A stretch of DNA of 47,123 nucleotides. Source: a bacterium. GTDB lineage: Bacteria > JAUVQV01 > DATDCY01. Positions within the stretch are counted from its first letter, which is position 1, and the number at the start of each line of letters is the position of its first letter. Below the pieces are notes generated by a model, which had not been told where the DNA came from, searched no databases, and saw nothing but the letters and a program-made list of their open reading frames with translations. Positions 1 through 47,123 of the stretch are shown piece by piece. The stretch spans positions 1 to 47,123 of the forward strand of contig DATDCY010000037.1 in NCBI GenBank assembly GCA_036524115.1. Direction: 5' to 3'. The translations under genes and the position numbers were made by a program.

Positions 1-1780
1 CCTGGACGTCCTGCGGGTCCAGGGCCGCTGCCTCCGAGAGCTCGGCGACCGCCTCGGCGAGCCGGCCGGCGCGCGCGAGCGCCACACCGAACTGGTAGCG
101 CGCGAGCGCCGAGGCCGGATCGAGGCGCGCAGCCGTCGCGAACTGCCGCCGCGCCTCCTCCTCGCCGCCGCGCGCGGCAAGCGCGCCGCCGAGGTTGAGG
201 TGCGCCGCGACGTAGCCGGGGTCCAGCGCCACCGCGCGACGAAAGGCGGCGATGCTCTCCCCGTCGCGCCCCGCCGCCTCGAGTGCCGCGCCGAGGTTGT
301 TCCAGGCCGTCGCCAGGCGCGGTTTGGCCGCGATCGCCCCGCGGTAGAGGGCGACCGCCCCATCCCCGTCCCCTCGGGCGAAAAGGATCTCCCCGAGGTT
401 GACCATGGCTTCCGCCTTGCCCGGATCGAGCGCGATGGCCCTGCGGTAGTGCTCCTCGGCCGCCGTCAGATCGCCGTTCTTCTGGCGGAAGACCGCGAGG
501 TCGTACTCGACCTCCGCCGACGGCGGCATGTGGTCCTTCGCGTAGAGGAACAGCGTCAGCTCGTCGTGCCAGATCCGTTCCTGCCGCACCGTGAGGCCGC
601 CGAGGGCGAGGATGGCGAGGCACGACGCGGCCAACGCCCCGCGCGCCAGCCGCGGGCGAGCGGCGACACCCGCGCGGCACGACCAGACGAGGGCGGCGAC
701 GGGGCCGAGCAACGGCAGGTAGGTGTAGCGATCGGCCATCGTCGCCGCGCCGACCGGGACGAATCCGGCCACCGGCGCCAGGGCGACCGCGTACCACGCC
801 CAACCGAAGACCAGCCAGGGGAAGCGACCGCCGAAGCGGACGACGAGGACGGTGACGAGCGCCAACGTGGCCAACGACACCGCCGACGCGGCCAGCCCCG
901 GCCCACCCCGGACCGCCGCGTACATCGGCGAGAGCCCCGCGGGCACCAGGGTCAGCTCGAGGTAGCGCGCGTAACTGACGACCGCGTTCAGCACGCGCTC
1001 CGCCAGCGTCGCCGCGCGCATCGCCCCGCCGCGCTGCTGGGTGACGAGGGTGACCACCGCGACCGCGGCGGCGAGCGCGGCGAGCGGGAGCTTCTCGATG
1101 ACGCGCCGGCGCCACGTCCGGGCATCCAGGCGCCCGAGGGGCCAGAGATCGAGCGCGAGCAGCAGCACGGGGAGCGTGACCAGCATCGGCTTCGCCAGCA
1201 GGCTCAGCGCGAGCAACCCGGCGCACGCCGCCAGCGCCGCCGGCCGCCGGCCGCGGACCCAGCGCAGGTAGGCGAGCAGCGAGAGCAGGCCGAAGAAGGC
1301 CGAGAGGACGTCCTTGCGCTCGGCGACCCAGACCACGGACTCCACGCGCAACGGGTGCGCGGCGAAGATGGCGGCCGTCAGGGCGCTGGCCCAGAGGGCG
1401 CCGGTGGCGCGGCGCAGCAGGGCGAAGACGAGCACCGCGTTCGCGGCGTGCAGCGCCACGTTGACCAGCCGGTGCTTCCAGGCGACGAGGCCGAACGCCG
1501 AGACGTCGGCCATGTGGGAGAGCCAGGTGAGGGGGATCCAGTTGGCCCCGTGCCGCTCCGTGAACGCCCGCCACACGCCCTGCGGCGTCAGGCCGCCGCG
1601 CACGATCGGGTTGTCGATCAGGTAGTAGCCGTCGTCCCAGTCCGGGAGGAACTCGTTGCCGAGCGACGGGAGGAAGCAGGCCGCGACGAGCGCGACGAGG
1701 GCTGCCGCGAGGAGCGCCGGCAGCGCCGTCCGCACCCGCGCGCGCGTACCTGCGTCCCCGACACCGTCCCTTCCGATCAC
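1..1780 (-). CDS. TMTC-like GT-C membrane glycosyltransferase with TPR tail (3' end beyond window)
   Basis: This minus-strand gene runs off the left edge; 593 codons are visible. A GTG start at 1780 is followed by a first membrane segment near residues 19-38, an Asp-Asp pair at 49-50 in the first external loop, and the family signature HPLRVESVVWVAERKDVL at about 142-159. A later ADRYTYLP motif and roughly ten hydrophobic segments complete the membrane domain. TPRs begin near residue 425 and continue to the edge. Architecture and motifs match the TMTC family (polyprenyl-phosphate-sugar dependent GT-C enzymes; the animal members are O-mannosyltransferases). Donor and acceptor here are inferred, not shown. 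It is divergent from the paralogue at 1807, and the two share a palindromic -10 element. In-frame codons continue upstream of the GTG, but none is a better start relative to that element. Confidence 0.88.
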   Translation of the reverse strand, partial: MIGRDGVGDAGTRARVRTALPALLAAALVALVAACFLPSLGNEFLPDWDDGYYLIDNPIVRGGLTPQGVWRAFTERHGANWIPLTWLSHMADVSAFGLVAWKHRLVNVALHAANAVLVFALLRRATGALWASALTAAIFAAHPLRVESVVWVAERKDVLSAFFGLLSLLAYLRWVRGRRPAALAACAGLLALSLLAKPMLVTLPVLLLALDLWPLGRLDARTWRRRVIEKLPLAALAAAVAVVTLVTQQRGGAMRAATLAERVLNAVVSYARYLELTLVPAGLSPMYAAVRGGPGLAASAVSLATLALVTVLVVRFGGRFPWLVFGWAWYAVALAPVAGFVPVGAATMADRYTYLPLLGPVAALVWSCRAGVAARPRLARGALAASCLAILALGGLTVRQERIWHDELTLFLYAKDHMPPSAEVEYDLAVFRQKNGDLTAAEEHYRRAIALDPGKAEAMVNLGEILFARGDGDGAVALYRGAIAAKPRLATAWNNLGAALEAAGRDGESIAAFRRAVALDPGYVAAHLNLGGALAARGGEEEARRQFATAARLDPASALARYQFGVALARAGRLAEAVAELSEAAALDPQDVQ

Positions 1781-1788
1781 GCGGTCAT

Positions 1789-1796
1789 AGTATACT
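1789..1796. promoter_or_regulatory. Palindromic divergent -10 element (AGTATACT)
   Basis: AGTATACT is its own reverse complement, so TATACT is present on both strands: 1791-1796 on plus and 1794-1789 on minus. On plus it ends 10 nt before the ATG at 1807; on minus it ends 8 nt before the GTG at 1780. No good -35 hexamer is seen on either side. It fits a shared bidirectional promoter giving very short or absent leaders. Confidence 0.55.
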
Positions 1797-1806
1797 TGAT
1801 GCAGGA

Positions 1807-3573
1807 ATGAGCGCTCCGGCCCCGATCCGCCCCGGATCCTTCCCGCTCCGGAATCATCGCGCGCTGATGCCCCCCGCGCTCGTGTTGCCCGCCTTGGCAG
1901 CGGTGCTCCTTTACATTCCCGTCATCGGCTTCGGCGTGACGAACTTCGACGACAACATCTACGTCAGCGAGAACGACGCCGTTCGGGCGGGCCTCGGCCT
2001 GCGGGGGCTGGCGTGGGCGCTCGGCGGCTTCCACGCCGGCTATTACATCCCGGTCACCTGGCTGTCGCTGATGGCGGACGCCTCCCTCTACGGGCCGTGG
2101 CCGGGCGGCTTTCACCTGACGAACGCGCTGCTGCATGCCGCCAACGTCTTCCTCTACGGCTGGCTGCTCCAACGGTGGACCGGCCGCCTGGCGCCGAGCG
2201 TCGCCGCGGCGTTCCTCCTGGCCGTCCACCCGCTCCACGTCGAGTCGGTGGCGTGGGTGACCGAGCGCAAAGACGTCCTCGCGATGTTCCTGCTGCTGAT
2301 CGCGCTCCATCTGCACCGCTCCTGGCTCGGGGACCCGGCGGGGGCAAACCGGGGGCTGTTCCTCGGCGCGTTCGCCCTGTCGCTCCTGGCCAAGCCCATG
2401 GGCGTCGTGCTGCCGGTGCTCCTGCTGCTTCTCGAACGCTGGCCCCTCGGACGGCGGACCGGGCCCGGCCGACAGCTGGCGGACCTCGCCCCCGTCGCCG
2501 CCCTGTCCACGGCCGCGGCGACGCTCACTCTCGCGGGACATTGGCTCGGGCAGGTCGTCGCCCCGCTTGGGACGATCCCGATCGGCCGGCGGCTGGCGAC
2601 CTGCCTCGCCGGGTTCGGCTGGTATCTCCGGAAGGCGCTCTGGCCTGACGTCCTCGCAGTCCACTACCGGCTTCCTCCGGCCGGGCCGTCCGCGGCGGCG
2701 CTGTTCCTCTCCGCCGGTCTGCTGGCGGCCTTCTGCCTCGCGGCGTGGCGGTGGCGGCGGGAGCAGCCGGCGCTCGGCGTCGGCCTCGGCTGGTATGCGG
2801 CCGCACTCGTCCCGGTGAGCGGCCTGTTTCAGGCGGGGATCCAGGCCACCGCGGACCGCTTCGCGTACCTGCCGCTTGCCGGGGCGTACATGGCGGCGAC
2901 GTGGACGGCGTCGCGGTCCCGGGTGCCGGCGGCCGCAGTCCATCGGGCGGTCGTGGTGGCGCTCGCAGCCCTCACCGCCATCTCGGCCGCTCAGCTTCCC
3001 TACTGGCGGGACTCCGGCTCACTCTTCAGCCGGGCGCTCACGGTGGACCCGGACGATCCCGTGGCCCGGGCCAACCTCGGCTCCTTCCTGCTGGAGCGCC
3101 GCCGGTATGCCGAGGCCGAGGAGCACCTCAGGCGTGCGCTGGCCATGGACCCCGGAAACGTCGGGACCCGCGTCAACCTCGCGGACGCGCTCGTCGCGCG
3201 CGGCATGACCGCCGAGGCGGTGGAGGAGTACCGGCGCGTCGCGGCGCCACACCCCGAGCACCGCAGGGCCCGTTTCTCCCTGGCCCTGGCGCTGGCCAGG
3301 CTCGGCGAGACGGACGCGGCCCTGCTGGAGCTCGACGGCATTCTTGCCGTCTCCCCCGGCTTCGCGGAGGCGCACTACCAGAAGGGGCTCCTTCTGGCCA
3401 TGAAGGACCTCGACGCACAGGCGCGAGTCGCGCTGGAGGAGGCGGTGCGGCTCGATCCCGGCTTCGGCCCGGCGCACCACAACCTCGGCGTCGTCCTGAT
3501 GAGGCTTGGGGAGACGACCGGGGGCGAGCGTCACCTGGCCGAAGCCGGCCGCCTTGGTGTCCGCGAGCCATAG
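1807..3573 (+). CDS. TMTC-like GT-C membrane glycosyltransferase with TPRs
   Basis: A 588-residue polytopic protein. The Asp-Asp pair lies at 48-49 (FDDN), the signature HPLHVESVAWVTERKDVL at 141-158, an AKPM motif near 196 and an ADRFAYLP motif further on. From about residue 401 there are five TPR-like units, such as NLGSFLLERRRYAEAEEHLR. In TMTC-type enzymes the membrane domain transfers a sugar from a polyprenyl phosphate on the outer face of the membrane, and the TPRs face the same side to bind the acceptor. The start ATG is fixed by the -10 element ending 10 nt upstream; AGGA abuts the ATG, too close for a normal ribosome site. A second paralogue follows after 32 bp. Confidence 0.9.
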   Translation: MSAPAPIRPGSFPLRNHRALMPPALVLPALAAVLLYIPVIGFGVTNFDDNIYVSENDAVRAGLGLRGLAWALGGFHAGYYIPVTWLSLMADASLYGPWPGGFHLTNALLHAANVFLYGWLLQRWTGRLAPSVAAAFLLAVHPLHVESVAWVTERKDVLAMFLLLIALHLHRSWLGDPAGANRGLFLGAFALSLLAKPMGVVLPVLLLLLERWPLGRRTGPGRQLADLAPVAALSTAAATLTLAGHWLGQVVAPLGTIPIGRRLATCLAGFGWYLRKALWPDVLAVHYRLPPAGPSAAALFLSAGLLAAFCLAAWRWRREQPALGVGLGWYAAALVPVSGLFQAGIQATADRFAYLPLAGAYMAATWTASRSRVPAAAVHRAVVVALAALTAISAAQLPYWRDSGSLFSRALTVDPDDPVARANLGSFLLERRRYAEAEEHLRRALAMDPGNVGTRVNLADALVARGMTAEAVEEYRRVAAPHPEHRRARFSLALALARLGETDAALLELDGILAVSPGFAEAHYQKGLLLAMKDLDAQARVALEEAVRLDPGFGPAHHNLGVVLMRLGETTGGERHLAEAGRLGVREP

Positions 3574-3589
3574 CGCGGGGCCAAACCGG

Positions 3590-3595
3590 TATACT
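3590..3595 (+). promoter_or_regulatory. -10 element TATACT
   Basis: TATACT sits in the 32-bp gap between two paralogues and ends 10 nt before the ATG at 3606. It matches the sequence and spacing of the -10 elements at 1791 and 30846. No convincing -35 is visible. Confidence 0.5.
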
Positions 3596-3605
3596 CTCGG
3601 CGACC

Positions 3606-5534
3606 ATGTGCTCGTATCCAGTGGCGATCCCCGCGAATCCGCCGGGAAAGGACCGCGGCCACATCCTGTCGATCGTGCCCTGGGGCGCGGTGCTCGCCCT
3701 GGCGGCGACGCTTCTCGTCTACCTGCCGGGCCTGGGCAACGGCTTCACCAACTGGGACGACGACCACTACGTGACCGCAAACCGCTTTGTCCAGCGGCTG
3801 AGCGGCGCGAATCTCCTCCACCATGCGACCTCCTTCACCGCGGGCAACTACCACCCGCTGACGCTCGCCGTGCTCAGCCTCATCCACCGCGCCTTTGGAC
3901 CCGACCCGCGCGCGTTCCATGCGGCCAGCCTTCTGCTGCACTGTGCGAACGTCGCGCTCGTGCTGCGCCTGGCCCTGCGCCTCGGAGCGGGCGCGAGCGC
4001 GGCCGGCATCGCCGCGCTCCTGTTCGGCGTCCACCCGCTCCACGTGGAGTCCGTCGCCTGGGTCGCCGAGTTCAAGGACGTGCTCTCGGCCGCGTTCTTC
4101 TTCGCCGCCATCCTCGCGTACCTCCAGTATCGCGACGGGACGCGACGGCGCCTCTGGTACGGCCTGGCCCTGGCGTCCTTCCTGCTCTCGCTCCTTGCCA
4201 AGCCGATGGCCGTCACGCTCCCCGTGGTCCTCCTGCTCTGCGACCGACTGCAGGGCAGGCGCCGGGACCGGGCGGCCCTGATCGAGAAGGCGCCGTTCTT
4301 CCTGCTGGCGCTGCTCTTCGGCGGCGTCGCTCTCGTCTCGCAACAGAGCGCGCTGCGGTCCGGCATCTTCGCCCTGGGGGAGAACCTCCGGATCGCCGCG
4401 CACGGACTGCTCTTCTATCTCGCGAAGGCGATCGTGCCGACCGGTCTCTCGGCTCTGTACCAGATCCCGCGGACGGCCGACGGCGGACTCCCGCCGGCGT
4501 TCACGTGGGCGCCGCTGGTGATCCTGCCGCTCGTTGCGCTTGCCGCCTGGTGGGGCCGCCGCTCGCGGACCGCCGCCTTCTCCGCCCTGTTCTTCCTCGT
4601 CACGCTCCTGCCGGTCCTGCAGATCGTCCCGGTGGGCCCCGCTGCGGCCGCAGACCGCTATTTCTACATTCCCTCCTTCGGGCTGTTCTTCGCTGCGGGA
4701 CAGGCGTACGCCTGGCTGGGAGAACGCGCCGCGCGCGGCTCCCGTTGGGCGGGCGTGCTCCTGCCCGCCGGGGCGGCCGCGGTGGTCCTGCTCTTCGGGG
4801 GGCTGGCCCGCGAGCGCGTCGGCGTCTGGAAGGACTCGCTCACGCTGTGGACGGACGCGATCGCGAAGGACCCCGCGTCCGACATGGCGTATGGGTACCG
4901 CGGCATGGCACGCGCGGCCGCGGGGGACGACACGGCGGCCATGGCCGACTTCGACCGGGCGCTCGAGCTCGGGGCGCGACGGCGCTTCAGCGCAGAGGTC
5001 TACTACAACCGCGGCGCCCTCCATCAGGCGCGCGGCAGGATGGCGCAGGCCCTGGCGGACTATGACCGGGCGCTGGAGATCGACCCGCGGGCCGTGCGCG
5101 CCCTCGTCAACCGGGGCAACGTGCTCGACACGCTGGGCCGCACTGCGGAGGCGGTGCAGGACTACGAGCGCGCGATGTCCCTCGCGCCGGACGATCCGCT
5201 GCCCCGCTACAACCGCGGCCTGGTGCGCCAGATGGCCGGGGCGGAGGAGCAGGCTGTCCGCGACTACGACGACGCGCTGCGGCTGGACCCGGGGTTCACC
5301 CTCGCCCTCGTCAACCGCGGCATCGCACAGGGGCGGCTGGGCCGCCTTTCGGCCGCGATCGACGACTTCACGCGGGCGGCCGCGATCGAGCCGCGCTCCG
5401 CGACCGTCTTCGAGAACCGCGCCATGGCGTACGCGGCCGCCGGCGACCAGCAGCGGGCCGCGGCCGATCGCGAGCGTGCGCAGGCCCTCGCAGCCGAGAG
5501 GCGGCCCGACCCCCTCGGAGCAGCCGTCCCGTGA
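3606..5534 (+). CDS. TMTC-like GT-C membrane glycosyltransferase with TPRs
   Basis: A 642-residue paralogue of the preceding gene. The first loop carries NWDDDHYV (Asp pair at 51-52), then HPLHVESVAWVAEFKDVL near 143-160. Phe replaces the usual Arg in the ERKDVL part, the only such change among the eight members with this signature. ADRYFYIP precedes the end of the membrane domain. Residues from about 415 form six or more TPRs of the YNRGALHQARGRMAQALADY type. The ATG is chosen because it follows the -10 element by 10 nt; an upstream extension of the frame lies inside the previous gene. Its TGA overlaps the GTG of the next gene by 4 bp, so the two are probably translationally coupled. Confidence 0.9.
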   Translation: MCSYPVAIPANPPGKDRGHILSIVPWGAVLALAATLLVYLPGLGNGFTNWDDDHYVTANRFVQRLSGANLLHHATSFTAGNYHPLTLAVLSLIHRAFGPDPRAFHAASLLLHCANVALVLRLALRLGAGASAAGIAALLFGVHPLHVESVAWVAEFKDVLSAAFFFAAILAYLQYRDGTRRRLWYGLALASFLLSLLAKPMAVTLPVVLLLCDRLQGRRRDRAALIEKAPFFLLALLFGGVALVSQQSALRSGIFALGENLRIAAHGLLFYLAKAIVPTGLSALYQIPRTADGGLPPAFTWAPLVILPLVALAAWWGRRSRTAAFSALFFLVTLLPVLQIVPVGPAAAADRYFYIPSFGLFFAAGQAYAWLGERAARGSRWAGVLLPAGAAAVVLLFGGLARERVGVWKDSLTLWTDAIAKDPASDMAYGYRGMARAAAGDDTAAMADFDRALELGARRRFSAEVYYNRGALHQARGRMAQALADYDRALEIDPRAVRALVNRGNVLDTLGRTAEAVQDYERAMSLAPDDPLPRYNRGLVRQMAGAEEQAVRDYDDALRLDPGFTLALVNRGIAQGRLGRLSAAIDDFTRAAAIEPRSATVFENRAMAYAAAGDQQRAAADRERAQALAAERRPDPLGAAVP

Positions 5535-7738
5535 TCGCTGCCGCGGGATCCGCGCCCTCGCCAGCGGCGGCGCCGGGACACCGCCGGCGCCAGCTCGTGG
5601 TGCTTGCGGCGCTCGCCGCGCTGAGCATCGCCGTGCACGCCTTCGCGGCGGCCGTCTGCGCCCCCGAAGCGCCGTTCCTCAAGTACCCGCTGGCGGCCGA
5701 GCAGTACCTGCGTGGCGGGCTCGGCGCGGAGCGCATCGCGGACTTCAGTCAGCTCTACCTGGCCCTGCACGTCGCCGTGCAGATGGCCGGCCTGGACCCG
5801 CTGTCGACGTTCCGGATCCTCCACGTCGCCTTTTCGACCGGCGCCGCGCTGCTGCTCTTCCTCGCGGTGCGCGCCGCCGCATCCACGGGCGTCGCGCTGG
5901 CCGCGACCGCCGGGTTCCTCCTCAACGCGAGCGTGCTGGTCTACACGCAGCTTCTCGAGCCCGAGGCGATGCTGCTGTTCCTGCTGCTTGCTTTCGCCTT
6001 CTTCGCGGTGCGGGAGGAACGGCGCTCTCTCGTGGCGGCGGGCGCTTTCCTCGCCCTGTGCGTGCTCACCCGCCCGACGTACCTCCCGCTCGCCGCCGCG
6101 GTGCCTCTCTGGCTGCGCCTGCGCGCCGGCGCGGGGCGGCCCTGGCGGGCGCAGGCGCTGTGCTTCCTCGCGCCGCTCGCGGTCGCGCTGGTGCCGGCCG
6201 CGGCGCTCTCGCCGGCCCGGCCGGGGAGCGACATGCCGCTGGTCATGAACCCGGGCAACGTCTTCTTCGAGGGGAACAACCCACTGGCAGGCGGCCTCGG
6301 GCTCGCCTACCCGCCGCTGGTCGACGACGTCGCGGGCGAGTCCCCGGAACAGCCCGACTACCAGCACGCGGTCTACCGCACGATCGCGCGCGGCGTCTCC
6401 GGCCGGCCGCTCGACGCCGCCGAGGTCAACGCCTACTGGAGCGCCAAGGCGCTGGCGTTCCTGCGCGACGAGCCCCGGGAAGCCGCACGGCGCCTTGCAG
6501 GAAAGGTGCGGGCGTTTCTCGGCGGCTACCGGCGGCACGACGTCCTCGCCGCCTTCCTGCTCGACCGGCGCCTGGGCGACAGCGCCCTGCCGGCGGTCCC
6601 CTTCGCCGCCGTCTCCGCCTTCGCAGTCGTCGGACTGGCGGTCCTCGCGCCCGCCTGGCGACGCTGGCTCCCGTTCCACCTCGTCTGGGCAACCCAGCTC
6701 GGCCTGGCGGCGCTCGTCTACGCCACCGACCGCCAGCGCGTCGCGGTCGCGCCCTTCTTCGTCTTCTTCGCCGCCGCGGCGGCAGCCTGGGCGCTCCAGC
6801 GCCGGAGGAATCTGGCGTTGCTCGCGGCCGTCGCCCTGCCCCTGACCGCCCTCTTCTCCCTGCGCAGCGACGTCATGCGCGAGGACGAGCACCTGTGGAG
6901 CGTCTACGCGAAGTCGGGAGAGCTGCGCGGCGAGGCGGCGGAGCGCCGCGAGCGAGGCGACCGTGCCGGGGCTGCGCGGGCGACCGCAGCCGCCCTCGCG
7001 CAGACGCCGTGGATGGCGGACTGGATCCGGCCGTCGGGCCTCTCGTTCGGGCCGGAGGGCCTCGCCGGAGCCGCTCTGGCGCAGGCTGCCACCGTATCTC
7101 CCGCCGACTTCTCGGGACAGCTTGACCGCGCCATCCTCCTCATCGAGGCCGGGCGGCCCGCCGAGGCCGAGCCGCTGCTGCTGGGCCTCGCCGCCGGAAG
7201 GCGCCGGTTCGCGCGCGTCTTCGACGGCTCATCCCGCCCCGAGTTCTATCTCGGGGTCGTCGCCGCCCTGCGCGGGGACCGCGATGGCGCCGTCCGGCGG
7301 CTGGAGGAGACGCTGGCGCGATCGCCCGGCGATCCGTTCGCCCTCGCATGGCTGGCGGCGCTCACCGGGCGCGACGAGCCACGCCGCCTGCTGGCACGGT
7401 ACTTCGACGAAGCAGACGCAGCTTTTCTCGAGGGGCAGGCGCACCTGCGGCTCGGCCACCCGCAGGCCGCCGTCGAGGCGTTCGCGGCGGTCAACCGCAT
7501 CCTCCCGGGGTACCGCCGCGGCAGGATCTACCTCGCGGTCGCGCTCGGGGCCGCCGGCCGCTACGAGCAGGCCGCGGAGCTCTATCTCGACACCGTCAGG
7601 GAGCGGCCGGAGCCGGTCCTGCTGGAGGCCGACGTGCGCCGGATCTTCGACGGCCTGGTGGCGGCACACCCCGCCAGCGCCGACGCGCGCCGCTGGCGGG
7701 AATTCGTCCGCTGCGAGTTCGAGGCCTGCCCGCGCTGA
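5531..7738 (+). CDS. Polytopic membrane protein, PMT/GT39-like, with TPR-like C-terminus
   Basis: A 735-residue protein starting at a GTG that overlaps the previous stop (GTGA). The N-terminal ~430 residues hold about ten hydrophobic segments typical of GT39/ArnT-like GT-C proteins, including the stretch LEPEAMLLFLLLAFAFFAVR and the loop NPGNVFFEGNNPLAGG. The C-terminal ~270 residues are soluble and TPR-like, for example ILLIEAGRPAEAEPLLLGLA and HLRLGHPQAAVEAFAAVN. It lacks the HPLHVES signature, so it is not a TMTC paralogue in the strict sense. Coupling to the upstream TMTC-like gene suggests the two act together. Substrate unknown. Confidence 0.85.
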   Translation: MIAAAGSAPSPAAAPGHRRRQLVVLAALAALSIAVHAFAAAVCAPEAPFLKYPLAAEQYLRGGLGAERIADFSQLYLALHVAVQMAGLDPLSTFRILHVAFSTGAALLLFLAVRAAASTGVALAATAGFLLNASVLVYTQLLEPEAMLLFLLLAFAFFAVREERRSLVAAGAFLALCVLTRPTYLPLAAAVPLWLRLRAGAGRPWRAQALCFLAPLAVALVPAAALSPARPGSDMPLVMNPGNVFFEGNNPLAGGLGLAYPPLVDDVAGESPEQPDYQHAVYRTIARGVSGRPLDAAEVNAYWSAKALAFLRDEPREAARRLAGKVRAFLGGYRRHDVLAAFLLDRRLGDSALPAVPFAAVSAFAVVGLAVLAPAWRRWLPFHLVWATQLGLAALVYATDRQRVAVAPFFVFFAAAAAAWALQRRRNLALLAAVALPLTALFSLRSDVMREDEHLWSVYAKSGELRGEAAERRERGDRAGAARATAAALAQTPWMADWIRPSGLSFGPEGLAGAALAQAATVSPADFSGQLDRAILLIEAGRPAEAEPLLLGLAAGRRRFARVFDGSSRPEFYLGVVAALRGDRDGAVRRLEETLARSPGDPFALAWLAALTGRDEPRRLLARYFDEADAAFLEGQAHLRLGHPQAAVEAFAAVNRILPGYRRGRIYLAVALGAAGRYEQAAELYLDTVRERPEPVLLEADVRRIFDGLVAAHPASADARRWREFVRCEFEACPR

Positions 7739-7748
7739 TCGCGGCGCC

Positions 7749-8456
7749 TCAGCCGGCGCGCCGCGCCCGCGCGCGCCGCTTCAGTGCCTCCAGGTAGAGG
7801 TCGAACACCTGACCGAGGTACTCGAAACGCTGCCTCAGCCCGAGCTTGGACTTGCCCGCCGTCCGGTCGCGGAACACAAAGGGGACCTCCACGATCTTCG
7901 CCGCGTTCCCCTTGACGATGATCTCGAGCCCGATCTTGTATCCCCTGGGCTTCAGGGAGACGCCGGCCAGCACGTCGCGCCGGAAGAGGAAGTACCCCGA
8001 CATCGGGTCCCGCACCGCGGTCAGCGGACGCGCCAGCAGCGTCGCGACGCGCGAGTTGAGTGCCCTGCTCCTGGGCCACCCCTCGGCGGCGCCGCCGGGG
8101 ACCAGCCGCGACGCAATGGCCAGGTCCGCGCCCTGCTCCCTGACCGCGGCGAGAAGGGCCGGGAGGATCTCGGGGGGATGGCTCAGGTCGGCGTCCATGA
8201 CGCAGATCAGCTCCCCGGCCGCGGCGGCGAAGCCCTCGACGACCGCCCGGCTCAGGTCCCTGCCACCGCGCCGCCGCACGACCCTGACGTTGAGTCGCGC
8301 CGGGAGCTCGCCCGCAACCCGCCAGGTCCCGTCGGGACTGTCGTCGTCGACGACGATGACCTCGTAGCGCTCCCCGGCGAGGGCGGCGGCGATGCGCTCG
8401 GCGAGCGGGCCGACGCACTCGGCCTCGTTCAGCGTCGGGACGATGATCGACAGCAC
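7749..8456 (-). CDS. Polyprenol-phosphate mannose synthase-like GT2 (DPM1 type)
   Basis: A 235-residue cytoplasmic-face glycosyltransferase. IIVPTLNEAE at 4-13 opens the GT-A fold, VVDDDSPDGTW at 35-45 binds nucleotide, and the metal-binding DAD is at 88-90 within MDADLSHPPE. DPMSGYFLFRR and the GKSKLG motif near the end are typical of DPM1-like polyprenol monophosphomannose synthases, which move mannose from GDP-mannose to a lipid phosphate. The GTG at 8456 is chosen because GAGGTGA lies just upstream, overlapping the stop of the preceding TMTC-like gene. That makes a two-gene operon of donor synthase and transferase. There is no C-terminal membrane domain. Mannose rather than glucose is inferred from family resemblance. 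Confidence 0.9.
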   Translation of the reverse strand: MLSIIVPTLNEAECVGPLAERIAAALAGERYEVIVVDDDSPDGTWRVAGELPARLNVRVVRRRGGRDLSRAVVEGFAAAAGELICVMDADLSHPPEILPALLAAVREQGADLAIASRLVPGGAAEGWPRSRALNSRVATLLARPLTAVRDPMSGYFLFRRDVLAGVSLKPRGYKIGLEIIVKGNAAKIVEVPFVFRDRTAGKSKLGLRQRFEYLGQVFDLYLEALKRRARARRAG

Positions 8457-8460
8457 GCGC

Positions 8461-9978
8461 TCACCTCGCGGGGAACCGGGCCCCTGCCCCCCCGGGCGCC
8501 GCGCCCGCCTGCCGCGCACGCTCCCGCCACAGCGCGGCCTCGTCGCGGTCCCCGGCCATCTCCAACGCCTCCGCGAGGAACTGCATCGCCCAGTCGAAGC
8601 CGGGAAGGATGCGCAGCACTTCCCGGAACTCGCCGGCGGCGCGCTCCGCCTCGCCGCGCCGCAGCCAGGCGAGACCGAGCTGCATGTGGGCGTGCCCGTT
8701 CTCGCGGGTGACCGCCAGCGTGCGCGTCCAGAGCGTGACCTCGTCGCGCCAGTAGCCCGACTGCGCCCAGGTCAGCGTGGCGAAGGCGGTGAGCACAGCC
8801 ACCGCGACGCCAGCGCGATGCACAGCGCGCACGCGCAGGTGCGCGCCCAGATCCGCCACGCCCCAGACGACCGCCACGAAGACGCCCACGAGAGGCACGT
8901 ACGTGTAGCGGTCCGCCCGCGCGAACTCGCCGACCTGGACGATGCCGATCACCGGCACGAGTGTCCCCAGGTACCAGAACCAGCCTGCCGCCAGGTACGG
9001 GCGGGCGCGCGCGCGCCACACGCACAGCGCGGCGGCCAGGAGCAGCAGCGCGCCGCAGGCGACCGCCGCCCCCACCCGGACGCCGGCGCCGGGGTGGGGA
9101 TAGTAGGCGGCAAGGTCGCGCGGGTAGAGCGCCTGCACGAGGTACTCGGCGTAGGAGAGCAACGCATTCGCCACGCGATACCCCAGCGCATAGGCCGCCT
9201 CCCGCGTGACGGAGCCGAACGCGATCTGCGCACGGTACGACAGCGCCGCCGCGACGGGCACCAGCAGGAGGAAGGGGACCTTCTCGAGCAAGACGCGACG
9301 GCGCGAGCGACGCCATTTCTCCCGCGAGGCCGCCCCGCCCGCCGGGCCAAGCCGCCCGAGGGGCCAGAAGTCCAGCAGCAGCAGGACGAAGACGAAGGTC
9401 ACGGCCATCGACTTCGACATCAGCGCTGCGGTATAGGCCCCGAACGCAGCGGCATAGCGCAGCGGTCCCGGCCTGCGGACGTAGGCCACCCAGGCGGCGA
9501 TGCCGAGAAACCAGAAGAGCGCACAGAGGACGTCCTTGCGCTCCGAGACCCAGGCGACCGACTCCACGTGCAGCGGGTGCATGGCGAAGAGCGCCGCCAC
9601 GAGCGCGCTGCGCCAGAGCGCGCCCGTCGCCGCGCGCAGCGCGATGAACAGCGCCAGCGCCGCCGCGGCGTGCAGAAGAACCGCCGTCACATGGTGCCCG
9701 GCCGGGTTCAGGCCAAACAGCGTGACGTCGGTCATGTGTGACAGCCACGTCAACGGGTGCCAGAACGCCGCGTCGGTCGTCGTGAAGGCCCAGCGGACGG
9801 CCGCCGGCGTGAGCCCGCCCAGGACCGTGGCGTTCTCGGTGACGTAGTAGCAGTCGTCGTAGTCGGCGAGGAACTCGTGGCCGAGAACACGCGAATACAC
9901 CGCCAGCGTGGCGGCCCCCAGCGCGAGGGCGACGACGAGCGCCCGCGCGCCCTCGCCCGGGCGGGCCTTCAGCCTCAA
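8461..9978 (-). CDS. TMTC-like GT-C membrane glycosyltransferase with short TPR tail
   Basis: A 505-residue member of the local family. The Asp pair is at 41-42 (YDDCYYV), HPLHVESVAWVSERKDVL is near 133-150, and ADRYTYVP follows. The soluble tail from about residue 410 has only two or three TPRs, the shortest of the set. The start is uncertain. The frame opens at a GTG at 10086, but that codon overlaps a TATAGT -10 element and the extra 36 residues are Ala/Pro/Gly/Arg-rich without hydrophobic character. A TTG at 9978 has GCGAGG seven bases upstream and puts the first membrane segment close to the N-terminus, so I prefer it. The next gene downstream encodes its likely sugar-lipid supplier. Confidence 0.85.
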   Translation of the reverse strand: MRLKARPGEGARALVVALALGAATLAVYSRVLGHEFLADYDDCYYVTENATVLGGLTPAAVRWAFTTTDAAFWHPLTWLSHMTDVTLFGLNPAGHHVTAVLLHAAAALALFIALRAATGALWRSALVAALFAMHPLHVESVAWVSERKDVLCALFWFLGIAAWVAYVRRPGPLRYAAAFGAYTAALMSKSMAVTFVFVLLLLDFWPLGRLGPAGGAASREKWRRSRRRVLLEKVPFLLLVPVAAALSYRAQIAFGSVTREAAYALGYRVANALLSYAEYLVQALYPRDLAAYYPHPGAGVRVGAAVACGALLLLAAALCVWRARARPYLAAGWFWYLGTLVPVIGIVQVGEFARADRYTYVPLVGVFVAVVWGVADLGAHLRVRAVHRAGVAVAVLTAFATLTWAQSGYWRDEVTLWTRTLAVTRENGHAHMQLGLAWLRRGEAERAAGEFREVLRILPGFDWAMQFLAEALEMAGDRDEAALWRERARQAGAAPGGAGARFPAR

Positions 9979-10084
9979 GCGGCGACCTCGCCCTTGGCGT
10001 CCCCCCGGGCAGGGCGCCGCGGAACTCGACTCCAGCCGGTTCTCGGGAAATCCGCCAGGTGCATGCGCCGCCTCCGCCGCGGGC

Positions 10085-10090
10085 ACTATA
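10085..10090 (-). promoter_or_regulatory. -10 element TATAGT
   Basis: TATAGT on the minus strand upstream of the TMTC-like/DPM1 operon. A transcript starting about 7 nt downstream would begin near 10078 and carry a leader of about 100 nt to the TTG at 9978. The -35 region is poor. This is the one promoter here that does not predict a leaderless message. Confidence 0.4.
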
Positions 10091-10161
10091 GCACACGCCG
10101 CCGGGCGCCCAGAGACGCGGATGCGGCCCGACGCCGCGACCTCGCCGGGTCACGGGCAACC

Positions 10162-10190
10162 TTGACATTCCGGGGCCCCGCCCGAAGAAT
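10162..10190 (+). promoter_or_regulatory. Sigma-70-like promoter, TTGACA-N17-AAGAAT
   Basis: TTGACA at 10162-10167, a 17-bp spacer, then AAGAAT at 10185-10190, ending 9 nt before the ATG at 10200. The arrangement is nearly identical to that at 13978-14006, including the TTC directly after the -35 and CG-rich spacer. Confidence 0.75.
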
Positions 10191-10199
10191 CGTCGCGTC

Positions 10200-11369
10200 A
10201 TGCCCGACAATGCCCGTCCGCGAGGCACCTGGTTCGAGCGGCACCCGGCGACGACGCTGATCACCCTCGTGCTCGCCTTCGCCGTGGCCGTCGACCTGGC
10301 GGCGCTGCGCATCTTCCTCGAACCGAAGACCTTCTCTTTCCGGAGCAGGCACCCCTACTACCATCACACGCTCGTCCCCGGGTTTTCCGGCGCCGCGCGC
10401 TGGGGGGACATCGAGTACCCCATGGTCACGGACTCGCTCGGCTTCCGGGACTCCGCAGCGCGACAGGTGTCCCTGCGTCCCGCCGGCACGCGGGTCGTCT
10501 TCATCGGGGACTCGGTCGTCGAGGCCCTCGGCGTGCCCTACGCGGAGAGCTTCATCGGCGTGCTGGCGGCCGAGCCGGCACGGAAGGACGTGGAACTGCT
10601 GAATGCCGCGGCGCTGAGCTATTCGCCGACGATCTACTACCTGAAGACGAAGTTCCTGCTCGAGAACGTGGGCCTGCGCTTCGACGAACTGTTCGTCTTC
10701 ATCGACATCACGGACATCCAGGACGAGATCAGATACAAGAGCTTCACGCCCCGGCTGCCGGCGCTGCTCGACCGGGTCTCACTCGCGGTGGACGGCGCGC
10801 TCTACCGCAATTCCTTCGCCTACCACACGCTCTACGAGCGGCTGGTCCGCCCCCGCGAGAAGCGGATCGAGACCGTCTTCGACCCCGAACGCTGGTCCCA
10901 CCGGGACATCGCCGTTTCGGGCCTGTCGTACAGCGACGAGGACCGTCGCCGGATGGAGGCCGTCCCGGAGCCCGAGAACGGCCGGTGGCACTGGACGATC
11001 GACCCCGAGGCCTTCCGGCAGTGGGGCGAGGAAGGACTGAAGATCGCCGGTTCGCACATGGAGGCGCTGGCGAGGCTCTGCCGCGACCGTGGCATCCGGC
11101 TGACGCTGGTGGTCTACCCCGCCCCGCTCCAGATCTACGCGCACGACCTCGACAGCCTGCAGGTGCGCTACTGGGAACGCTTTGCACGCGACAACGGCGC
11201 CAGCTTCGTCAACCTCTTTCCAGCGTTCATCGGCACCGCGACGCCCGATCCCGATGCAACGTACCGGAAGTACTTCATCGCGAATGACACGCACTTCAAC
11301 GCCGAGGGCCACCGCTATCTCGCCCGGCTCCTCGACGCGTACGTCCCGCCGCGGCGCGCCGCTCCCTAG
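10200..11369 (+). CDS. Membrane-anchored SGNH/GDSL hydrolase-like protein
   Basis: A 389-residue protein with one N-terminal membrane segment (about 19-39) and an extracytoplasmic SGNH fold. Block I is FIGDSVVE with Asp104-Ser105 and the C-terminal block is DTHFN with Asp363 and His365. The block III Asn is not obvious: the equivalent stretch reads IDITDIQDE. Proteins of this shape in glycan loci often add or remove O-acetyl groups on secreted sugars, which is the best guess here. The ATG is fixed by the promoter ending 9 nt upstream, and there is no Shine-Dalgarno sequence. It converges on the next SGNH gene with 7 bp between the stops. Confidence 0.85.
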   Translation: MPDNARPRGTWFERHPATTLITLVLAFAVAVDLAALRIFLEPKTFSFRSRHPYYHHTLVPGFSGAARWGDIEYPMVTDSLGFRDSAARQVSLRPAGTRVVFIGDSVVEALGVPYAESFIGVLAAEPARKDVELLNAAALSYSPTIYYLKTKFLLENVGLRFDELFVFIDITDIQDEIRYKSFTPRLPALLDRVSLAVDGALYRNSFAYHTLYERLVRPREKRIETVFDPERWSHRDIAVSGLSYSDEDRRRMEAVPEPENGRWHWTIDPEAFRQWGEEGLKIAGSHMEALARLCRDRGIRLTLVVYPAPLQIYAHDLDSLQVRYWERFARDNGASFVNLFPAFIGTATPDPDATYRKYFIANDTHFNAEGHRYLARLLDAYVPPRRAAP

Positions 11370-11376
11370 CCTTCGA

Positions 11377-12558
11377 TCAGCCGCCGCCCGCGCCGGCGAA
11401 CCACCGCGCGACGAGGCCGCCGGCGAGGCTCGAGGCCGGCCCCGACAGGTGGTCGTCGTAGTCGAAGTACAGGTGGCGGCCGGCGTCCTCCTCCCGCTTG
11501 ATGAAGTCGGTGAGATCCAGGAACGGCACGCCCGTGTCCCCGCACTGCTCCCGAAGCAGACGGCGGTGCAGATGATAGGCCGGCCCGGTCATGTCGACCC
11601 CTTCCGGGTACCCGAGGCTGAACTCCCGCTCGAAGCGCTGGTAGTAGTTCGTCACCGTCCCGCGCTCCGGGATGTAGACGACCAGCAGCCGGCAGCCGAG
11701 CCTCGACAGGTATTCCCGCAAACCGCCCAGCGCCCCCCGGAGGTCGAACGGCGTCCTCAGGTCCGTCTCCAGATACTGCGAGCCCCCCATCCGGTAGGGG
11801 CTGAAACGGGCCGACTTCATGAGCGCGAGCACGCGTGGCGAGACGTGCTCCGCGAACTGCCGTTCAAACTCGGGATCGCTCCAGGGGTTGTTGGGGCTCG
11901 GGACCGGTTGGAGGAAGTTGGCCATGCGCCACGGCCAGCGCCAGGGAAGCTGCTCGCGGTTGCGCGCCATCGCCAGCAACTCCAGGAAGCGGGGCTTCCA
12001 CGCGGGGTAGGTTCCGAAGGAACGAGGCCGCGGCACCCCCACGTCGGCCGGCAGGTCGTTGGCGTAGACGACGAGGAGGAGAATGTCCGGGCGCAGCTGC
12101 GGAGCGGCGTCGACAATCAGCCGGAGCTCCGACTCCAGGCCGGCGCCGCTCACCCCGAGGTTCAGGGCCTCGACGTAGAGCCCCTGGCGCCTCAGATCGG
12201 CTTCGAAACCCTCGGGAATCGTCTCCCCGTCGGGCGTCAGCCCGCCCTCCACGAAGCTGTCGCCGACGAACAGCACCCGCTGCGCGCCCGGCGCCTTGCG
12301 GGCCGCCCAGCGACCGCCCCGGAAGCCGTACTCGTTGAGCCGGTGAACCACCCGCACCCGGTCGAGAACGTCGTCGTGAACGACCCTGATCGAGCGGATC
12401 GCCTTGGTGTCGCCCCCCTCCAGCCCGATGCTCATGTAATCAATGCGGTTGAGCCCCCTGATTTCGGGGAGCGGGAACACGAGCCGCAACGCCACCTCCT
12501 GGAAGAGCAGGCAGACGGCCGCCAGCCCCAGCGTCCGCACCGCTCGACTGCGTCTCAC
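11377..12558 (-). CDS. Membrane-anchored SGNH/GDSL hydrolase-like protein
   Basis: A 393-residue protein with one N-terminal hydrophobic segment (about 8-29) and a periplasmic or surface SGNH domain. FVGDSFVEGG gives Asp100-Ser101, LNLGVSGAG at about 132-140 gives the block II Gly, YANDL gives Asn167-Asp168, and DDHLS gives a His near 370. All four SGNH blocks are therefore recognisable. The GTG start overlaps the TGA of the upstream SGNH gene (GTGA), so both come from one message. Likely an esterase or acyltransferase acting on a secreted glycan; the acceptor is unknown. Confidence 0.85.
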   Translation of the reverse strand: MRRSRAVRTLGLAAVCLLFQEVALRLVFPLPEIRGLNRIDYMSIGLEGGDTKAIRSIRVVHDDVLDRVRVVHRLNEYGFRGGRWAARKAPGAQRVLFVGDSFVEGGLTPDGETIPEGFEADLRRQGLYVEALNLGVSGAGLESELRLIVDAAPQLRPDILLLVVYANDLPADVGVPRPRSFGTYPAWKPRFLELLAMARNREQLPWRWPWRMANFLQPVPSPNNPWSDPEFERQFAEHVSPRVLALMKSARFSPYRMGGSQYLETDLRTPFDLRGALGGLREYLSRLGCRLLVVYIPERGTVTNYYQRFEREFSLGYPEGVDMTGPAYHLHRRLLREQCGDTGVPFLDLTDFIKREEDAGRHLYFDYDDHLSGPASSLAGGLVARWFAGAGGG

Positions 12559-13889
12559 CGCCCAGTCTCTCCCGCGCGCCGGCCGTCGGTCGCGGCAGGG
12601 CCCGGGGCGTCGGGGCAGAAGCGACGCGCCAGTTCCTCGGCAAACAGCCCGGCGACGACCCTGTTGGCCGCCGGGGTCAGGTGCACCCAGGACACGAGCT
12701 GGTCCCGGTCGTGATCGAGGGCGGCGATGACGTCGACAAAGGGCACCGAGCGGGTCCGAGCCCAGCCACGCAGGTCGTCCATCAGCCGCCGATGGAGCAG
12801 CAGCGCGTACTCGTAGTAGTCGATCGCCGATCCCCACGCCATCCGCGCGGCGAGCCGGTCCGCCTCCTCGGCGTAGGTCACGCCACGCCGTCCGAGGCGC
12901 TCCCGCAACGGACGGGGGTACGGTGCCGCGGCGGTGGCCTGCTGGTTCGCGACGACCAGGTGGATGCCCAGCGCCGCGCAGGCCTCGCGAATCACCTCGA
13001 GGTTCCTCAGGAAGATCGCGCTGCGGAGATCTGCGTCCAGGTCGAACTTGTCCGCCGCCTCGTCGACGATGTCGTGGCCGCCGATCAGGACCCTGTCGAC
13101 GAACAGCGCCAGGAGCGAGTGCGCGGTGAGGGCGAGCCGCGCCCTGCCGCCCCAGGTCGTCGGCACTACGGTGCCGACGGTGTCGTTGCGCCCGTCGTAG
13201 AAGGTCACGGCGTCAGGCGCCAGGGGGAGGCCTTCCGCAAGAAACAGTGCCGCAGTCTCACCGGAGGTCTCGTGGGGTATGCCGAAGTTGATCACCTCGA
13301 AGCGACGGGTGCCGGCGCACCGGTCGTTGAGGAAACGCTCCAGATAGAAGGGGTAGGTCTCGTCATCGCGGTCGTAGTACCCGAAGGTCGAGGACGACCC
13401 CAGCGTGAGGACCCGCACGACGTCCGGCGGCTTCTGCGTGCCGAACTCCTGGCCTCGGAACCCGTGGCTGTTGATCGTCACGCGGATGCGCTCGCCCGTC
13501 TCCACGTCGCGGGTGGACTTGGTCTCGTTCGGGAAGAACTTGGCGTACCCGGTGTGCTGATCGCCGAGTCGCTCAACCGAGTCAGGGCGCGATTCCGCCA
13601 GCTCGTGCTGCTCGTTGTCGCGCCGGAAGCGCTCGTCGGTCACCGTCCTGCGCCAGCGGCGCTCGGCCTGGTCGGGGTTGGTGTTGCGATCCCAGGCGGT
13701 GCCGTACAGGAGCGCGCGCGGCCCGATCTCGTGCGAAACCCAGACGCGAATCCCGAGCTCGGCCAGCGCGACCACGGCGACCACCAGGTAGAGGGCGAAG
13801 AGGACCCGTGACGAAGACAGGGCCCGCAGCGCCGGCGAGATCTTCAACGACGGAAGGCCCCCCGTCGAACGCGCTCCGTCGGACAACAC
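12555..13889 (-). CDS. Membrane-anchored SGNH-like protein with variant block I
   Basis: A 444-residue protein with an N-terminal membrane segment at about 30-48. Block I reads LTLGSSSTFGYY (Ser165-167) instead of the usual GDS, so the Asp before the nucleophile is replaced. NFGIPHETSGE is the block II region, YDGRNDTVG holds Asn235-Asp236, and a His near 403 lies in VHLTPAANR. The remaining blocks are intact, so it may still be active. First gene of a two-gene SGNH operon. The GTG start lies 11 nt after an extended -10 element and has no clear Shine-Dalgarno sequence. Confidence 0.85.
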   Translation of the reverse strand: MLSDGARSTGGLPSLKISPALRALSSSRVLFALYLVVAVVALAELGIRVWVSHEIGPRALLYGTAWDRNTNPDQAERRWRRTVTDERFRRDNEQHELAESRPDSVERLGDQHTGYAKFFPNETKSTRDVETGERIRVTINSHGFRGQEFGTQKPPDVVRVLTLGSSSTFGYYDRDDETYPFYLERFLNDRCAGTRRFEVINFGIPHETSGETAALFLAEGLPLAPDAVTFYDGRNDTVGTVVPTTWGGRARLALTAHSLLALFVDRVLIGGHDIVDEAADKFDLDADLRSAIFLRNLEVIREACAALGIHLVVANQQATAAAPYPRPLRERLGRRGVTYAEEADRLAARMAWGSAIDYYEYALLLHRRLMDDLRGWARTRSVPFVDVIAALDHDRDQLVSWVHLTPAANRVVAGLFAEELARRFCPDAPGPAATDGRRAGETGR

Positions 13890-13900
13890 ATTGGGAAGCT

Positions 13901-13909
13901 ATGGTACCA
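13901..13909 (-). promoter_or_regulatory. Extended -10 element TGGTACCAT
   Basis: On the minus strand TGG precedes TACCAT (TGn-TAnnnT form), which ends 11 nt before the GTG at 13889. The -35 region is weak, as is common with extended -10 promoters. It diverges from the promoter at 13978. Confidence 0.45.
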
Positions 13910-13977
13910 CTTCTTCAGGCGGCGAAGCTCGCCCGGCGCGGGGACGAACGGCGACGGCCGCGTCCGCGCGGCAATCC

Positions 13978-14006
13978 TTGACATTCGACGGCCCTGCCAG
14001 AAGAAT
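13978..14006 (+). promoter_or_regulatory. Sigma-70-like promoter, TTGACA-N17-AAGAAT
   Basis: TTGACA at 13978-13983, a 17-bp spacer, AAGAAT at 14001-14006, ending 9 nt before the ATG at 14016. It is a near copy of the element at 10162-10190. Confidence 0.75.
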
Positions 14007-14015
14007 CGGACGGAC

Positions 14016-14762
14016 ATGGGTGAAAGCGGGCCGGAGATCAGCGCCGTCATCCCCTGTTTCAACGAGGAGGCCGTCCTCGAGCGGACGGCGCGGGCCCTCG
14101 CCAGCGTGCTCGAACGGACGTTCCCCCGCGCCTGGGAGCTCATCCTGGTGGACGACGGCAGCCTGGACGCGACCTGGGAGGTGGCGCAGCGGCTTGCGCG
14201 CGAGCCGGGCATCCGGGCCACGCGCCATCCCGCCAACCGCGGCAAGGGCGCCGCCGTGCGGACCGGCGTGCTGCTCACGCGCGGCGACCCGGTGCTCGTC
14301 TGCGATGCCGACGGGAGCACGCCTCCCGCCGCGATCGGGGACCTGCTCGACGCCCTTCGGCGCGGCGCGGACATCGCCATCGGCGACCGCTGGGGCCGGG
14401 GCGCAGCCCTGGGGACGCCGCAGCCGCCGCTGCGGCGCTTCCTCGGCAAGGGCTACGCCCTCCTTTCGCGCCGGCTCACCGGCGTGCGCGTCACGGACTT
14501 CAACTGCGGCTTCAAGCTCTTCCGGGGCGAGGTCGCCCGCGCGCTCTTCGCGGCCTGCCGCTCGGAGCGCTGGACGTGGGACGTGGAAATCCTGGCGGCG
14601 GCGGCGAACCGCGGCCTGTCGATCCGCGCCGTCCCGGTGAGCTGGAGCCAGGGACCGCGCTCGACGGTCCACCCCGTGCGCGACGTCCTGCGCAGCCTCC
14701 GCGATCTGGGCGGCGTCTGGTGGCGTCTCAGGCGCCCCGGGGCCGGGCCGGCGGGGCGGTGA
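14016..14762 (+). CDS. Polyprenyl-phosphate glucosyl/mannosyltransferase-like GT2 (ALG5/DPM1 type)
   Basis: A 248-residue GT2 enzyme. AVIPCFNEEA at 10-19, LVDDGSLDATW at 44-54, the metal-binding DAD at 97-99 within VCDADGSTPP, and the DFNCGFKLFR loop together fit ALG5/DPM-like enzymes. These transfer glucose or mannose from a nucleotide sugar to a polyprenyl phosphate on the cytoplasmic face. The VTDFNCGFK form and the spacing of RGKGAA after the first motif lean towards the ALG5-like branch, but sugar choice cannot be read from sequence. The following membrane protein gene starts 7 bp after the stop. It probably feeds a GT-C enzyme, as the gene at 7749 does. Confidence 0.88.
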   Translation: MGESGPEISAVIPCFNEEAVLERTARALASVLERTFPRAWELILVDDGSLDATWEVAQRLAREPGIRATRHPANRGKGAAVRTGVLLTRGDPVLVCDADGSTPPAAIGDLLDALRRGADIAIGDRWGRGAALGTPQPPLRRFLGKGYALLSRRLTGVRVTDFNCGFKLFRGEVARALFAACRSERWTWDVEILAAAANRGLSIRAVPVSWSQGPRSTVHPVRDVLRSLRDLGGVWWRLRRPGAGPAGR

Positions 14763-14769
14763 CCGGCCG

Positions 14770-17121
14770 GTGAACGGGCCCGGACGGCGGTGGCCGCTCG
14801 TCGTGGTCCCCGTCGCGTACGTCCTGCTCCTGTGCGTCCCCCCGCTGCTGCGGGGCGACGGGCGGGTCCTCGGTTCGGAATCCGGCGACCTCTTCCTGCA
14901 GTTCGTCGGCCAGCGCGAGTTCGGCTTCGGGGAGATCGCGCGCGGCCACCTGCCGCTCTGGAACCCCCGCATCTTCAGCGGCATGCCGGCGCTCGGCAAC
15001 ATCCAGTTCGCGCTGTGCTACCCCCCCAATCTCCTCTTCCTGTTCCTCCCCCTGGCGTGGGCGTTCAACGCCTCAATCATGCTGCACCTGTCGCTCGCCG
15101 GCATCTGCATGGGGTGGTGGGTGCGCAGCCGGGGGGCCCCCCTGCTTCCCGCGCTCGTCGCCGGAATCCTGTACCTCGGGTGCGGCGCCCAGTTCTCGCG
15201 CGTGCTCGCCGGGCACCAGACGATGATCTGCCTGCTCCCGTGGGCGCCCCTGCTGTTCTGGGCCGTGGACGCCGTTGCGGCGGACGCACGCCCCGGGCCG
15301 GCGCTCGCGGGCGCGGCCGCGACGGCGATGATGCTGCTCGCGGGCTACCCGCAGTTTGTGTTCCACATCGGCGCGGCGGCGGGGCTCTACGCTGTTCTGC
15401 GCCTGACGGAGGTCGCCGCGAAGGGCCGCAAAGCGCTGCTGCTCGCGCTCATCCCGCTGCTCGCGGCGGGCATGACGGCTTTCCAGCTCGCGGCCACCGC
15501 GCAGGCGTCGGCCGGCAGCCTGCGCTCGGGAAAGGTCCCCTTCGAGTACGCCGCGATGTTCTCCCTCCCGTTGGAGAACCTGCTCACGCTCGTGAGCCCG
15601 TTCGTCTGGGGCGGGGCCGGCGGCGAGGGGTACTGGGGACGCTGGTACCTCTGGGAGACCCAGCTCTTCTTCGGCTGCACCGGGCTCGTCGCGGCGCTCC
15701 TGGCGCTGGGCAGGAAGGCGGACCACGACCGGTGGCCGATCCTCGGGGTGGCGCTGCTCATGGTCCTGCTCGCGCTGGGCGACACGACTCCGCTCTTTCG
15801 CGTGCTCTACGACCACGTCCCGCCGTTCGGGCACTTCCGCGGGGCCTCGAAGTGGGCGCTCCCGGCGAGCCTGTTCCTGGTCCTGCTCGCCGCGCGCGGG
15901 TTCCAGTCCCTGCTCGAGGAACCGGAGCGGCGGCAAGCGCTCCCATGGGTCCTTGCGGCGGCGGCTGTCGCCACGGGCGCGCTCGCCGGCCTCGGCTGGA
16001 ACGCGAGCGAAACGGCGGCGCCGGCGTGGTGGCGAGCCTTCGTCGCGGCGGTCGCCGGCAGCCGTCAGAGCTACGAACTGGGCCCCGACCTGGCGGCGAG
16101 CGGCGAGTTTCTGCGATCGACTCTCGGGGCCGCGTCCCGCGCGCTCGCCGTCGCGGCCGTCACGTTCGCCGCCATGGCGGTCCTCGCGGCAGTGGCGCGG
16201 CGGCGGCGCGGATTCGCGCCAGCCCTCCTCGTTCTGGCCGTCGTGGAGGTGTTCTGCTTCGACCGCGCCTACCTGGCGACGTTTCCGATTGAGGGCGCCC
16301 GCCGGCCGGACGTGGCCGGCGCGCTGCGCGGCGACAGCGGCGACTACCGCGTCCACGTCGCGGACCACCCGGACAGCGCGATGAGCACGGGCGCCAGGGA
16401 CATCTGGGGCTACGACCCCTTCGTTCCCCGGCGATACGCCGAGTTCGTGGCGTTCTCCCAGGATGCTCCCCTGGACACGCCCGCCGTGGACATTCCCCTG
16501 CAGCGTCTCGATCCGTTGCTGGCGCTGCTGCGGCTGCGCTATGTCGTTTCGCCCGCGGCGGCGGGCGGCCTCGATGTGGCCGGTCCGTTCCCGCACCTGC
16601 CCCGCGCTCTGCCGGTCCCCGGGTACGCCGTCGCCGCGCCCTCGCGGGAAGCCATCCTCGCGGCCCTTCGCCAGCCCGGGTTCGACCCTTATCGCACCGT
16701 GGTGCTCGAAGAGGCGCCGGTATTCCCCGCGGGATCGCCGCCGCATGCGGGCGATGGCCATGGGACGGCGCGGGCGGTGAGCGCCTCAACCGACGAAGTC
16801 GTCGTGGAGGCCGAGTCCAATGGCCCGACGCTGCTGCTGTTGACGGACCCCTTCTCCCCCGGGTGGCGGGCGACGGCCCTTCCCGGATCCTCGCAGGCGG
16901 AATACCGCATCCTCAGGGCGGACTATGTGCTTCAGGCCATACCGCTGGGACGTGGCACCCATCGTATCAGGCTGCAGTACGCGCCGCGCGGCCTCGGCTT
17001 CTGGGCCGCGGTCTCGCTGTGCACGACCATCGGCGTGGCCGCCGCCGGATTCGTCCTCCGCCGCCGGGGCCGGCGGCGACCGCCCGCCGGCCAGCCCGGC
17101 GCGCCGGCTACCTTCCGGTGA
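14770..17121 (+). CDS. YfhO-like polytopic membrane protein
   Basis: A 783-residue protein with about 12 membrane segments. The N-terminal signature, GDLFLQFVGQREF followed by LPLWNPRIFSGMP, and the extracytoplasmic tail reading DPFSPGWRAT, then ADYVLQAIPLG, are typical of the YfhO family. Some Gram-positive members act in glycosylation of lipoteichoic acid or similar surface polymers as GT-C enzymes. Here it follows a polyprenyl-phosphate sugar synthase by 7 bp, the usual pairing of donor maker and user. The GTG start has a GGCGGTGA stretch upstream. Its last 14 bp overlap the tail of the convergent radical SAM remnant. Confidence 0.85.
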   Translation: MNGPGRRWPLVVVPVAYVLLLCVPPLLRGDGRVLGSESGDLFLQFVGQREFGFGEIARGHLPLWNPRIFSGMPALGNIQFALCYPPNLLFLFLPLAWAFNASIMLHLSLAGICMGWWVRSRGAPLLPALVAGILYLGCGAQFSRVLAGHQTMICLLPWAPLLFWAVDAVAADARPGPALAGAAATAMMLLAGYPQFVFHIGAAAGLYAVLRLTEVAAKGRKALLLALIPLLAAGMTAFQLAATAQASAGSLRSGKVPFEYAAMFSLPLENLLTLVSPFVWGGAGGEGYWGRWYLWETQLFFGCTGLVAALLALGRKADHDRWPILGVALLMVLLALGDTTPLFRVLYDHVPPFGHFRGASKWALPASLFLVLLAARGFQSLLEEPERRQALPWVLAAAAVATGALAGLGWNASETAAPAWWRAFVAAVAGSRQSYELGPDLAASGEFLRSTLGAASRALAVAAVTFAAMAVLAAVARRRRGFAPALLVLAVVEVFCFDRAYLATFPIEGARRPDVAGALRGDSGDYRVHVADHPDSAMSTGARDIWGYDPFVPRRYAEFVAFSQDAPLDTPAVDIPLQRLDPLLALLRLRYVVSPAAAGGLDVAGPFPHLPRALPVPGYAVAAPSREAILAALRQPGFDPYRTVVLEEAPVFPAGSPPHAGDGHGTARAVSASTDEVVVEAESNGPTLLLLTDPFSPGWRATALPGSSQAEYRILRADYVLQAIPLGRGTHRIRLQYAPRGLGFWAAVSLCTTIGVAAAGFVLRRRGRRRPPAGQPGAPATFR

Positions 17122-17957
17122 GCTGTCTCAGCCAGTTGAGGACGACCGCGATGTCGAGCGAGTAGAGGTAGTTGTACTCGATGTAGCACCCGGCCGAGCA
17201 GGACTGGCAGGGAATGACGGCGCTGTGATCAAAGGCGGCCTTGAACCCGTCCGTCAGGACGTTCTTCGCGTCCATCAGGCCGACCATGACGCTGCACGGG
17301 TAGAGCCGGCCGTCCGCATCGACGTTGCAGTAGAGCTGGCCCGCGGAGCAGCCCAGCCCGTGGTGCGTGGGCTTCAGGTACGCCTGCCGGAAGTCCGGCC
17401 AGTCGTGAAGGTAACGGAAGTAGCGCAGGGAGTTCAGGACGGGGGCGCCTTCTCTCTTGCGCGCCATGAGCAGCTCGATCGCATCGCGGTACTCCTGCGC
17501 CGAGGGCATGAGGTCCGGCGCCTCGGCGGATCCGAGCGCCTGGTGGTGCAGCACCTGCCACGTCGTCGAGAAGCCGCGCTCCCGTGCGGTCCGCAGGATG
17601 AAGTCAATCGACCCCAGGTTGTTCTTCGTGAGCACCGTGATCGTCCACACCGGCAGGACCGGGCATGCGGCGGCAAACGCGTCCATCACCTTGGCGAAGC
17701 TGCCGGGCTCCCGGTTGGCGTCGTGCACGCGCTCCTCGCCGTCGAAGCTAACGACCAGCACGTCGAGCCCCGCCAGGTCGCCGATCTTCTGCGGCACCAG
17801 CGCCCCGTTGGTGTCGAGGCTGGTGATGAGTCGCAGCGTCCGGCAATGCCGGATGATGGCGCCGATGTCGTCGCGGATCAGCGGCTCCCCGCCCCAGAGG
17901 GCAATGCGGGCGCCGCCGAGCCTGCGGAACTCGGTGATCACGGAGAGCACCTGCTCG
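17108..17957 (-). pseudogene. Radical SAM/SPASM protein fragment, N-terminal part missing
   Basis: About 283 codons of a radical SAM protein: SEQVLSVITEFRRLG, then the substrate-loop motif WGGEPLIRDD, LITSLDTNG, VVSFDGEE, and a Cys-rich SPASM-like end (GLGCSAGQLYCN, LYPCSV, CQSCSAGCYIEYN). The CxxxCxxC cluster motif that must precede WGGEP is absent. Homology stops at about 17957, where a different gene's sequence begins on the other strand. The frame runs on to 18058, but that stretch is only the antisense of the amine oxidase fragment. Without the iron-sulfur motif it cannot be a working radical SAM enzyme. Either a true deletion or an assembly join. Confidence 0.8.
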
Positions 17958-18272
17958 GAGCCCGTGTGGGAGCAGCCGCTGGAGCGTGAGCCGGCAATCC
18001 GCGAGGCCCTCGTGCGCGTCGGGGCGGTCAGGGAAGAGGGCGACATCCTCGGCGTCACGGTGGAGCGGGCGCGCGAAGCGTACCCGATCTACGCCCTGGG
18101 CTACTGCGAGCGCTATGCCAGGGCGGAGGAAGCGCTGCGCCGCCACCGCAACCTCCTGCTCCTGGGAAGGAGCGGCACCTTCCAATACAACAACATGGAC
18201 CACTCCCTCGAAGACGCGCTCAGGCTCTACGCGAGCCTCAGCCGCCCCGACGCCGCGCGCGGCGCAGGATGA
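17958..18272 (+). pseudogene. C-terminal fragment of a flavin amine oxidase / UDP-galactopyranose mutase-like protein
   Basis: About 104 codons that start abruptly with EPVWEQPLERE and end with a stop. ERAREAYPIYALGY, NLLLLGRSGTFQYNNMDHSL and EDALRLY match the C-terminal FAD-binding end of the amine oxidase family related to UDP-galactopyranose mutase and protoporphyrinogen oxidase. The family is normally 400-500 residues, so some three quarters of the gene is missing. There is no promoter or start at the junction. The join with the radical SAM fragment is within a few bases. Confidence 0.8.
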
Positions 18273-18329
18273 CGCGGCAGCGGGTTTGGCCAGGCACCCT
18301 CCATTGAGAGAGCGTACATGACCAATGTA

Positions 18330-19493
18330 CTAGCGTGACTTCTGATACGAAACACTGGCGGCAAGCGCGTTCACGCGCGAGTCAGAGCCCAGGGCGGCGT
18401 GAATTCGGCTGGCGACAAAGCGATTCCCCGCGGCAGAGAGATGCCCGGCCGCCTGGAAGTACGGCGTATCCCCGGCTGAGATGAACTGGGCCTCGAGTTC
18501 CTCGCCCGGCAGTTGCCGGAAGTCCGGAACGAGATCGATGAAGATCGCCCCGGTACGGGCCGCCGTATCGCGCAGCAAGGCGCTCCAATAGAGGTAGGTC
18601 GGGGTGTTTGCGAAGCAGTCATCGTGGAGCGGCAAGTACACGACTGCGAAGACTCGATTGCGCTGCTGGTGTGCGTGGGCGAGCTGTTCGACGAGAGCCT
18701 GGACAATCGCCGGAAGGTACGACGCCGACAGAACCTCGCTCTCCGCCGCGGGCCGGCGCAAAGAGCGCGCCACCTCGGTGAGCCGCAGCAACCGCACCCC
18801 CGAGACCAGGGGGTAGATCCCGGGGTAACGCCAGATGCTCGACCGTCGAGGCACGGGCGTGTTCTTCGTCAGCAGTCGACCGTGCTCGAGCGCGAGTACC
18901 GGCTTGCCGAATCCGAGTGTCTCGGTCTGCTGCATGCGCTCGAACATCAAGCCATCGAATACCAGCAGCTGGATGTCATCTTCAAGGATCGCGCCGTCGC
19001 GCATGTACCAGAGGTACGCCTGGTCGGCGCCATAGCCGCCCTGCCCCATATTCACCGGCTCTATGAGCGGATCGATCCGCGCCAGCCGGTTGCACCAGGC
19101 ATCCTCGGTGTCCACCCCGTAGCCGAACGTGAAAGAGTCGCCGGAACAGACGACCCGGATCTTGCCGGGCGGCGGCCCGGGCGCGATTTCCGCCGCGCCA
19201 CGGAACCCGCGGGCGTTGGTGGCCACGCCGCGACCTGGCCCATACAGATCTGCGGCGCGGACGTTTCGCCTGGCAACCCACCCGAGATCGGGATCGTAGG
19301 TGCAATAGCGCCACTCGGCGACGGGAAGGCTTTCGCGCGCCGCCCGGAATGCGTGCAGAAGGCTCGCGGCCCCTTCGAGGAACACGACGACGCTCACCCC
19401 GAACGCGACACCTCCGAGCGCCAGCGCAAGGCGCGGCACACGCCGGACCGCGCGCGGCGCGGACGCGCCTTGTTCGCGCACATCACTCGGCAT
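18330..19493 (-). CDS. Membrane-anchored SGNH hydrolase-like protein
   Basis: A 387-residue protein with one N-terminal membrane segment (about 22-40). CSGDSFTFG gives Asp119-Ser120, NMGQGGYG near 148-155 is block II, and a His near 351 lies in GHLSAAGN. Block III reads VFDGLMFE and lacks the expected Asn. The ATG at 19493 is chosen because the TTGACA promoter ends 6 nt upstream, which would place the transcript start at or next to the ATG. The frame itself is open for 90 more codons upstream, but these are antisense to the neighbouring relic. GC content looks a little lower than in neighbouring genes. Confidence 0.85.
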   Translation of the reverse strand: MPSDVREQGASAPRAVRRVPRLALALGGVAFGVSVVVFLEGAASLLHAFRAARESLPVAEWRYCTYDPDLGWVARRNVRAADLYGPGRGVATNARGFRGAAEIAPGPPPGKIRVVCSGDSFTFGYGVDTEDAWCNRLARIDPLIEPVNMGQGGYGADQAYLWYMRDGAILEDDIQLLVFDGLMFERMQQTETLGFGKPVLALEHGRLLTKNTPVPRRSSIWRYPGIYPLVSGVRLLRLTEVARSLRRPAAESEVLSASYLPAIVQALVEQLAHAHQQRNRVFAVVYLPLHDDCFANTPTYLYWSALLRDTAARTGAIFIDLVPDFRQLPGEELEAQFISAGDTPYFQAAGHLSAAGNRFVASRIHAALGSDSRVNALAASVSYQKSR

Positions 19494-19499
19494 GTTGCG

Positions 19500-19528
19500 A
19501 TTCTCCGCGCTGGATGCAGACGTGTCAA
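19500..19528 (-). promoter_or_regulatory. Sigma-70-like promoter, TTGACA-N17-GAGAAT
   Basis: Minus strand TTGACA (19528-19523), a 17-bp spacer, GAGAAT (19505-19500), with only 6 nt to the ATG at 19493. Nearly the same layout as the promoter at 30767-30795. Confidence 0.75.
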
Positions 19529-19557
19529 TCAGCCTCGGAAGGCGGGACCGCCGACCG

Positions 19558-19587
19558 TTGACTTCCGGGCGCCTCCGGCCAGACAAT
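19558..19587 (+). promoter_or_regulatory. Sigma-70-like promoter, TTGACT with GACAAT -10
   Basis: TTGACT at 19558-19563 and GACAAT at 19582-19587 (18-bp spacer; AGACAA would give 17), 11 nt before the ATG at 19599. It is divergent from the SGNH promoter and drives the hybrid relic and the membrane protein gene after it. Confidence 0.6.
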
Positions 19588-19598
19588 CGCGGCCGTCC

Positions 19599-19766
19599 AT
19601 GAGGGAACACTACGTCATCGCCGACGCTGGCATCGGCGGCCTCGCGGTCGCGCATCGCCGTGCCGCATGCGCCGGGACGCCGCCCCGCTTCTTTGCGGCG
19701 TTCCGGATACGCAGGCCGATCGCCAGGATCGGCTACTCGATCTTCCTCTATCGGACCGACCAATGA
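19599..19766 (+). pseudogene. Hybrid relic: FAD-motif N-terminus joined to another gene's C-terminus
   Basis: A 55-codon frame. The first 20 residues, MREHYVIADAGIGGLAVAHR, look like the start of a flavin amine oxidase with its Rossmann loop, but the first glycine of GxGxxG is Asp. After this the similarity ends. The tail, RIRRPIARIGYSIFLYRTDQ, resembles the end of a methyltransferase or similar enzyme, and its stop overlaps the next ATG (ATGA), as expected for the last codons of an upstream operon gene. So a promoter and gene start appear fused to the end of a different gene. The assignment of the tail is tentative. Confidence 0.6.
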
Positions 19767-21493
19767 GGCGCCTTCCCTGGCCCGTCGTCTACGGCGGCGC
19801 CGTCGCCCTGTTCTTCACCTCCGTCAAGCTCTTCGACCCCGACCTCTGGTGGCACCTCGCCAGCGGGCGGCTGATCCTCGCGCGCGGGCTGCCGACCATG
19901 AACACCTTCTCGCACACCTGGCCCAACTACCCGTGGCGCATCACCGAGTGGGCCTTCGACGCGCTGCTCGCCCTCGCCGACCGCGCCCTGGGACTCACCG
20001 GGGTGGAGCTGGTGCCGGCGGTACTGGTGGCGGCGGCGTTCCTGCTGACCTGGGACACCATCCGGCGGCGCTGCGCCGGAGCAACGCCGGCAGCGTTCCA
20101 CCTGCTGCTGCCGCTGGCGGCCGCGGCCTCGTGGTATCGCTTCACGCCCCGCCCGCACCTCGTCACCTACGTCGGCCTGGCCCTGCTCCTGAACCTGCGC
20201 GAGCGCAGGCTCCGGCGGCCGGCCCTCGCACTGTTCGTCGTCGCCTGCGTCTGGGCAAACTGCCACTCGGGCGTCGTGTTCGGCGCCGCGGCGGCCATGC
20301 TCGTCGCCCTTGCCACGCTGCTGCAGGGAGAGCGCGACCGCGCGCGCCGGGAGGCGGTCGCGGCCGCCGCGTTCCTGGCGGGCTCGCTGGTCAACCCCAA
20401 CGGCTGGTACCCCTATCAGGACGCGGTGTTTCACCTGGGCGTCACCAGCGTGCTCCCCTTGAACGAATTCCGCCGGGCGAACCTGCACGATGACCCGTTC
20501 TTCTTCCTGCTCGCCGCCATGGCGATCGCGGCGATCCCGGCCCACTGGAAAAGGCGGCGCTTTCTGGACCCGCTTCTGGTGGTCGCGTTCCTCCCGGTGG
20601 CGATCTTCGCGATGCGCGTCATCCCGAAGTTCGCCATGGTGGCGCTGCCTGGGCTGATCCAAGCGCTCGAGGAGGCGCGGCTGGGGTTGCAGGCGCGACG
20701 GCGCGGCGCGACGGCCGCGGCCGCCCTGTGCCTGCTTGGCGTGGTATCGGCGTCCGCGGTGGCGCTGGAGGCACGGTCGGTCTTCGTCATCAACCGCTTC
20801 GGCTGGGGCGTCAACTGGAAGCACCTGCCCGAGGGGGCCGCGCGCTTCGTCGAGGACAACGATCTCGCCGGGAAGATGTACAACGACTTCGCGCAGGGCG
20901 GCTACCTGATCTGGCGGCTCTGGCCCCGGCGGCCGGTGTTCCAGGACGGACGCGTACCCTTCTACCCGCCGGCGTTCTTCCGCGAGATCCTCGACGCCTT
21001 TGGCGATCCGCGCGGCGGCCCATGGCAGGCGCTCATGGACCACTACCAGGTCGAGTATGCCATCGTGGACCGCATGCCCTTCGGCGACGGCCTCGACGCA
21101 GGCTCGCGCTTCGCCGCGATCGGCTGGGTGCCGGTGTACATGGACGGGGTCTCCTACGTCTATCTCCGGCCGTCGTCGCTCAACAGGGACGTCGAGCGGG
21201 AGCATGGGCTGATGTACCTGGGCTATCGGGAGTCGCCTGAGGACCTCTTCCTCGCAGGCCAGGTCGCGCCGGAGGAAGTGCGCCGGGAAGTGGCCGGCAT
21301 CGACCCCGGCCGCCTCATCCTCCTCGAGGACTTCCGCGGCCTGACCATGGCCGCGCTGGGCGCCGGCGACACGGCGCTGGCGGCGCGCTTTCTCAGTGAG
21401 GGGATGCGGCAGTACCCGAGCGACCCGTTCCTCGGGTCAGTGGCGCAGCGGCTCGCCGCTCGGCCGGAGCGCCGCCCGCCGCCGGCGCGCTGA
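19763..21493 (+). CDS. Polytopic membrane protein, putative GT-C-like
   Basis: A 576-residue protein with about 10 membrane segments followed by a soluble domain of about 230 residues. The first loop reads DPDLWWHLASGRLILARG, then WRITEWAFD, a pattern seen in large uncharacterised GT-C-like membrane proteins. The soluble part has KMYNDFAQGGYLIWRLWP and FQDGRVPFYPP, with a possible TPR-like end. I assign no reaction. Its ATG overlaps the stop of the relic upstream, so its translation probably depended on the lost upstream gene and now on the relic. Confidence 0.8.
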   Translation: MRRLPWPVVYGGAVALFFTSVKLFDPDLWWHLASGRLILARGLPTMNTFSHTWPNYPWRITEWAFDALLALADRALGLTGVELVPAVLVAAAFLLTWDTIRRRCAGATPAAFHLLLPLAAAASWYRFTPRPHLVTYVGLALLLNLRERRLRRPALALFVVACVWANCHSGVVFGAAAAMLVALATLLQGERDRARREAVAAAAFLAGSLVNPNGWYPYQDAVFHLGVTSVLPLNEFRRANLHDDPFFFLLAAMAIAAIPAHWKRRRFLDPLLVVAFLPVAIFAMRVIPKFAMVALPGLIQALEEARLGLQARRRGATAAAALCLLGVVSASAVALEARSVFVINRFGWGVNWKHLPEGAARFVEDNDLAGKMYNDFAQGGYLIWRLWPRRPVFQDGRVPFYPPAFFREILDAFGDPRGGPWQALMDHYQVEYAIVDRMPFGDGLDAGSRFAAIGWVPVYMDGVSYVYLRPSSLNRDVEREHGLMYLGYRESPEDLFLAGQVAPEEVRREVAGIDPGRLILLEDFRGLTMAALGAGDTALAARFLSEGMRQYPSDPFLGSVAQRLAARPERRPPPAR

Positions 21494-21519
21494 GCCCCGT
21501 CCCGGACGCCGGCGAGACG

Positions 21520-22344
21520 TCAGAACCCGACTTCGACCAGGGAGAGCGGCCGGTTGCTGATCGGCGCAACGGCGACGACGGTGCCGGCCCGCACGCCGAC
21601 AAGTGATCCCGGCTCCAAGGGGACGTTGGCGCCGGGGAGCGACACGAAGCCGGTCCCGGCCGCCACGTAAAAGAGCGCGTTGCGGGTGAGCGTCCAGCGC
21701 TGCCCGGCGGCGATGTCGACCCGCGCGAGCCCGACCGCCGCGGCGAAGGGCAGCTTCCGCCGGACGATCCCCCCCGGGCCGACCGCCGCGGCCTGGCCGA
21801 GGTGCTCGACGGTCGGGGACGGCCCGCCCACCGCCCGCGGGTCATCCGGCGTCAGATAGAGATTGCCGGTGAACGGCGGCGACGAGATCACCAGTGTGGC
21901 GAGGTGCCCGCCGGATGTCGTGTTGAAGAAGGCGTGGCTGCTCCCCGGAGGGCTGATCACGATGTCCCCGGGCGCCACGGTGAACGAGCTGGCACGCGAT
22001 TTCTTTCCAGAGGCGGCCGGCGGCCCGCTCCTGACCTCGCCGGTCCCCGCGACGATGACGGCCGCTTCGTAACCCTTGCCGTGCAGGTGCAGGGGACAGT
22101 GCTGCCCCGGCCCCATGATGTGCATGTGGACGCCGAACGCGGGGGTCCCGAAATACGTCTCGCTGAGATCGGTGTTCTCGGGCGCTTCGGCCACCAGCCG
22201 CTTGACGTCCTGCGCCGGACTGGCGAACAGCAGGAGGGCCGATTCTCCCGTCGGGGCGGCGGGCGCGCGCTGCGGTCCCGCGAACAGGACAAGTGGCGCC
22301 AGGAAGGCCACAGCCGCAGCCAGCCGAGTCGTGCGCTTCGACAT
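21520..22344 (-). CDS. Secreted bicupin-domain protein
   Basis: A 274-residue protein with an N-terminal signal peptide (about 1-30, ending PAA). The first cupin domain has both consensus motifs: HLHGKGYE with His86, His88 and Glu93, and GDIVISPPGSSHAFFN with His137, so it should bind a metal. The second (about 195-274) keeps the barrel pattern but has lost the metal histidines. Function could be sugar isomerisation, binding or signalling; nothing decides. The frame opens at 22476, but the ATG at 22344 is preferred: it gives a proper signal peptide and lies 8 nt after a promoter. Confidence 0.82.
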   Translation of the reverse strand: MSKRTTRLAAAVAFLAPLVLFAGPQRAPAAPTGESALLLFASPAQDVKRLVAEAPENTDLSETYFGTPAFGVHMHIMGPGQHCPLHLHGKGYEAAVIVAGTGEVRSGPPAASGKKSRASSFTVAPGDIVISPPGSSHAFFNTTSGGHLATLVISSPPFTGNLYLTPDDPRAVGGPSPTVEHLGQAAAVGPGGIVRRKLPFAAAVGLARVDIAAGQRWTLTRNALFYVAAGTGFVSLPGANVPLEPGSLVGVRAGTVVAVAPISNRPLSLVEVGF

Positions 22345-22352
22345 CGGGGACG

Positions 22353-22382
22353 ACTGTAGTCCCGCGCGCTCGACGGTGTCAA
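22353..22382 (-). promoter_or_regulatory. Sigma-70-like promoter, TTGACA-N18-TACAGT
   Basis: Minus strand TTGACA (22382-22377), an 18-bp spacer, TACAGT (22358-22353), 8 nt before the ATG at 22344. It lies inside the longer open frame, which argues for the shorter start. Confidence 0.7.
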
Positions 22383-22430
22383 CGACGAGCGGCGGACGGC
22401 GCGGGGCGCGAGGCGCGGGGGGAAACGGCG

Positions 22431-22439
22431 TGGTAGCAT
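22431..22439 (+). promoter_or_regulatory. Extended -10 element TGGTAGCAT
   Basis: TGG followed by TAGCAT (TGn-TAnnnT form), ending 6 nt before the ATG at 22446 and 9 nt before a second in-frame ATG at 22449. No clear -35. Confidence 0.4.
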
Positions 22440-22445
22440 TCATGA

Positions 22446-24371
22446 ATGATGTCACTGACGAAGGGCCGCGCTGCAATCGCAGTCCTCTTCCTGCTCGCCT
22501 TCGTCGTCTACGCCAACACCTGGCACAACCAGTTTTCCGGGGACGATGCGGCGGTGATCGCGCACGACGCGAGGATCCGGACGCTCGCCCGCGTCCCGGA
22601 GATCTTCACCCACGATTACTGGAGAATCCCGGGGTCGAACCTCTACCGGCCGCTGACGCTACTCACCCTCTCGGCGAACTACTTCGTCTCCGGTGAGTCC
22701 CCCTGGAGCTACCGCCTCGTCAACCAGCTCCTGCACTGCTGCAACGTCGTCCTTCTCTTCCGCCTGCTCGGCCTCTTCCCCTTCGCCAACCCCGCCCTGC
22801 CCTTCCTGGCGGCAGCCCTCTTCGCCGTCCACCCGGCAGCGACCGAGGCCGTCGACCTGGTCGTCGGCCGCGCGGAGTTGCTTTCGTTCCTCTTCGCGAT
22901 CGCCGCCCTGCACCTGTACTGGACGCGGGCGGCCGGCAGGTGGCGGCTGCACCTCTCGGCCGCAATGTTCCTGCTCGCCCTGCTCTCGAAGGAGACGGCA
23001 ATCGTCCTGCCCCTGCTCGTCCTGGCACACAGCTTTTTCTTCGAGGGCGGGAGGTTCAGAGCCACGCTCAGGACGCTGGCCGGACACTGGGGAGCGCTCC
23101 TGGCATATCTCGCCGTCAGGTACGCCGTCCTTGGCGCCCTCGGCCCGGCGCCGGGCGCGCAATTCTTCGACGGAATCCCGCGGACCGCGGTCGCCTTCAC
23201 GATGGCGAAAGGGATCGCCTATTACTGGCGCATCGTCTTCTGGCCGAAGGATCTCGAGGTCTACTACGACTTCAACACGATCTCGCTGGCAACGTCGTTC
23301 GCCGAGCCCGCGGTCGCGCTGTCGGCCCTGTTTCTCGCGGGACTGGTCGCCGGGGCGTGGTTCCTGCGGACGCGGAACACGACGCTGGCCTTCTTCATCC
23401 TCTGGCCGTTCATCTGCTTGCTCCCTGTCACGAACGTCGTCATCCCGACCGGCGTCCTCGTCGCTCTCAGGGTGATGTACCTGCCCCTCGGAGGCTTCAG
23501 CGTCGTCCTCGCGTCGCTGCTGCTGGGCGCCCGGTCGGCGCTCACGAGGATCGCACCTGCCGTGCGGACGCCCCTGGTAGCGGCAGCCTCGAAGGCCGTC
23601 TTCCTCGGTGTCCTCGCCCTCCTGGGAATCCTCACGCTTCGACGCAACGCCGATTGGCTGGACACGGAGACGCTCTTTCGGCGGGAGCTCGAGATCTCGG
23701 CGAACGATCCGCACGCCATGGCCGTCTACGCGGGCGCCCTCCCGCCGCAGGAGGCAAGACCCCTGGCACTCCGGGTCGTGCGCGAAGCCCCCACGGACCC
23801 TTTCAACCACCTGCTGCTCGGGACCATCTACGAGCGCACGGGGGACACCGCCGCGGCCGAGGCCGAATACCGCCGCGCCCTGGAGCTGCAGCCGCTCGCG
23901 GATGCCCACGCCGCCCTCGGCGCCCTCTTCACCGGCTCGGACAGGCTCGACGAGGCCGAGGCGGAGTTGCGGGCCGCCCTCGCGCTCAACCCCTCGCTGC
24001 TCGGGGCGTACGAGAACCTGGGGACGGTCCTGCTCGCGAAGGGCGAGCGGGAGGCGGCCCGCGGCATGGCGCGCAAGGCCCTGGAGGTGGATCCACGATC
24101 GGCCGGCGCCTACAACCTCCTCGGCAACGTCTACCTCGAGGCGGCGGACTACGCACGCGCGGCGGATGCGTACCAGAGGGCCGCGGCGTTGATGCCGCAG
24201 ATGTACCCTGCGCTGTTCAACCTCGCCGTCGCGCTCGAGAAGCTGGACCGCGGCAGGGCGATCGACGCCTGGCGCCGCTACATTGCCGTCGCAGAGGCCG
24301 CCGGCGTGGAGGCGGACTGGGTGCGAAGGGCGCGGGAGCGGCTGACCTCCCTCCAGGCCGAAGGCAATTGA
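22446..24371 (+). CDS. TMTC-like GT-C membrane glycosyltransferase with TPRs, divergent subgroup
   Basis: A 641-residue member of a second subgroup. The Asp pair is at 33-34 (SGDDAAV), and the signature is changed to HPAATEAVDLVVGRAELL, with GRAELL in place of ERKDVL. LSKETA replaces LAKPM. The long loop around DYWRIPGSNLYRPLT is shared only with the gene at 38598. Membrane segments end near residue 400. About five TPRs follow, e.g. NHLLLGTIYERTGDTAAAEA. The start could equally be the ATG at 22449, which gives the 9-nt distance to the -10 seen elsewhere. The stop at 24371 lies 30 bp before the next paralogue. Confidence 0.88.
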   Translation: MMSLTKGRAAIAVLFLLAFVVYANTWHNQFSGDDAAVIAHDARIRTLARVPEIFTHDYWRIPGSNLYRPLTLLTLSANYFVSGESPWSYRLVNQLLHCCNVVLLFRLLGLFPFANPALPFLAAALFAVHPAATEAVDLVVGRAELLSFLFAIAALHLYWTRAAGRWRLHLSAAMFLLALLSKETAIVLPLLVLAHSFFFEGGRFRATLRTLAGHWGALLAYLAVRYAVLGALGPAPGAQFFDGIPRTAVAFTMAKGIAYYWRIVFWPKDLEVYYDFNTISLATSFAEPAVALSALFLAGLVAGAWFLRTRNTTLAFFILWPFICLLPVTNVVIPTGVLVALRVMYLPLGGFSVVLASLLLGARSALTRIAPAVRTPLVAAASKAVFLGVLALLGILTLRRNADWLDTETLFRRELEISANDPHAMAVYAGALPPQEARPLALRVVREAPTDPFNHLLLGTIYERTGDTAAAEAEYRRALELQPLADAHAALGALFTGSDRLDEAEAELRAALALNPSLLGAYENLGTVLLAKGEREAARGMARKALEVDPRSAGAYNLLGNVYLEAADYARAADAYQRAAALMPQMYPALFNLAVALEKLDRGRAIDAWRRYIAVAEAAGVEADWVRRARERLTSLQAEGN

Positions 24372-24392
24372 CCGCAGTCCTCTTCCTATAGA
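24368..24392 (+). promoter_or_regulatory. -10 element TATAGA with poor -35 spacing
   Basis: TATAGA at 24387-24392 ends 9 nt before the ATG at 24402. TTGACC at 24368-24373 overlaps the previous stop codon, but the 13-bp spacer is too short for a normal -35, so only the -10 is credible. Confidence 0.35.
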
Positions 24393-24401
24393 ATGGCCGT
24401 C

Positions 24402-26243
24402 ATGAGCGGCGCCGACGGACGTCTCGGGCCGGCCCTCCCCCGCCCGACGCGCTCGGGAGGGGATCGCCGGTGGCTCGCGGCGGCGATGGCGCTGCTGGTC
24501 GCCACGGCGACCGTGGCGGCCTTCTTCCCGGTCGGCGGCGCCGGCTTCCTCGGCTACGACGACCCCCACTACGTCACCGGGAACGAGGTCGTCCAGAAGG
24601 GCCTTCACGCGGCCGGGGTCCGTTGGGCCCTGACGTCATTCCTCGCCGCCAACTGGCACCCGCTGACCTGGATCTCGCACATGCTGGACGTCTCGCTCTT
24701 CGGCATGAGCCCCGGGGCGCACCACCTCGTAAACCTCGGCATCCACGTCGGGACGTCCGTTCTGCTCTTCGTCCTGCTCCGCGGCATGACGGGCGCCCCG
24801 TGGCCGAGCTTCCTGGCGGCCGCCCTCTTCGCGGTCCACCCCCAGCGCGTGGAGTCCGTCGCCTGGGTCAGCGAACGCAAGGACGTGCTCTCCGTGCTCC
24901 TGGGCATGGTCACGCTGGCGGCCTATCTGCGCTACGTGAGGCGCCCCGGCACCGGGCGTTTCCTGGCGGTCGCCGGCTTCCTTTCGCTCGGCCTGATGGC
25001 CAAGCCGATGCTGGTGACGCTGCCCTTCGTCCTGCTGCTGCTCGACTGGTGGCCGCTCGGCCGGTTTCGCGCGGCACCGTGCCAGGGCCGGCACGCCGGC
25101 GGGGCCGCCGTCCGCCTGGTCGTGGAGAAGACCCCGCTCATGCTGCTCGCCGCCGCCTCGAGCGCCGTGACCTACCTGGCGCAGCACCACGGCGGGGCCA
25201 TCATCTCGGCCGGCCTTTTCCCGCCCGCGGCACGCATGGAGAACGTGCTGATCTCCTACCTGCGGTACGTATACACGTTCTTCCACCCGCTCGACCTCAT
25301 CCCGTTCTACGTGCATCCGCGCACCACGCTTCCTCTGCTGACGCTGGCGGCCAGCCTGGCGTTCCTCGTGCTCGTCACGGCCCTGGCCGTCGCCCGGCGC
25401 GGCCGTCACCCCTGGCTGCTGACCGGCTGGCTGTGGTACCTGGGCGTGCTCGTCCCGGTCCTCGGCCTGGTCCAGGTCGGCCTCCAGGGCATGGCGGACC
25501 GCTACAGCTACCTGCCGAGCGTGGGCCTCTGCCTCGCGGTCGTCTGGGAGATCGCGGCGCTGGCCGGTCCGGTCCGTCGCGCAAAGGCCGCCGCCGTCGC
25601 AGCGGGCGTCGTTGCCGTGGCAGCGCTGCTCGCCTGCACGCGGTTGCAGTCCGCCTATTGGAGGGACACGATCACCCTCTTCACGCGCGTCGTGACCGTC
25701 GACCCGAGGAACTTCACGGGCTTCAACATGCTGGGGGCGGAGTACCTCCTGCGCGGAGAGCCCGCGAAGGCGGTGCCCCTCCTCCGCAGGTCGGTGGAGA
25801 TCTGGCCCGCCTACCAGGACGGGCGCTACAACCTGGGGCTCGCGCTCGCGCGGCTCGGCCAGACCGAGGAGGCCATCGCGCAGTTCGAGGCGAACCTGCG
25901 GGTAAACCCGCGGGACGTCGAGACCCTCTTGAACCTGGGGCGGGGGCTCGCGAAGCTCCGCCGTTTCCCCGAGGCGCTGCGGCGTTTCGACGCCGCGCTC
26001 GCGCTGGCGCCCGACGAGCCGTCGGTGCTCTTCGAGCGCGGCCTCGTCCACGTGGAGCTCGGGCAGATTTCCGCGGCGGCGGACGACTTCGGCCGCGTCC
26101 TCGAGCTGGACCCGGCGTGCGTCGAGGCGCGCGAGAACCTCGATCTCGCGCGGCGGATCACGCGCGGGGACGGCACGGCGCCGCCCGGAGGATCAGGAGA
26201 ACTGCCAGCGGCAGCAGCGGCAGGAAGACCCGGTCGAAGGTGA
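24402..26243 (+). CDS. TMTC-like GT-C membrane glycosyltransferase with TPRs
   Basis: A 613-residue paralogue. The Asp pair is at 53-54 (GYDDPHYV), followed by NWHPLTWISHMLDVSLFG, the signature HPQRVESVAWVSERKDVL, LMAKPML and MADRYSYLP. The tail has four TPRs, ending around residue 585. An ATG at 24393 is in frame but overlaps the -10 element, so the ATG at 24402 is preferred. The last 28 codons, Gly/Pro/Ala/Arg-rich, overlap the 3' end of the convergent gene by 86 bp and may be a recent run-on past an older stop. Confidence 0.88.
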   Translation: MSGADGRLGPALPRPTRSGGDRRWLAAAMALLVATATVAAFFPVGGAGFLGYDDPHYVTGNEVVQKGLHAAGVRWALTSFLAANWHPLTWISHMLDVSLFGMSPGAHHLVNLGIHVGTSVLLFVLLRGMTGAPWPSFLAAALFAVHPQRVESVAWVSERKDVLSVLLGMVTLAAYLRYVRRPGTGRFLAVAGFLSLGLMAKPMLVTLPFVLLLLDWWPLGRFRAAPCQGRHAGGAAVRLVVEKTPLMLLAAASSAVTYLAQHHGGAIISAGLFPPAARMENVLISYLRYVYTFFHPLDLIPFYVHPRTTLPLLTLAASLAFLVLVTALAVARRGRHPWLLTGWLWYLGVLVPVLGLVQVGLQGMADRYSYLPSVGLCLAVVWEIAALAGPVRRAKAAAVAAGVVAVAALLACTRLQSAYWRDTITLFTRVVTVDPRNFTGFNMLGAEYLLRGEPAKAVPLLRRSVEIWPAYQDGRYNLGLALARLGQTEEAIAQFEANLRVNPRDVETLLNLGRGLAKLRRFPEALRRFDAALALAPDEPSVLFERGLVHVELGQISAAADDFGRVLELDPACVEARENLDLARRITRGDGTAPPGGSGELPAAAAAGRPGRR

Positions 26244-27519
26244 CCTGGATCTGCAGCGCCGGGTCCCGCCAGGGGGTGAACAGGTAGACCGCGGCGATCG
26301 CCGCGCCGTAGAGCGCGCACGTCGCGACCAGCAGCAACCCCTGGGGATCGGAACGCGCCCCGCGCCGCCAGACCAGGAAGCAGACGATCGGCAACGTCAC
26401 CCAGATGAGGTGCCAGGTGCCGACGTCGAGGGCGTGGGCCGCCAGTTCCCGCGCCAGCAGCGGCAGGCGCCCGAGCGCCTCCGGCAGGTTCTCCGGCCGC
26501 AGCCGCGCCAGGTAGTTCTCGTCGGACACCGGTGGGATGAACCGCACGTGCCACCACCAGACGGACATCAAGGCACACCAGACCGCCGGGAGGCCGAGCA
26601 GCGCTGCGAGGTCCCGGCGGCCGCCCCAGCCGCGCGCGAGGAGCACGAGGCCGAGGCCGGCGACCAGCGACGCGGCCAGCACCAGCCCCTCGTTCTTCAC
26701 CGAGGCGCATCCGAAGAGGTAGACGCCCGCGAGGCAGAGGTCCGCGGCGTGGCCGCGCTCGAGCCAGCGCCAGAGCGCCTGCACGCCCAGCAGCAGGAAG
26801 AGGCTCAGCCACAGCTCCACGCCCGCCGCGAAGAGACTGCGCTGCCAGCCCGCCGTGAGGACCAGGAGCAATGCGGCGAGCAGCGCCGCTTGCCGCGATC
26901 CCCACGAGCGGGCCATCCGGTACAGTTGCAGCACGCCGAGCAGGGCAGCGAGCGCGGCGACGGCCTGGAAGTGCGCCTCGCGGAAGCGCCCGGCGACCTG
27001 CGCGGGAAGCGACGCCAGCCACGGCACCAGCAGCGGATATCGCGGGTGGATGTGCAGCCGGTAGGGGTCGCGGAACGTGTCGGAGACCAGCGTGCGCTCC
27101 GCGGCGAGGATCTTGGCCTTGAGCGCCCAGAGGATGCGGGCGTCCCAGTCCAGCAGAGGCGTGGCGAAGAGGAGGGCCAGCAGTGTCGCAAGCACGAACG
27201 CCACGGCCAGGGCCGTCCCTTTCTCGCCGAGCGTCCAGGGAGCGGCAGGCGCCGCCCCCTCCGTCCCTTCCGCGCGCCGGCGGCGCAGGAGGCAGGCGCA
27301 CGCCGCAAGCGTCGGGACCACCGCCAGCCAGGATGCGCCAGCCGGGCGCACCCAGACGCCCCAGAGAAAGACCAGATACGATACGGCCACCCCGAGGCCG
27401 ATGCTCTCGGCGGCCGCCGGCGGCCACCTTGCGGGCTTGCGGTCCACGTCGGGGCCCCAGCAGCGCAGGAGGAGGAGGCCGGCGCTCCAGAGGGCGACAA
27501 GCGGGACGAGCGCGGTCAC
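26158..27519 (-). CDS. Polytopic membrane protein, putative GT-C glycosyltransferase
   Basis: A 453-residue protein with about 11 membrane segments. LLDWDARILWALKAKIL, an acidic first loop after a hydrophobic stretch, HIHPRYPLLVPWLA, and CASVKNEGLVLA are typical of GT-C/GT39-like membrane transferases. No TPRs are present. It is the last gene of a four-gene minus-strand operon; its GTG overlaps the TGA of the gene before (GTGA). A frame upstream of this GTG is open but antisense-like and lies in the preceding genes. Its 3' end overlaps the convergent TMTC-like gene by 86 bp. Confidence 0.82.
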   Translation of the reverse strand: MTALVPLVALWSAGLLLLRCWGPDVDRKPARWPPAAAESIGLGVAVSYLVFLWGVWVRPAGASWLAVVPTLAACACLLRRRRAEGTEGAAPAAPWTLGEKGTALAVAFVLATLLALLFATPLLDWDARILWALKAKILAAERTLVSDTFRDPYRLHIHPRYPLLVPWLASLPAQVAGRFREAHFQAVAALAALLGVLQLYRMARSWGSRQAALLAALLLVLTAGWQRSLFAAGVELWLSLFLLLGVQALWRWLERGHAADLCLAGVYLFGCASVKNEGLVLAASLVAGLGLVLLARGWGGRRDLAALLGLPAVWCALMSVWWWHVRFIPPVSDENYLARLRPENLPEALGRLPLLARELAAHALDVGTWHLIWVTLPIVCFLVWRRGARSDPQGLLLVATCALYGAAIAAVYLFTPWRDPALQIQVTFDRVFLPLLPLAVLLILRAAPCRPRA

Positions 27520-27968
27520 GGCTGGCGCCGCTCCTGAAACTCCGGGACGAGGGTCCCGTCGACGTCCCGCAGCCACAGGACCCAGTCCACGGCAAAGCTC
27601 CCCGGATCGCGCCGCGGGTAGGACGACGGGGGCAGTCGCATGAGGACGTGGTTGTACTCCGGCTCGACATCGACCTGCCAGATCCGCCGCGGATAGAGGT
27701 AGTACGGCAGCAGCGCCGGGTCCCATTCCGAGAACAGCAGCAGCGATGCCGTCGGCGGGATGTGGGCGTCCGCGTACGCGAACACCTCGCGGTAGGGGCC
27801 GTAGTGCAGGTACTCCTTCGCGTCGGCCGGCCCGTGCCGCCACAGGCTTACCTCGTCGAACCGCCGGCTGCATTCGACGGCGGCGCCGGCGACGGCCGCG
27901 AGGAGGAGCACGGCTGCCACCGCGCGGGCGGGCCGCGCAAGCCCCCCGGGGTTGTGGGGGCCCCTCAT
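27516..27968 (-). CDS. Small single-pass membrane protein, partner of the downstream GT-C protein
   Basis: A 150-residue protein with one membrane segment (about 15-31) and a soluble domain of about 115 residues outside the membrane. SLLLFSEWDPALLPYYLYPRR looks like the extracytoplasmic tail found at the end of some GT-C membrane proteins. I know no named family. It overlaps both neighbours by 4 bp (ATGA upstream, GTGA downstream), which implies tight coupling with both the TMTC-like gene before and the GT-C gene after. It may be a split-off soluble domain of the latter. Confidence 0.75.
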   Translation of the reverse strand: MRGPHNPGGLARPARAVAAVLLLAAVAGAAVECSRRFDEVSLWRHGPADAKEYLHYGPYREVFAYADAHIPPTASLLLFSEWDPALLPYYLYPRRIWQVDVEPEYNHVLMRLPPSSYPRRDPGSFAVDWVLWLRDVDGTLVPEFQERRQP

Positions 27969-29743
27969 CGCCGCCCTCCCGCCGCGCGGAAGTGCGCCTC
28001 GGCGTCCTCCCGCCGTCCCAGTTGCTCGAGCACCACGCCGAGATTGTAGTGCGCCTGCGCCGCCAGGGGAGACGACAGCACCGACGGCGCCGAGAGATTG
28101 TCGACCGCCCCCTGGAGATCGCCGGCCTGGGCGAGGACGACGCCGAGCTGGTACCGGGCCTCGGCAAAGCCCGGGTCCTGCGCGATGGCCTCGCGCAGGT
28201 GCGCCGCAGCCTCGGGAAAGGCGCCGTGCTTCGCCTGGATCAGCCCGGCCATGAAGTGCGCGAGGGGATAGCGCGGTTCGATCCTCAGCGCCTCTTCCAG
28301 GAAGGCCACGGCGCCCCCCCCGCGCCCGAGGTCCTCGAGAAAGAGCCCCGTGGCGTACGCCTGCCGGGCGCCGTCGCGGGCCAGGCGCACGGATTCGCGC
28401 AGGTGGGACAGCGCCTCGTCGAACCTGCCCTCCTCGGCCAGGATCTGCCCGATCCGGAAGTGCGAGAGCGGGTCCCTCGCGTTCACGGCGAGGGCGTGAC
28501 GATAGAGGGTGACGCCGTCGCGCCAGTAGCGCACCTGCGCCTCGGTCATCCCCGCCAGCGCTCCCAGCCCTGCGGCCGCGAGCAGGAGCGCCGCGGCGAC
28601 GTGACGGCGCAGGTGCGGCCCCGGGACGCTCCATGTCGCGGCGACGAGCACCCCGATGAGGGGCAGGTACGTGTACCGGTCGGCCCTCGCCTGGCCGCCG
28701 ACCTGGACGAACCCGAGCACCGGCACCAGCATCCCGAGGAACCAGAGCCAGCCGATGAGCAGCCACGGCCGCCGTTGCCGCTCGCGGAAGGCGAGCCCGC
28801 ACGCCGCCGCCAGGAGCACGGCCGCCCCGACGACGCGCTGCCACGGTATGCCGTCCTGGGGGTAGGGGTAGAACGCCGCCAGCCCTGCCGGCCACAACGC
28901 CTTGCCGAGGTATGCGACATAGGACGTCAGGGCGTTTCCCAGCCGGTCCGCCGCGTCCGCGGCCCCCAGCGAGGCCACCGCCCCGCCGCGCGCTTGAGCC
29001 GCCAGCGTCAGCAACGCGTCGAGGACGCTCAGCGCGAGCAGGGGCAGCTTCTCGCGCACGAGCGGCCGGAGGCTCGCGAGGTATTCCGCGGTGCGGCCGC
29101 GAGTGGACGCCCTCCCGAGCGGCCAGTGGTCGAGGAGCAGCAGCAGCGCCGGCACCGTCACCAGCATCGGCTTGCTCATGAGCCCGAGGGCGAAACTCGC
29201 GGTGACCCAGTGGAAGGACCGCTCTCCCGGGCGCCGGACGTGCCAGAGATAGGCCGCGACGGTCAGGAGGAAGAACGCGCCGGACAGCAGGTCCTTGCGC
29301 TCGGCGACCCACGCCACGGATTCGACGCGCAGCGGATGGAGCGCGAAGACGGCTGCCACGAGGGCGCCGCGCCAGACGGCGCCCGTGAGCCTCGCCAGCA
29401 GCGCAAGCAGGAGGACGGCGTCCAGGACATGGAAGGCGGCGTTGACGAGGTGATGGCGTCCCGGTGCCGGGCCGAAGAGCTGCACGTCCAGCATGTGGGA
29501 CACCCACGTCACCGGGTGCCAGTTGGCGTTGTCGAGGGAGGTCAGCGCCCACCACAGCCCCTTCGCGGTCACCCCCTGGAGGACAACGGGGTTCTTCGAG
29601 ACGTAGGCGCGGTCGTCGCCCGGGATGAACGGGAGGTTGTGCACCTGCGCGTAGGCGGCGACCGTCATGGCCGCCAGGATCAGCGCGAGGACGAGCGTGC
29701 GCCGGCGGTCCGTGCTCCCGGGTCCGGTGCCCGCCCTAGGCAC
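27965..29743 (-). CDS. TMTC-like GT-C membrane glycosyltransferase with TPRs
   Basis: A 592-residue paralogue. The Asp pair is at 43-44 (PGDDRAYV), followed by NWHPVTWVSHMLDVQLFG, the signature HPLRVESVAWVAERKDLL, LMSKPML and ARADRYTYLP. Five TPRs fill the last ~190 residues. The start is a GTG at 29743 that overlaps the last 8 bp of the ResB-like gene. It shares the block SHMLDVQLFG exactly with the gene at 30859 across the divergent promoter, which suggests a recent common origin for these two. Confidence 0.88.
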   Translation of the reverse strand: MPRAGTGPGSTDRRRTLVLALILAAMTVAAYAQVHNLPFIPGDDRAYVSKNPVVLQGVTAKGLWWALTSLDNANWHPVTWVSHMLDVQLFGPAPGRHHLVNAAFHVLDAVLLLALLARLTGAVWRGALVAAVFALHPLRVESVAWVAERKDLLSGAFFLLTVAAYLWHVRRPGERSFHWVTASFALGLMSKPMLVTVPALLLLLDHWPLGRASTRGRTAEYLASLRPLVREKLPLLALSVLDALLTLAAQARGGAVASLGAADAADRLGNALTSYVAYLGKALWPAGLAAFYPYPQDGIPWQRVVGAAVLLAAACGLAFRERQRRPWLLIGWLWFLGMLVPVLGFVQVGGQARADRYTYLPLIGVLVAATWSVPGPHLRRHVAAALLLAAAGLGALAGMTEAQVRYWRDGVTLYRHALAVNARDPLSHFRIGQILAEEGRFDEALSHLRESVRLARDGARQAYATGLFLEDLGRGGGAVAFLEEALRIEPRYPLAHFMAGLIQAKHGAFPEAAAHLREAIAQDPGFAEARYQLGVVLAQAGDLQGAVDNLSAPSVLSSPLAAQAHYNLGVVLEQLGRREDAEAHFRAAGGRR

Positions 29744-30761
29744 GGCGCCCCTTGAGGGAGCGGGACGCGAAGAGCGCCAGGGTCGACGCCCCGAAGAGCG
29801 TGCACCCGATCCAGAAGAGCGGGGCCGCCGGGTCGCGCGAGACCTGGACGCCCACGTACTCGCTGCCGAACTCGTCGCGTCCCCAGCCGGTGAGGAAGAC
29901 GCTCGTCCCGCGGTGGGCCAGTCGCCCGTTCATGCGCAGCCACCCCTGCTTGACCTCCCGACCTCCTTCGAGGACCGCAACGCGGACGCCGACGGACTTC
30001 AGCTCCCGGCGGTACGCCACGACCGAGCCCCGGTATGCCCCGAGCGACACCGGCGGCGCGCCCTCGCGAAGCACCAGCTCGGCAGCATCGCGACGGCCGT
30101 CGTGTTCGACGGTGAGGCGCACCGTGCCGCTCCCCGCGTCGAGGCCCTGCACCGACACGGTCAGGGAGCCGTCCGGGAGCCGGGCCGGCCGCCCCTCGGC
30201 CAGCTCGAGGAGCGCGACCTTGCTTCCGGCCGCGTCCCGGATGCCCATTCTGAGCTGGAGGGGGTAGAACTCCTCGGTGCGCTCGCGGGCCAGCAGCGTG
30301 AAGCCCAGCGGCACGTCCGCCTTCGTCCGCGGGTCATAGGCGCTCGAGGTCTCCACGCCAACGAACAGGTACTGCGTGCCGACGAACCCCCACAGCGCCT
30401 TGCCCACGCCGCCGGCCATCACGCAGATCAGGGAAAGGTGAAGGACGAGGTCCGAGCAGGTCAGGACCCACCCCAGGCGGGCCGCGTGCGCGCTCCGGGC
30501 GCGGAAACGCCGCCAGGTGCAGAGGGCGACGTTCACCGCAAGCAGGGCCACGACGGCCACGAAGGGCGGGCTGCGGTACCCGTCCAGGAGCCCCACCGCC
30601 CGCGCGAACGCCGGGAACCCGGCGCCGAAGGTCTCGCGATAGAACTGCTCAGCCCGGTCCGCGGGCACGAGCGTGCCGGGGACGCTGAACAGCGCGCACA
30701 GCAGCATCAGCGCCAGCGCCAGCTTTATCGAGTGGGCCTGCTCCCACGCCCGCCGCAGCAT
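29736..30761 (-). CDS. ResB-like cytochrome c biogenesis protein
   Basis: A 341-residue membrane protein. Hydrophobic segments near 12-32, 66-84 and 103-123, a large outer domain, and a last segment near 312-330 follow the ResB/Ccs1 plan. DLVLHLSLICVMAGG carries the conserved membrane His taken as a haem ligand, and MNGRLAHRGTSVFLTGWG precedes the last segment. ResB works with CcsA/ResC to carry haem across the membrane and attach it to apocytochromes; no ccsA is in the window. It is shorter than the usual 450-550 residues. First gene of the minus-strand operon, so it is co-expressed with glycosyltransferases. A link to the cytochrome at 42834 is an inference. Confidence 0.82.
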   Translation of the reverse strand: MLRRAWEQAHSIKLALALMLLCALFSVPGTLVPADRAEQFYRETFGAGFPAFARAVGLLDGYRSPPFVAVVALLAVNVALCTWRRFRARSAHAARLGWVLTCSDLVLHLSLICVMAGGVGKALWGFVGTQYLFVGVETSSAYDPRTKADVPLGFTLLARERTEEFYPLQLRMGIRDAAGSKVALLELAEGRPARLPDGSLTVSVQGLDAGSGTVRLTVEHDGRRDAAELVLREGAPPVSLGAYRGSVVAYRRELKSVGVRVAVLEGGREVKQGWLRMNGRLAHRGTSVFLTGWGRDEFGSEYVGVQVSRDPAAPLFWIGCTLFGASTLALFASRSLKGRRA

Positions 30762-30766
30762 ACCCG

Positions 30767-30795
30767 ATTCTCGGGGCAGGTCGCGGGGTTGTCAA
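30767..30795 (-). promoter_or_regulatory. Sigma-70-like promoter, TTGACA-N17-GAGAAT
   Basis: Minus strand TTGACA (30795-30790), a 17-bp spacer, GAGAAT (30772-30767), with 5 nt to the ATG at 30761, the tightest spacing in the window. Drives the four-gene ResB-like operon down to 26158. Confidence 0.75.
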
Positions 30796-30845
30796 CGCCG
30801 CCGGCGCTCGTCTCCGGGGCACGGGCCGGCCCGCCCGGCATTCGC

Positions 30846-30851
30846 TATACT
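30846..30851 (+). promoter_or_regulatory. -10 element TATACT
   Basis: TATACT ends 7 nt before the ATG at 30859. No convincing -35. It should drive the four overlapping genes to 36582 and diverges from the ResB-like promoter about 50 bp away. Confidence 0.5.
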
Positions 30852-30858
30852 TGCGCCC

Positions 30859-32640
30859 ATGCCGCCCGCCGCTGCCCGCCCCTCCGACCGACGTGCCCGG
30901 GTCCTCGGCGTCGCGGGGATCGCCATCCTCGCGCTGGCCGCGTTCTGGCCGATCGGGCGCCACGAGTTCCTCGACTGGGACGACGGCATCTACGTCCGCG
31001 ACAACGACATGGTGCGTGGCGGCCTGACGCTGGCGGGACTGCGCTGGGCCTTCACCGCGCTCGAGGGCGGGAGCTGGCACCCGCTGACCTGGCTGTCCCA
31101 CATGCTGGACGTGCAACTCTTCGGGCTCGACGCGGGCGCGCATCACCTCACGAGCCTCGTGGCGCACCTGGCGGCATCGCTCGCGCTCGTCATCGTCCTC
31201 GGGCGGCTCACCGGGAGGGTCTGGCCCGGCGTCCTGGTCGGCGCGCTCTTCGCCGTGCATCCCCTGCACGTCGAGTCCGTGGCGTGGCTCTCGGAGCGCA
31301 AGGACGTGCTGTCGGCGCTCTTCTGGATGCTCACGATCGCCGCGTATGAGCGTTTCGTTCGCCGTCCCGCCAGGGCGCGCTACCTCGTCCTGATCTTCGT
31401 CTTCTGCCTCGCGCTGATGACAAAGCCGATGGTGGTGACCCTCCCCCTCGTGCTGTTGATCCTGGACTACTGGCCCCTCGGAAGGCTCCATGACCGCGGC
31501 GCGGCGCCGCTCCTGCGGGAGAAGCTGCCCCTGTTCGCGCTGGCGGCTGCCGGCGCCGTCGCGACCGTCGCGGCGCAGGCCGTCGCGGGAAAGACGGTGG
31601 CCACGCTGACGGTGCTCCCGCTGCCGCTGCGCCTGGCGAACGCGGCGACGAGCGCCGCGGCCTACCTGAGGGACATGGTCATCCCCCGGAACCTCGCGTT
31701 CTACTATCCGTATCCCATCGACGGCGTCCCGCCCGCCGCGATCGGCGGGGCGGTCGCGCTCCTCGCGGGGTGCTCGCTGCTGGCGCTGTGCCAGCGTCGC
31801 GCGCGGCCGTTCCTCCTGGCGGGATGGCTCTGGTACCTCGTGACGCTGCTGCCGGTGATCGGCATCGTCCAGGTCGGGATGCAGGCCCGCGCCGACCGGT
31901 ACACCTATCTTCCGCTCGTGGGCATCTTCGTGCTCCTCGCGTGGGGCGGCGCGGACCTTGCGTCGCGATCCGCCGGCAGGCGCGTCGCATTCGCCGCCGC
32001 CGGCGTCCTGGTCGCGCTCCTCTGCGCCGCGCTCGCACGGGGGCAGGTCGGTTCGTGGCGGGACACGGAGACCCTGACGCGCCGGGCGATCGCCGTGACG
32101 GCCGGGAACTGGGTGGCCCACGTGAACCTCGGCCAATACCTCATGCGCCAGGGGCGCGACGAGGAAGGGCTGCAGCAGTACCGCGAGGCGGCCGCGCTCG
32201 TCCCGGCGCGCGCCGAGCGCCACTTCCAGCGCGGTCTGCGGCTCGCGGGCGAGGGCCGGGACCGGGAGGCGGCGGCCGAGTACGCCCGCGCAGCCGAGCT
32301 CTTCCCTCCCTTCGTCATGGCGAACTTCTCCCTCGGCCTGCTGGAGGCGAGACAGGGCGACGTGGCATCGGCCTCCCTGCACCTGCGGGCGGCCATCGCC
32401 TACCGGCCCGACTTCGTCGAAGCGCACTTCGAGCGGGGGGTGCTCATCGCGCAGGCCGGCGAGTGGGAGGAGGCCGCGGCGCACTTCTCGGAGGTTCTCC
32501 GCTACCGCCCCGACTTCCCCGGGGCCCGCCACAACCTCCAGGTCGTCCTCGAGGGGCTCGGCTATGGGCCGGATTACGTCGACCAGTTCCTGCAAAACCG
32601 CGGGGGGCACCCGGACGTGCAGCGCTGGAGCGCGCCCTGA
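30859..32640 (+). CDS. TMTC-like GT-C membrane glycosyltransferase with TPRs
   Basis: A 593-residue paralogue with Asp pair at 41-42 (DWDDGIYV), SWHPLTWLSHMLDVQLFG, the signature HPLHVESVAWLSERKDVL, LMTKPMV and ARADRYTYLP. TPRs occupy about residues 405-575, such as VNLGQYLMRQGRDEEGLQQY. The frame is open well upstream, but the ATG at 30859 is set by the -10 element 7 nt before it, and the upstream stretch is antisense to the ResB-like gene. Its stop overlaps the next ATG (TGATG). First gene of a coupled four-gene set: two TMTC-like transferases, then two radical SAM proteins. Confidence 0.9.
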   Translation: MPPAAARPSDRRARVLGVAGIAILALAAFWPIGRHEFLDWDDGIYVRDNDMVRGGLTLAGLRWAFTALEGGSWHPLTWLSHMLDVQLFGLDAGAHHLTSLVAHLAASLALVIVLGRLTGRVWPGVLVGALFAVHPLHVESVAWLSERKDVLSALFWMLTIAAYERFVRRPARARYLVLIFVFCLALMTKPMVVTLPLVLLILDYWPLGRLHDRGAAPLLREKLPLFALAAAGAVATVAAQAVAGKTVATLTVLPLPLRLANAATSAAAYLRDMVIPRNLAFYYPYPIDGVPPAAIGGAVALLAGCSLLALCQRRARPFLLAGWLWYLVTLLPVIGIVQVGMQARADRYTYLPLVGIFVLLAWGGADLASRSAGRRVAFAAAGVLVALLCAALARGQVGSWRDTETLTRRAIAVTAGNWVAHVNLGQYLMRQGRDEEGLQQYREAAALVPARAERHFQRGLRLAGEGRDREAAAEYARAAELFPPFVMANFSLGLLEARQGDVASASLHLRAAIAYRPDFVEAHFERGVLIAQAGEWEEAAAHFSEVLRYRPDFPGARHNLQVVLEGLGYGPDYVDQFLQNRGGHPDVQRWSAP

Positions 32641-34457
32641 TGCACCTGCCGCGCACGACGGACCGACGGCGACTCCTCGTCGCCTGCCTCCTGGTCTTCT
32701 CCGCGGCGACAATCCTCTACCTCCCGGCGACGCGTTACCCGTACAACCTGCTCGACGACCGCGCCCTCGTCACGCAGAACCCTCTCGCCCGCAGCGTCGG
32801 CGGGCAGACGCCGGGCGGCCTCTTCTCCGTCCACGAGGGCTACTGGATCCCCGTCACCTGGCTCTCCTTCAGCATCGAGCAGTTGGTGGCCGGCGGGAGC
32901 CCCGGACTCTCCCACGGCACGAACGGGCTCCTGCACGCCGGCAACGCCGTCCTGCTGCTGCTGCTCCTGGCGCGGCTGACCGGCAGGATCGCGCCTGCGT
33001 CCCTCGTGGCCGCGGCCTTCGCCGTGCACCCCGCCGGCGTCGAGGCGGTGGCATGGATCTCCTCGCGCAAGGACGTCCTCTCGACCTTCCTCGCGCTCTT
33101 GTCGCTCCACGCGTATGTCGCCTGGACCCGCCGGCCCCGCGCCGGCTTCGCCGCCGGCGCGCTCGCTCTCTTCGTGGCGAGCGTCCTGGCCAAGCCGATG
33201 CTGGTCCTGCTGCCCGTACTCCTGCTGCTGCTGGATTTCTGGCCGCTGGGGCGCTGGCGGTCGGAGCGGCCGGCCGCGCTGGCCGCCGCGAAGTTCCCTT
33301 TCGCCGCCGTCGGCGCCGCGGTCGCCGCGGTGTATCTCCTGACCCAGAAGAGCCATGTCACGGGCCTGGCGATCGTCGGCCTCGGTTCCCGGCTCGCCCA
33401 CGGCCTGGTCGCGCCACTCTTCTACCTGGGCATGCTGCTGCGGCCCGCCGACCTCGCCTTCATCTACCCGATCCGCGAGCACCCCTACCCGCTCTGGCTG
33501 GTGCTCCTCACGCCCTGCCTCGTTGCCGCGGCCACGTGGTGGGCCGTGCGCGAGCGGCACCGCTTCCCCTGGGTACTCGCGGGCTGGTTCTGGTACCTCG
33601 CGACGCTCGCGCCCGTCTCGGGGTTCGTGCAGGCGGGTGTCACGATCGTGATGGACCGCCTCGTCTACGTGCCGGGGATCGGCATCCTGCTGCTCGCGGC
33701 GGGGGCGCTCGGCGCGGCGCTCGGCGGCGCGACGGACAGGCGACGGCTCGCCATCGCCGCCGCCTGCGTGGCCGGCATCGCCATGCTCGCTGCAATGCAG
33801 AGCCGGCAACTCTCGTACTGGCGGGACGACGAGACGCTCCTCTCCCGAACCGTCGAGGTCGCGCCGGACAGCGGCATCGCCCAGTGGAACCTCGCGATCA
33901 CCCTCCTCCAGAAGGGAAACCGGGACGGGGCGCTGGAGCACGCCCGAGCGGCGCGCCTGGCCGCCCGCGGGGACGGCGAGATCATCTACAACGCGGGCCT
34001 GGTGCTCGACAACCTCGGCCGGTTCGAGGAGGCCGCGGAGGCGTTTCGGGAAGCCATCGCCCTCGGCGACCCGAGCGCGCGGGTGCGGGCGGCCCTGGGC
34101 GTAGCCCTCGGCAGCACGGGGCGGATCGAAGAGGGGCTGCCGTTCCTGGAGGAGGCCCGAAGGCTCGACCCGCGCTCGAGCGAGGTCGCCTTCAACCTCG
34201 GCGTGGCGCTGCTGCGGCTGGGCCGGCCGGCGGAGGCGCTCGCGCCCCTTTCCGCGGCGGCAGCCCTCTCTCCCGGCGATCACCGCGCTCTCTTCAACCT
34301 CGGGATCGCCCTCCAGGGCGCCGGCCGACCCGCGGAGGCGGCGGACCGCTTCGCGGAGGTCCTCCGCATCGCACCCGGCCTCGACGCCGCGCGCCGGCAC
34401 CTCGCCGAGGTCCGGGAAGTGCTCGGGCGGAACGCAGCCGCGGGGGACGCACGGTGA
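32640..34457 (+). CDS. TMTC-like GT-C membrane glycosyltransferase with TPRs, variant motifs
   Basis: A 605-residue paralogue that departs most from its eight-member subgroup. The Asp pair is at 39-40 (NLLDDRALV), the signature is HPAGVEAVAWISSRKDVL, and MDRLVYVP replaces ADRYTYLP. LAKPML is kept. Five or six TPRs follow from about residue 410, including a regular series around FNLGVALLRLGRPAEALAP. It starts on the stop of the previous gene and its own stop overlaps the next start (GTGA), so all are translated as a unit. Whether the changed motif shifts sugar or acceptor is unknown. Confidence 0.9.
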   Translation: MHLPRTTDRRRLLVACLLVFSAATILYLPATRYPYNLLDDRALVTQNPLARSVGGQTPGGLFSVHEGYWIPVTWLSFSIEQLVAGGSPGLSHGTNGLLHAGNAVLLLLLLARLTGRIAPASLVAAAFAVHPAGVEAVAWISSRKDVLSTFLALLSLHAYVAWTRRPRAGFAAGALALFVASVLAKPMLVLLPVLLLLLDFWPLGRWRSERPAALAAAKFPFAAVGAAVAAVYLLTQKSHVTGLAIVGLGSRLAHGLVAPLFYLGMLLRPADLAFIYPIREHPYPLWLVLLTPCLVAAATWWAVRERHRFPWVLAGWFWYLATLAPVSGFVQAGVTIVMDRLVYVPGIGILLLAAGALGAALGGATDRRRLAIAAACVAGIAMLAAMQSRQLSYWRDDETLLSRTVEVAPDSGIAQWNLAITLLQKGNRDGALEHARAARLAARGDGEIIYNAGLVLDNLGRFEEAAEAFREAIALGDPSARVRAALGVALGSTGRIEEGLPFLEEARRLDPRSSEVAFNLGVALLRLGRPAEALAPLSAAAALSPGDHRALFNLGIALQGAGRPAEAADRFAEVLRIAPGLDAARRHLAEVREVLGRNAAAGDAR

Positions 34458-35518
34458 CGACCCGCGCCGACCTGCGCTTCCTCGGCTCGATCCTCGCGTC
34501 GAATTTCCGCCGGCTGGCCCATCCCTTCAAGATCTCGTTCGCGGTCACCTACCGCTGCAACATGCGCTGCGCGATGTGCAACATCTGGCGCAAGACGCCG
34601 GCCGGCCGCGAGCTGGACGCCGCCGAGATCGACCGGTTCTTCCGGCACGCGACGGGCGCCTACTGGGTGGGCATCACCGGGGGCGAGCCCTTCCTGCGCG
34701 AGGACCTGCCGGAGATCATCGACAGCGTCTGCCGCCACTCGCGCCGCCTGCGTTCCATCCACTTCGCGACGAACGGGTCGTTCGGAGAGCGCGCCGTCGC
34801 GGCGGTCGGACGCATCCACGGGCACCTGCCGCGCCTGCCGGTCGTCGTCACCGTCAGCATCGACGGGCCGCGCGAGCTGCACGACCGGATCCGCGGCAGG
34901 AGCGGCGCCTGGGACGCGGCGGTCGCCACGTTCACGCGGCTGAAGGCGACGCCGGGCGTCAAGGCGCAGGTCGGCTTCACGCTCTCGCACGCCAACGTCG
35001 GCCGGTTCGAGGACGCCCTGGGCGCGCTGCGCGCCGCCTTCCCCGCCCTGCGCTTCGACGACGTCAACGTCAACATCTTCCAGCGCTCCTCCTTCTACTA
35101 CGAGAACCTGGAGGTCCCGCGGCCCGACCCGGGGCTGCTGGCCGCGCAGATCGAGTGCATCCTGGCCCTCGACGGCGGGGAGGCCTCGATCCACAACTTC
35201 CTGCGGCGGCGCTACCTGCGCCTCCACGACAGCTTCGCCCGGACCCGCCGGTGCCCGCTCACGTGCCAGGCGCTCTCCTCGACGTGCTACGTCGACCCGT
35301 CCGGGGACCTCTACCCCTGCGCCGTCTACCGGAGGCGTCTCCTGAACGTCCGGGAACTCGATGCGCCGCTGGAGCAGGCCTGGTCGTCCGAGCAGGCGCA
35401 CCGCATCGCCTTCGAGTGCTCCCACGACCAGTGCCCCGGGTGCTGGAATCCCTGCGACGCCTTCAGCGCCATCGGCGGCTCGCTCGTGCGCGCGGCGCTC
35501 GGCAGACCCCGGCGATGA
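34454..35518 (+). CDS. Radical SAM protein with SPASM-like C-terminus (first of tandem pair)
   Basis: A 354-residue enzyme. CNMRCAMC gives the SAM-cluster cysteines 35, 39 and 42; TGGEPFLRED, FATNGS and VSIDGPRELHD are the expected core motifs. The end carries further cysteines (CPLTCQALSSTC, LYPCAV, CSHDQCPGCWNPC), enough for one or more auxiliary clusters. The GTG start overlaps the previous stop. No PqqD-like peptide-binding domain precedes the barrel. It may modify a sugar, a lipid or a peptide; it could be relevant that a 20-residue peptide is encoded 4.8 kb away. Substrate unknown. Confidence 0.88.
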   Translation: MTTRADLRFLGSILASNFRRLAHPFKISFAVTYRCNMRCAMCNIWRKTPAGRELDAAEIDRFFRHATGAYWVGITGGEPFLREDLPEIIDSVCRHSRRLRSIHFATNGSFGERAVAAVGRIHGHLPRLPVVVTVSIDGPRELHDRIRGRSGAWDAAVATFTRLKATPGVKAQVGFTLSHANVGRFEDALGALRAAFPALRFDDVNVNIFQRSSFYYENLEVPRPDPGLLAAQIECILALDGGEASIHNFLRRRYLRLHDSFARTRRCPLTCQALSSTCYVDPSGDLYPCAVYRRRLLNVRELDAPLEQAWSSEQAHRIAFECSHDQCPGCWNPCDAFSAIGGSLVRAALGRPRR

Positions 35519-36582
35519 GAACGCCGCATGTGGACCGCATTCGCAGGAGTCTCGGGCTGCTCGGCGCCGTCGCGGCCTCGAACTTCCGGCGCCTGCGCCA
35601 CCCGACGACGCTCTCGTTCGCGGTCACCTGGCGCTGCAACCTGCGCTGCCGGACGTGCAACATCTGGCGTCGCGCGCCGACGGACGGGGAGCTGACGCCG
35701 GCGCAGGCCGACGACTTCTTCCGCCGCACGGACGGCTTCCGCTGGGTGGGCCTCACGGGCGGGGAGCCGCTCCTGCGCCCCGACCTCGCGGCGATCGTCG
35801 ACGCCGCCGCCCGCTGCCGCACCCTGGACACCATCCAGATCAACACCAACGGGCAGCTCCGCGAGGCGGCGCTCGCGCTGCTCGAACACGTCCGCCGGCG
35901 CCATCCCCGCCTGCGCGTGGTCCTCACGGTGAGCGTCGACGGACCGCCCGATGTCCACAACCGCATCCGCGGCAAGGCGGGTGCCTGGGAGCGCGCCGCC
36001 GCAACGTTCGTCGCCGCCAAATCGGTCCGCGGCGTCAAGGCGCAGGTCGGCTACACGATCTGCGCCGACAACCTTGGCCGATTCGCGGCCGCGTACGAGG
36101 CGCTGCGCTCGGCGTGGCCGGCCCTGCGCTTCGACGACGTCAACGTGAACGTCTTCCAGACCTCGGGCCACTACTACGGCAACGAGGGGATGGCCCCGCC
36201 GGATGACACCGCCCTGTTCCGCGAGATCGACGCCATTCTCGCGCTGGACCGCGACCGCCCCAGCGTGAACAACGCCCTGCGCCGGCGCTACCTGCGTCTC
36301 TACCAGCGCTACCTCGCCGAGCGCCGCAGCCCGCTGCGCTGCCAGGCGCTCTCGGTGACCTGCTTCCTCGACCCGGCGGGCGACCTCTACCCGTGCGTCG
36401 TCTTCCCGAGGGTCCTGGCGAACGTGCGTTCGCTGGAGGGGGGCCTGCGCGACCTGTGGGGTACGGCGGCGGCCCGGGCATTGCACCGGCAGTGCTCGAG
36501 CGGCGGATGCCCGGCCTGCTGGAGCCCCTGCAACGCGTTCAGCGCCATCGGCGGCTCGCTCCTGCGGGCGGCGTTGACCTGA
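35515..36582 (+). CDS. Radical SAM protein with SPASM-like C-terminus (second of tandem pair)
   Basis: A 355-residue close paralogue of the preceding gene, overlapping it by ATGA. CNLRCRTC supplies cysteines 41, 45 and 48; TGGEPLLRPD, NTNGQL and VSVDGPPDVHNRIRG follow. The C-terminal cysteines are in the same pattern (LRCQALSVTC, LYPCVV, CSSGGCPACWSPC). Long blocks such as PALRFDDVNVN and CNAFSAIGGSLLRAAL match the first copy with few changes, so this is a tandem duplication. Two copies kept side by side suggest either two substrates or a heteromeric pair. Last gene of the plus-strand operon. Confidence 0.88.
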   Translation: MRTPHVDRIRRSLGLLGAVAASNFRRLRHPTTLSFAVTWRCNLRCRTCNIWRRAPTDGELTPAQADDFFRRTDGFRWVGLTGGEPLLRPDLAAIVDAAARCRTLDTIQINTNGQLREAALALLEHVRRRHPRLRVVLTVSVDGPPDVHNRIRGKAGAWERAAATFVAAKSVRGVKAQVGYTICADNLGRFAAAYEALRSAWPALRFDDVNVNVFQTSGHYYGNEGMAPPDDTALFREIDAILALDRDRPSVNNALRRRYLRLYQRYLAERRSPLRCQALSVTCFLDPAGDLYPCVVFPRVLANVRSLEGGLRDLWGTAAARALHRQCSSGGCPACWSPCNAFSAIGGSLLRAALT

Positions 36583-36614
36583 AAGCGCCGCGAGGGACCG
36601 CGGCACCAGGCGCG

Positions 36615-37769
36615 TCAGGGCGCCAGCAGCCGCAACACCTGGGGATAGAGTTCCCGCGCCAGGTAGCGATGGCCGGCGACGTTCGGGTGGTTCTCGTCGA
36701 GAAAGAGGGAACCCCAGAACCGCGCGACCTCCTCGGGGCGCTCCCGCGCCGCCTCCATGACCGCCGTGATCTCGACGATGCCGGAGCCGCCGCCGGCCAC
36801 ACCGAGCGCCTTGCTCAAGTCGCTGCGCAAGTCGGGGAGCGGATCCACGAACGTGATCCCGTGCTTCCGGCAGAAACCTCCGAGGATCTCCTGCGGCGAA
36901 TCCACCCGGGCGACGTAGACCAGCTGGAAATCCCGCGGCGACGCGAGCACGACGAGCGGCACGTGCTGCGCGCCGGCCAGGGCCGCCAGCTTCTCCAGCC
37001 ACGTCAGGTAGTCGCGCCACCCCCGCTCGACCTCCGGGAGGTCCGCCCTGAAGACGAGGTTCTCCTCGGTGAGGGTCTCGCGCCGCCTCGCCTCCCGCTG
37101 CAGCCGCTCGCCCGAGGGCTCCAGGAACTCGATACTCGCGATCACATCCCGCAGGAACAGGTACAGCGCGCTGTGCCCCGACAGGAAGTAGTGGTAGTAC
37201 GGGCCGTCGATGACATCCGGCATCGTCGGCATCTCGCCCGCCCCCCCGAACCTCCTCAAATACGCGTACGGCTCGAGAACGTCGTTGAGGTTGAACTGGA
37301 GGATCGCGAGGTCCGGCTTGAACGCGAGGGCACGCTTGAAGTCCTGGTACTCCTGGAAGATCGAGTAGCCGGGGACCCCCAGGTCGAGCACTTCGTGCTT
37401 CCCCGGGGCGCCCCCGCCGTTCAACAGATGCTCCAGCACGCGCGGATAGGGCGCGTCGTCCGGCACCCCGTGGCCGAAGGACACCGAGTCGCCGAGGACG
37501 ACGATCCGGGTCGTGCCGGCCGGCTTCTCCTGGGAGACCTCCGGACCCCGGAAGCCGGACGAATTGATGGTGACGTCGTCAATCCCGGCGAAGTACTTCC
37601 GGACGCCGCGCCGCAGCCGGTAGATCTTGTCCCGGTCGTACTCGAAGAGACTTTCGTCGCGAAGCCGCTCCGGTGAGTACTTCAACCTGCACAGCGCCTC
37701 CGCCGTCCCGAGCAGGACGACGAGCGAGCAGACCGACAGGAGGATGTTCTTGCTGAGATCGCCCGACAT
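36615..37769 (-). CDS. Membrane-anchored SGNH/GDSL hydrolase
   Basis: A 384-residue protein with an N-terminal membrane segment (about 8-24). All SGNH blocks are clear: VLGDSVSFG with Asp94-Ser95, DLGVPGYS at 129-136, FNLNDV with Asn162-Asp163, and DENHPN with Asp358 and His361. It is the most canonical of the five SGNH proteins here and is likely an active esterase or acyl transferase on the outer side of the membrane. It lies 34 bp after a CDP-alcohol phosphatidyltransferase gene on the same strand, probably in one message. Confidence 0.87.
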   Translation of the reverse strand: MSGDLSKNILLSVCSLVVLLGTAEALCRLKYSPERLRDESLFEYDRDKIYRLRRGVRKYFAGIDDVTINSSGFRGPEVSQEKPAGTTRIVVLGDSVSFGHGVPDDAPYPRVLEHLLNGGGAPGKHEVLDLGVPGYSIFQEYQDFKRALAFKPDLAILQFNLNDVLEPYAYLRRFGGAGEMPTMPDVIDGPYYHYFLSGHSALYLFLRDVIASIEFLEPSGERLQREARRRETLTEENLVFRADLPEVERGWRDYLTWLEKLAALAGAQHVPLVVLASPRDFQLVYVARVDSPQEILGGFCRKHGITFVDPLPDLRSDLSKALGVAGGGSGIVEITAVMEAARERPEEVARFWGSLFLDENHPNVAGHRYLARELYPQVLRLLAP

Positions 37770-37803
37770 CGAAATGCCGCCCTTCCGCCCCGGCGCGTCC
37801 GCC

Positions 37804-38421
37804 TCAGGCGCGGAGTTCCTCCCGGAGCACCTCCCGGCTGTCGTAGACCAGGAGCGCGAAACGCACGACGTTCGCTGCCGTCACCGCGAGCGCCGCCCAC
37901 CACAACACCGGCCGCAGCCACACGCCCGCCCCGGGACCGCCGGCGGCCGGCTCCCGCCAGAGCAGGACCCCGCCGAGGAGGAAGACGGCGAACTTGCCGG
38001 CGAGGTAGGCCGCGCGCGACGTCCGCGATGCCACGAGGAGCCGCCCGAGGCGCGAGGTGTTGATGCCGAAGGTGCCGACCCCGCGCCGGTAGAGCAGACT
38101 GCGCACGAAGTCCGAGGCGAACGAGCGAGCGATGAAGACCAGGGGCACCGCGAGCGGGACCAGCCGCTTCCAGGCGAAGAAGACGAAGAGCAGGTTCTCC
38201 GTGATGCGGTCGCCGAGGGTGTCGAGAAGCCCGCCGGTCAGCGTGGAGGTGCGCAGGCGCCGCGCCACCCACCCATCGACCCCGTCGAGCAGGAAGACCG
38301 CCACGAGAAGGGCCACCCCGAGTCCCCGCAGGGTCTCGCTCTCGGCGCTCAGCGCGGCCAGCGTGGGGAAAACCAGGACCGTCCGGAGCAGGACCAGGAG
38401 GTTGGCGGCATTCTTGACCAT
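37804..38421 (-). CDS. CDP-alcohol phosphatidyltransferase family protein
   Basis: A 205-residue integral membrane enzyme with about five membrane segments. The full active-site motif D-G-x2-A-R-x8-G-x3-D-x3-D is present as Asp49, Gly50, Ala53, Arg54, Gly63, Asp67 and Asp71. Members join a CDP-linked lipid or alcohol to a second alcohol to make phosphatidylglycerol phosphate, phosphatidylinositol and similar lipids; the acceptor here cannot be told. In this setting it might build a lipid anchor or carrier for glycans, which is speculation. ATG at 38421, possibly 10 nt after a weak -10. Confidence 0.87.
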   Translation of the reverse strand: MVKNAANLLVLLRTVLVFPTLAALSAESETLRGLGVALLVAVFLLDGVDGWVARRLRTSTLTGGLLDTLGDRITENLLFVFFAWKRLVPLAVPLVFIARSFASDFVRSLLYRRGVGTFGINTSRLGRLLVASRTSRAAYLAGKFAVFLLGGVLLWREPAAGGPGAGVWLRPVLWWAALAVTAANVVRFALLVYDSREVLREELRA

Positions 38422-38431
38422 GTCGGGCGAG

Positions 38432-38459
38432 GATAAAGGAAACGACGTTCGACCATCAA
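38432..38459 (-). promoter_or_regulatory. Weak promoter candidate, TTGATG-N16-TTTATC
   Basis: Minus strand TTGATG (38459-38454) and TTTATC (38437-38432), 10 nt before the ATG at 38421. The hexamers are poor, but the distance to the start codon fits the pattern of the other promoters. Confidence 0.3.
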
Positions 38460-38597
38460 GGCCAATCGCCGCCTGAAGAACTCGACTTCTCGGCGGTCAC
38501 CGCGCCCCCGGAAGGCTGGTCCTCGGATGCGGCCCGCTCGAAAGCCTCCAGGTGCCGTCGCGCCCTCGCCGCCAGGGGAGACTTTCACGTTCCCCGT

Positions 38598-40211
38598 TCA
38601 TCGCCTCGCCCTTCCGTCCGCCGCCTCGAGCCGCTCGGCGACGTCCCGGTACGCGTCGATGTGCCGGAAATACTCCGGAACCGACTCCAGCCACCGCGCG
38701 GCCTCCGGGAGCATTCCCAGGTCGATGTATCCCCTGGCGAGCCCCAGCATCGCCAGGGGACTCACGCCGGGGATCCGTTCCATCACCTCTTCGAAGCGGC
38801 GGATGCCCTCCACGGGCCTCCCGGCTTCGAGGAGCAGGAAACCCAGCGCGAGACGGGCGTCGGTGAAGCCCGGGCGGACCTCCAGCGCGCGCCGCAACGC
38901 ACGCTCCGCGCGCCCGCGCTCGCCCGCGTCGGCGTAGGCCCCGGCCAGGAACAGCCAACTCCTGACGTTGCCCGGCTCCCTTCCCGTCTCGGCGGTCCAC
39001 AGTGTGATGCCATCGGCGAAATCCCGGTTGCGGATCGCGGTCCGCGCGGTCAGGAGCACAAGCGCAGCAGCGACGACCGCTGCGGTGGCCGCCAACGCCC
39101 GTGCCCGGCCGAGCCAGCGAGTCGCCGCGAGCAGGACGGCTGCAAGGAGCAGGCAGAAACCCACGGAAGGTAGGTAGGCGAAGCGCTCGGCCATGAGGAA
39201 CGGGGTCACCACCAGCAGGTTCGCGGTCGTCGCGAAGGCCGCGCAATGGAGCACCGCGCCGAGGGCCCAGGCCTGCCGCCGCCGCCACCCCGCCACGATG
39301 GCGACGACCGCCGCGATCGCCCCGGCGGCCACGGCCAGCCCCTGCACCGAACCGGCGCGGGAGACCGGGCCGATCATCGTGTCCACGAACGCAGCGTCCA
39401 GGCGCAATGGCGCGGCCAGCCGCACCGCGTAGAGGAATTGGACCTTCAGCGCCGTCAACACCCGTGCGGGCAGGTCCAGGAGGACCAACGGGTTGTCGAC
39501 CGGGTCCGGGAGGTTCCGGGGCAGCGACCCCGAGAGGAGCGCCCATTTCCGAAACGCCAGCCAGCATGCGGTCACCACGCACAGCAAGGCATACAGGGGC
39601 CAGCGCTCCCGCGCGACCGCCCTGCGCTCCCGAGTGCCGAAGACGTCCAGGAGCAGAAGCAGCGCGGGGAACGTCGCGGCGCTCTCTTTGGACAGCAGCG
39701 CGAGCGTGTACCATGCAGCGGCGACGACCCGGTGGAGACGCCCCCGGCGCAACGCCGACCGGGCCGCGAGAAGCACGAAGAGGGCGGCAAGCAGCTCTGC
39801 CCTCCCGGTGACGATGTCGATGACCTCAGTATGGACGGGGTGGACAGCGAAGAGCGCTCCGGCAAGCCACGAGAGCGCCAGCGGGACGCCGGCGGCGACG
39901 AGCACGACGGAGGTCAGAACGGCCACCCCGGCGTGCAGCAGGACGTTGACCAGATGGAAGAACACCGGCGCAGGCCCGAAGAGCCGCGCGCCGAGGGCGT
40001 ACGAGAGAATGGTCAGCGGGCGGTGGAGGCCGCTGCCGGCGCCCGTGCCCCAGTAGTCGGCCGCGACGATCGTCGGCAAGTCCGCCGACCACACCAGCGG
40101 ACTATCCCGGACTATGGCCAGGTCGTCGCCGATGAACGCACCCGGGAACGAGTTGACGTAGGCGCACAGCGCCAGCGCCACGATTGTCGCCGGGACGAGC
40201 GCCGGCGACAA
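38598..40211 (-). CDS. TMTC-like GT-C membrane glycosyltransferase with TPRs, divergent subgroup
   Basis: A 537-residue protein of the same subgroup as the gene at 22446: Asp pair at 29-30 (IGDDLAIV), HPVHTEVIDIVTGRAELL, LLSKESA and MAERFAYLP. Three or four TPRs follow from about residue 405. The start is unsure. A TTG at 40211 gives a complete first membrane segment but has no ribosome site, and it lies only 12 bp after the T-run of the terminator of the peptide gene; a GTG at 40181 is the alternative. No promoter is visible in that gap, so expression may depend on read-through of the terminator. Confidence 0.85.
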   Translation of the reverse strand: MSPALVPATIVALALCAYVNSFPGAFIGDDLAIVRDSPLVWSADLPTIVAADYWGTGAGSGLHRPLTILSYALGARLFGPAPVFFHLVNVLLHAGVAVLTSVVLVAAGVPLALSWLAGALFAVHPVHTEVIDIVTGRAELLAALFVLLAARSALRRGRLHRVVAAAWYTLALLSKESAATFPALLLLLDVFGTRERRAVARERWPLYALLCVVTACWLAFRKWALLSGSLPRNLPDPVDNPLVLLDLPARVLTALKVQFLYAVRLAAPLRLDAAFVDTMIGPVSRAGSVQGLAVAAGAIAAVVAIVAGWRRRQAWALGAVLHCAAFATTANLLVVTPFLMAERFAYLPSVGFCLLLAAVLLAATRWLGRARALAATAAVVAAALVLLTARTAIRNRDFADGITLWTAETGREPGNVRSWLFLAGAYADAGERGRAERALRRALEVRPGFTDARLALGFLLLEAGRPVEGIRRFEEVMERIPGVSPLAMLGLARGYIDLGMLPEAARWLESVPEYFRHIDAYRDVAERLEAADGRARR

Positions 40212-40223
40212 GGATCGGCCACG

Positions 40224-40257
40224 AAAAAGGGCCGGCGGACTCAGGGCCCGCCGGCCC
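40224..40257 (-). terminator. Strong intrinsic terminator
   Basis: Read on the minus strand, GGGCCGGCGG, a 9-nt loop and the perfect complement CCGCCGGCCC form a 10-bp GC-only stem followed directly by five Ts (40228-40224). It sits 21 bp after the stop of the 20-residue peptide gene and just before the start of the TMTC-like gene at 40211. It is the only clear intrinsic terminator I found in the window. Confidence 0.88.
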
Positions 40258-40278
40258 GGGAACTCAACAGCCCCCTGG

Positions 40279-40341
40279 TCAGCAGGGATGGACGTTCGAG
40301 CCCTTCACCACCATCGGCTTCGCATACTTCGTCTTCTTCAT
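40279..40341 (-). CDS. 20-residue peptide, possible modified-peptide precursor or leader peptide
   Basis: The peptide reads MKKTKYAKPMVVKGSNVHPC. It is preceded by a strong ribosome site (AAGGGGGGAG about 4 nt before the ATG), unlike most genes here, and closed by a strong terminator 21 bp after its stop. It begins 57 bp after the Ig-like protein gene on the same strand, so it is probably the last gene of that operon. The N-terminal KKxKYxKPxVV stretch resembles the Tyr-x-x-Pro leader motif that recognition domains bind in lasso-type and related ribosomal peptides; the possible core, SNVHPC, would be very short and ends in Cys. No signal peptide. I cannot place it in a named family. A regulatory leader peptide is the main alternative. 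Confidence 0.65.
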   Translation of the reverse strand: MKKTKYAKPMVVKGSNVHPC

Positions 40342-40398
40342 CGTCTCCCCCCTTTCGCTCAACCGGCCATGAGGCCGACTCACACCCGTTGCCCGCGC

Positions 40399-42750
40399 CT
40401 AGAAGAACCGGTAATCCGGGACCGCGAGCGCCTTGTCCTGCACCGCCACGATCTCCTCCGGCGTCGGCACGGTCGACCGCACGGTGATCTCGATCGAAAC
40501 GCGCCCCGGCGTCTCTCCGGCGACGTACTCGGTGGCGGTCTGACCATTCCGGTCCGTCAGGCCACGGTCGCTCCTGAGCTCGCCGGTCCCCTCGACGATC
40601 GCGTACTCCACTTCGACGCCGTCGTTCGGGTTGTCGTTGATGTCGGTCACGAGGACCTCAAGATCGGCGCGGCTGCGGCCGTCCGCCGGCAGCGTCTGCG
40701 GGTCGAGCTTGAGGGCGATCTTTGCCGGGGCGTCGCTGCGCAGCTCGATCTGGACGGAGTCGCTGATGCCGGCCGCGACGTCCTTGGCGGTGACGACGAC
40801 CAGGCCGATCTTCTTGCCCGCGGTGTACACCGCGCGCGCCTCGCCGTTGCGGTCCGTCAAGTCCTTCACCACCCGGATCGAGCCCGTGCCGGAGGCGACC
40901 GCGAAGTCCACCTTCCGCCCCTCGACCGGCTTGCCCAAGAGGGTCACCCGCGCGGTCAGCCGCGCCGTGCTCTTGCCGTCCGCCGTCAGCCACTCATCGC
41001 TCGACGTGAGCTTGATCTCGTAGCCCTCGGCCTCCGCCGCCACCGTGACCGGCTGAAGCTCGAGCTGCGCCGTCGCGGTGATGTAGGTCTTCACCCAGCC
41101 CGAGCCGACGTCGTTGCTGAGCATGTCGCGGGCGACGAGAATTGCCGTCTTCGCAGCGAAACCCGCGACGTACGTGGCGCTCACCTTGCCGAAGAGGTCG
41201 GTCTTGCCGAACCGCATCTCCTTCACCGTGCCGCCGACCTGCTCCGTGAACGCGCCGCCACCCACGATCCCCGTGTACTGCGATGTCGTGAAGAGCATGA
41301 ACTTCACGTCGTGGTCAGGGACCGGCGTCCCGTTGGCATTCGTCACGGTCACGTCAACCCGCGCCGTCGACTTCTCGTCGGCTTTGAGCTCCTGCGGGTC
41401 CGTTGTCACCGCCAGCCTCAGACTGGGGTCCATCGCGAACGGGTAGTCGTTGGTCGCCGTCACCGTCATCCCGTCCGCCACAAGGCGCCCGACGAGGGCA
41501 GCGCGCCCGTACCGGTCCCGCCAACCCACCTTGTACTCGCCGGTGTAGACTCCCGGGGCCGTCTCCGTGAGCGCCTGATTCACGATCGGCGTGATCACCT
41601 GGCGCCGCGACCCGTCGCGCATGAGCGCGACCACCGACACGTAGTACGGCTTGTCGACCTCCGGCGTCTCGAGCGTGTAGACCTGCTCCTCGACCCCGAG
41701 TTTCGCCGCCGGCTCCATGCCCGGGGCCGCGGGGTCGAAAGGCGTCTGCGCGATGAACACCTCGTACCCGCTGACGTTCTTCAGCCAGACCTCGCCTTCC
41801 TCGAACGCCTCCTTGTCGCCGCTGTAGATGCCCCAGCCGCGCCAGTCGATCTCCAGCTTCTTGCCGACCTCCGGATAGTGCACGAGGTCGAACGTCGCGT
41901 TCCCGCCCTTCGACCCCTTGAGCACGACGCCCACCGTGTCCCCCGCAACCAGCTTGCCGGAGAACCCGGCCACCTTCCGGGCGTTGTGGTGCACGGCAGA
42001 CACCGCCGGCGGCTCGATTTCCTTGCCGGTCGCGACGTTCAGCAGCCGGAACTCCTTGATCACCGAGCGCATCGAATTGGAATACGTGCGACCGCCGAAC
42101 TCGACCCCCAAGTCCATGGTGGCGGCCTTTGCCAGGATGGGACCGAGGCCCTCGTCGGAACCCTGGTTGGTCCTGATCTTCCTGCCATTGATGTAGAGCG
42201 AATCCCTCTTGCCCTGTTGCCAGGTTACCGTCAGCCTGAAAGTGCCGCCCCTGCCCACGCGGAACGGAACCCGCGGAATCCAGGCCATGCCCCAGCGCTT
42301 GCCGTCCGCGCGGCTGAAGGTCCGGAACGTTCCCCCGCCCAGGATAGCCGGCGCCGGCTGGTTCCAGCCGCCCGTGCTCTTCCAGTCGAAGAGCATCGCA
42401 TAGAGCGTCTCGCCCTGCGCATCGTACAACGTGAACAACGTCTCGAAGGGGGCCTCCTCGGCCCGCTTGATGACGAAGTCGAGAGTACCCTCCTTCGGGT
42501 TGAACCCGGCTTTGGCCAGGTCGACGGTGATTCTCCCCTGAGGCGTGGTCCGGATGCCCCCCGACTTGGCCCGCCAGCCCGTGCCTTCCCGCCGGTCGCC
42601 GACCTCCCCGCCCTCGCGGGTGATCGCTGCCGACTCCTGGCTGAAATCCGTGTTCACCAGCACGGCGGCGCGAACCGGTCCCGCGAGGGCACCCGCGAGC
42701 GCCGCGACAACTGCCGCCCCGAGCAACCCACTTCGCCACCACCTTCTCAT
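40399..42750 (-). CDS. Secreted LamG-like / Big_1 Ig-like repeat protein
   Basis: A 783-residue exported protein. The signal peptide is residues 1-28 (cleavage after PVRA). Residues ~30-235 form a LamG/concanavalin-like beta region, with DSLYINGRKIRT and VIKEFRLLNVATGKE. Residues ~240-445 look like fibronectin- or Ig-type strands. Three Big_1 (invasin/intimin-type) repeats follow at ~450-565, 575-680 and 685-775, marked by LKADEKSTARVDVTV, LTADGKSTARLTARV and LPADGRSRADLEVLV. This fits a cell-surface or extracellular structural protein. The ATG at 42750 is chosen for the signal peptide and for AGGGGGGAA just upstream; longer in-frame extensions lie in the cytochrome gene. Ig-like folds are the acceptors of animal TMTC enzymes, which makes it a candidate client. 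Confidence 0.87.
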   Translation of the reverse strand: MRRWWRSGLLGAAVVAALAGALAGPVRAAVLVNTDFSQESAAITREGGEVGDRREGTGWRAKSGGIRTTPQGRITVDLAKAGFNPKEGTLDFVIKRAEEAPFETLFTLYDAQGETLYAMLFDWKSTGGWNQPAPAILGGGTFRTFSRADGKRWGMAWIPRVPFRVGRGGTFRLTVTWQQGKRDSLYINGRKIRTNQGSDEGLGPILAKAATMDLGVEFGGRTYSNSMRSVIKEFRLLNVATGKEIEPPAVSAVHHNARKVAGFSGKLVAGDTVGVVLKGSKGGNATFDLVHYPEVGKKLEIDWRGWGIYSGDKEAFEEGEVWLKNVSGYEVFIAQTPFDPAAPGMEPAAKLGVEEQVYTLETPEVDKPYYVSVVALMRDGSRRQVITPIVNQALTETAPGVYTGEYKVGWRDRYGRAALVGRLVADGMTVTATNDYPFAMDPSLRLAVTTDPQELKADEKSTARVDVTVTNANGTPVPDHDVKFMLFTTSQYTGIVGGGAFTEQVGGTVKEMRFGKTDLFGKVSATYVAGFAAKTAILVARDMLSNDVGSGWVKTYITATAQLELQPVTVAAEAEGYEIKLTSSDEWLTADGKSTARLTARVTLLGKPVEGRKVDFAVASGTGSIRVVKDLTDRNGEARAVYTAGKKIGLVVVTAKDVAAGISDSVQIELRSDAPAKIALKLDPQTLPADGRSRADLEVLVTDINDNPNDGVEVEYAIVEGTGELRSDRGLTDRNGQTATEYVAGETPGRVSIEITVRSTVPTPEEIVAVQDKALAVPDYRFF

Positions 42751-42833
42751 CGCCGTTCCCCCCTGGATCCCGCGTCCAGTCTCATTCCGCATCGTAGTAC
42801 CCCGAATCCGTCCTTTTGTTGCCGGCCCGCGGG

Positions 42834-45800
42834 TTACCATGCGCCACCCCACGGCGACACCTTGTTCCAGCCGCCGCTCTTGAGATCGTCGTTGGCGCGG
42901 TGGCAGTTGTCTGCCGCCTCCCAGTAGGGGGCGTACTTGTTCCTGTCCGTCAGCGTCGCGTTCGTGTAGAGCGACTGCGACGCGCTCTTGTTCGGGCCCC
43001 AGGCGTTCGAGTTGCTCGTGGTCTTCCCCGCGTGGTTGATGTCGAGGCAGTTGGTGATGAGCAGCTTCGGCAGGCGCGAGGCGTGCGGGTTGTGGCACTT
43101 CGAGCACGGGAACTGATGGTACTGGTTCTGGTTCCAGCTCGTGGTGCTCACCGAGGACTGGACCGCGCCCCAGTTGTAGGAATTGTAGTTGTATTGGCCG
43201 GCAAACCGGGGCGCGTACATGCCGCCCGAGCCACGGTATCCGTACCCCGCTCTCGAGGCCCTGAGCTTCCAGTTGAGGTACCCCTGGTCCGGCACCTGGC
43301 TGTATGCCGTAGGCGTCCTCGACGAAATGAAGTTCACCATCGGCCGCCCGTGCGTGAAGTCGAAGATGTCAGCCGCGCCGGTGCCGGACGTCCCGGTGCC
43401 TCCGATCACGGCGTTGGCGTGACCGTTCGTCCCGTACCAGAAGGCCTCGCTGACGTAGTCCATCGTGTTCACGTTGGTGGTGTGGCACGCCGTGCAGAGG
43501 CCCGCGCTCGACCCCAGCGCCCAGCTGTTGGTGCTGGTCGGCCGGCTGCCGATCGCCAGGTTCGGGTTGTTCTCGTCGATGAAGTACCCGCCCTGCTCGG
43601 TGTACGCCGTGCCGCCGCGCGGCAGCGACCCGAAGCCCTTGTTCGTGTAGTTCTTGTTGAAGGGCGCGCCGTCCTCGGGGTACGGGCTGCCCTTCCAGGT
43701 GCCGCGCAGGAACGGCTTGGCGATTGTCGAGCCGCCGCCGTTCGTACCGAAGTGCACGTTGTGGCAGTAGCTGCAGCGGATCAGGCTGATGGCGTCCGGG
43801 GTCTCGGTCATTCTGCCGAACGACCCGCTGACCGCGGCGCCGCCGGCCGTGTTCGCCGTGTGGATGGACTGGATCGTCCCGACCTTGTAGGCGAACGCCG
43901 TCTGGGCGCTGTTCCATGTCGACCCTCGCCACCGCATCGTGCTGATCGTCCCGAAGTTGTAGTTGGCGGACGCCGCCAGGCCGTTCGTCTGGGTGTTCGT
44001 GCCCCACTCCGAGACCTCGTTCGCGTCGGCCAGGCTGCCGTTCTTGTTGAAGTCGTGGCAGTTCCAGCAGATCTCGGCCTCCGTCGTCCCCGAGGTCTGG
44101 TTGCCGCCGAGCACGTAGCCGACGACCCCGGTGTCGACCGTGTGGTTGTAGTGCGTCCACCCGGCCACCGCGCTCCCGAACGCGTTCTTGATCGCGACGA
44201 CGTTGGCGTCGCCCTTCTTCGAATGCGTCGCGCCCCGGTTGCCACCCGGGTGGCAGTCGTCGCACCCGGCCGCGGTCGTGCTCCGGGTGAGCTTGGTGTG
44301 CGGATCGCCGATGGCCACCTGCGGCGCGTTGGTGTTGTTGACGTTGTCGTGGCACGACGTGCACTTGCCGGCGCCGAGCCGCAGCAGGTTCTTGCCGCTC
44401 GTGGTGTTCACCGCGGCGAACTGGTGCGCAGCGTCGTTGCCATGGCACTTCGTGCTCGCGCAGCCCCCGCTCGACGTCTGGTAGCTGGCGCTGGCCGTGC
44501 TCGGCGTGCCGCCGTTGAGTTCGACGCTGCCGTTCGTGTGCCCGCCGTAGGTGTCCAGCCCGTTGAGCACGCTCGTCGCCATGTAGACGTACGGCGAGGC
44601 CGGGTTGGCGATGCCGCCCGTGCCCTTCATGCCGTGGCAGAAGCTGCACTCGTCGTGGTTGTCGGTGAGGGCCGTCGTGTTCCCGAGCACCTGCGTATCG
44701 TGGTTGACCGGCGCCACCCCGCTCGCGTGGAGGTTGTTCGTGGGGTCGGAGGGACTGGTCGGCGGGTAGCCATGGCAGGTCCGGCAGGTCGCGCCGCCGA
44801 AGTCCCGGGCGGCCACCGTCCAGGCCGAGCTCTCCATCCGGTACCCCGAGCGGTAGTCGTGGCACACGGCGTTGTTGCAGCCGTAGGTCGTCGTCACGTA
44901 ACCCACGCCGGTGACGTTCATCTCGATGCTGCCGTTGCCGTGGTAGCTCTGGCTGTCGAGGGCGCGCCAGAAGCTCCCCCCGAGCGAGTAGTTCGGATGG
45001 GCGTCCGCGGTGTCGTTGACGCCGTGGCACATCTTGCAGGTGTTGTGCCGCCCCGGCGTCATGACGCTCCCCGCGGTGTCGGTGGTGTTCCAGTGGTAGC
45101 TGTGCTCGACGTTGTTGTCCGTCGCGTTGTGCGTGCCCGTGCCGAAGTTCCAGCCCGCGGCCTCGGTCCCGTGGCAGCCGCCGCACTCGGACTTCGTCTG
45201 GGTCGGGTCATTGGTGCCCAGGTACGAGTCGGTGCTCCAGATGCGCGCCCACGAGCCGGCGTCGCCGGCGCCATCGTGGCAGCCCGTCACCCCGACGCCC
45301 GCGCCCGAGCAGCTGAACGCGGTGTCGTTGAAGGCCGTCCGCATCGTGGAGTTCAGGTGGAACTCGTTCGAGGCCTGACTCACGACATCCGTGGCGAACG
45401 CGCCGTCGGCGTGCGCCGTGGCCGTGGAGACGTTGTGACAGCTCGTGCAGCTGCCCACGGTGCCCGAGAAGGCGTCGTCGTGCGACTCGTGCGAGATCGT
45501 CGGCACGGTGGCGTTGTTGTGCAGACCGCTCCGCGGGTTGAGCCCCACCGTCGTCGTGTTGCTGTGGCAGTAGGTGGTGCAGTTGCTGAAGGAGAGGTCC
45601 CAGTCCGGCGTGCCCGTTGCGTGGCAGCCCAGGCCGGTCCCGGTCGACGTGCAGGTGCGCGCCGTCGTGCTGTAGTTGTACGACACCGTGCCGGTGATAC
45701 TGATGCCGGCCTCGTCATAGGTGGCCGTCGCCGCGTCCACCGTGCTGGTCGAGTAGTTGATGTGCGCCGTGGACGTCGGCAGCGTGCCGTGGCACGTCGC

Positions 45801-47123
45801 GCAGACCTTGCCCTTGTCGAAGTGGTTGTTGTGGCTCCTCGACAGCGGCGGCACGTACGCCGTGTTGCCCGAGGAGGTCGGCGACGCCGCGTAGTAGTGG
45901 CACGCGTCGCAGGCGAGGCCGCCGGTGGTGTTCCACAGCGCCGACACTGCGGTCCCGTTGTTGTGGCAGTTCGTCGTCCGGCACGACCCGTTGGCCGCGC
46001 CGCCGATGGCCGGCGAGGCGCCAAGCGAGTAGGTCACCAGCGCGCCGGTGAAGTTGACGCTCAGGTTGATGTGCGTCGAGGCCGTCTGGATCGCGTGGCA
46101 GACCGTGCACGGCGCCGTCGCGAACCGCAGGTGCTCGTTGTGCGCGTTCGTGGTCATGCTCGCGCCGTCCTGGTGGCAGAGCGTGCAGTTCACCTGGGTC
46201 GTGTTCCAACTGTACGCGGTGTTGTTCGGCGTCCCGGTCGTGGCGCTCAGGCCGTTGTTGTGGCAGACGTTCGTGCCGCACGTCCCGAAGCTGCCGCCGT
46301 TCGCCTGGACGAGCCGGTCCGCCGGGCTGCCGTACGTGAAGGCCACGCCGCTGAAGGTCAGCGTGCCGTTGGCGTGCGTCGAGACCGTCTGCGGGCTGGG
46401 CCCGTGGCAGTCCGCGCAGGTGATGACATCACCGAAGGTCGTGCTCGCGTTCAGGTGCGCCGTGTGCGCCCCCGTGTTCATCGAGGCCACCGTGTTCCCG
46501 TGGCACTCCACGCACGAGTTCGTCCCGCCGATCGTCGTCCCCCACGTGTACGGCGAGTCCGCGTTCGTCGCCCGGCCGTTGTTGTGGCAGACGTTGACCC
46601 CGCAGTTCCCGTTGACCGACGGATAGTTGTAGTTCTGGTAGGTGAATGCCACGCTCCCGCCGGCAAGCGCGAACGTCCCGTTCAGGTGGTTGGTCGCCGG
46701 GGGCGTCCCCGGGATACCCCACGCCGTCGAGGCGTTGTGGCAGGTCGGGCACGTCATCTGCCCGCCGCCGGCCCGCGTCGCCGTCGAGGTGTGCGCCACG
46801 TGCGAGGACTCGGTCGTCGCGTCCACGTGGCACATCACGCAGCCGGTCTGGTTCGCGCCGTACCAGCGGTAGTCGTTCGGCGCCGTCACCGTCGTGTTCT
46901 TGTTGTTGTGGCAGTCGATCGCGTTGCAGCCGCTGCTCGTCGCCTGCACCTGGTAGCTCGCGTTGTACGCCGTCGCCACCATCACGCCGTCGGCGTCCGC
47001 AGTCCCCTTGCTCCAGATCCGCTTGAACCCGCCAAGCGCGGTGTCCGCCGGCTGCACCGCCAGCTTCTCCGCAAGGGAACCGTTCCACGACGTGTTGTAG
47101 TGGCCCGCGTGTCCCGTGCTCGG
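42834..47123 (-). CDS. Giant multihaem c-type cytochrome with CX2CH and CX4CH sites (5' end beyond window)
   Basis: At least 1429 residues; the N-terminus and signal peptide lie beyond the right edge. I count 19 CX2CH sites, 6 CX4CH sites (such as CNAIDCH, CGVNVCH, CASTKCH) and one CX3CH (CTTYCH), plus two Cys-His sites whose partner Cys is 8 or 9 residues before. In the upstream half CX4CH and CX2CH alternate with spacing of about 100 residues, like the CxxxxCH/CXXCH repeats known from Geobacter. It is rich in Ser, Thr, Asn and Gly between hemes. Such proteins carry electrons across or outside the cell envelope. It ends 83 bp before the Ig-like gene, so the two are probably co-transcribed. 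The last ~300 residues have few hemes and many Tyr, Trp and Asn. Confidence 0.92.
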   Translation of the reverse strand, partial: PSTGHAGHYNTSWNGSLAEKLAVQPADTALGGFKRIWSKGTADADGVMVATAYNASYQVQATSSGCNAIDCHNNKNTTVTAPNDYRWYGANQTGCVMCHVDATTESSHVAHTSTATRAGGGQMTCPTCHNASTAWGIPGTPPATNHLNGTFALAGGSVAFTYQNYNYPSVNGNCGVNVCHNNGRATNADSPYTWGTTIGGTNSCVECHGNTVASMNTGAHTAHLNASTTFGDVITCADCHGPSPQTVSTHANGTLTFSGVAFTYGSPADRLVQANGGSFGTCGTNVCHNNGLSATTGTPNNTAYSWNTTQVNCTLCHQDGASMTTNAHNEHLRFATAPCTVCHAIQTASTHINLSVNFTGALVTYSLGASPAIGGAANGSCRTTNCHNNGTAVSALWNTTGGLACDACHYYAASPTSSGNTAYVPPLSRSHNNHFDKGKVCATCHGTLPTSTAHINYSTSTVDAATATYDEAGISITGTVSYNYSTTARTCTSTGTGLGCHATGTPDWDLSFSNCTTYCHSNTTTVGLNPRSGLHNNATVPTISHESHDDAFSGTVGSCTSCHNVSTATAHADGAFATDVVSQASNEFHLNSTMRTAFNDTAFSCSGAGVGVTGCHDGAGDAGSWARIWSTDSYLGTNDPTQTKSECGGCHGTEAAGWNFGTGTHNATDNNVEHSYHWNTTDTAGSVMTPGRHNTCKMCHGVNDTADAHPNYSLGGSFWRALDSQSYHGNGSIEMNVTGVGYVTTTYGCNNAVCHDYRSGYRMESSAWTVAARDFGGATCRTCHGYPPTSPSDPTNNLHASGVAPVNHDTQVLGNTTALTDNHDECSFCHGMKGTGGIANPASPYVYMATSVLNGLDTYGGHTNGSVELNGGTPSTASASYQTSSGGCASTKCHGNDAAHQFAAVNTTSGKNLLRLGAGKCTSCHDNVNNTNAPQVAIGDPHTKLTRSTTAAGCDDCHPGGNRGATHSKKGDANVVAIKNAFGSAVAGWTHYNHTVDTGVVGYVLGGNQTSGTTEAEICWNCHDFNKNGSLADANEVSEWGTNTQTNGLAASANYNFGTISTMRWRGSTWNSAQTAFAYKVGTIQSIHTANTAGGAAVSGSFGRMTETPDAISLIRCSYCHNVHFGTNGGGSTIAKPFLRGTWKGSPYPEDGAPFNKNYTNKGFGSLPRGGTAYTEQGGYFIDENNPNLAIGSRPTSTNSWALGSSAGLCTACHTTNVNTMDYVSEAFWYGTNGHANAVIGGTGTSGTGAADIFDFTHGRPMVNFISSRTPTAYSQVPDQGYLNWKLRASRAGYGYRGSGGMYAPRFAGQYNYNSYNWGAVQSSVSTTSWNQNQYHQFPCSKCHNPHASRLPKLLITNCLDINHAGKTTSNSNAWGPNKSASQSLYTNATLTDRNKYAPYWEAADNCHRANDDLKSGGWNKVSPWGGAW

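Follow-up and report, generated by a model that had tools for sequence, protein, structure and literature searches.

The window, that is the whole 47,123-nucleotide stretch of bacterial DNA under analysis, was found by ORF and profile analysis to encode ten GT-C/TPR proteins within 40 kb. A reading made from the sequence alone (the sequence-only reading) had proposed ten such paralogues with an acidic DD pair and TPR tails, and all ten were recovered over this span. Specifically, T1 (2–1780, minus strand; ERKDV type), whose C-terminus is lost at the contig end, is divergent from T2 (1807–3573, plus strand; ERKDV type), 26 bp away, and T3 (3606–5534, plus strand), with an EFKDV variant, lies on the strand of T2. 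T4 (8461–10086, minus strand) has a short tail of two TPRs that falls below all Pfam gathering cut-offs. T5 (22446–24371, plus strand) is of TMTC type, with YRP, GRAEL and KET motifs, and is followed on its strand by T6 (24393–26243; ERKDV type), while T7 (27965–29743) is an ERKDL protein on the minus strand. T8 (30859–32640, plus strand; ERKDV type) has its stop overlapped by the start of T9 (32640–34457, plus strand; SRKDV), and T10 (38598–40211, minus strand), with RP, GRAEL, KES and AERFAY motifs, is the most animal-TMTC-like of the ten.

The kinship of the ten proteins is far beyond chance, since the membrane-domain profile matched them with E-values of 1e-119 to 1e-168; their pairwise identities were 23–50%. 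Each consists of an 11-TM GT-C membrane domain with the motifs DD, HPxxxE, K and R..Y, followed by two to six C-terminal TPRs. The DD pair was present in the first outer loop of 10/10 copies, and H134, P135, E139, K189, R347 and Y350 (T8 numbering) were invariant in the same ten. The HPLHVESVAWVxERKDVL-type signature, previously ascribed to all ten, was confined to eight. In T5 and T10 it gives way to a second type, HPxxTExxxxVxGRAELL, which is nearer to animal TMTCs. The ADRYxYLP motif, also taken to be shared, is replaced by AERFAYLP in T10, ALRVMYLP in T5 and MDRLVYVP in T9.

Several further genes of the locus encode GT-C-like proteins or putative donor synthases. G4 (5531–7738, plus strand), in a 4-bp overlap with the end of T3, encodes a large protein that is hydrophobic, has weak TPRs at its C-terminus and is GT-C-like by inspection only. 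A polyprenol-phosphate-mannose-synthase-like GT2 gene (7749–8456, minus strand) lies 4 bp downstream of T4 on the same strand, in an apparent operon; its product matches the dolichol-P-mannose synthase 5MLZ (E 1e-60). A second GT2 gene, polyprenyl-phosphate-sugar-synthase-like (14016–14762, plus strand), is followed after 7 bp by a YfhO-family GT-C gene (14770–17121, plus strand) in a CsbB-YfhO-like pair. Both arrangements bear on the donor, and the pairing with T4 is circumstantial evidence that it is a polyprenyl-phosphate-linked sugar. Also encoded are a GT-C-like membrane protein recognised by inspection and without a Pfam match (19763–21493, plus strand), a TPR-less PMT_2-like GT-C (26158–27519, minus strand), which follows T7 and a small ORF on that strand, and five SGNH-domain proteins. 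A donor synthase as a general partner of the family was considered and rejected, as DPM-like GT2 genes were not enriched beside family relatives (1/259 near vs 4/285 far); the pairing is local to the window.

The ten genes are part of a much larger set, as the whole 3.9-Mb genome holds about 50 family copies. The sole relative in the organism's order has one or two copies, and the family is widespread in bacteria, reaching 34–38 copies in other genomes. The sequence-only reading had regarded so many copies in one locus as new; the ten are present, but so high a copy number is neither confined to this locus nor unique to this genome. Except for T5 with T10, the window members find their closest relatives among genome copies outside the window. 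This and their distribution over both strands bear out the proposal that they are not a single tandem array; their arrangement in several operons was likewise confirmed. Among 90 inspected neighbours of the scattered copies no dedicated neighbourhood was found, the neighbours being unrelated and including no recurrent acceptor. Some genome copies lie at contig edges or are frameshifted, and tandem runs of two to five copies occur in relatives.

T8 was modelled with AlphaFold. The membrane domain gave a pLDDT of 86.5, and the full-length model was rigid, with a pLDDT of 92.0 and a pTM of 0.89. The best 23 PDB matches of the domain model were all GT-Cs (ArnT 5f15, STT3, PglB, Pmt4 and AftA), and a search of PDB sequences with the membrane profile returned nothing useful. 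Across the ten paralogues, predicted inner loops held 2.11 K+R per 10 residues vs 0.63 in outer loops, a positive-inside pattern that assigns both the TPR tail and the loops with the catalytic residues to the periplasmic side, matching the arrangement of animal TMTCs. By predicted fold, the window paralogues thus belong to the GT-C superfamily, and their first periplasmic loop carries its acidic pair. A cytoplasmic position of this pair had been named beforehand as an outcome that would count against a transferase role; judged by the charge rule, the pair lies outside.

Among known GT-Cs, ArnT, the 4-amino-4-deoxyarabinose transferase (5f15/5ezm), was the best Foldseek match (E 3.8e-4). ArnT uses an undecaprenyl-P-sugar donor at a periplasmic active site and has lipid A as its acceptor. 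It differs from the family in this acceptor and in a periplasmic domain where the family has TPRs, and identity is 16%. The PMT/POMT enzymes (GT39), which are polyprenyl-P-Man protein glycosyltransferases, also share the GT-C fold, as the Pmt4 matches show, but carry a MIR domain in place of TPRs. Their Pfam families (PF02366/PF13231) stayed below gathering score in the ten proteins: PMT reached 19.1 bits in T1 (cut-off 22.7) and PMT_2 23.9 bits in T8 (cut-off 26.1), with none in the other eight.

The sequence-only reading had placed the difference between paralogues most likely in the TPR tails. When the two parts were compared separately, membrane domains shared 38% pairwise identity and tails 32%, the latter equal to the shuffled baseline, while the TPR core was conserved across tails. 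The best non-designed fold matches of the T8 tail were the TPRs of O-GlcNAc transferase and SPINDLY, partly because those are near-consensus. Both enzymes likewise join a TPR solenoid to a glycosyltransferase domain; they are, however, cytosolic GT-B enzymes using nucleotide sugars, and the likeness is one of analogy only.

Evidence on the acceptor came from relatives in other bacteria. We surveyed 49 Desulfobacterota genomes, 26 of them eligible, with a distance cut-off of 5 kb. A type IV pilin gene lay within this distance of a family relative in 13 of the 26, vs 0.57 expected, and 12/21 linked pilins were upstream on the same strand. In Desulfonema magnum (NZ_CP061800), a pilin gene is followed by four successive family copies. 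Control GT-Cs (PMT_2) showed no such link (2/81 near a pilin vs 0.92 expected). In a cross-phylum set with pilins within 2 kb the signal was weak (4/115 vs 0.82 expected), two of the four cases coming from one genome. Family-linked pilins were not significantly richer in Ser/Thr (p 0.15); a C-terminal [ST]P was present in 8/36 of them vs 1/21, as raw counts. The 303 kb around the copies in the window genome yielded no pilin motif, and the sole pilin-like match (C208) is not near any copy. The earlier idea of protein glycosylation is therefore strengthened at the level of the family, through the Desulfobacterota relatives, and gains no pilin link in the window genome itself.

A precedent for such an arrangement is TfpW (PMC11841053), a pilin accessory protein of GT-C type that transfers arabinose to pilin. 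Like the Desulfobacterota relatives, this enzyme of Pseudomonas aeruginosa group IV pilins is a GT-C encoded beside a pilin gene, here pilA, a likeness of type and position; the window family differs in its TPR tails and in its genome being without the pilin link. The position of family genes beside pilus-protein genes in other bacteria suggests decoration of exported proteins, and protein acceptors gain support from it.

Based on these observations, we propose that the ten window genes and about forty more probably encode periplasm-facing, polyprenyl-P-sugar-dependent protein glycosyltransferases. Sequence and model show that the putative catalytic DD pair of the 11-helix domain lies in the first periplasmic loop. 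Each enzyme would transfer a single sugar, drawn from a polyprenyl-phosphate-sugar, to an exported protein gripped by the periplasmic C-terminal TPR solenoid. The locus-encoded GT2 synthases would make this donor, which is most likely polyprenyl-P-mannose or carries a related hexose. In Desulfobacterota, the acceptor of the relatives is probably the adjacent type IV pilin. The copies keep the putative catalytic residues while their tails have diverged to saturation, which makes a difference in acceptor most likely; donor or linkage may vary as well. A broader and more tentative proposal, which we regard as possible though doubtful, is that the family serves bacteria in general as dedicated protein O-glycosyltransferases, every enzyme being matched by its TPRs to an exported acceptor of its own (pilins in Desulfobacterota). 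The some fifty copies of the window organism would then make up a periplasmic glycosylation repertoire specific by acceptor, with the animal TMTCs as an offshoot.

If the pilin link is real, the Desulfobacterota genes represent pilin glycosyltransferases of an uncharacterised class. How the TPR tails of animal TMTCs choose acceptors could then be tested in a bacterial system of a single enzyme and the acceptor encoded beside it, and the window genome, with its roughly fifty-fold expansion, would be the extreme case of acceptor diversification.

Rather less likely than protein glycosylation, yet a serious alternative, is that lipids or surface polysaccharides (LPS, capsule or exopolysaccharide) are modified, the ten copies and the other GT-Cs of the locus each adding one sugar or linkage to one or a few surface glycans and the TPRs assembling the complex. 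The further YfhO, PMT_2-like and other GT-C-like proteins, the two GT2s and the five SGNH-domain proteins of the window would suit such a role, as would the action of ArnT, the closest fold, on lipid A. Tandem runs in relatives fit successive sugar additions, but tandem copies beside one pilin fit a stepwise protein-bound glycan too. The copies outside the window are dispersed and lack glycan-cluster neighbours, and among the GT-Cs tested the pilin linkage is specific to the family.

Animal TMTC1–4 form GT105 and are O-mannosyltransferases of cadherins. That the window proteins are genuine bacterial members of this group, with donor site and chemistry as in animals, we consider improbable. TMTCs are defined by 11 TMs and luminal C-terminal TPRs, with motifs of YRP, GRA[DE], KE and ERxxY types listed for the human proteins (PMC7801869). 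The models and the charge rule gave 11 TMs and outer-side C-terminal TPRs for the window paralogues too, and both groups are N-in GT-Cs with DD in the first outer loop. Motifs of these types recur in T10, T5 and their relatives. Among the ten, M2 (..YRP, as R-P) and M4 (KE) were found only in these two; M3 (RxD) reads RAE in them, FKD in T3 and RKD in most, and M7 (ERxxY) reads ERxxY in T10, LRxxY in T5 and DRxxY in most. In the other eight, M2 is replaced and KP or KS stands in place of the metal-binding Glu of KE; the DW motif of loop 4 was found in 0/10, and the donor site may therefore differ. PF08409 (TMTC_DUF1736) matched none of the ten proteins, nor anything in the window genome or 14 control genomes, and it did not rank with the leading families in a set of 19 TMTC-type proteins. 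Animals, furthermore, have four copies per genome vs tens here. The TMTC-like reading thus stands for fold, topology and architecture, whereas strict TMTC/GT105 membership fails for PF08409 and, in 8/10, for most TMTC-specific motifs. Bacterial TMTC homologues have been mentioned in passing (PMC7801869), and a full-text literature search found no functional study of them.

Very high copy number, scattered positions and the contig-edge or frameshifted copies would fit a reading in which dosage or drift maintains most copies as redundant genes or as scaffolds without catalytic activity, but we hold this to be very improbable, as DD, H135 and K190 are each invariant in 44/44 full-length copies of the window genome (R in 40/44, the last Y in 43/44) at about 38% identity, which points to purifying selection on the catalytic site.

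The cadherin domains modified by animal TMTCs are Ig-like. An Ig-like acceptor was considered here and dropped, as no such family ranked with the leading neighbours in a set of 20 T10-type relatives. In the window itself, a Big_1/invasin-like gene lies 187 bp upstream of T10.

The sequence-only reading had described ten TMTC-like GT-C/TPR paralogues, here numbered T1 to T10 along the contig, and ten open reading frames with the described features were indeed located between positions 2 and 40,211, with their starts corrected. The window spans the whole of contig C37, from a 3.9-Mb genome in 374 contigs, and has a GC content of 71%. Alignment of T1–T10 spanned the entire membrane part and contained 22 invariant columns: D41, D42, P75, T77, G89, H103, H134, P135, E139, L151, K189, L200, G208, Y269, P276, L279, R347, Y350, P352, G355, D402 and L406 in the numbering of T8 (30859–32640, + strand). 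Eight of the ten copies carried the signature HPxxVE(S/A)VxW(V/I/L)..(R/F)KD(V/L)L; T5 (22446–24371, +) and T10 (38598–40211, −) carried HPxxTExxxxVxGRAELL. Pfam analysis identified TPRs in all ten proteins, those of T4 (8461–10086, −) scoring under all gathering cut-offs; PMT or PMT_2 matches were seen in T1 and T8 alone, below cut-off. NCBIfam returned sub-threshold TPR families only.

The T8 membrane domain was modelled with AlphaFold from the ten window sequences alone (pLDDT 86.5, pTM 0.89). The best PDB matches of this model were all GT-Cs that use polyprenyl-linked donors (ArnT, yeast STT3, PglB, Pmt4 and AftA), with modest TM-scores (0.4–0.56) and an E value below 0.001 for one only. 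Eleven TM segments were derived from the model helices, and across T1–T10 the predicted inner loops contained 2.11 K+R per 10 residues vs 0.63 in the outer loops. On the strength of this charge bias, the predicted topology has the DD pair, HPxxxE, K and R..Y on the outer side and a periplasmic C-terminal TPR tail, as has been deduced for human TMTCs (PMC7801869). All 44 full-length copies in the genome had the DD pair, the HPxxxE histidine and the K; R was retained in 40 of them and the final Y in 43. We propose that the family very probably consists of periplasm-facing GT-C glycosyltransferases.

Human TMTCs are characterised by seven motifs (PMC7801869), and the likeness to them proved partial. 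The architecture and motif M1 (DD, in all ten copies) upheld it, but M2 (YRP, as R-P) and M4 (KE) were found in T5 and T10 only, the other eight carrying H-P or I-P and KPM or KSM in these places, and M5 (DW, loop 4) was found in none of the ten. M7 (ERxxY) appeared as ERxxY in T10, LRxxY in T5 and DRxxY in most. T10-type relatives from many genomes showed a fuller TMTC set, including YRP, GRA[DE], KE, a D[YW]-like motif and AERxLYLP. A TMTC profile hit was not obtained: PF08409 (TMTC_DUF1736) had no match in the window proteins, nor was it among the leading Pfam matches of T10-type relatives. Given this mixed motif outcome and the unmatched profile, we regard the family as TMTC-like by architecture and do not class the window proteins as GT105 members.

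The expansion is genome-wide and extends beyond this locus. A ten-sequence profile gave 54 matches in the same genome, or about 50 places after joining split matches, and 44 of these matches covered more than 85% of the domain. Many of the other copies sit at contig ends, and two (L115 on C347 and L143 on C246) are each broken into two overlapping frames, resembling a frameshift or an assembly error. Membrane-domain identity among T1–T10 was 23–50%, and each had its nearest relative elsewhere in the genome, except the pair T5/T10, which bears out the earlier view that this is not a single tandem array. The same profile found one strong and one weak match in one genome of the same order. In a tree with 46 relatives, picked by similarity to the query, the genome's own copies clustered strongly (2 label changes vs 30 expected on shuffling), so most appear to have arisen within this lineage, deep support in the tree being poor. 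The family is common in bacteria: a scan of GTDB species confirmed at least 582 relatives in Desulfobacterota, Planctomycetota, Verrucomicrobiota, Hydrogenedentota, Acidobacteriota, Nitrospirota and other phyla. Among the matches listed from about 130 genomes searched with the profile, some 50 copies was the top count, and expansions recurred in a Geobacter MAG (at least 38), a 2.3-Mb Phycisphaerales MAG (at least 34), another planctomycete (at least 24) and a Hydrogenedentes MAG (at least 21); counts are lower bounds in a 60-genome subset, where the best 30 candidates or fewer were scored per genome.

Each tail holds two to six TPRs with the usual core conserved, and the full-length T8 model (38 sequences; pLDDT 92, pTM 0.89) predicts a TPR solenoid rigidly placed on the membrane domain. 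Its fold matches were designed consensus TPRs and those of two protein glycosyltransferases, O-GlcNAc transferase and SPINDLY, a likeness that partly reflects how near to consensus those TPRs are. Median pairwise identity was 32% between tails, equal to the shuffled-tail value, vs 38% between membrane domains. The suggestion of the sequence-only reading that the acceptor difference lies in the tails agrees with these values but is not proven by them, because TPR surfaces drift fast.

Candidate acceptors emerged from gene neighbourhoods. At loci fetched by similarity alone, type IV pilins made up 7 of 133 adjacent genes vs 1 of 250 distant ones (Fisher p 0.003; the linkage p values assume random placement). 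Pilins and GT-C/TPR proteins were then searched separately in 49 genomes evenly drawn from the phylum of Desulfonema magnum, using a profile from 13 pilins, mostly found beside family members, which also matched many unlinked pilins. A pilin lay within 5 kb of a family member in 13 of the 26 genomes having both, vs 0.57 expected under uniform placement; within 2 kb and 1 kb the figures were 10 vs 0.28 and 6 vs 0.18. Linked pilins were upstream on the same strand in 12 of 21 cases, and locus maps showed pilA followed, directly or one gene later, by one to five family members. The PMT_2 GT-C control gave 2 of 81 pilins among the matches listed vs 0.92 expected, both in one genome. The signal was weak in a cross-phylum set (4 vs 0.82 expected, among the matches listed), no pilin motif was found in 303 kb examined around copies in the window genome, and copies outside the window had miscellaneous neighbours. 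A precedent is TfpW of Pseudomonas aeruginosa, a pilin accessory protein and GT-C enzyme that adds arabinose to pilin (PMC11841053). We consider it more likely than not that the acceptors are proteins and that the TPR tail selects them, the linkage support being limited to Desulfobacterota relatives. The literature searched, with most subscription journals outside its coverage, contained no account of the family in bacteria or of its linkage to pilins.

Pilin genes followed by one to five TMTC-like genes were seen in Desulfobacterota and relatives at L033, L051, L075, L090, L094, L100, L198, L199 and L204. Ser/Thr showed no significant excess in linked pilins. In raw counts, 8 of 36 linked and 1 of 21 unlinked pilins ended in Ser-Pro or Thr-Pro; loci with such pilins beside family genes were L090, L094, L100, L051, L199 and L228.

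On the donor side, a GT2 gene begins 4 bp past T4 on the same strand and matches dolichol-phosphate-mannose synthase 5MLZ (E 1e-60, residues 2–220). This one apparent operon makes mannose a plausible sugar; outside the window, the family was not linked to such GT2 genes. A second GT2 gene (14016–14762), polyprenyl-P-sugar-synthase-like, lies 7 bp before a YfhO-family GT-C gene (pair 14016–17121, +), the arrangement of CsbB-YfhO polyprenyl-P-sugar systems, here in a lineage that is probably Gram-negative, judging by its cytochromes.

Five SGNH/GDSL-type proteins, possibly sugar O-acyl enzymes, are encoded amid the glycosyltransferases (10200–13889, 18330–19493 and 36615–37769). Three radical SAM genes were found (34454–36582, +, and 17108–18058, −); the first two, with SPASM matches, look co-transcribed with T8 and T9 (32640–34457, +) because of 4-bp overlaps with the T9 stop and with each other. 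Upstream of T7 (27965–29743, −), on the same strand, lies a short ResB-like gene (29736–30761, −) whose match to the ResB profile is confined to about its first 80 positions. A large multihaem cytochrome (42834–47123, −; 19 CxxCH and 6 CxxxxCH in 1429 residues) runs off the contig end. Between this gene and T10, all three on the same strand, sits a gene for a secreted-looking protein with matches to Big_1 and Invasin_D3 Ig-like domains (40399–42750, −).

Follow-up and report, generated by a model that had tools for sequence, protein, structure and literature searches.

How did two genes that both lack their 5' parts come to lie head-to-head in a bacterial contig, and does their junction record an event in the organism or a fault of the draft genome? 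The window analyzed here is a whole contig (G000:C37) of 47,123 b, taken from a draft assembly of 3.91 Mb in 374 contigs that is 95% complete and 4% contaminated. The explanation we favor, with a probability of roughly 0.55, is a real and recent loss of at least about 1.2 kb that fused two 3' remnants head-to-head.

Two 3' remnants with a common end point

The original prediction described a radical SAM fragment without its CxxxCxxC motif on the minus strand, an amine oxidase fragment on the plus strand, and a junction between them at about 17957. The features that we recognize around this point are collected in Table 1.

Table 1. Location of the two remnants, their join and the adjoining genes in the window.
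Feature	Positions	Strand	Basis
YfhO-like membrane protein, complete	14770..17121	+	PF09586 match to profile end; ORF
3' remnant of radical SAM/SPASM gene (stop at 17108)	17108..17959	-	PF04055 profile match; alignment to full-length relatives
Join of the two remnants	17956..17961	.	Ends of both homologies, overlap at most ~3 bases
3' remnant of PRK07208-like FAD/amine-oxidase-family gene (stop at 18272)	17958..18272	+	NF005546/NF005548 C-terminal matches; P0007/P0008 alignment; whole-genome homologues
SGNH/GDSL-like protein	18330..19493	-	PF13472, E 2.9e-6, under gathering score; ORF

On the minus strand, the translated frame P0002 (17120-17968, 283 residues) shows 45-51% identity to full-length radical SAM proteins. 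Its match to P0006 starts at residue 53 of 340 with nothing earlier aligned, which places the first codon of the remnant at about codon 53 of about 340. The missing ~52 N-terminal residues include the CxxxCxxC cluster motif, found in all 15 aligned relatives, while GGEP and the C-terminal cysteines are still present. The Pfam Radical_SAM profile PF04055 scores 36.8 bits (gathering score 29.5) and is covered only from position 31 of 166. Judged by these matches, the piece is most probably a remnant of the PF04055 superfamily and not a working member.

On the plus strand, 17958-18272 is 44-47% identical to the C-terminal ~100 residues of FAD oxidoreductases of ~442-479 aa. It keeps about 104 residues, beginning at residue ~343 of about 442, and lacks the ~343 N-terminal residues, the FAD-binding Rossmann part among them. 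The tblastn matches at the window reach E values of 1e-92 for the radical SAM protein and 1e-15 to 1e-16 for the FAD protein, and the match of both fragments to their families is far beyond chance. Among the NCBIfam models, TIGR03961 (PTO1314 family radical SAM) and the PRK07208-type FAD oxidoreductase model fit best, both for the remnants and for full-length relatives. Against TIGR03961 the remnant scores 95.9 bits and three full-length relatives 109-130 bits, all under the curated cut-off of 306; against the PRK07208-type model the remnant scores 44.4 bits (cut-off 418) and two full relatives 220-241 bits (cut-off 389), so that far-lower scores mark these proteins as related to the families, not as members of them.

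The join was placed by eye on alignments with 15 radical SAM and 8 FAD relatives. Radical SAM homology ends at codon 17957-17959, FAD homology starts at GAG 17958-17960 or CCC 17961, and the coding pattern stops at the join from either side. Both fragments, the missing motif and, within a few bases, the proposed position are thus borne out by the homology limits on the two strands, the Pfam match and the full-length alignments. Possible microhomology at the join amounts to ~0-3 bases, with no notable flanking repeats. Since the two coding homologies share no stretch of k-mer length, an ordinary repeat or k-mer misjoin is unlikely; of the assembly error that the original prediction had offered as its alternative, the likelier form would be a chimeric molecule. 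A hairpin-driven strand switch was rejected as well, the DNA fold at the join being no stronger than that of shuffled sequences (z 0.72).

Neither remnant is visibly decayed. Codon-position G+C values (0.64/0.44/0.93 for radical SAM, 0.75/0.48/0.89 for FAD) resemble those of intact neighbors, internal stops are absent, and both frames align end to end without a visible frameshift. Open frames, normal codon-position composition and conserved residues would also suit short genes that still work, such as a radical SAM C-domain carrying auxiliary clusters only. We consider this highly improbable, as the N-terminal part with CxxxCxxC occurs in every aligned relative and selection for separate short genes does not predict a shared end point for the two. 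We expect neither remnant to be active, because one has lost its iron-sulphur/SAM motif and the other its FAD-binding part.

At their 3' ends the remnants are each convergent with a neighbor, the radical SAM remnant with the YfhO-like gene and the FAD remnant with the SGNH-like gene, and these flanks look native. Neither flanking gene found a match in G001, which was the sole other member of the host's order in the first search set of 60 genomes (remaining relatives: 'same domain'). Further along the plus strand, a 55-codon frame at 19599-19766 begins with MREHYVIADAGIGGLAVAHRR, a Rossmann FAD-binding-like start, and overlaps the next gene by ATGA. It was rejected as the lost FAD N-terminus, having no Pfam match and lying on the wrong side of the join.

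The missing 5' parts and the two halves of the contig

Two queries, the first 79 residues of P0006 and the entire FAD protein P0007, were used to seek the lost 5' parts in the whole draft genome. These found only the window remnant and distant paralogues, and no orphan piece was recognized; the best other FAD match is 33% identical and nearly full length, and the best other hit for the N-terminal part of radical SAM has 42% identity across ~57 residues. Likewise, no GxGxxG FAD-binding N-part adjoins the FAD remnant, and none was found as a detached fragment elsewhere in the genome. Not counting any spacer, at least ~1.2 kb of DNA is absent at the join. The 20 contigs sampled go down to 1,623 b in length; a cut-off applied before binning could thus have removed a missing fragment of ~1.2-1.5 kb, and absence from the assembly is weak evidence of real loss. 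Elsewhere in the window, two tandem radical SAM genes (34457-36582, plus strand) are paralogues of the truncated one (about 29%, tblastn) and keep the motif, as CNMRCAMC at 34556 and CNLRCRTC at 35635.

The sequences left (17,957 b) and right (29,166 b) of the join have a tetranucleotide correlation of 0.945, higher than all 11 comparison sequences (0.71-0.86 for two other contigs of the same assembly, 0.15-0.83 for nine other genomes). A chimera between species is therefore not favored. In the ORF lists, SGNH-like and multi-pass TPR-type genes are present on both sides; read by eye, 8461-13889 and 18330-40211 contain several genes of SGNH-hydrolase-like type together with many large membrane-plus-TPR ones, similarly laid out. 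At the right end, a minus-strand open frame of 1,429 residues (42834-47123) runs past the contig end; with 19 CxxCH, 6 CxxxxCH and 1 CxxxCH motifs it looks like a large multihaem cytochrome-like protein.

The gene pair in relatives

A deletion between divergent genes presupposes an ancestor in which the two genes were arranged divergently, and a comparison with related genomes for the intact pair had been suggested. One scan of genome contigs gave six loci, of which L048 (51%) and L049 (47%) are close, and whole-genome searches with alignment A1 covered overlapping sets of 293, 386, 289 and 289 genomes. Altogether 23 orthologue loci were read (L048, L049, L087, L088, L079, L109-L124, L147 and L148); their quality is uneven, L109 and L122 being shorter than 5 kb and L120-L124 weaker homologues.

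Seven of the 23 loci carry a FAD homologue close to the radical SAM orthologue (L048, L049, L087, L088, L112, L119 and L148); two of them, L112 and L148, share one genus, and one, L087, shows only the FAD start at a contig end. Both genes are on the same strand in all seven; the FAD gene comes first in L119 and the radical SAM gene in the other six. The pair spans 5845-8185 in L048, 5842-10424 in L049, 7658-12042 in L088 and 6475-8833 in L112, with two genes between the partners in L049 and L088. In two Geobacterales MAGs, the FAD copy that best matches the remnant of the window lies close to the radical SAM gene. The intact divergent pair was found in none of the 23 loci.

The radical SAM and FAD genes are thus a recurrent neighborhood across genomes, and for this reason the join probably arose at short range rather than at random. 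The models searched give the pair no specific function, and literature searches for PTO1314/radical SAM, and for radical SAM with SPASM and amine oxidase together with polysaccharide and Geobacter, found nothing. One might speculate, at rather long odds, that radical SAM/SPASM and FAD proteins form an undescribed same-strand two-enzyme module of several unrelated lineages that has just been lost here.

The same-strand order also invites a larger real rearrangement, namely an inversion, balanced or partial, that would break within each of the two genes and set their C-terminal parts head-to-head. Such an event should leave a reciprocal join of the two N-terminal parts, which is absent from window and genome, and inverting an adjacent pair would place the FAD N-part at the radical SAM stop, where the complete YfhO gene lies instead. 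We therefore regard the inversion as improbable.

Recent loss or false join

Deletion-generated pseudogene pairs are gene remnants that flank a deletion and retain their 3' parts. The window resembles them in that two neighbors are cut at one breakpoint with their 3' parts kept; it differs in that the remnants are undecayed and that proof by an intact relative of the same species is absent here. In the scenario we favor, a deletion of the DNA between the two genes in the host lineage, probably illegitimate, that is, independent of homology, would have taken the 5' end of the radical SAM gene together with the 5' three quarters of the FAD oxidoreductase gene. An earlier inversion may have turned the same-strand pair into a divergent one, and deletion within such a lineage-specific arrangement would be the simplest real history. 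The coincidence of both homology limits, the complete convergent neighbors at both 3' ends, expected after one deletion within a divergent pair, and the common tetranucleotide signature argue for this loss; with no stops or frameshifts in the remnants, it would have to be very recent. Of the deletion originally proposed, then, the single breakpoint and the 3' flanks fit, but the divergent ancestor was not seen. Further points against a real loss are the scant microhomology without flanking repeats and the occurrence of the join in only one fragmented draft genome. We nevertheless infer that the event took place in the organism itself and that the preceding gene order was divergent.

A false join is a serious contender, at clearly less than even odds. 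It would consist of a chimeric DNA molecule from amplification or library preparation, or of an assembly join, in which two intact genes of the same region were inverted and the intervening sequence dropped; both genes would then be complete and on one strand in the organism. The undecayed frames agree with this, an inverted join would restore the orientation seen in all seven relatives, and in a draft of 374 contigs the missing piece could lie under the contig cut-off. It is weakened by the lack of k-mer-length coding homology at the join and by the failure to find the 5' parts in the bin. Moreover, most molecules are normally non-chimeric, and the assembler should prefer the true path. The simplest artefact is an inverted chimera. 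In a study of multiple displacement amplification (PMC1855051), more than 85% of 475 chimeras were inverted sequences with an intervening deletion, and more than 70% had complementarity of 2-21 nt. The window shares with chimeras so described the inversion, the missing intervening DNA and the little or absent microhomology; in contrast to them, its join sits in an assembled contig, from a genome that may not have been amplified.

As biology the case is unremarkable, whether a single DNA loss has killed both genes or the draft genome contains a false join. For annotation it serves as a warning that neither gene on the contig is to be counted as functional, and the join draws attention to a recurrent pair of radical SAM and FAD enzymes.
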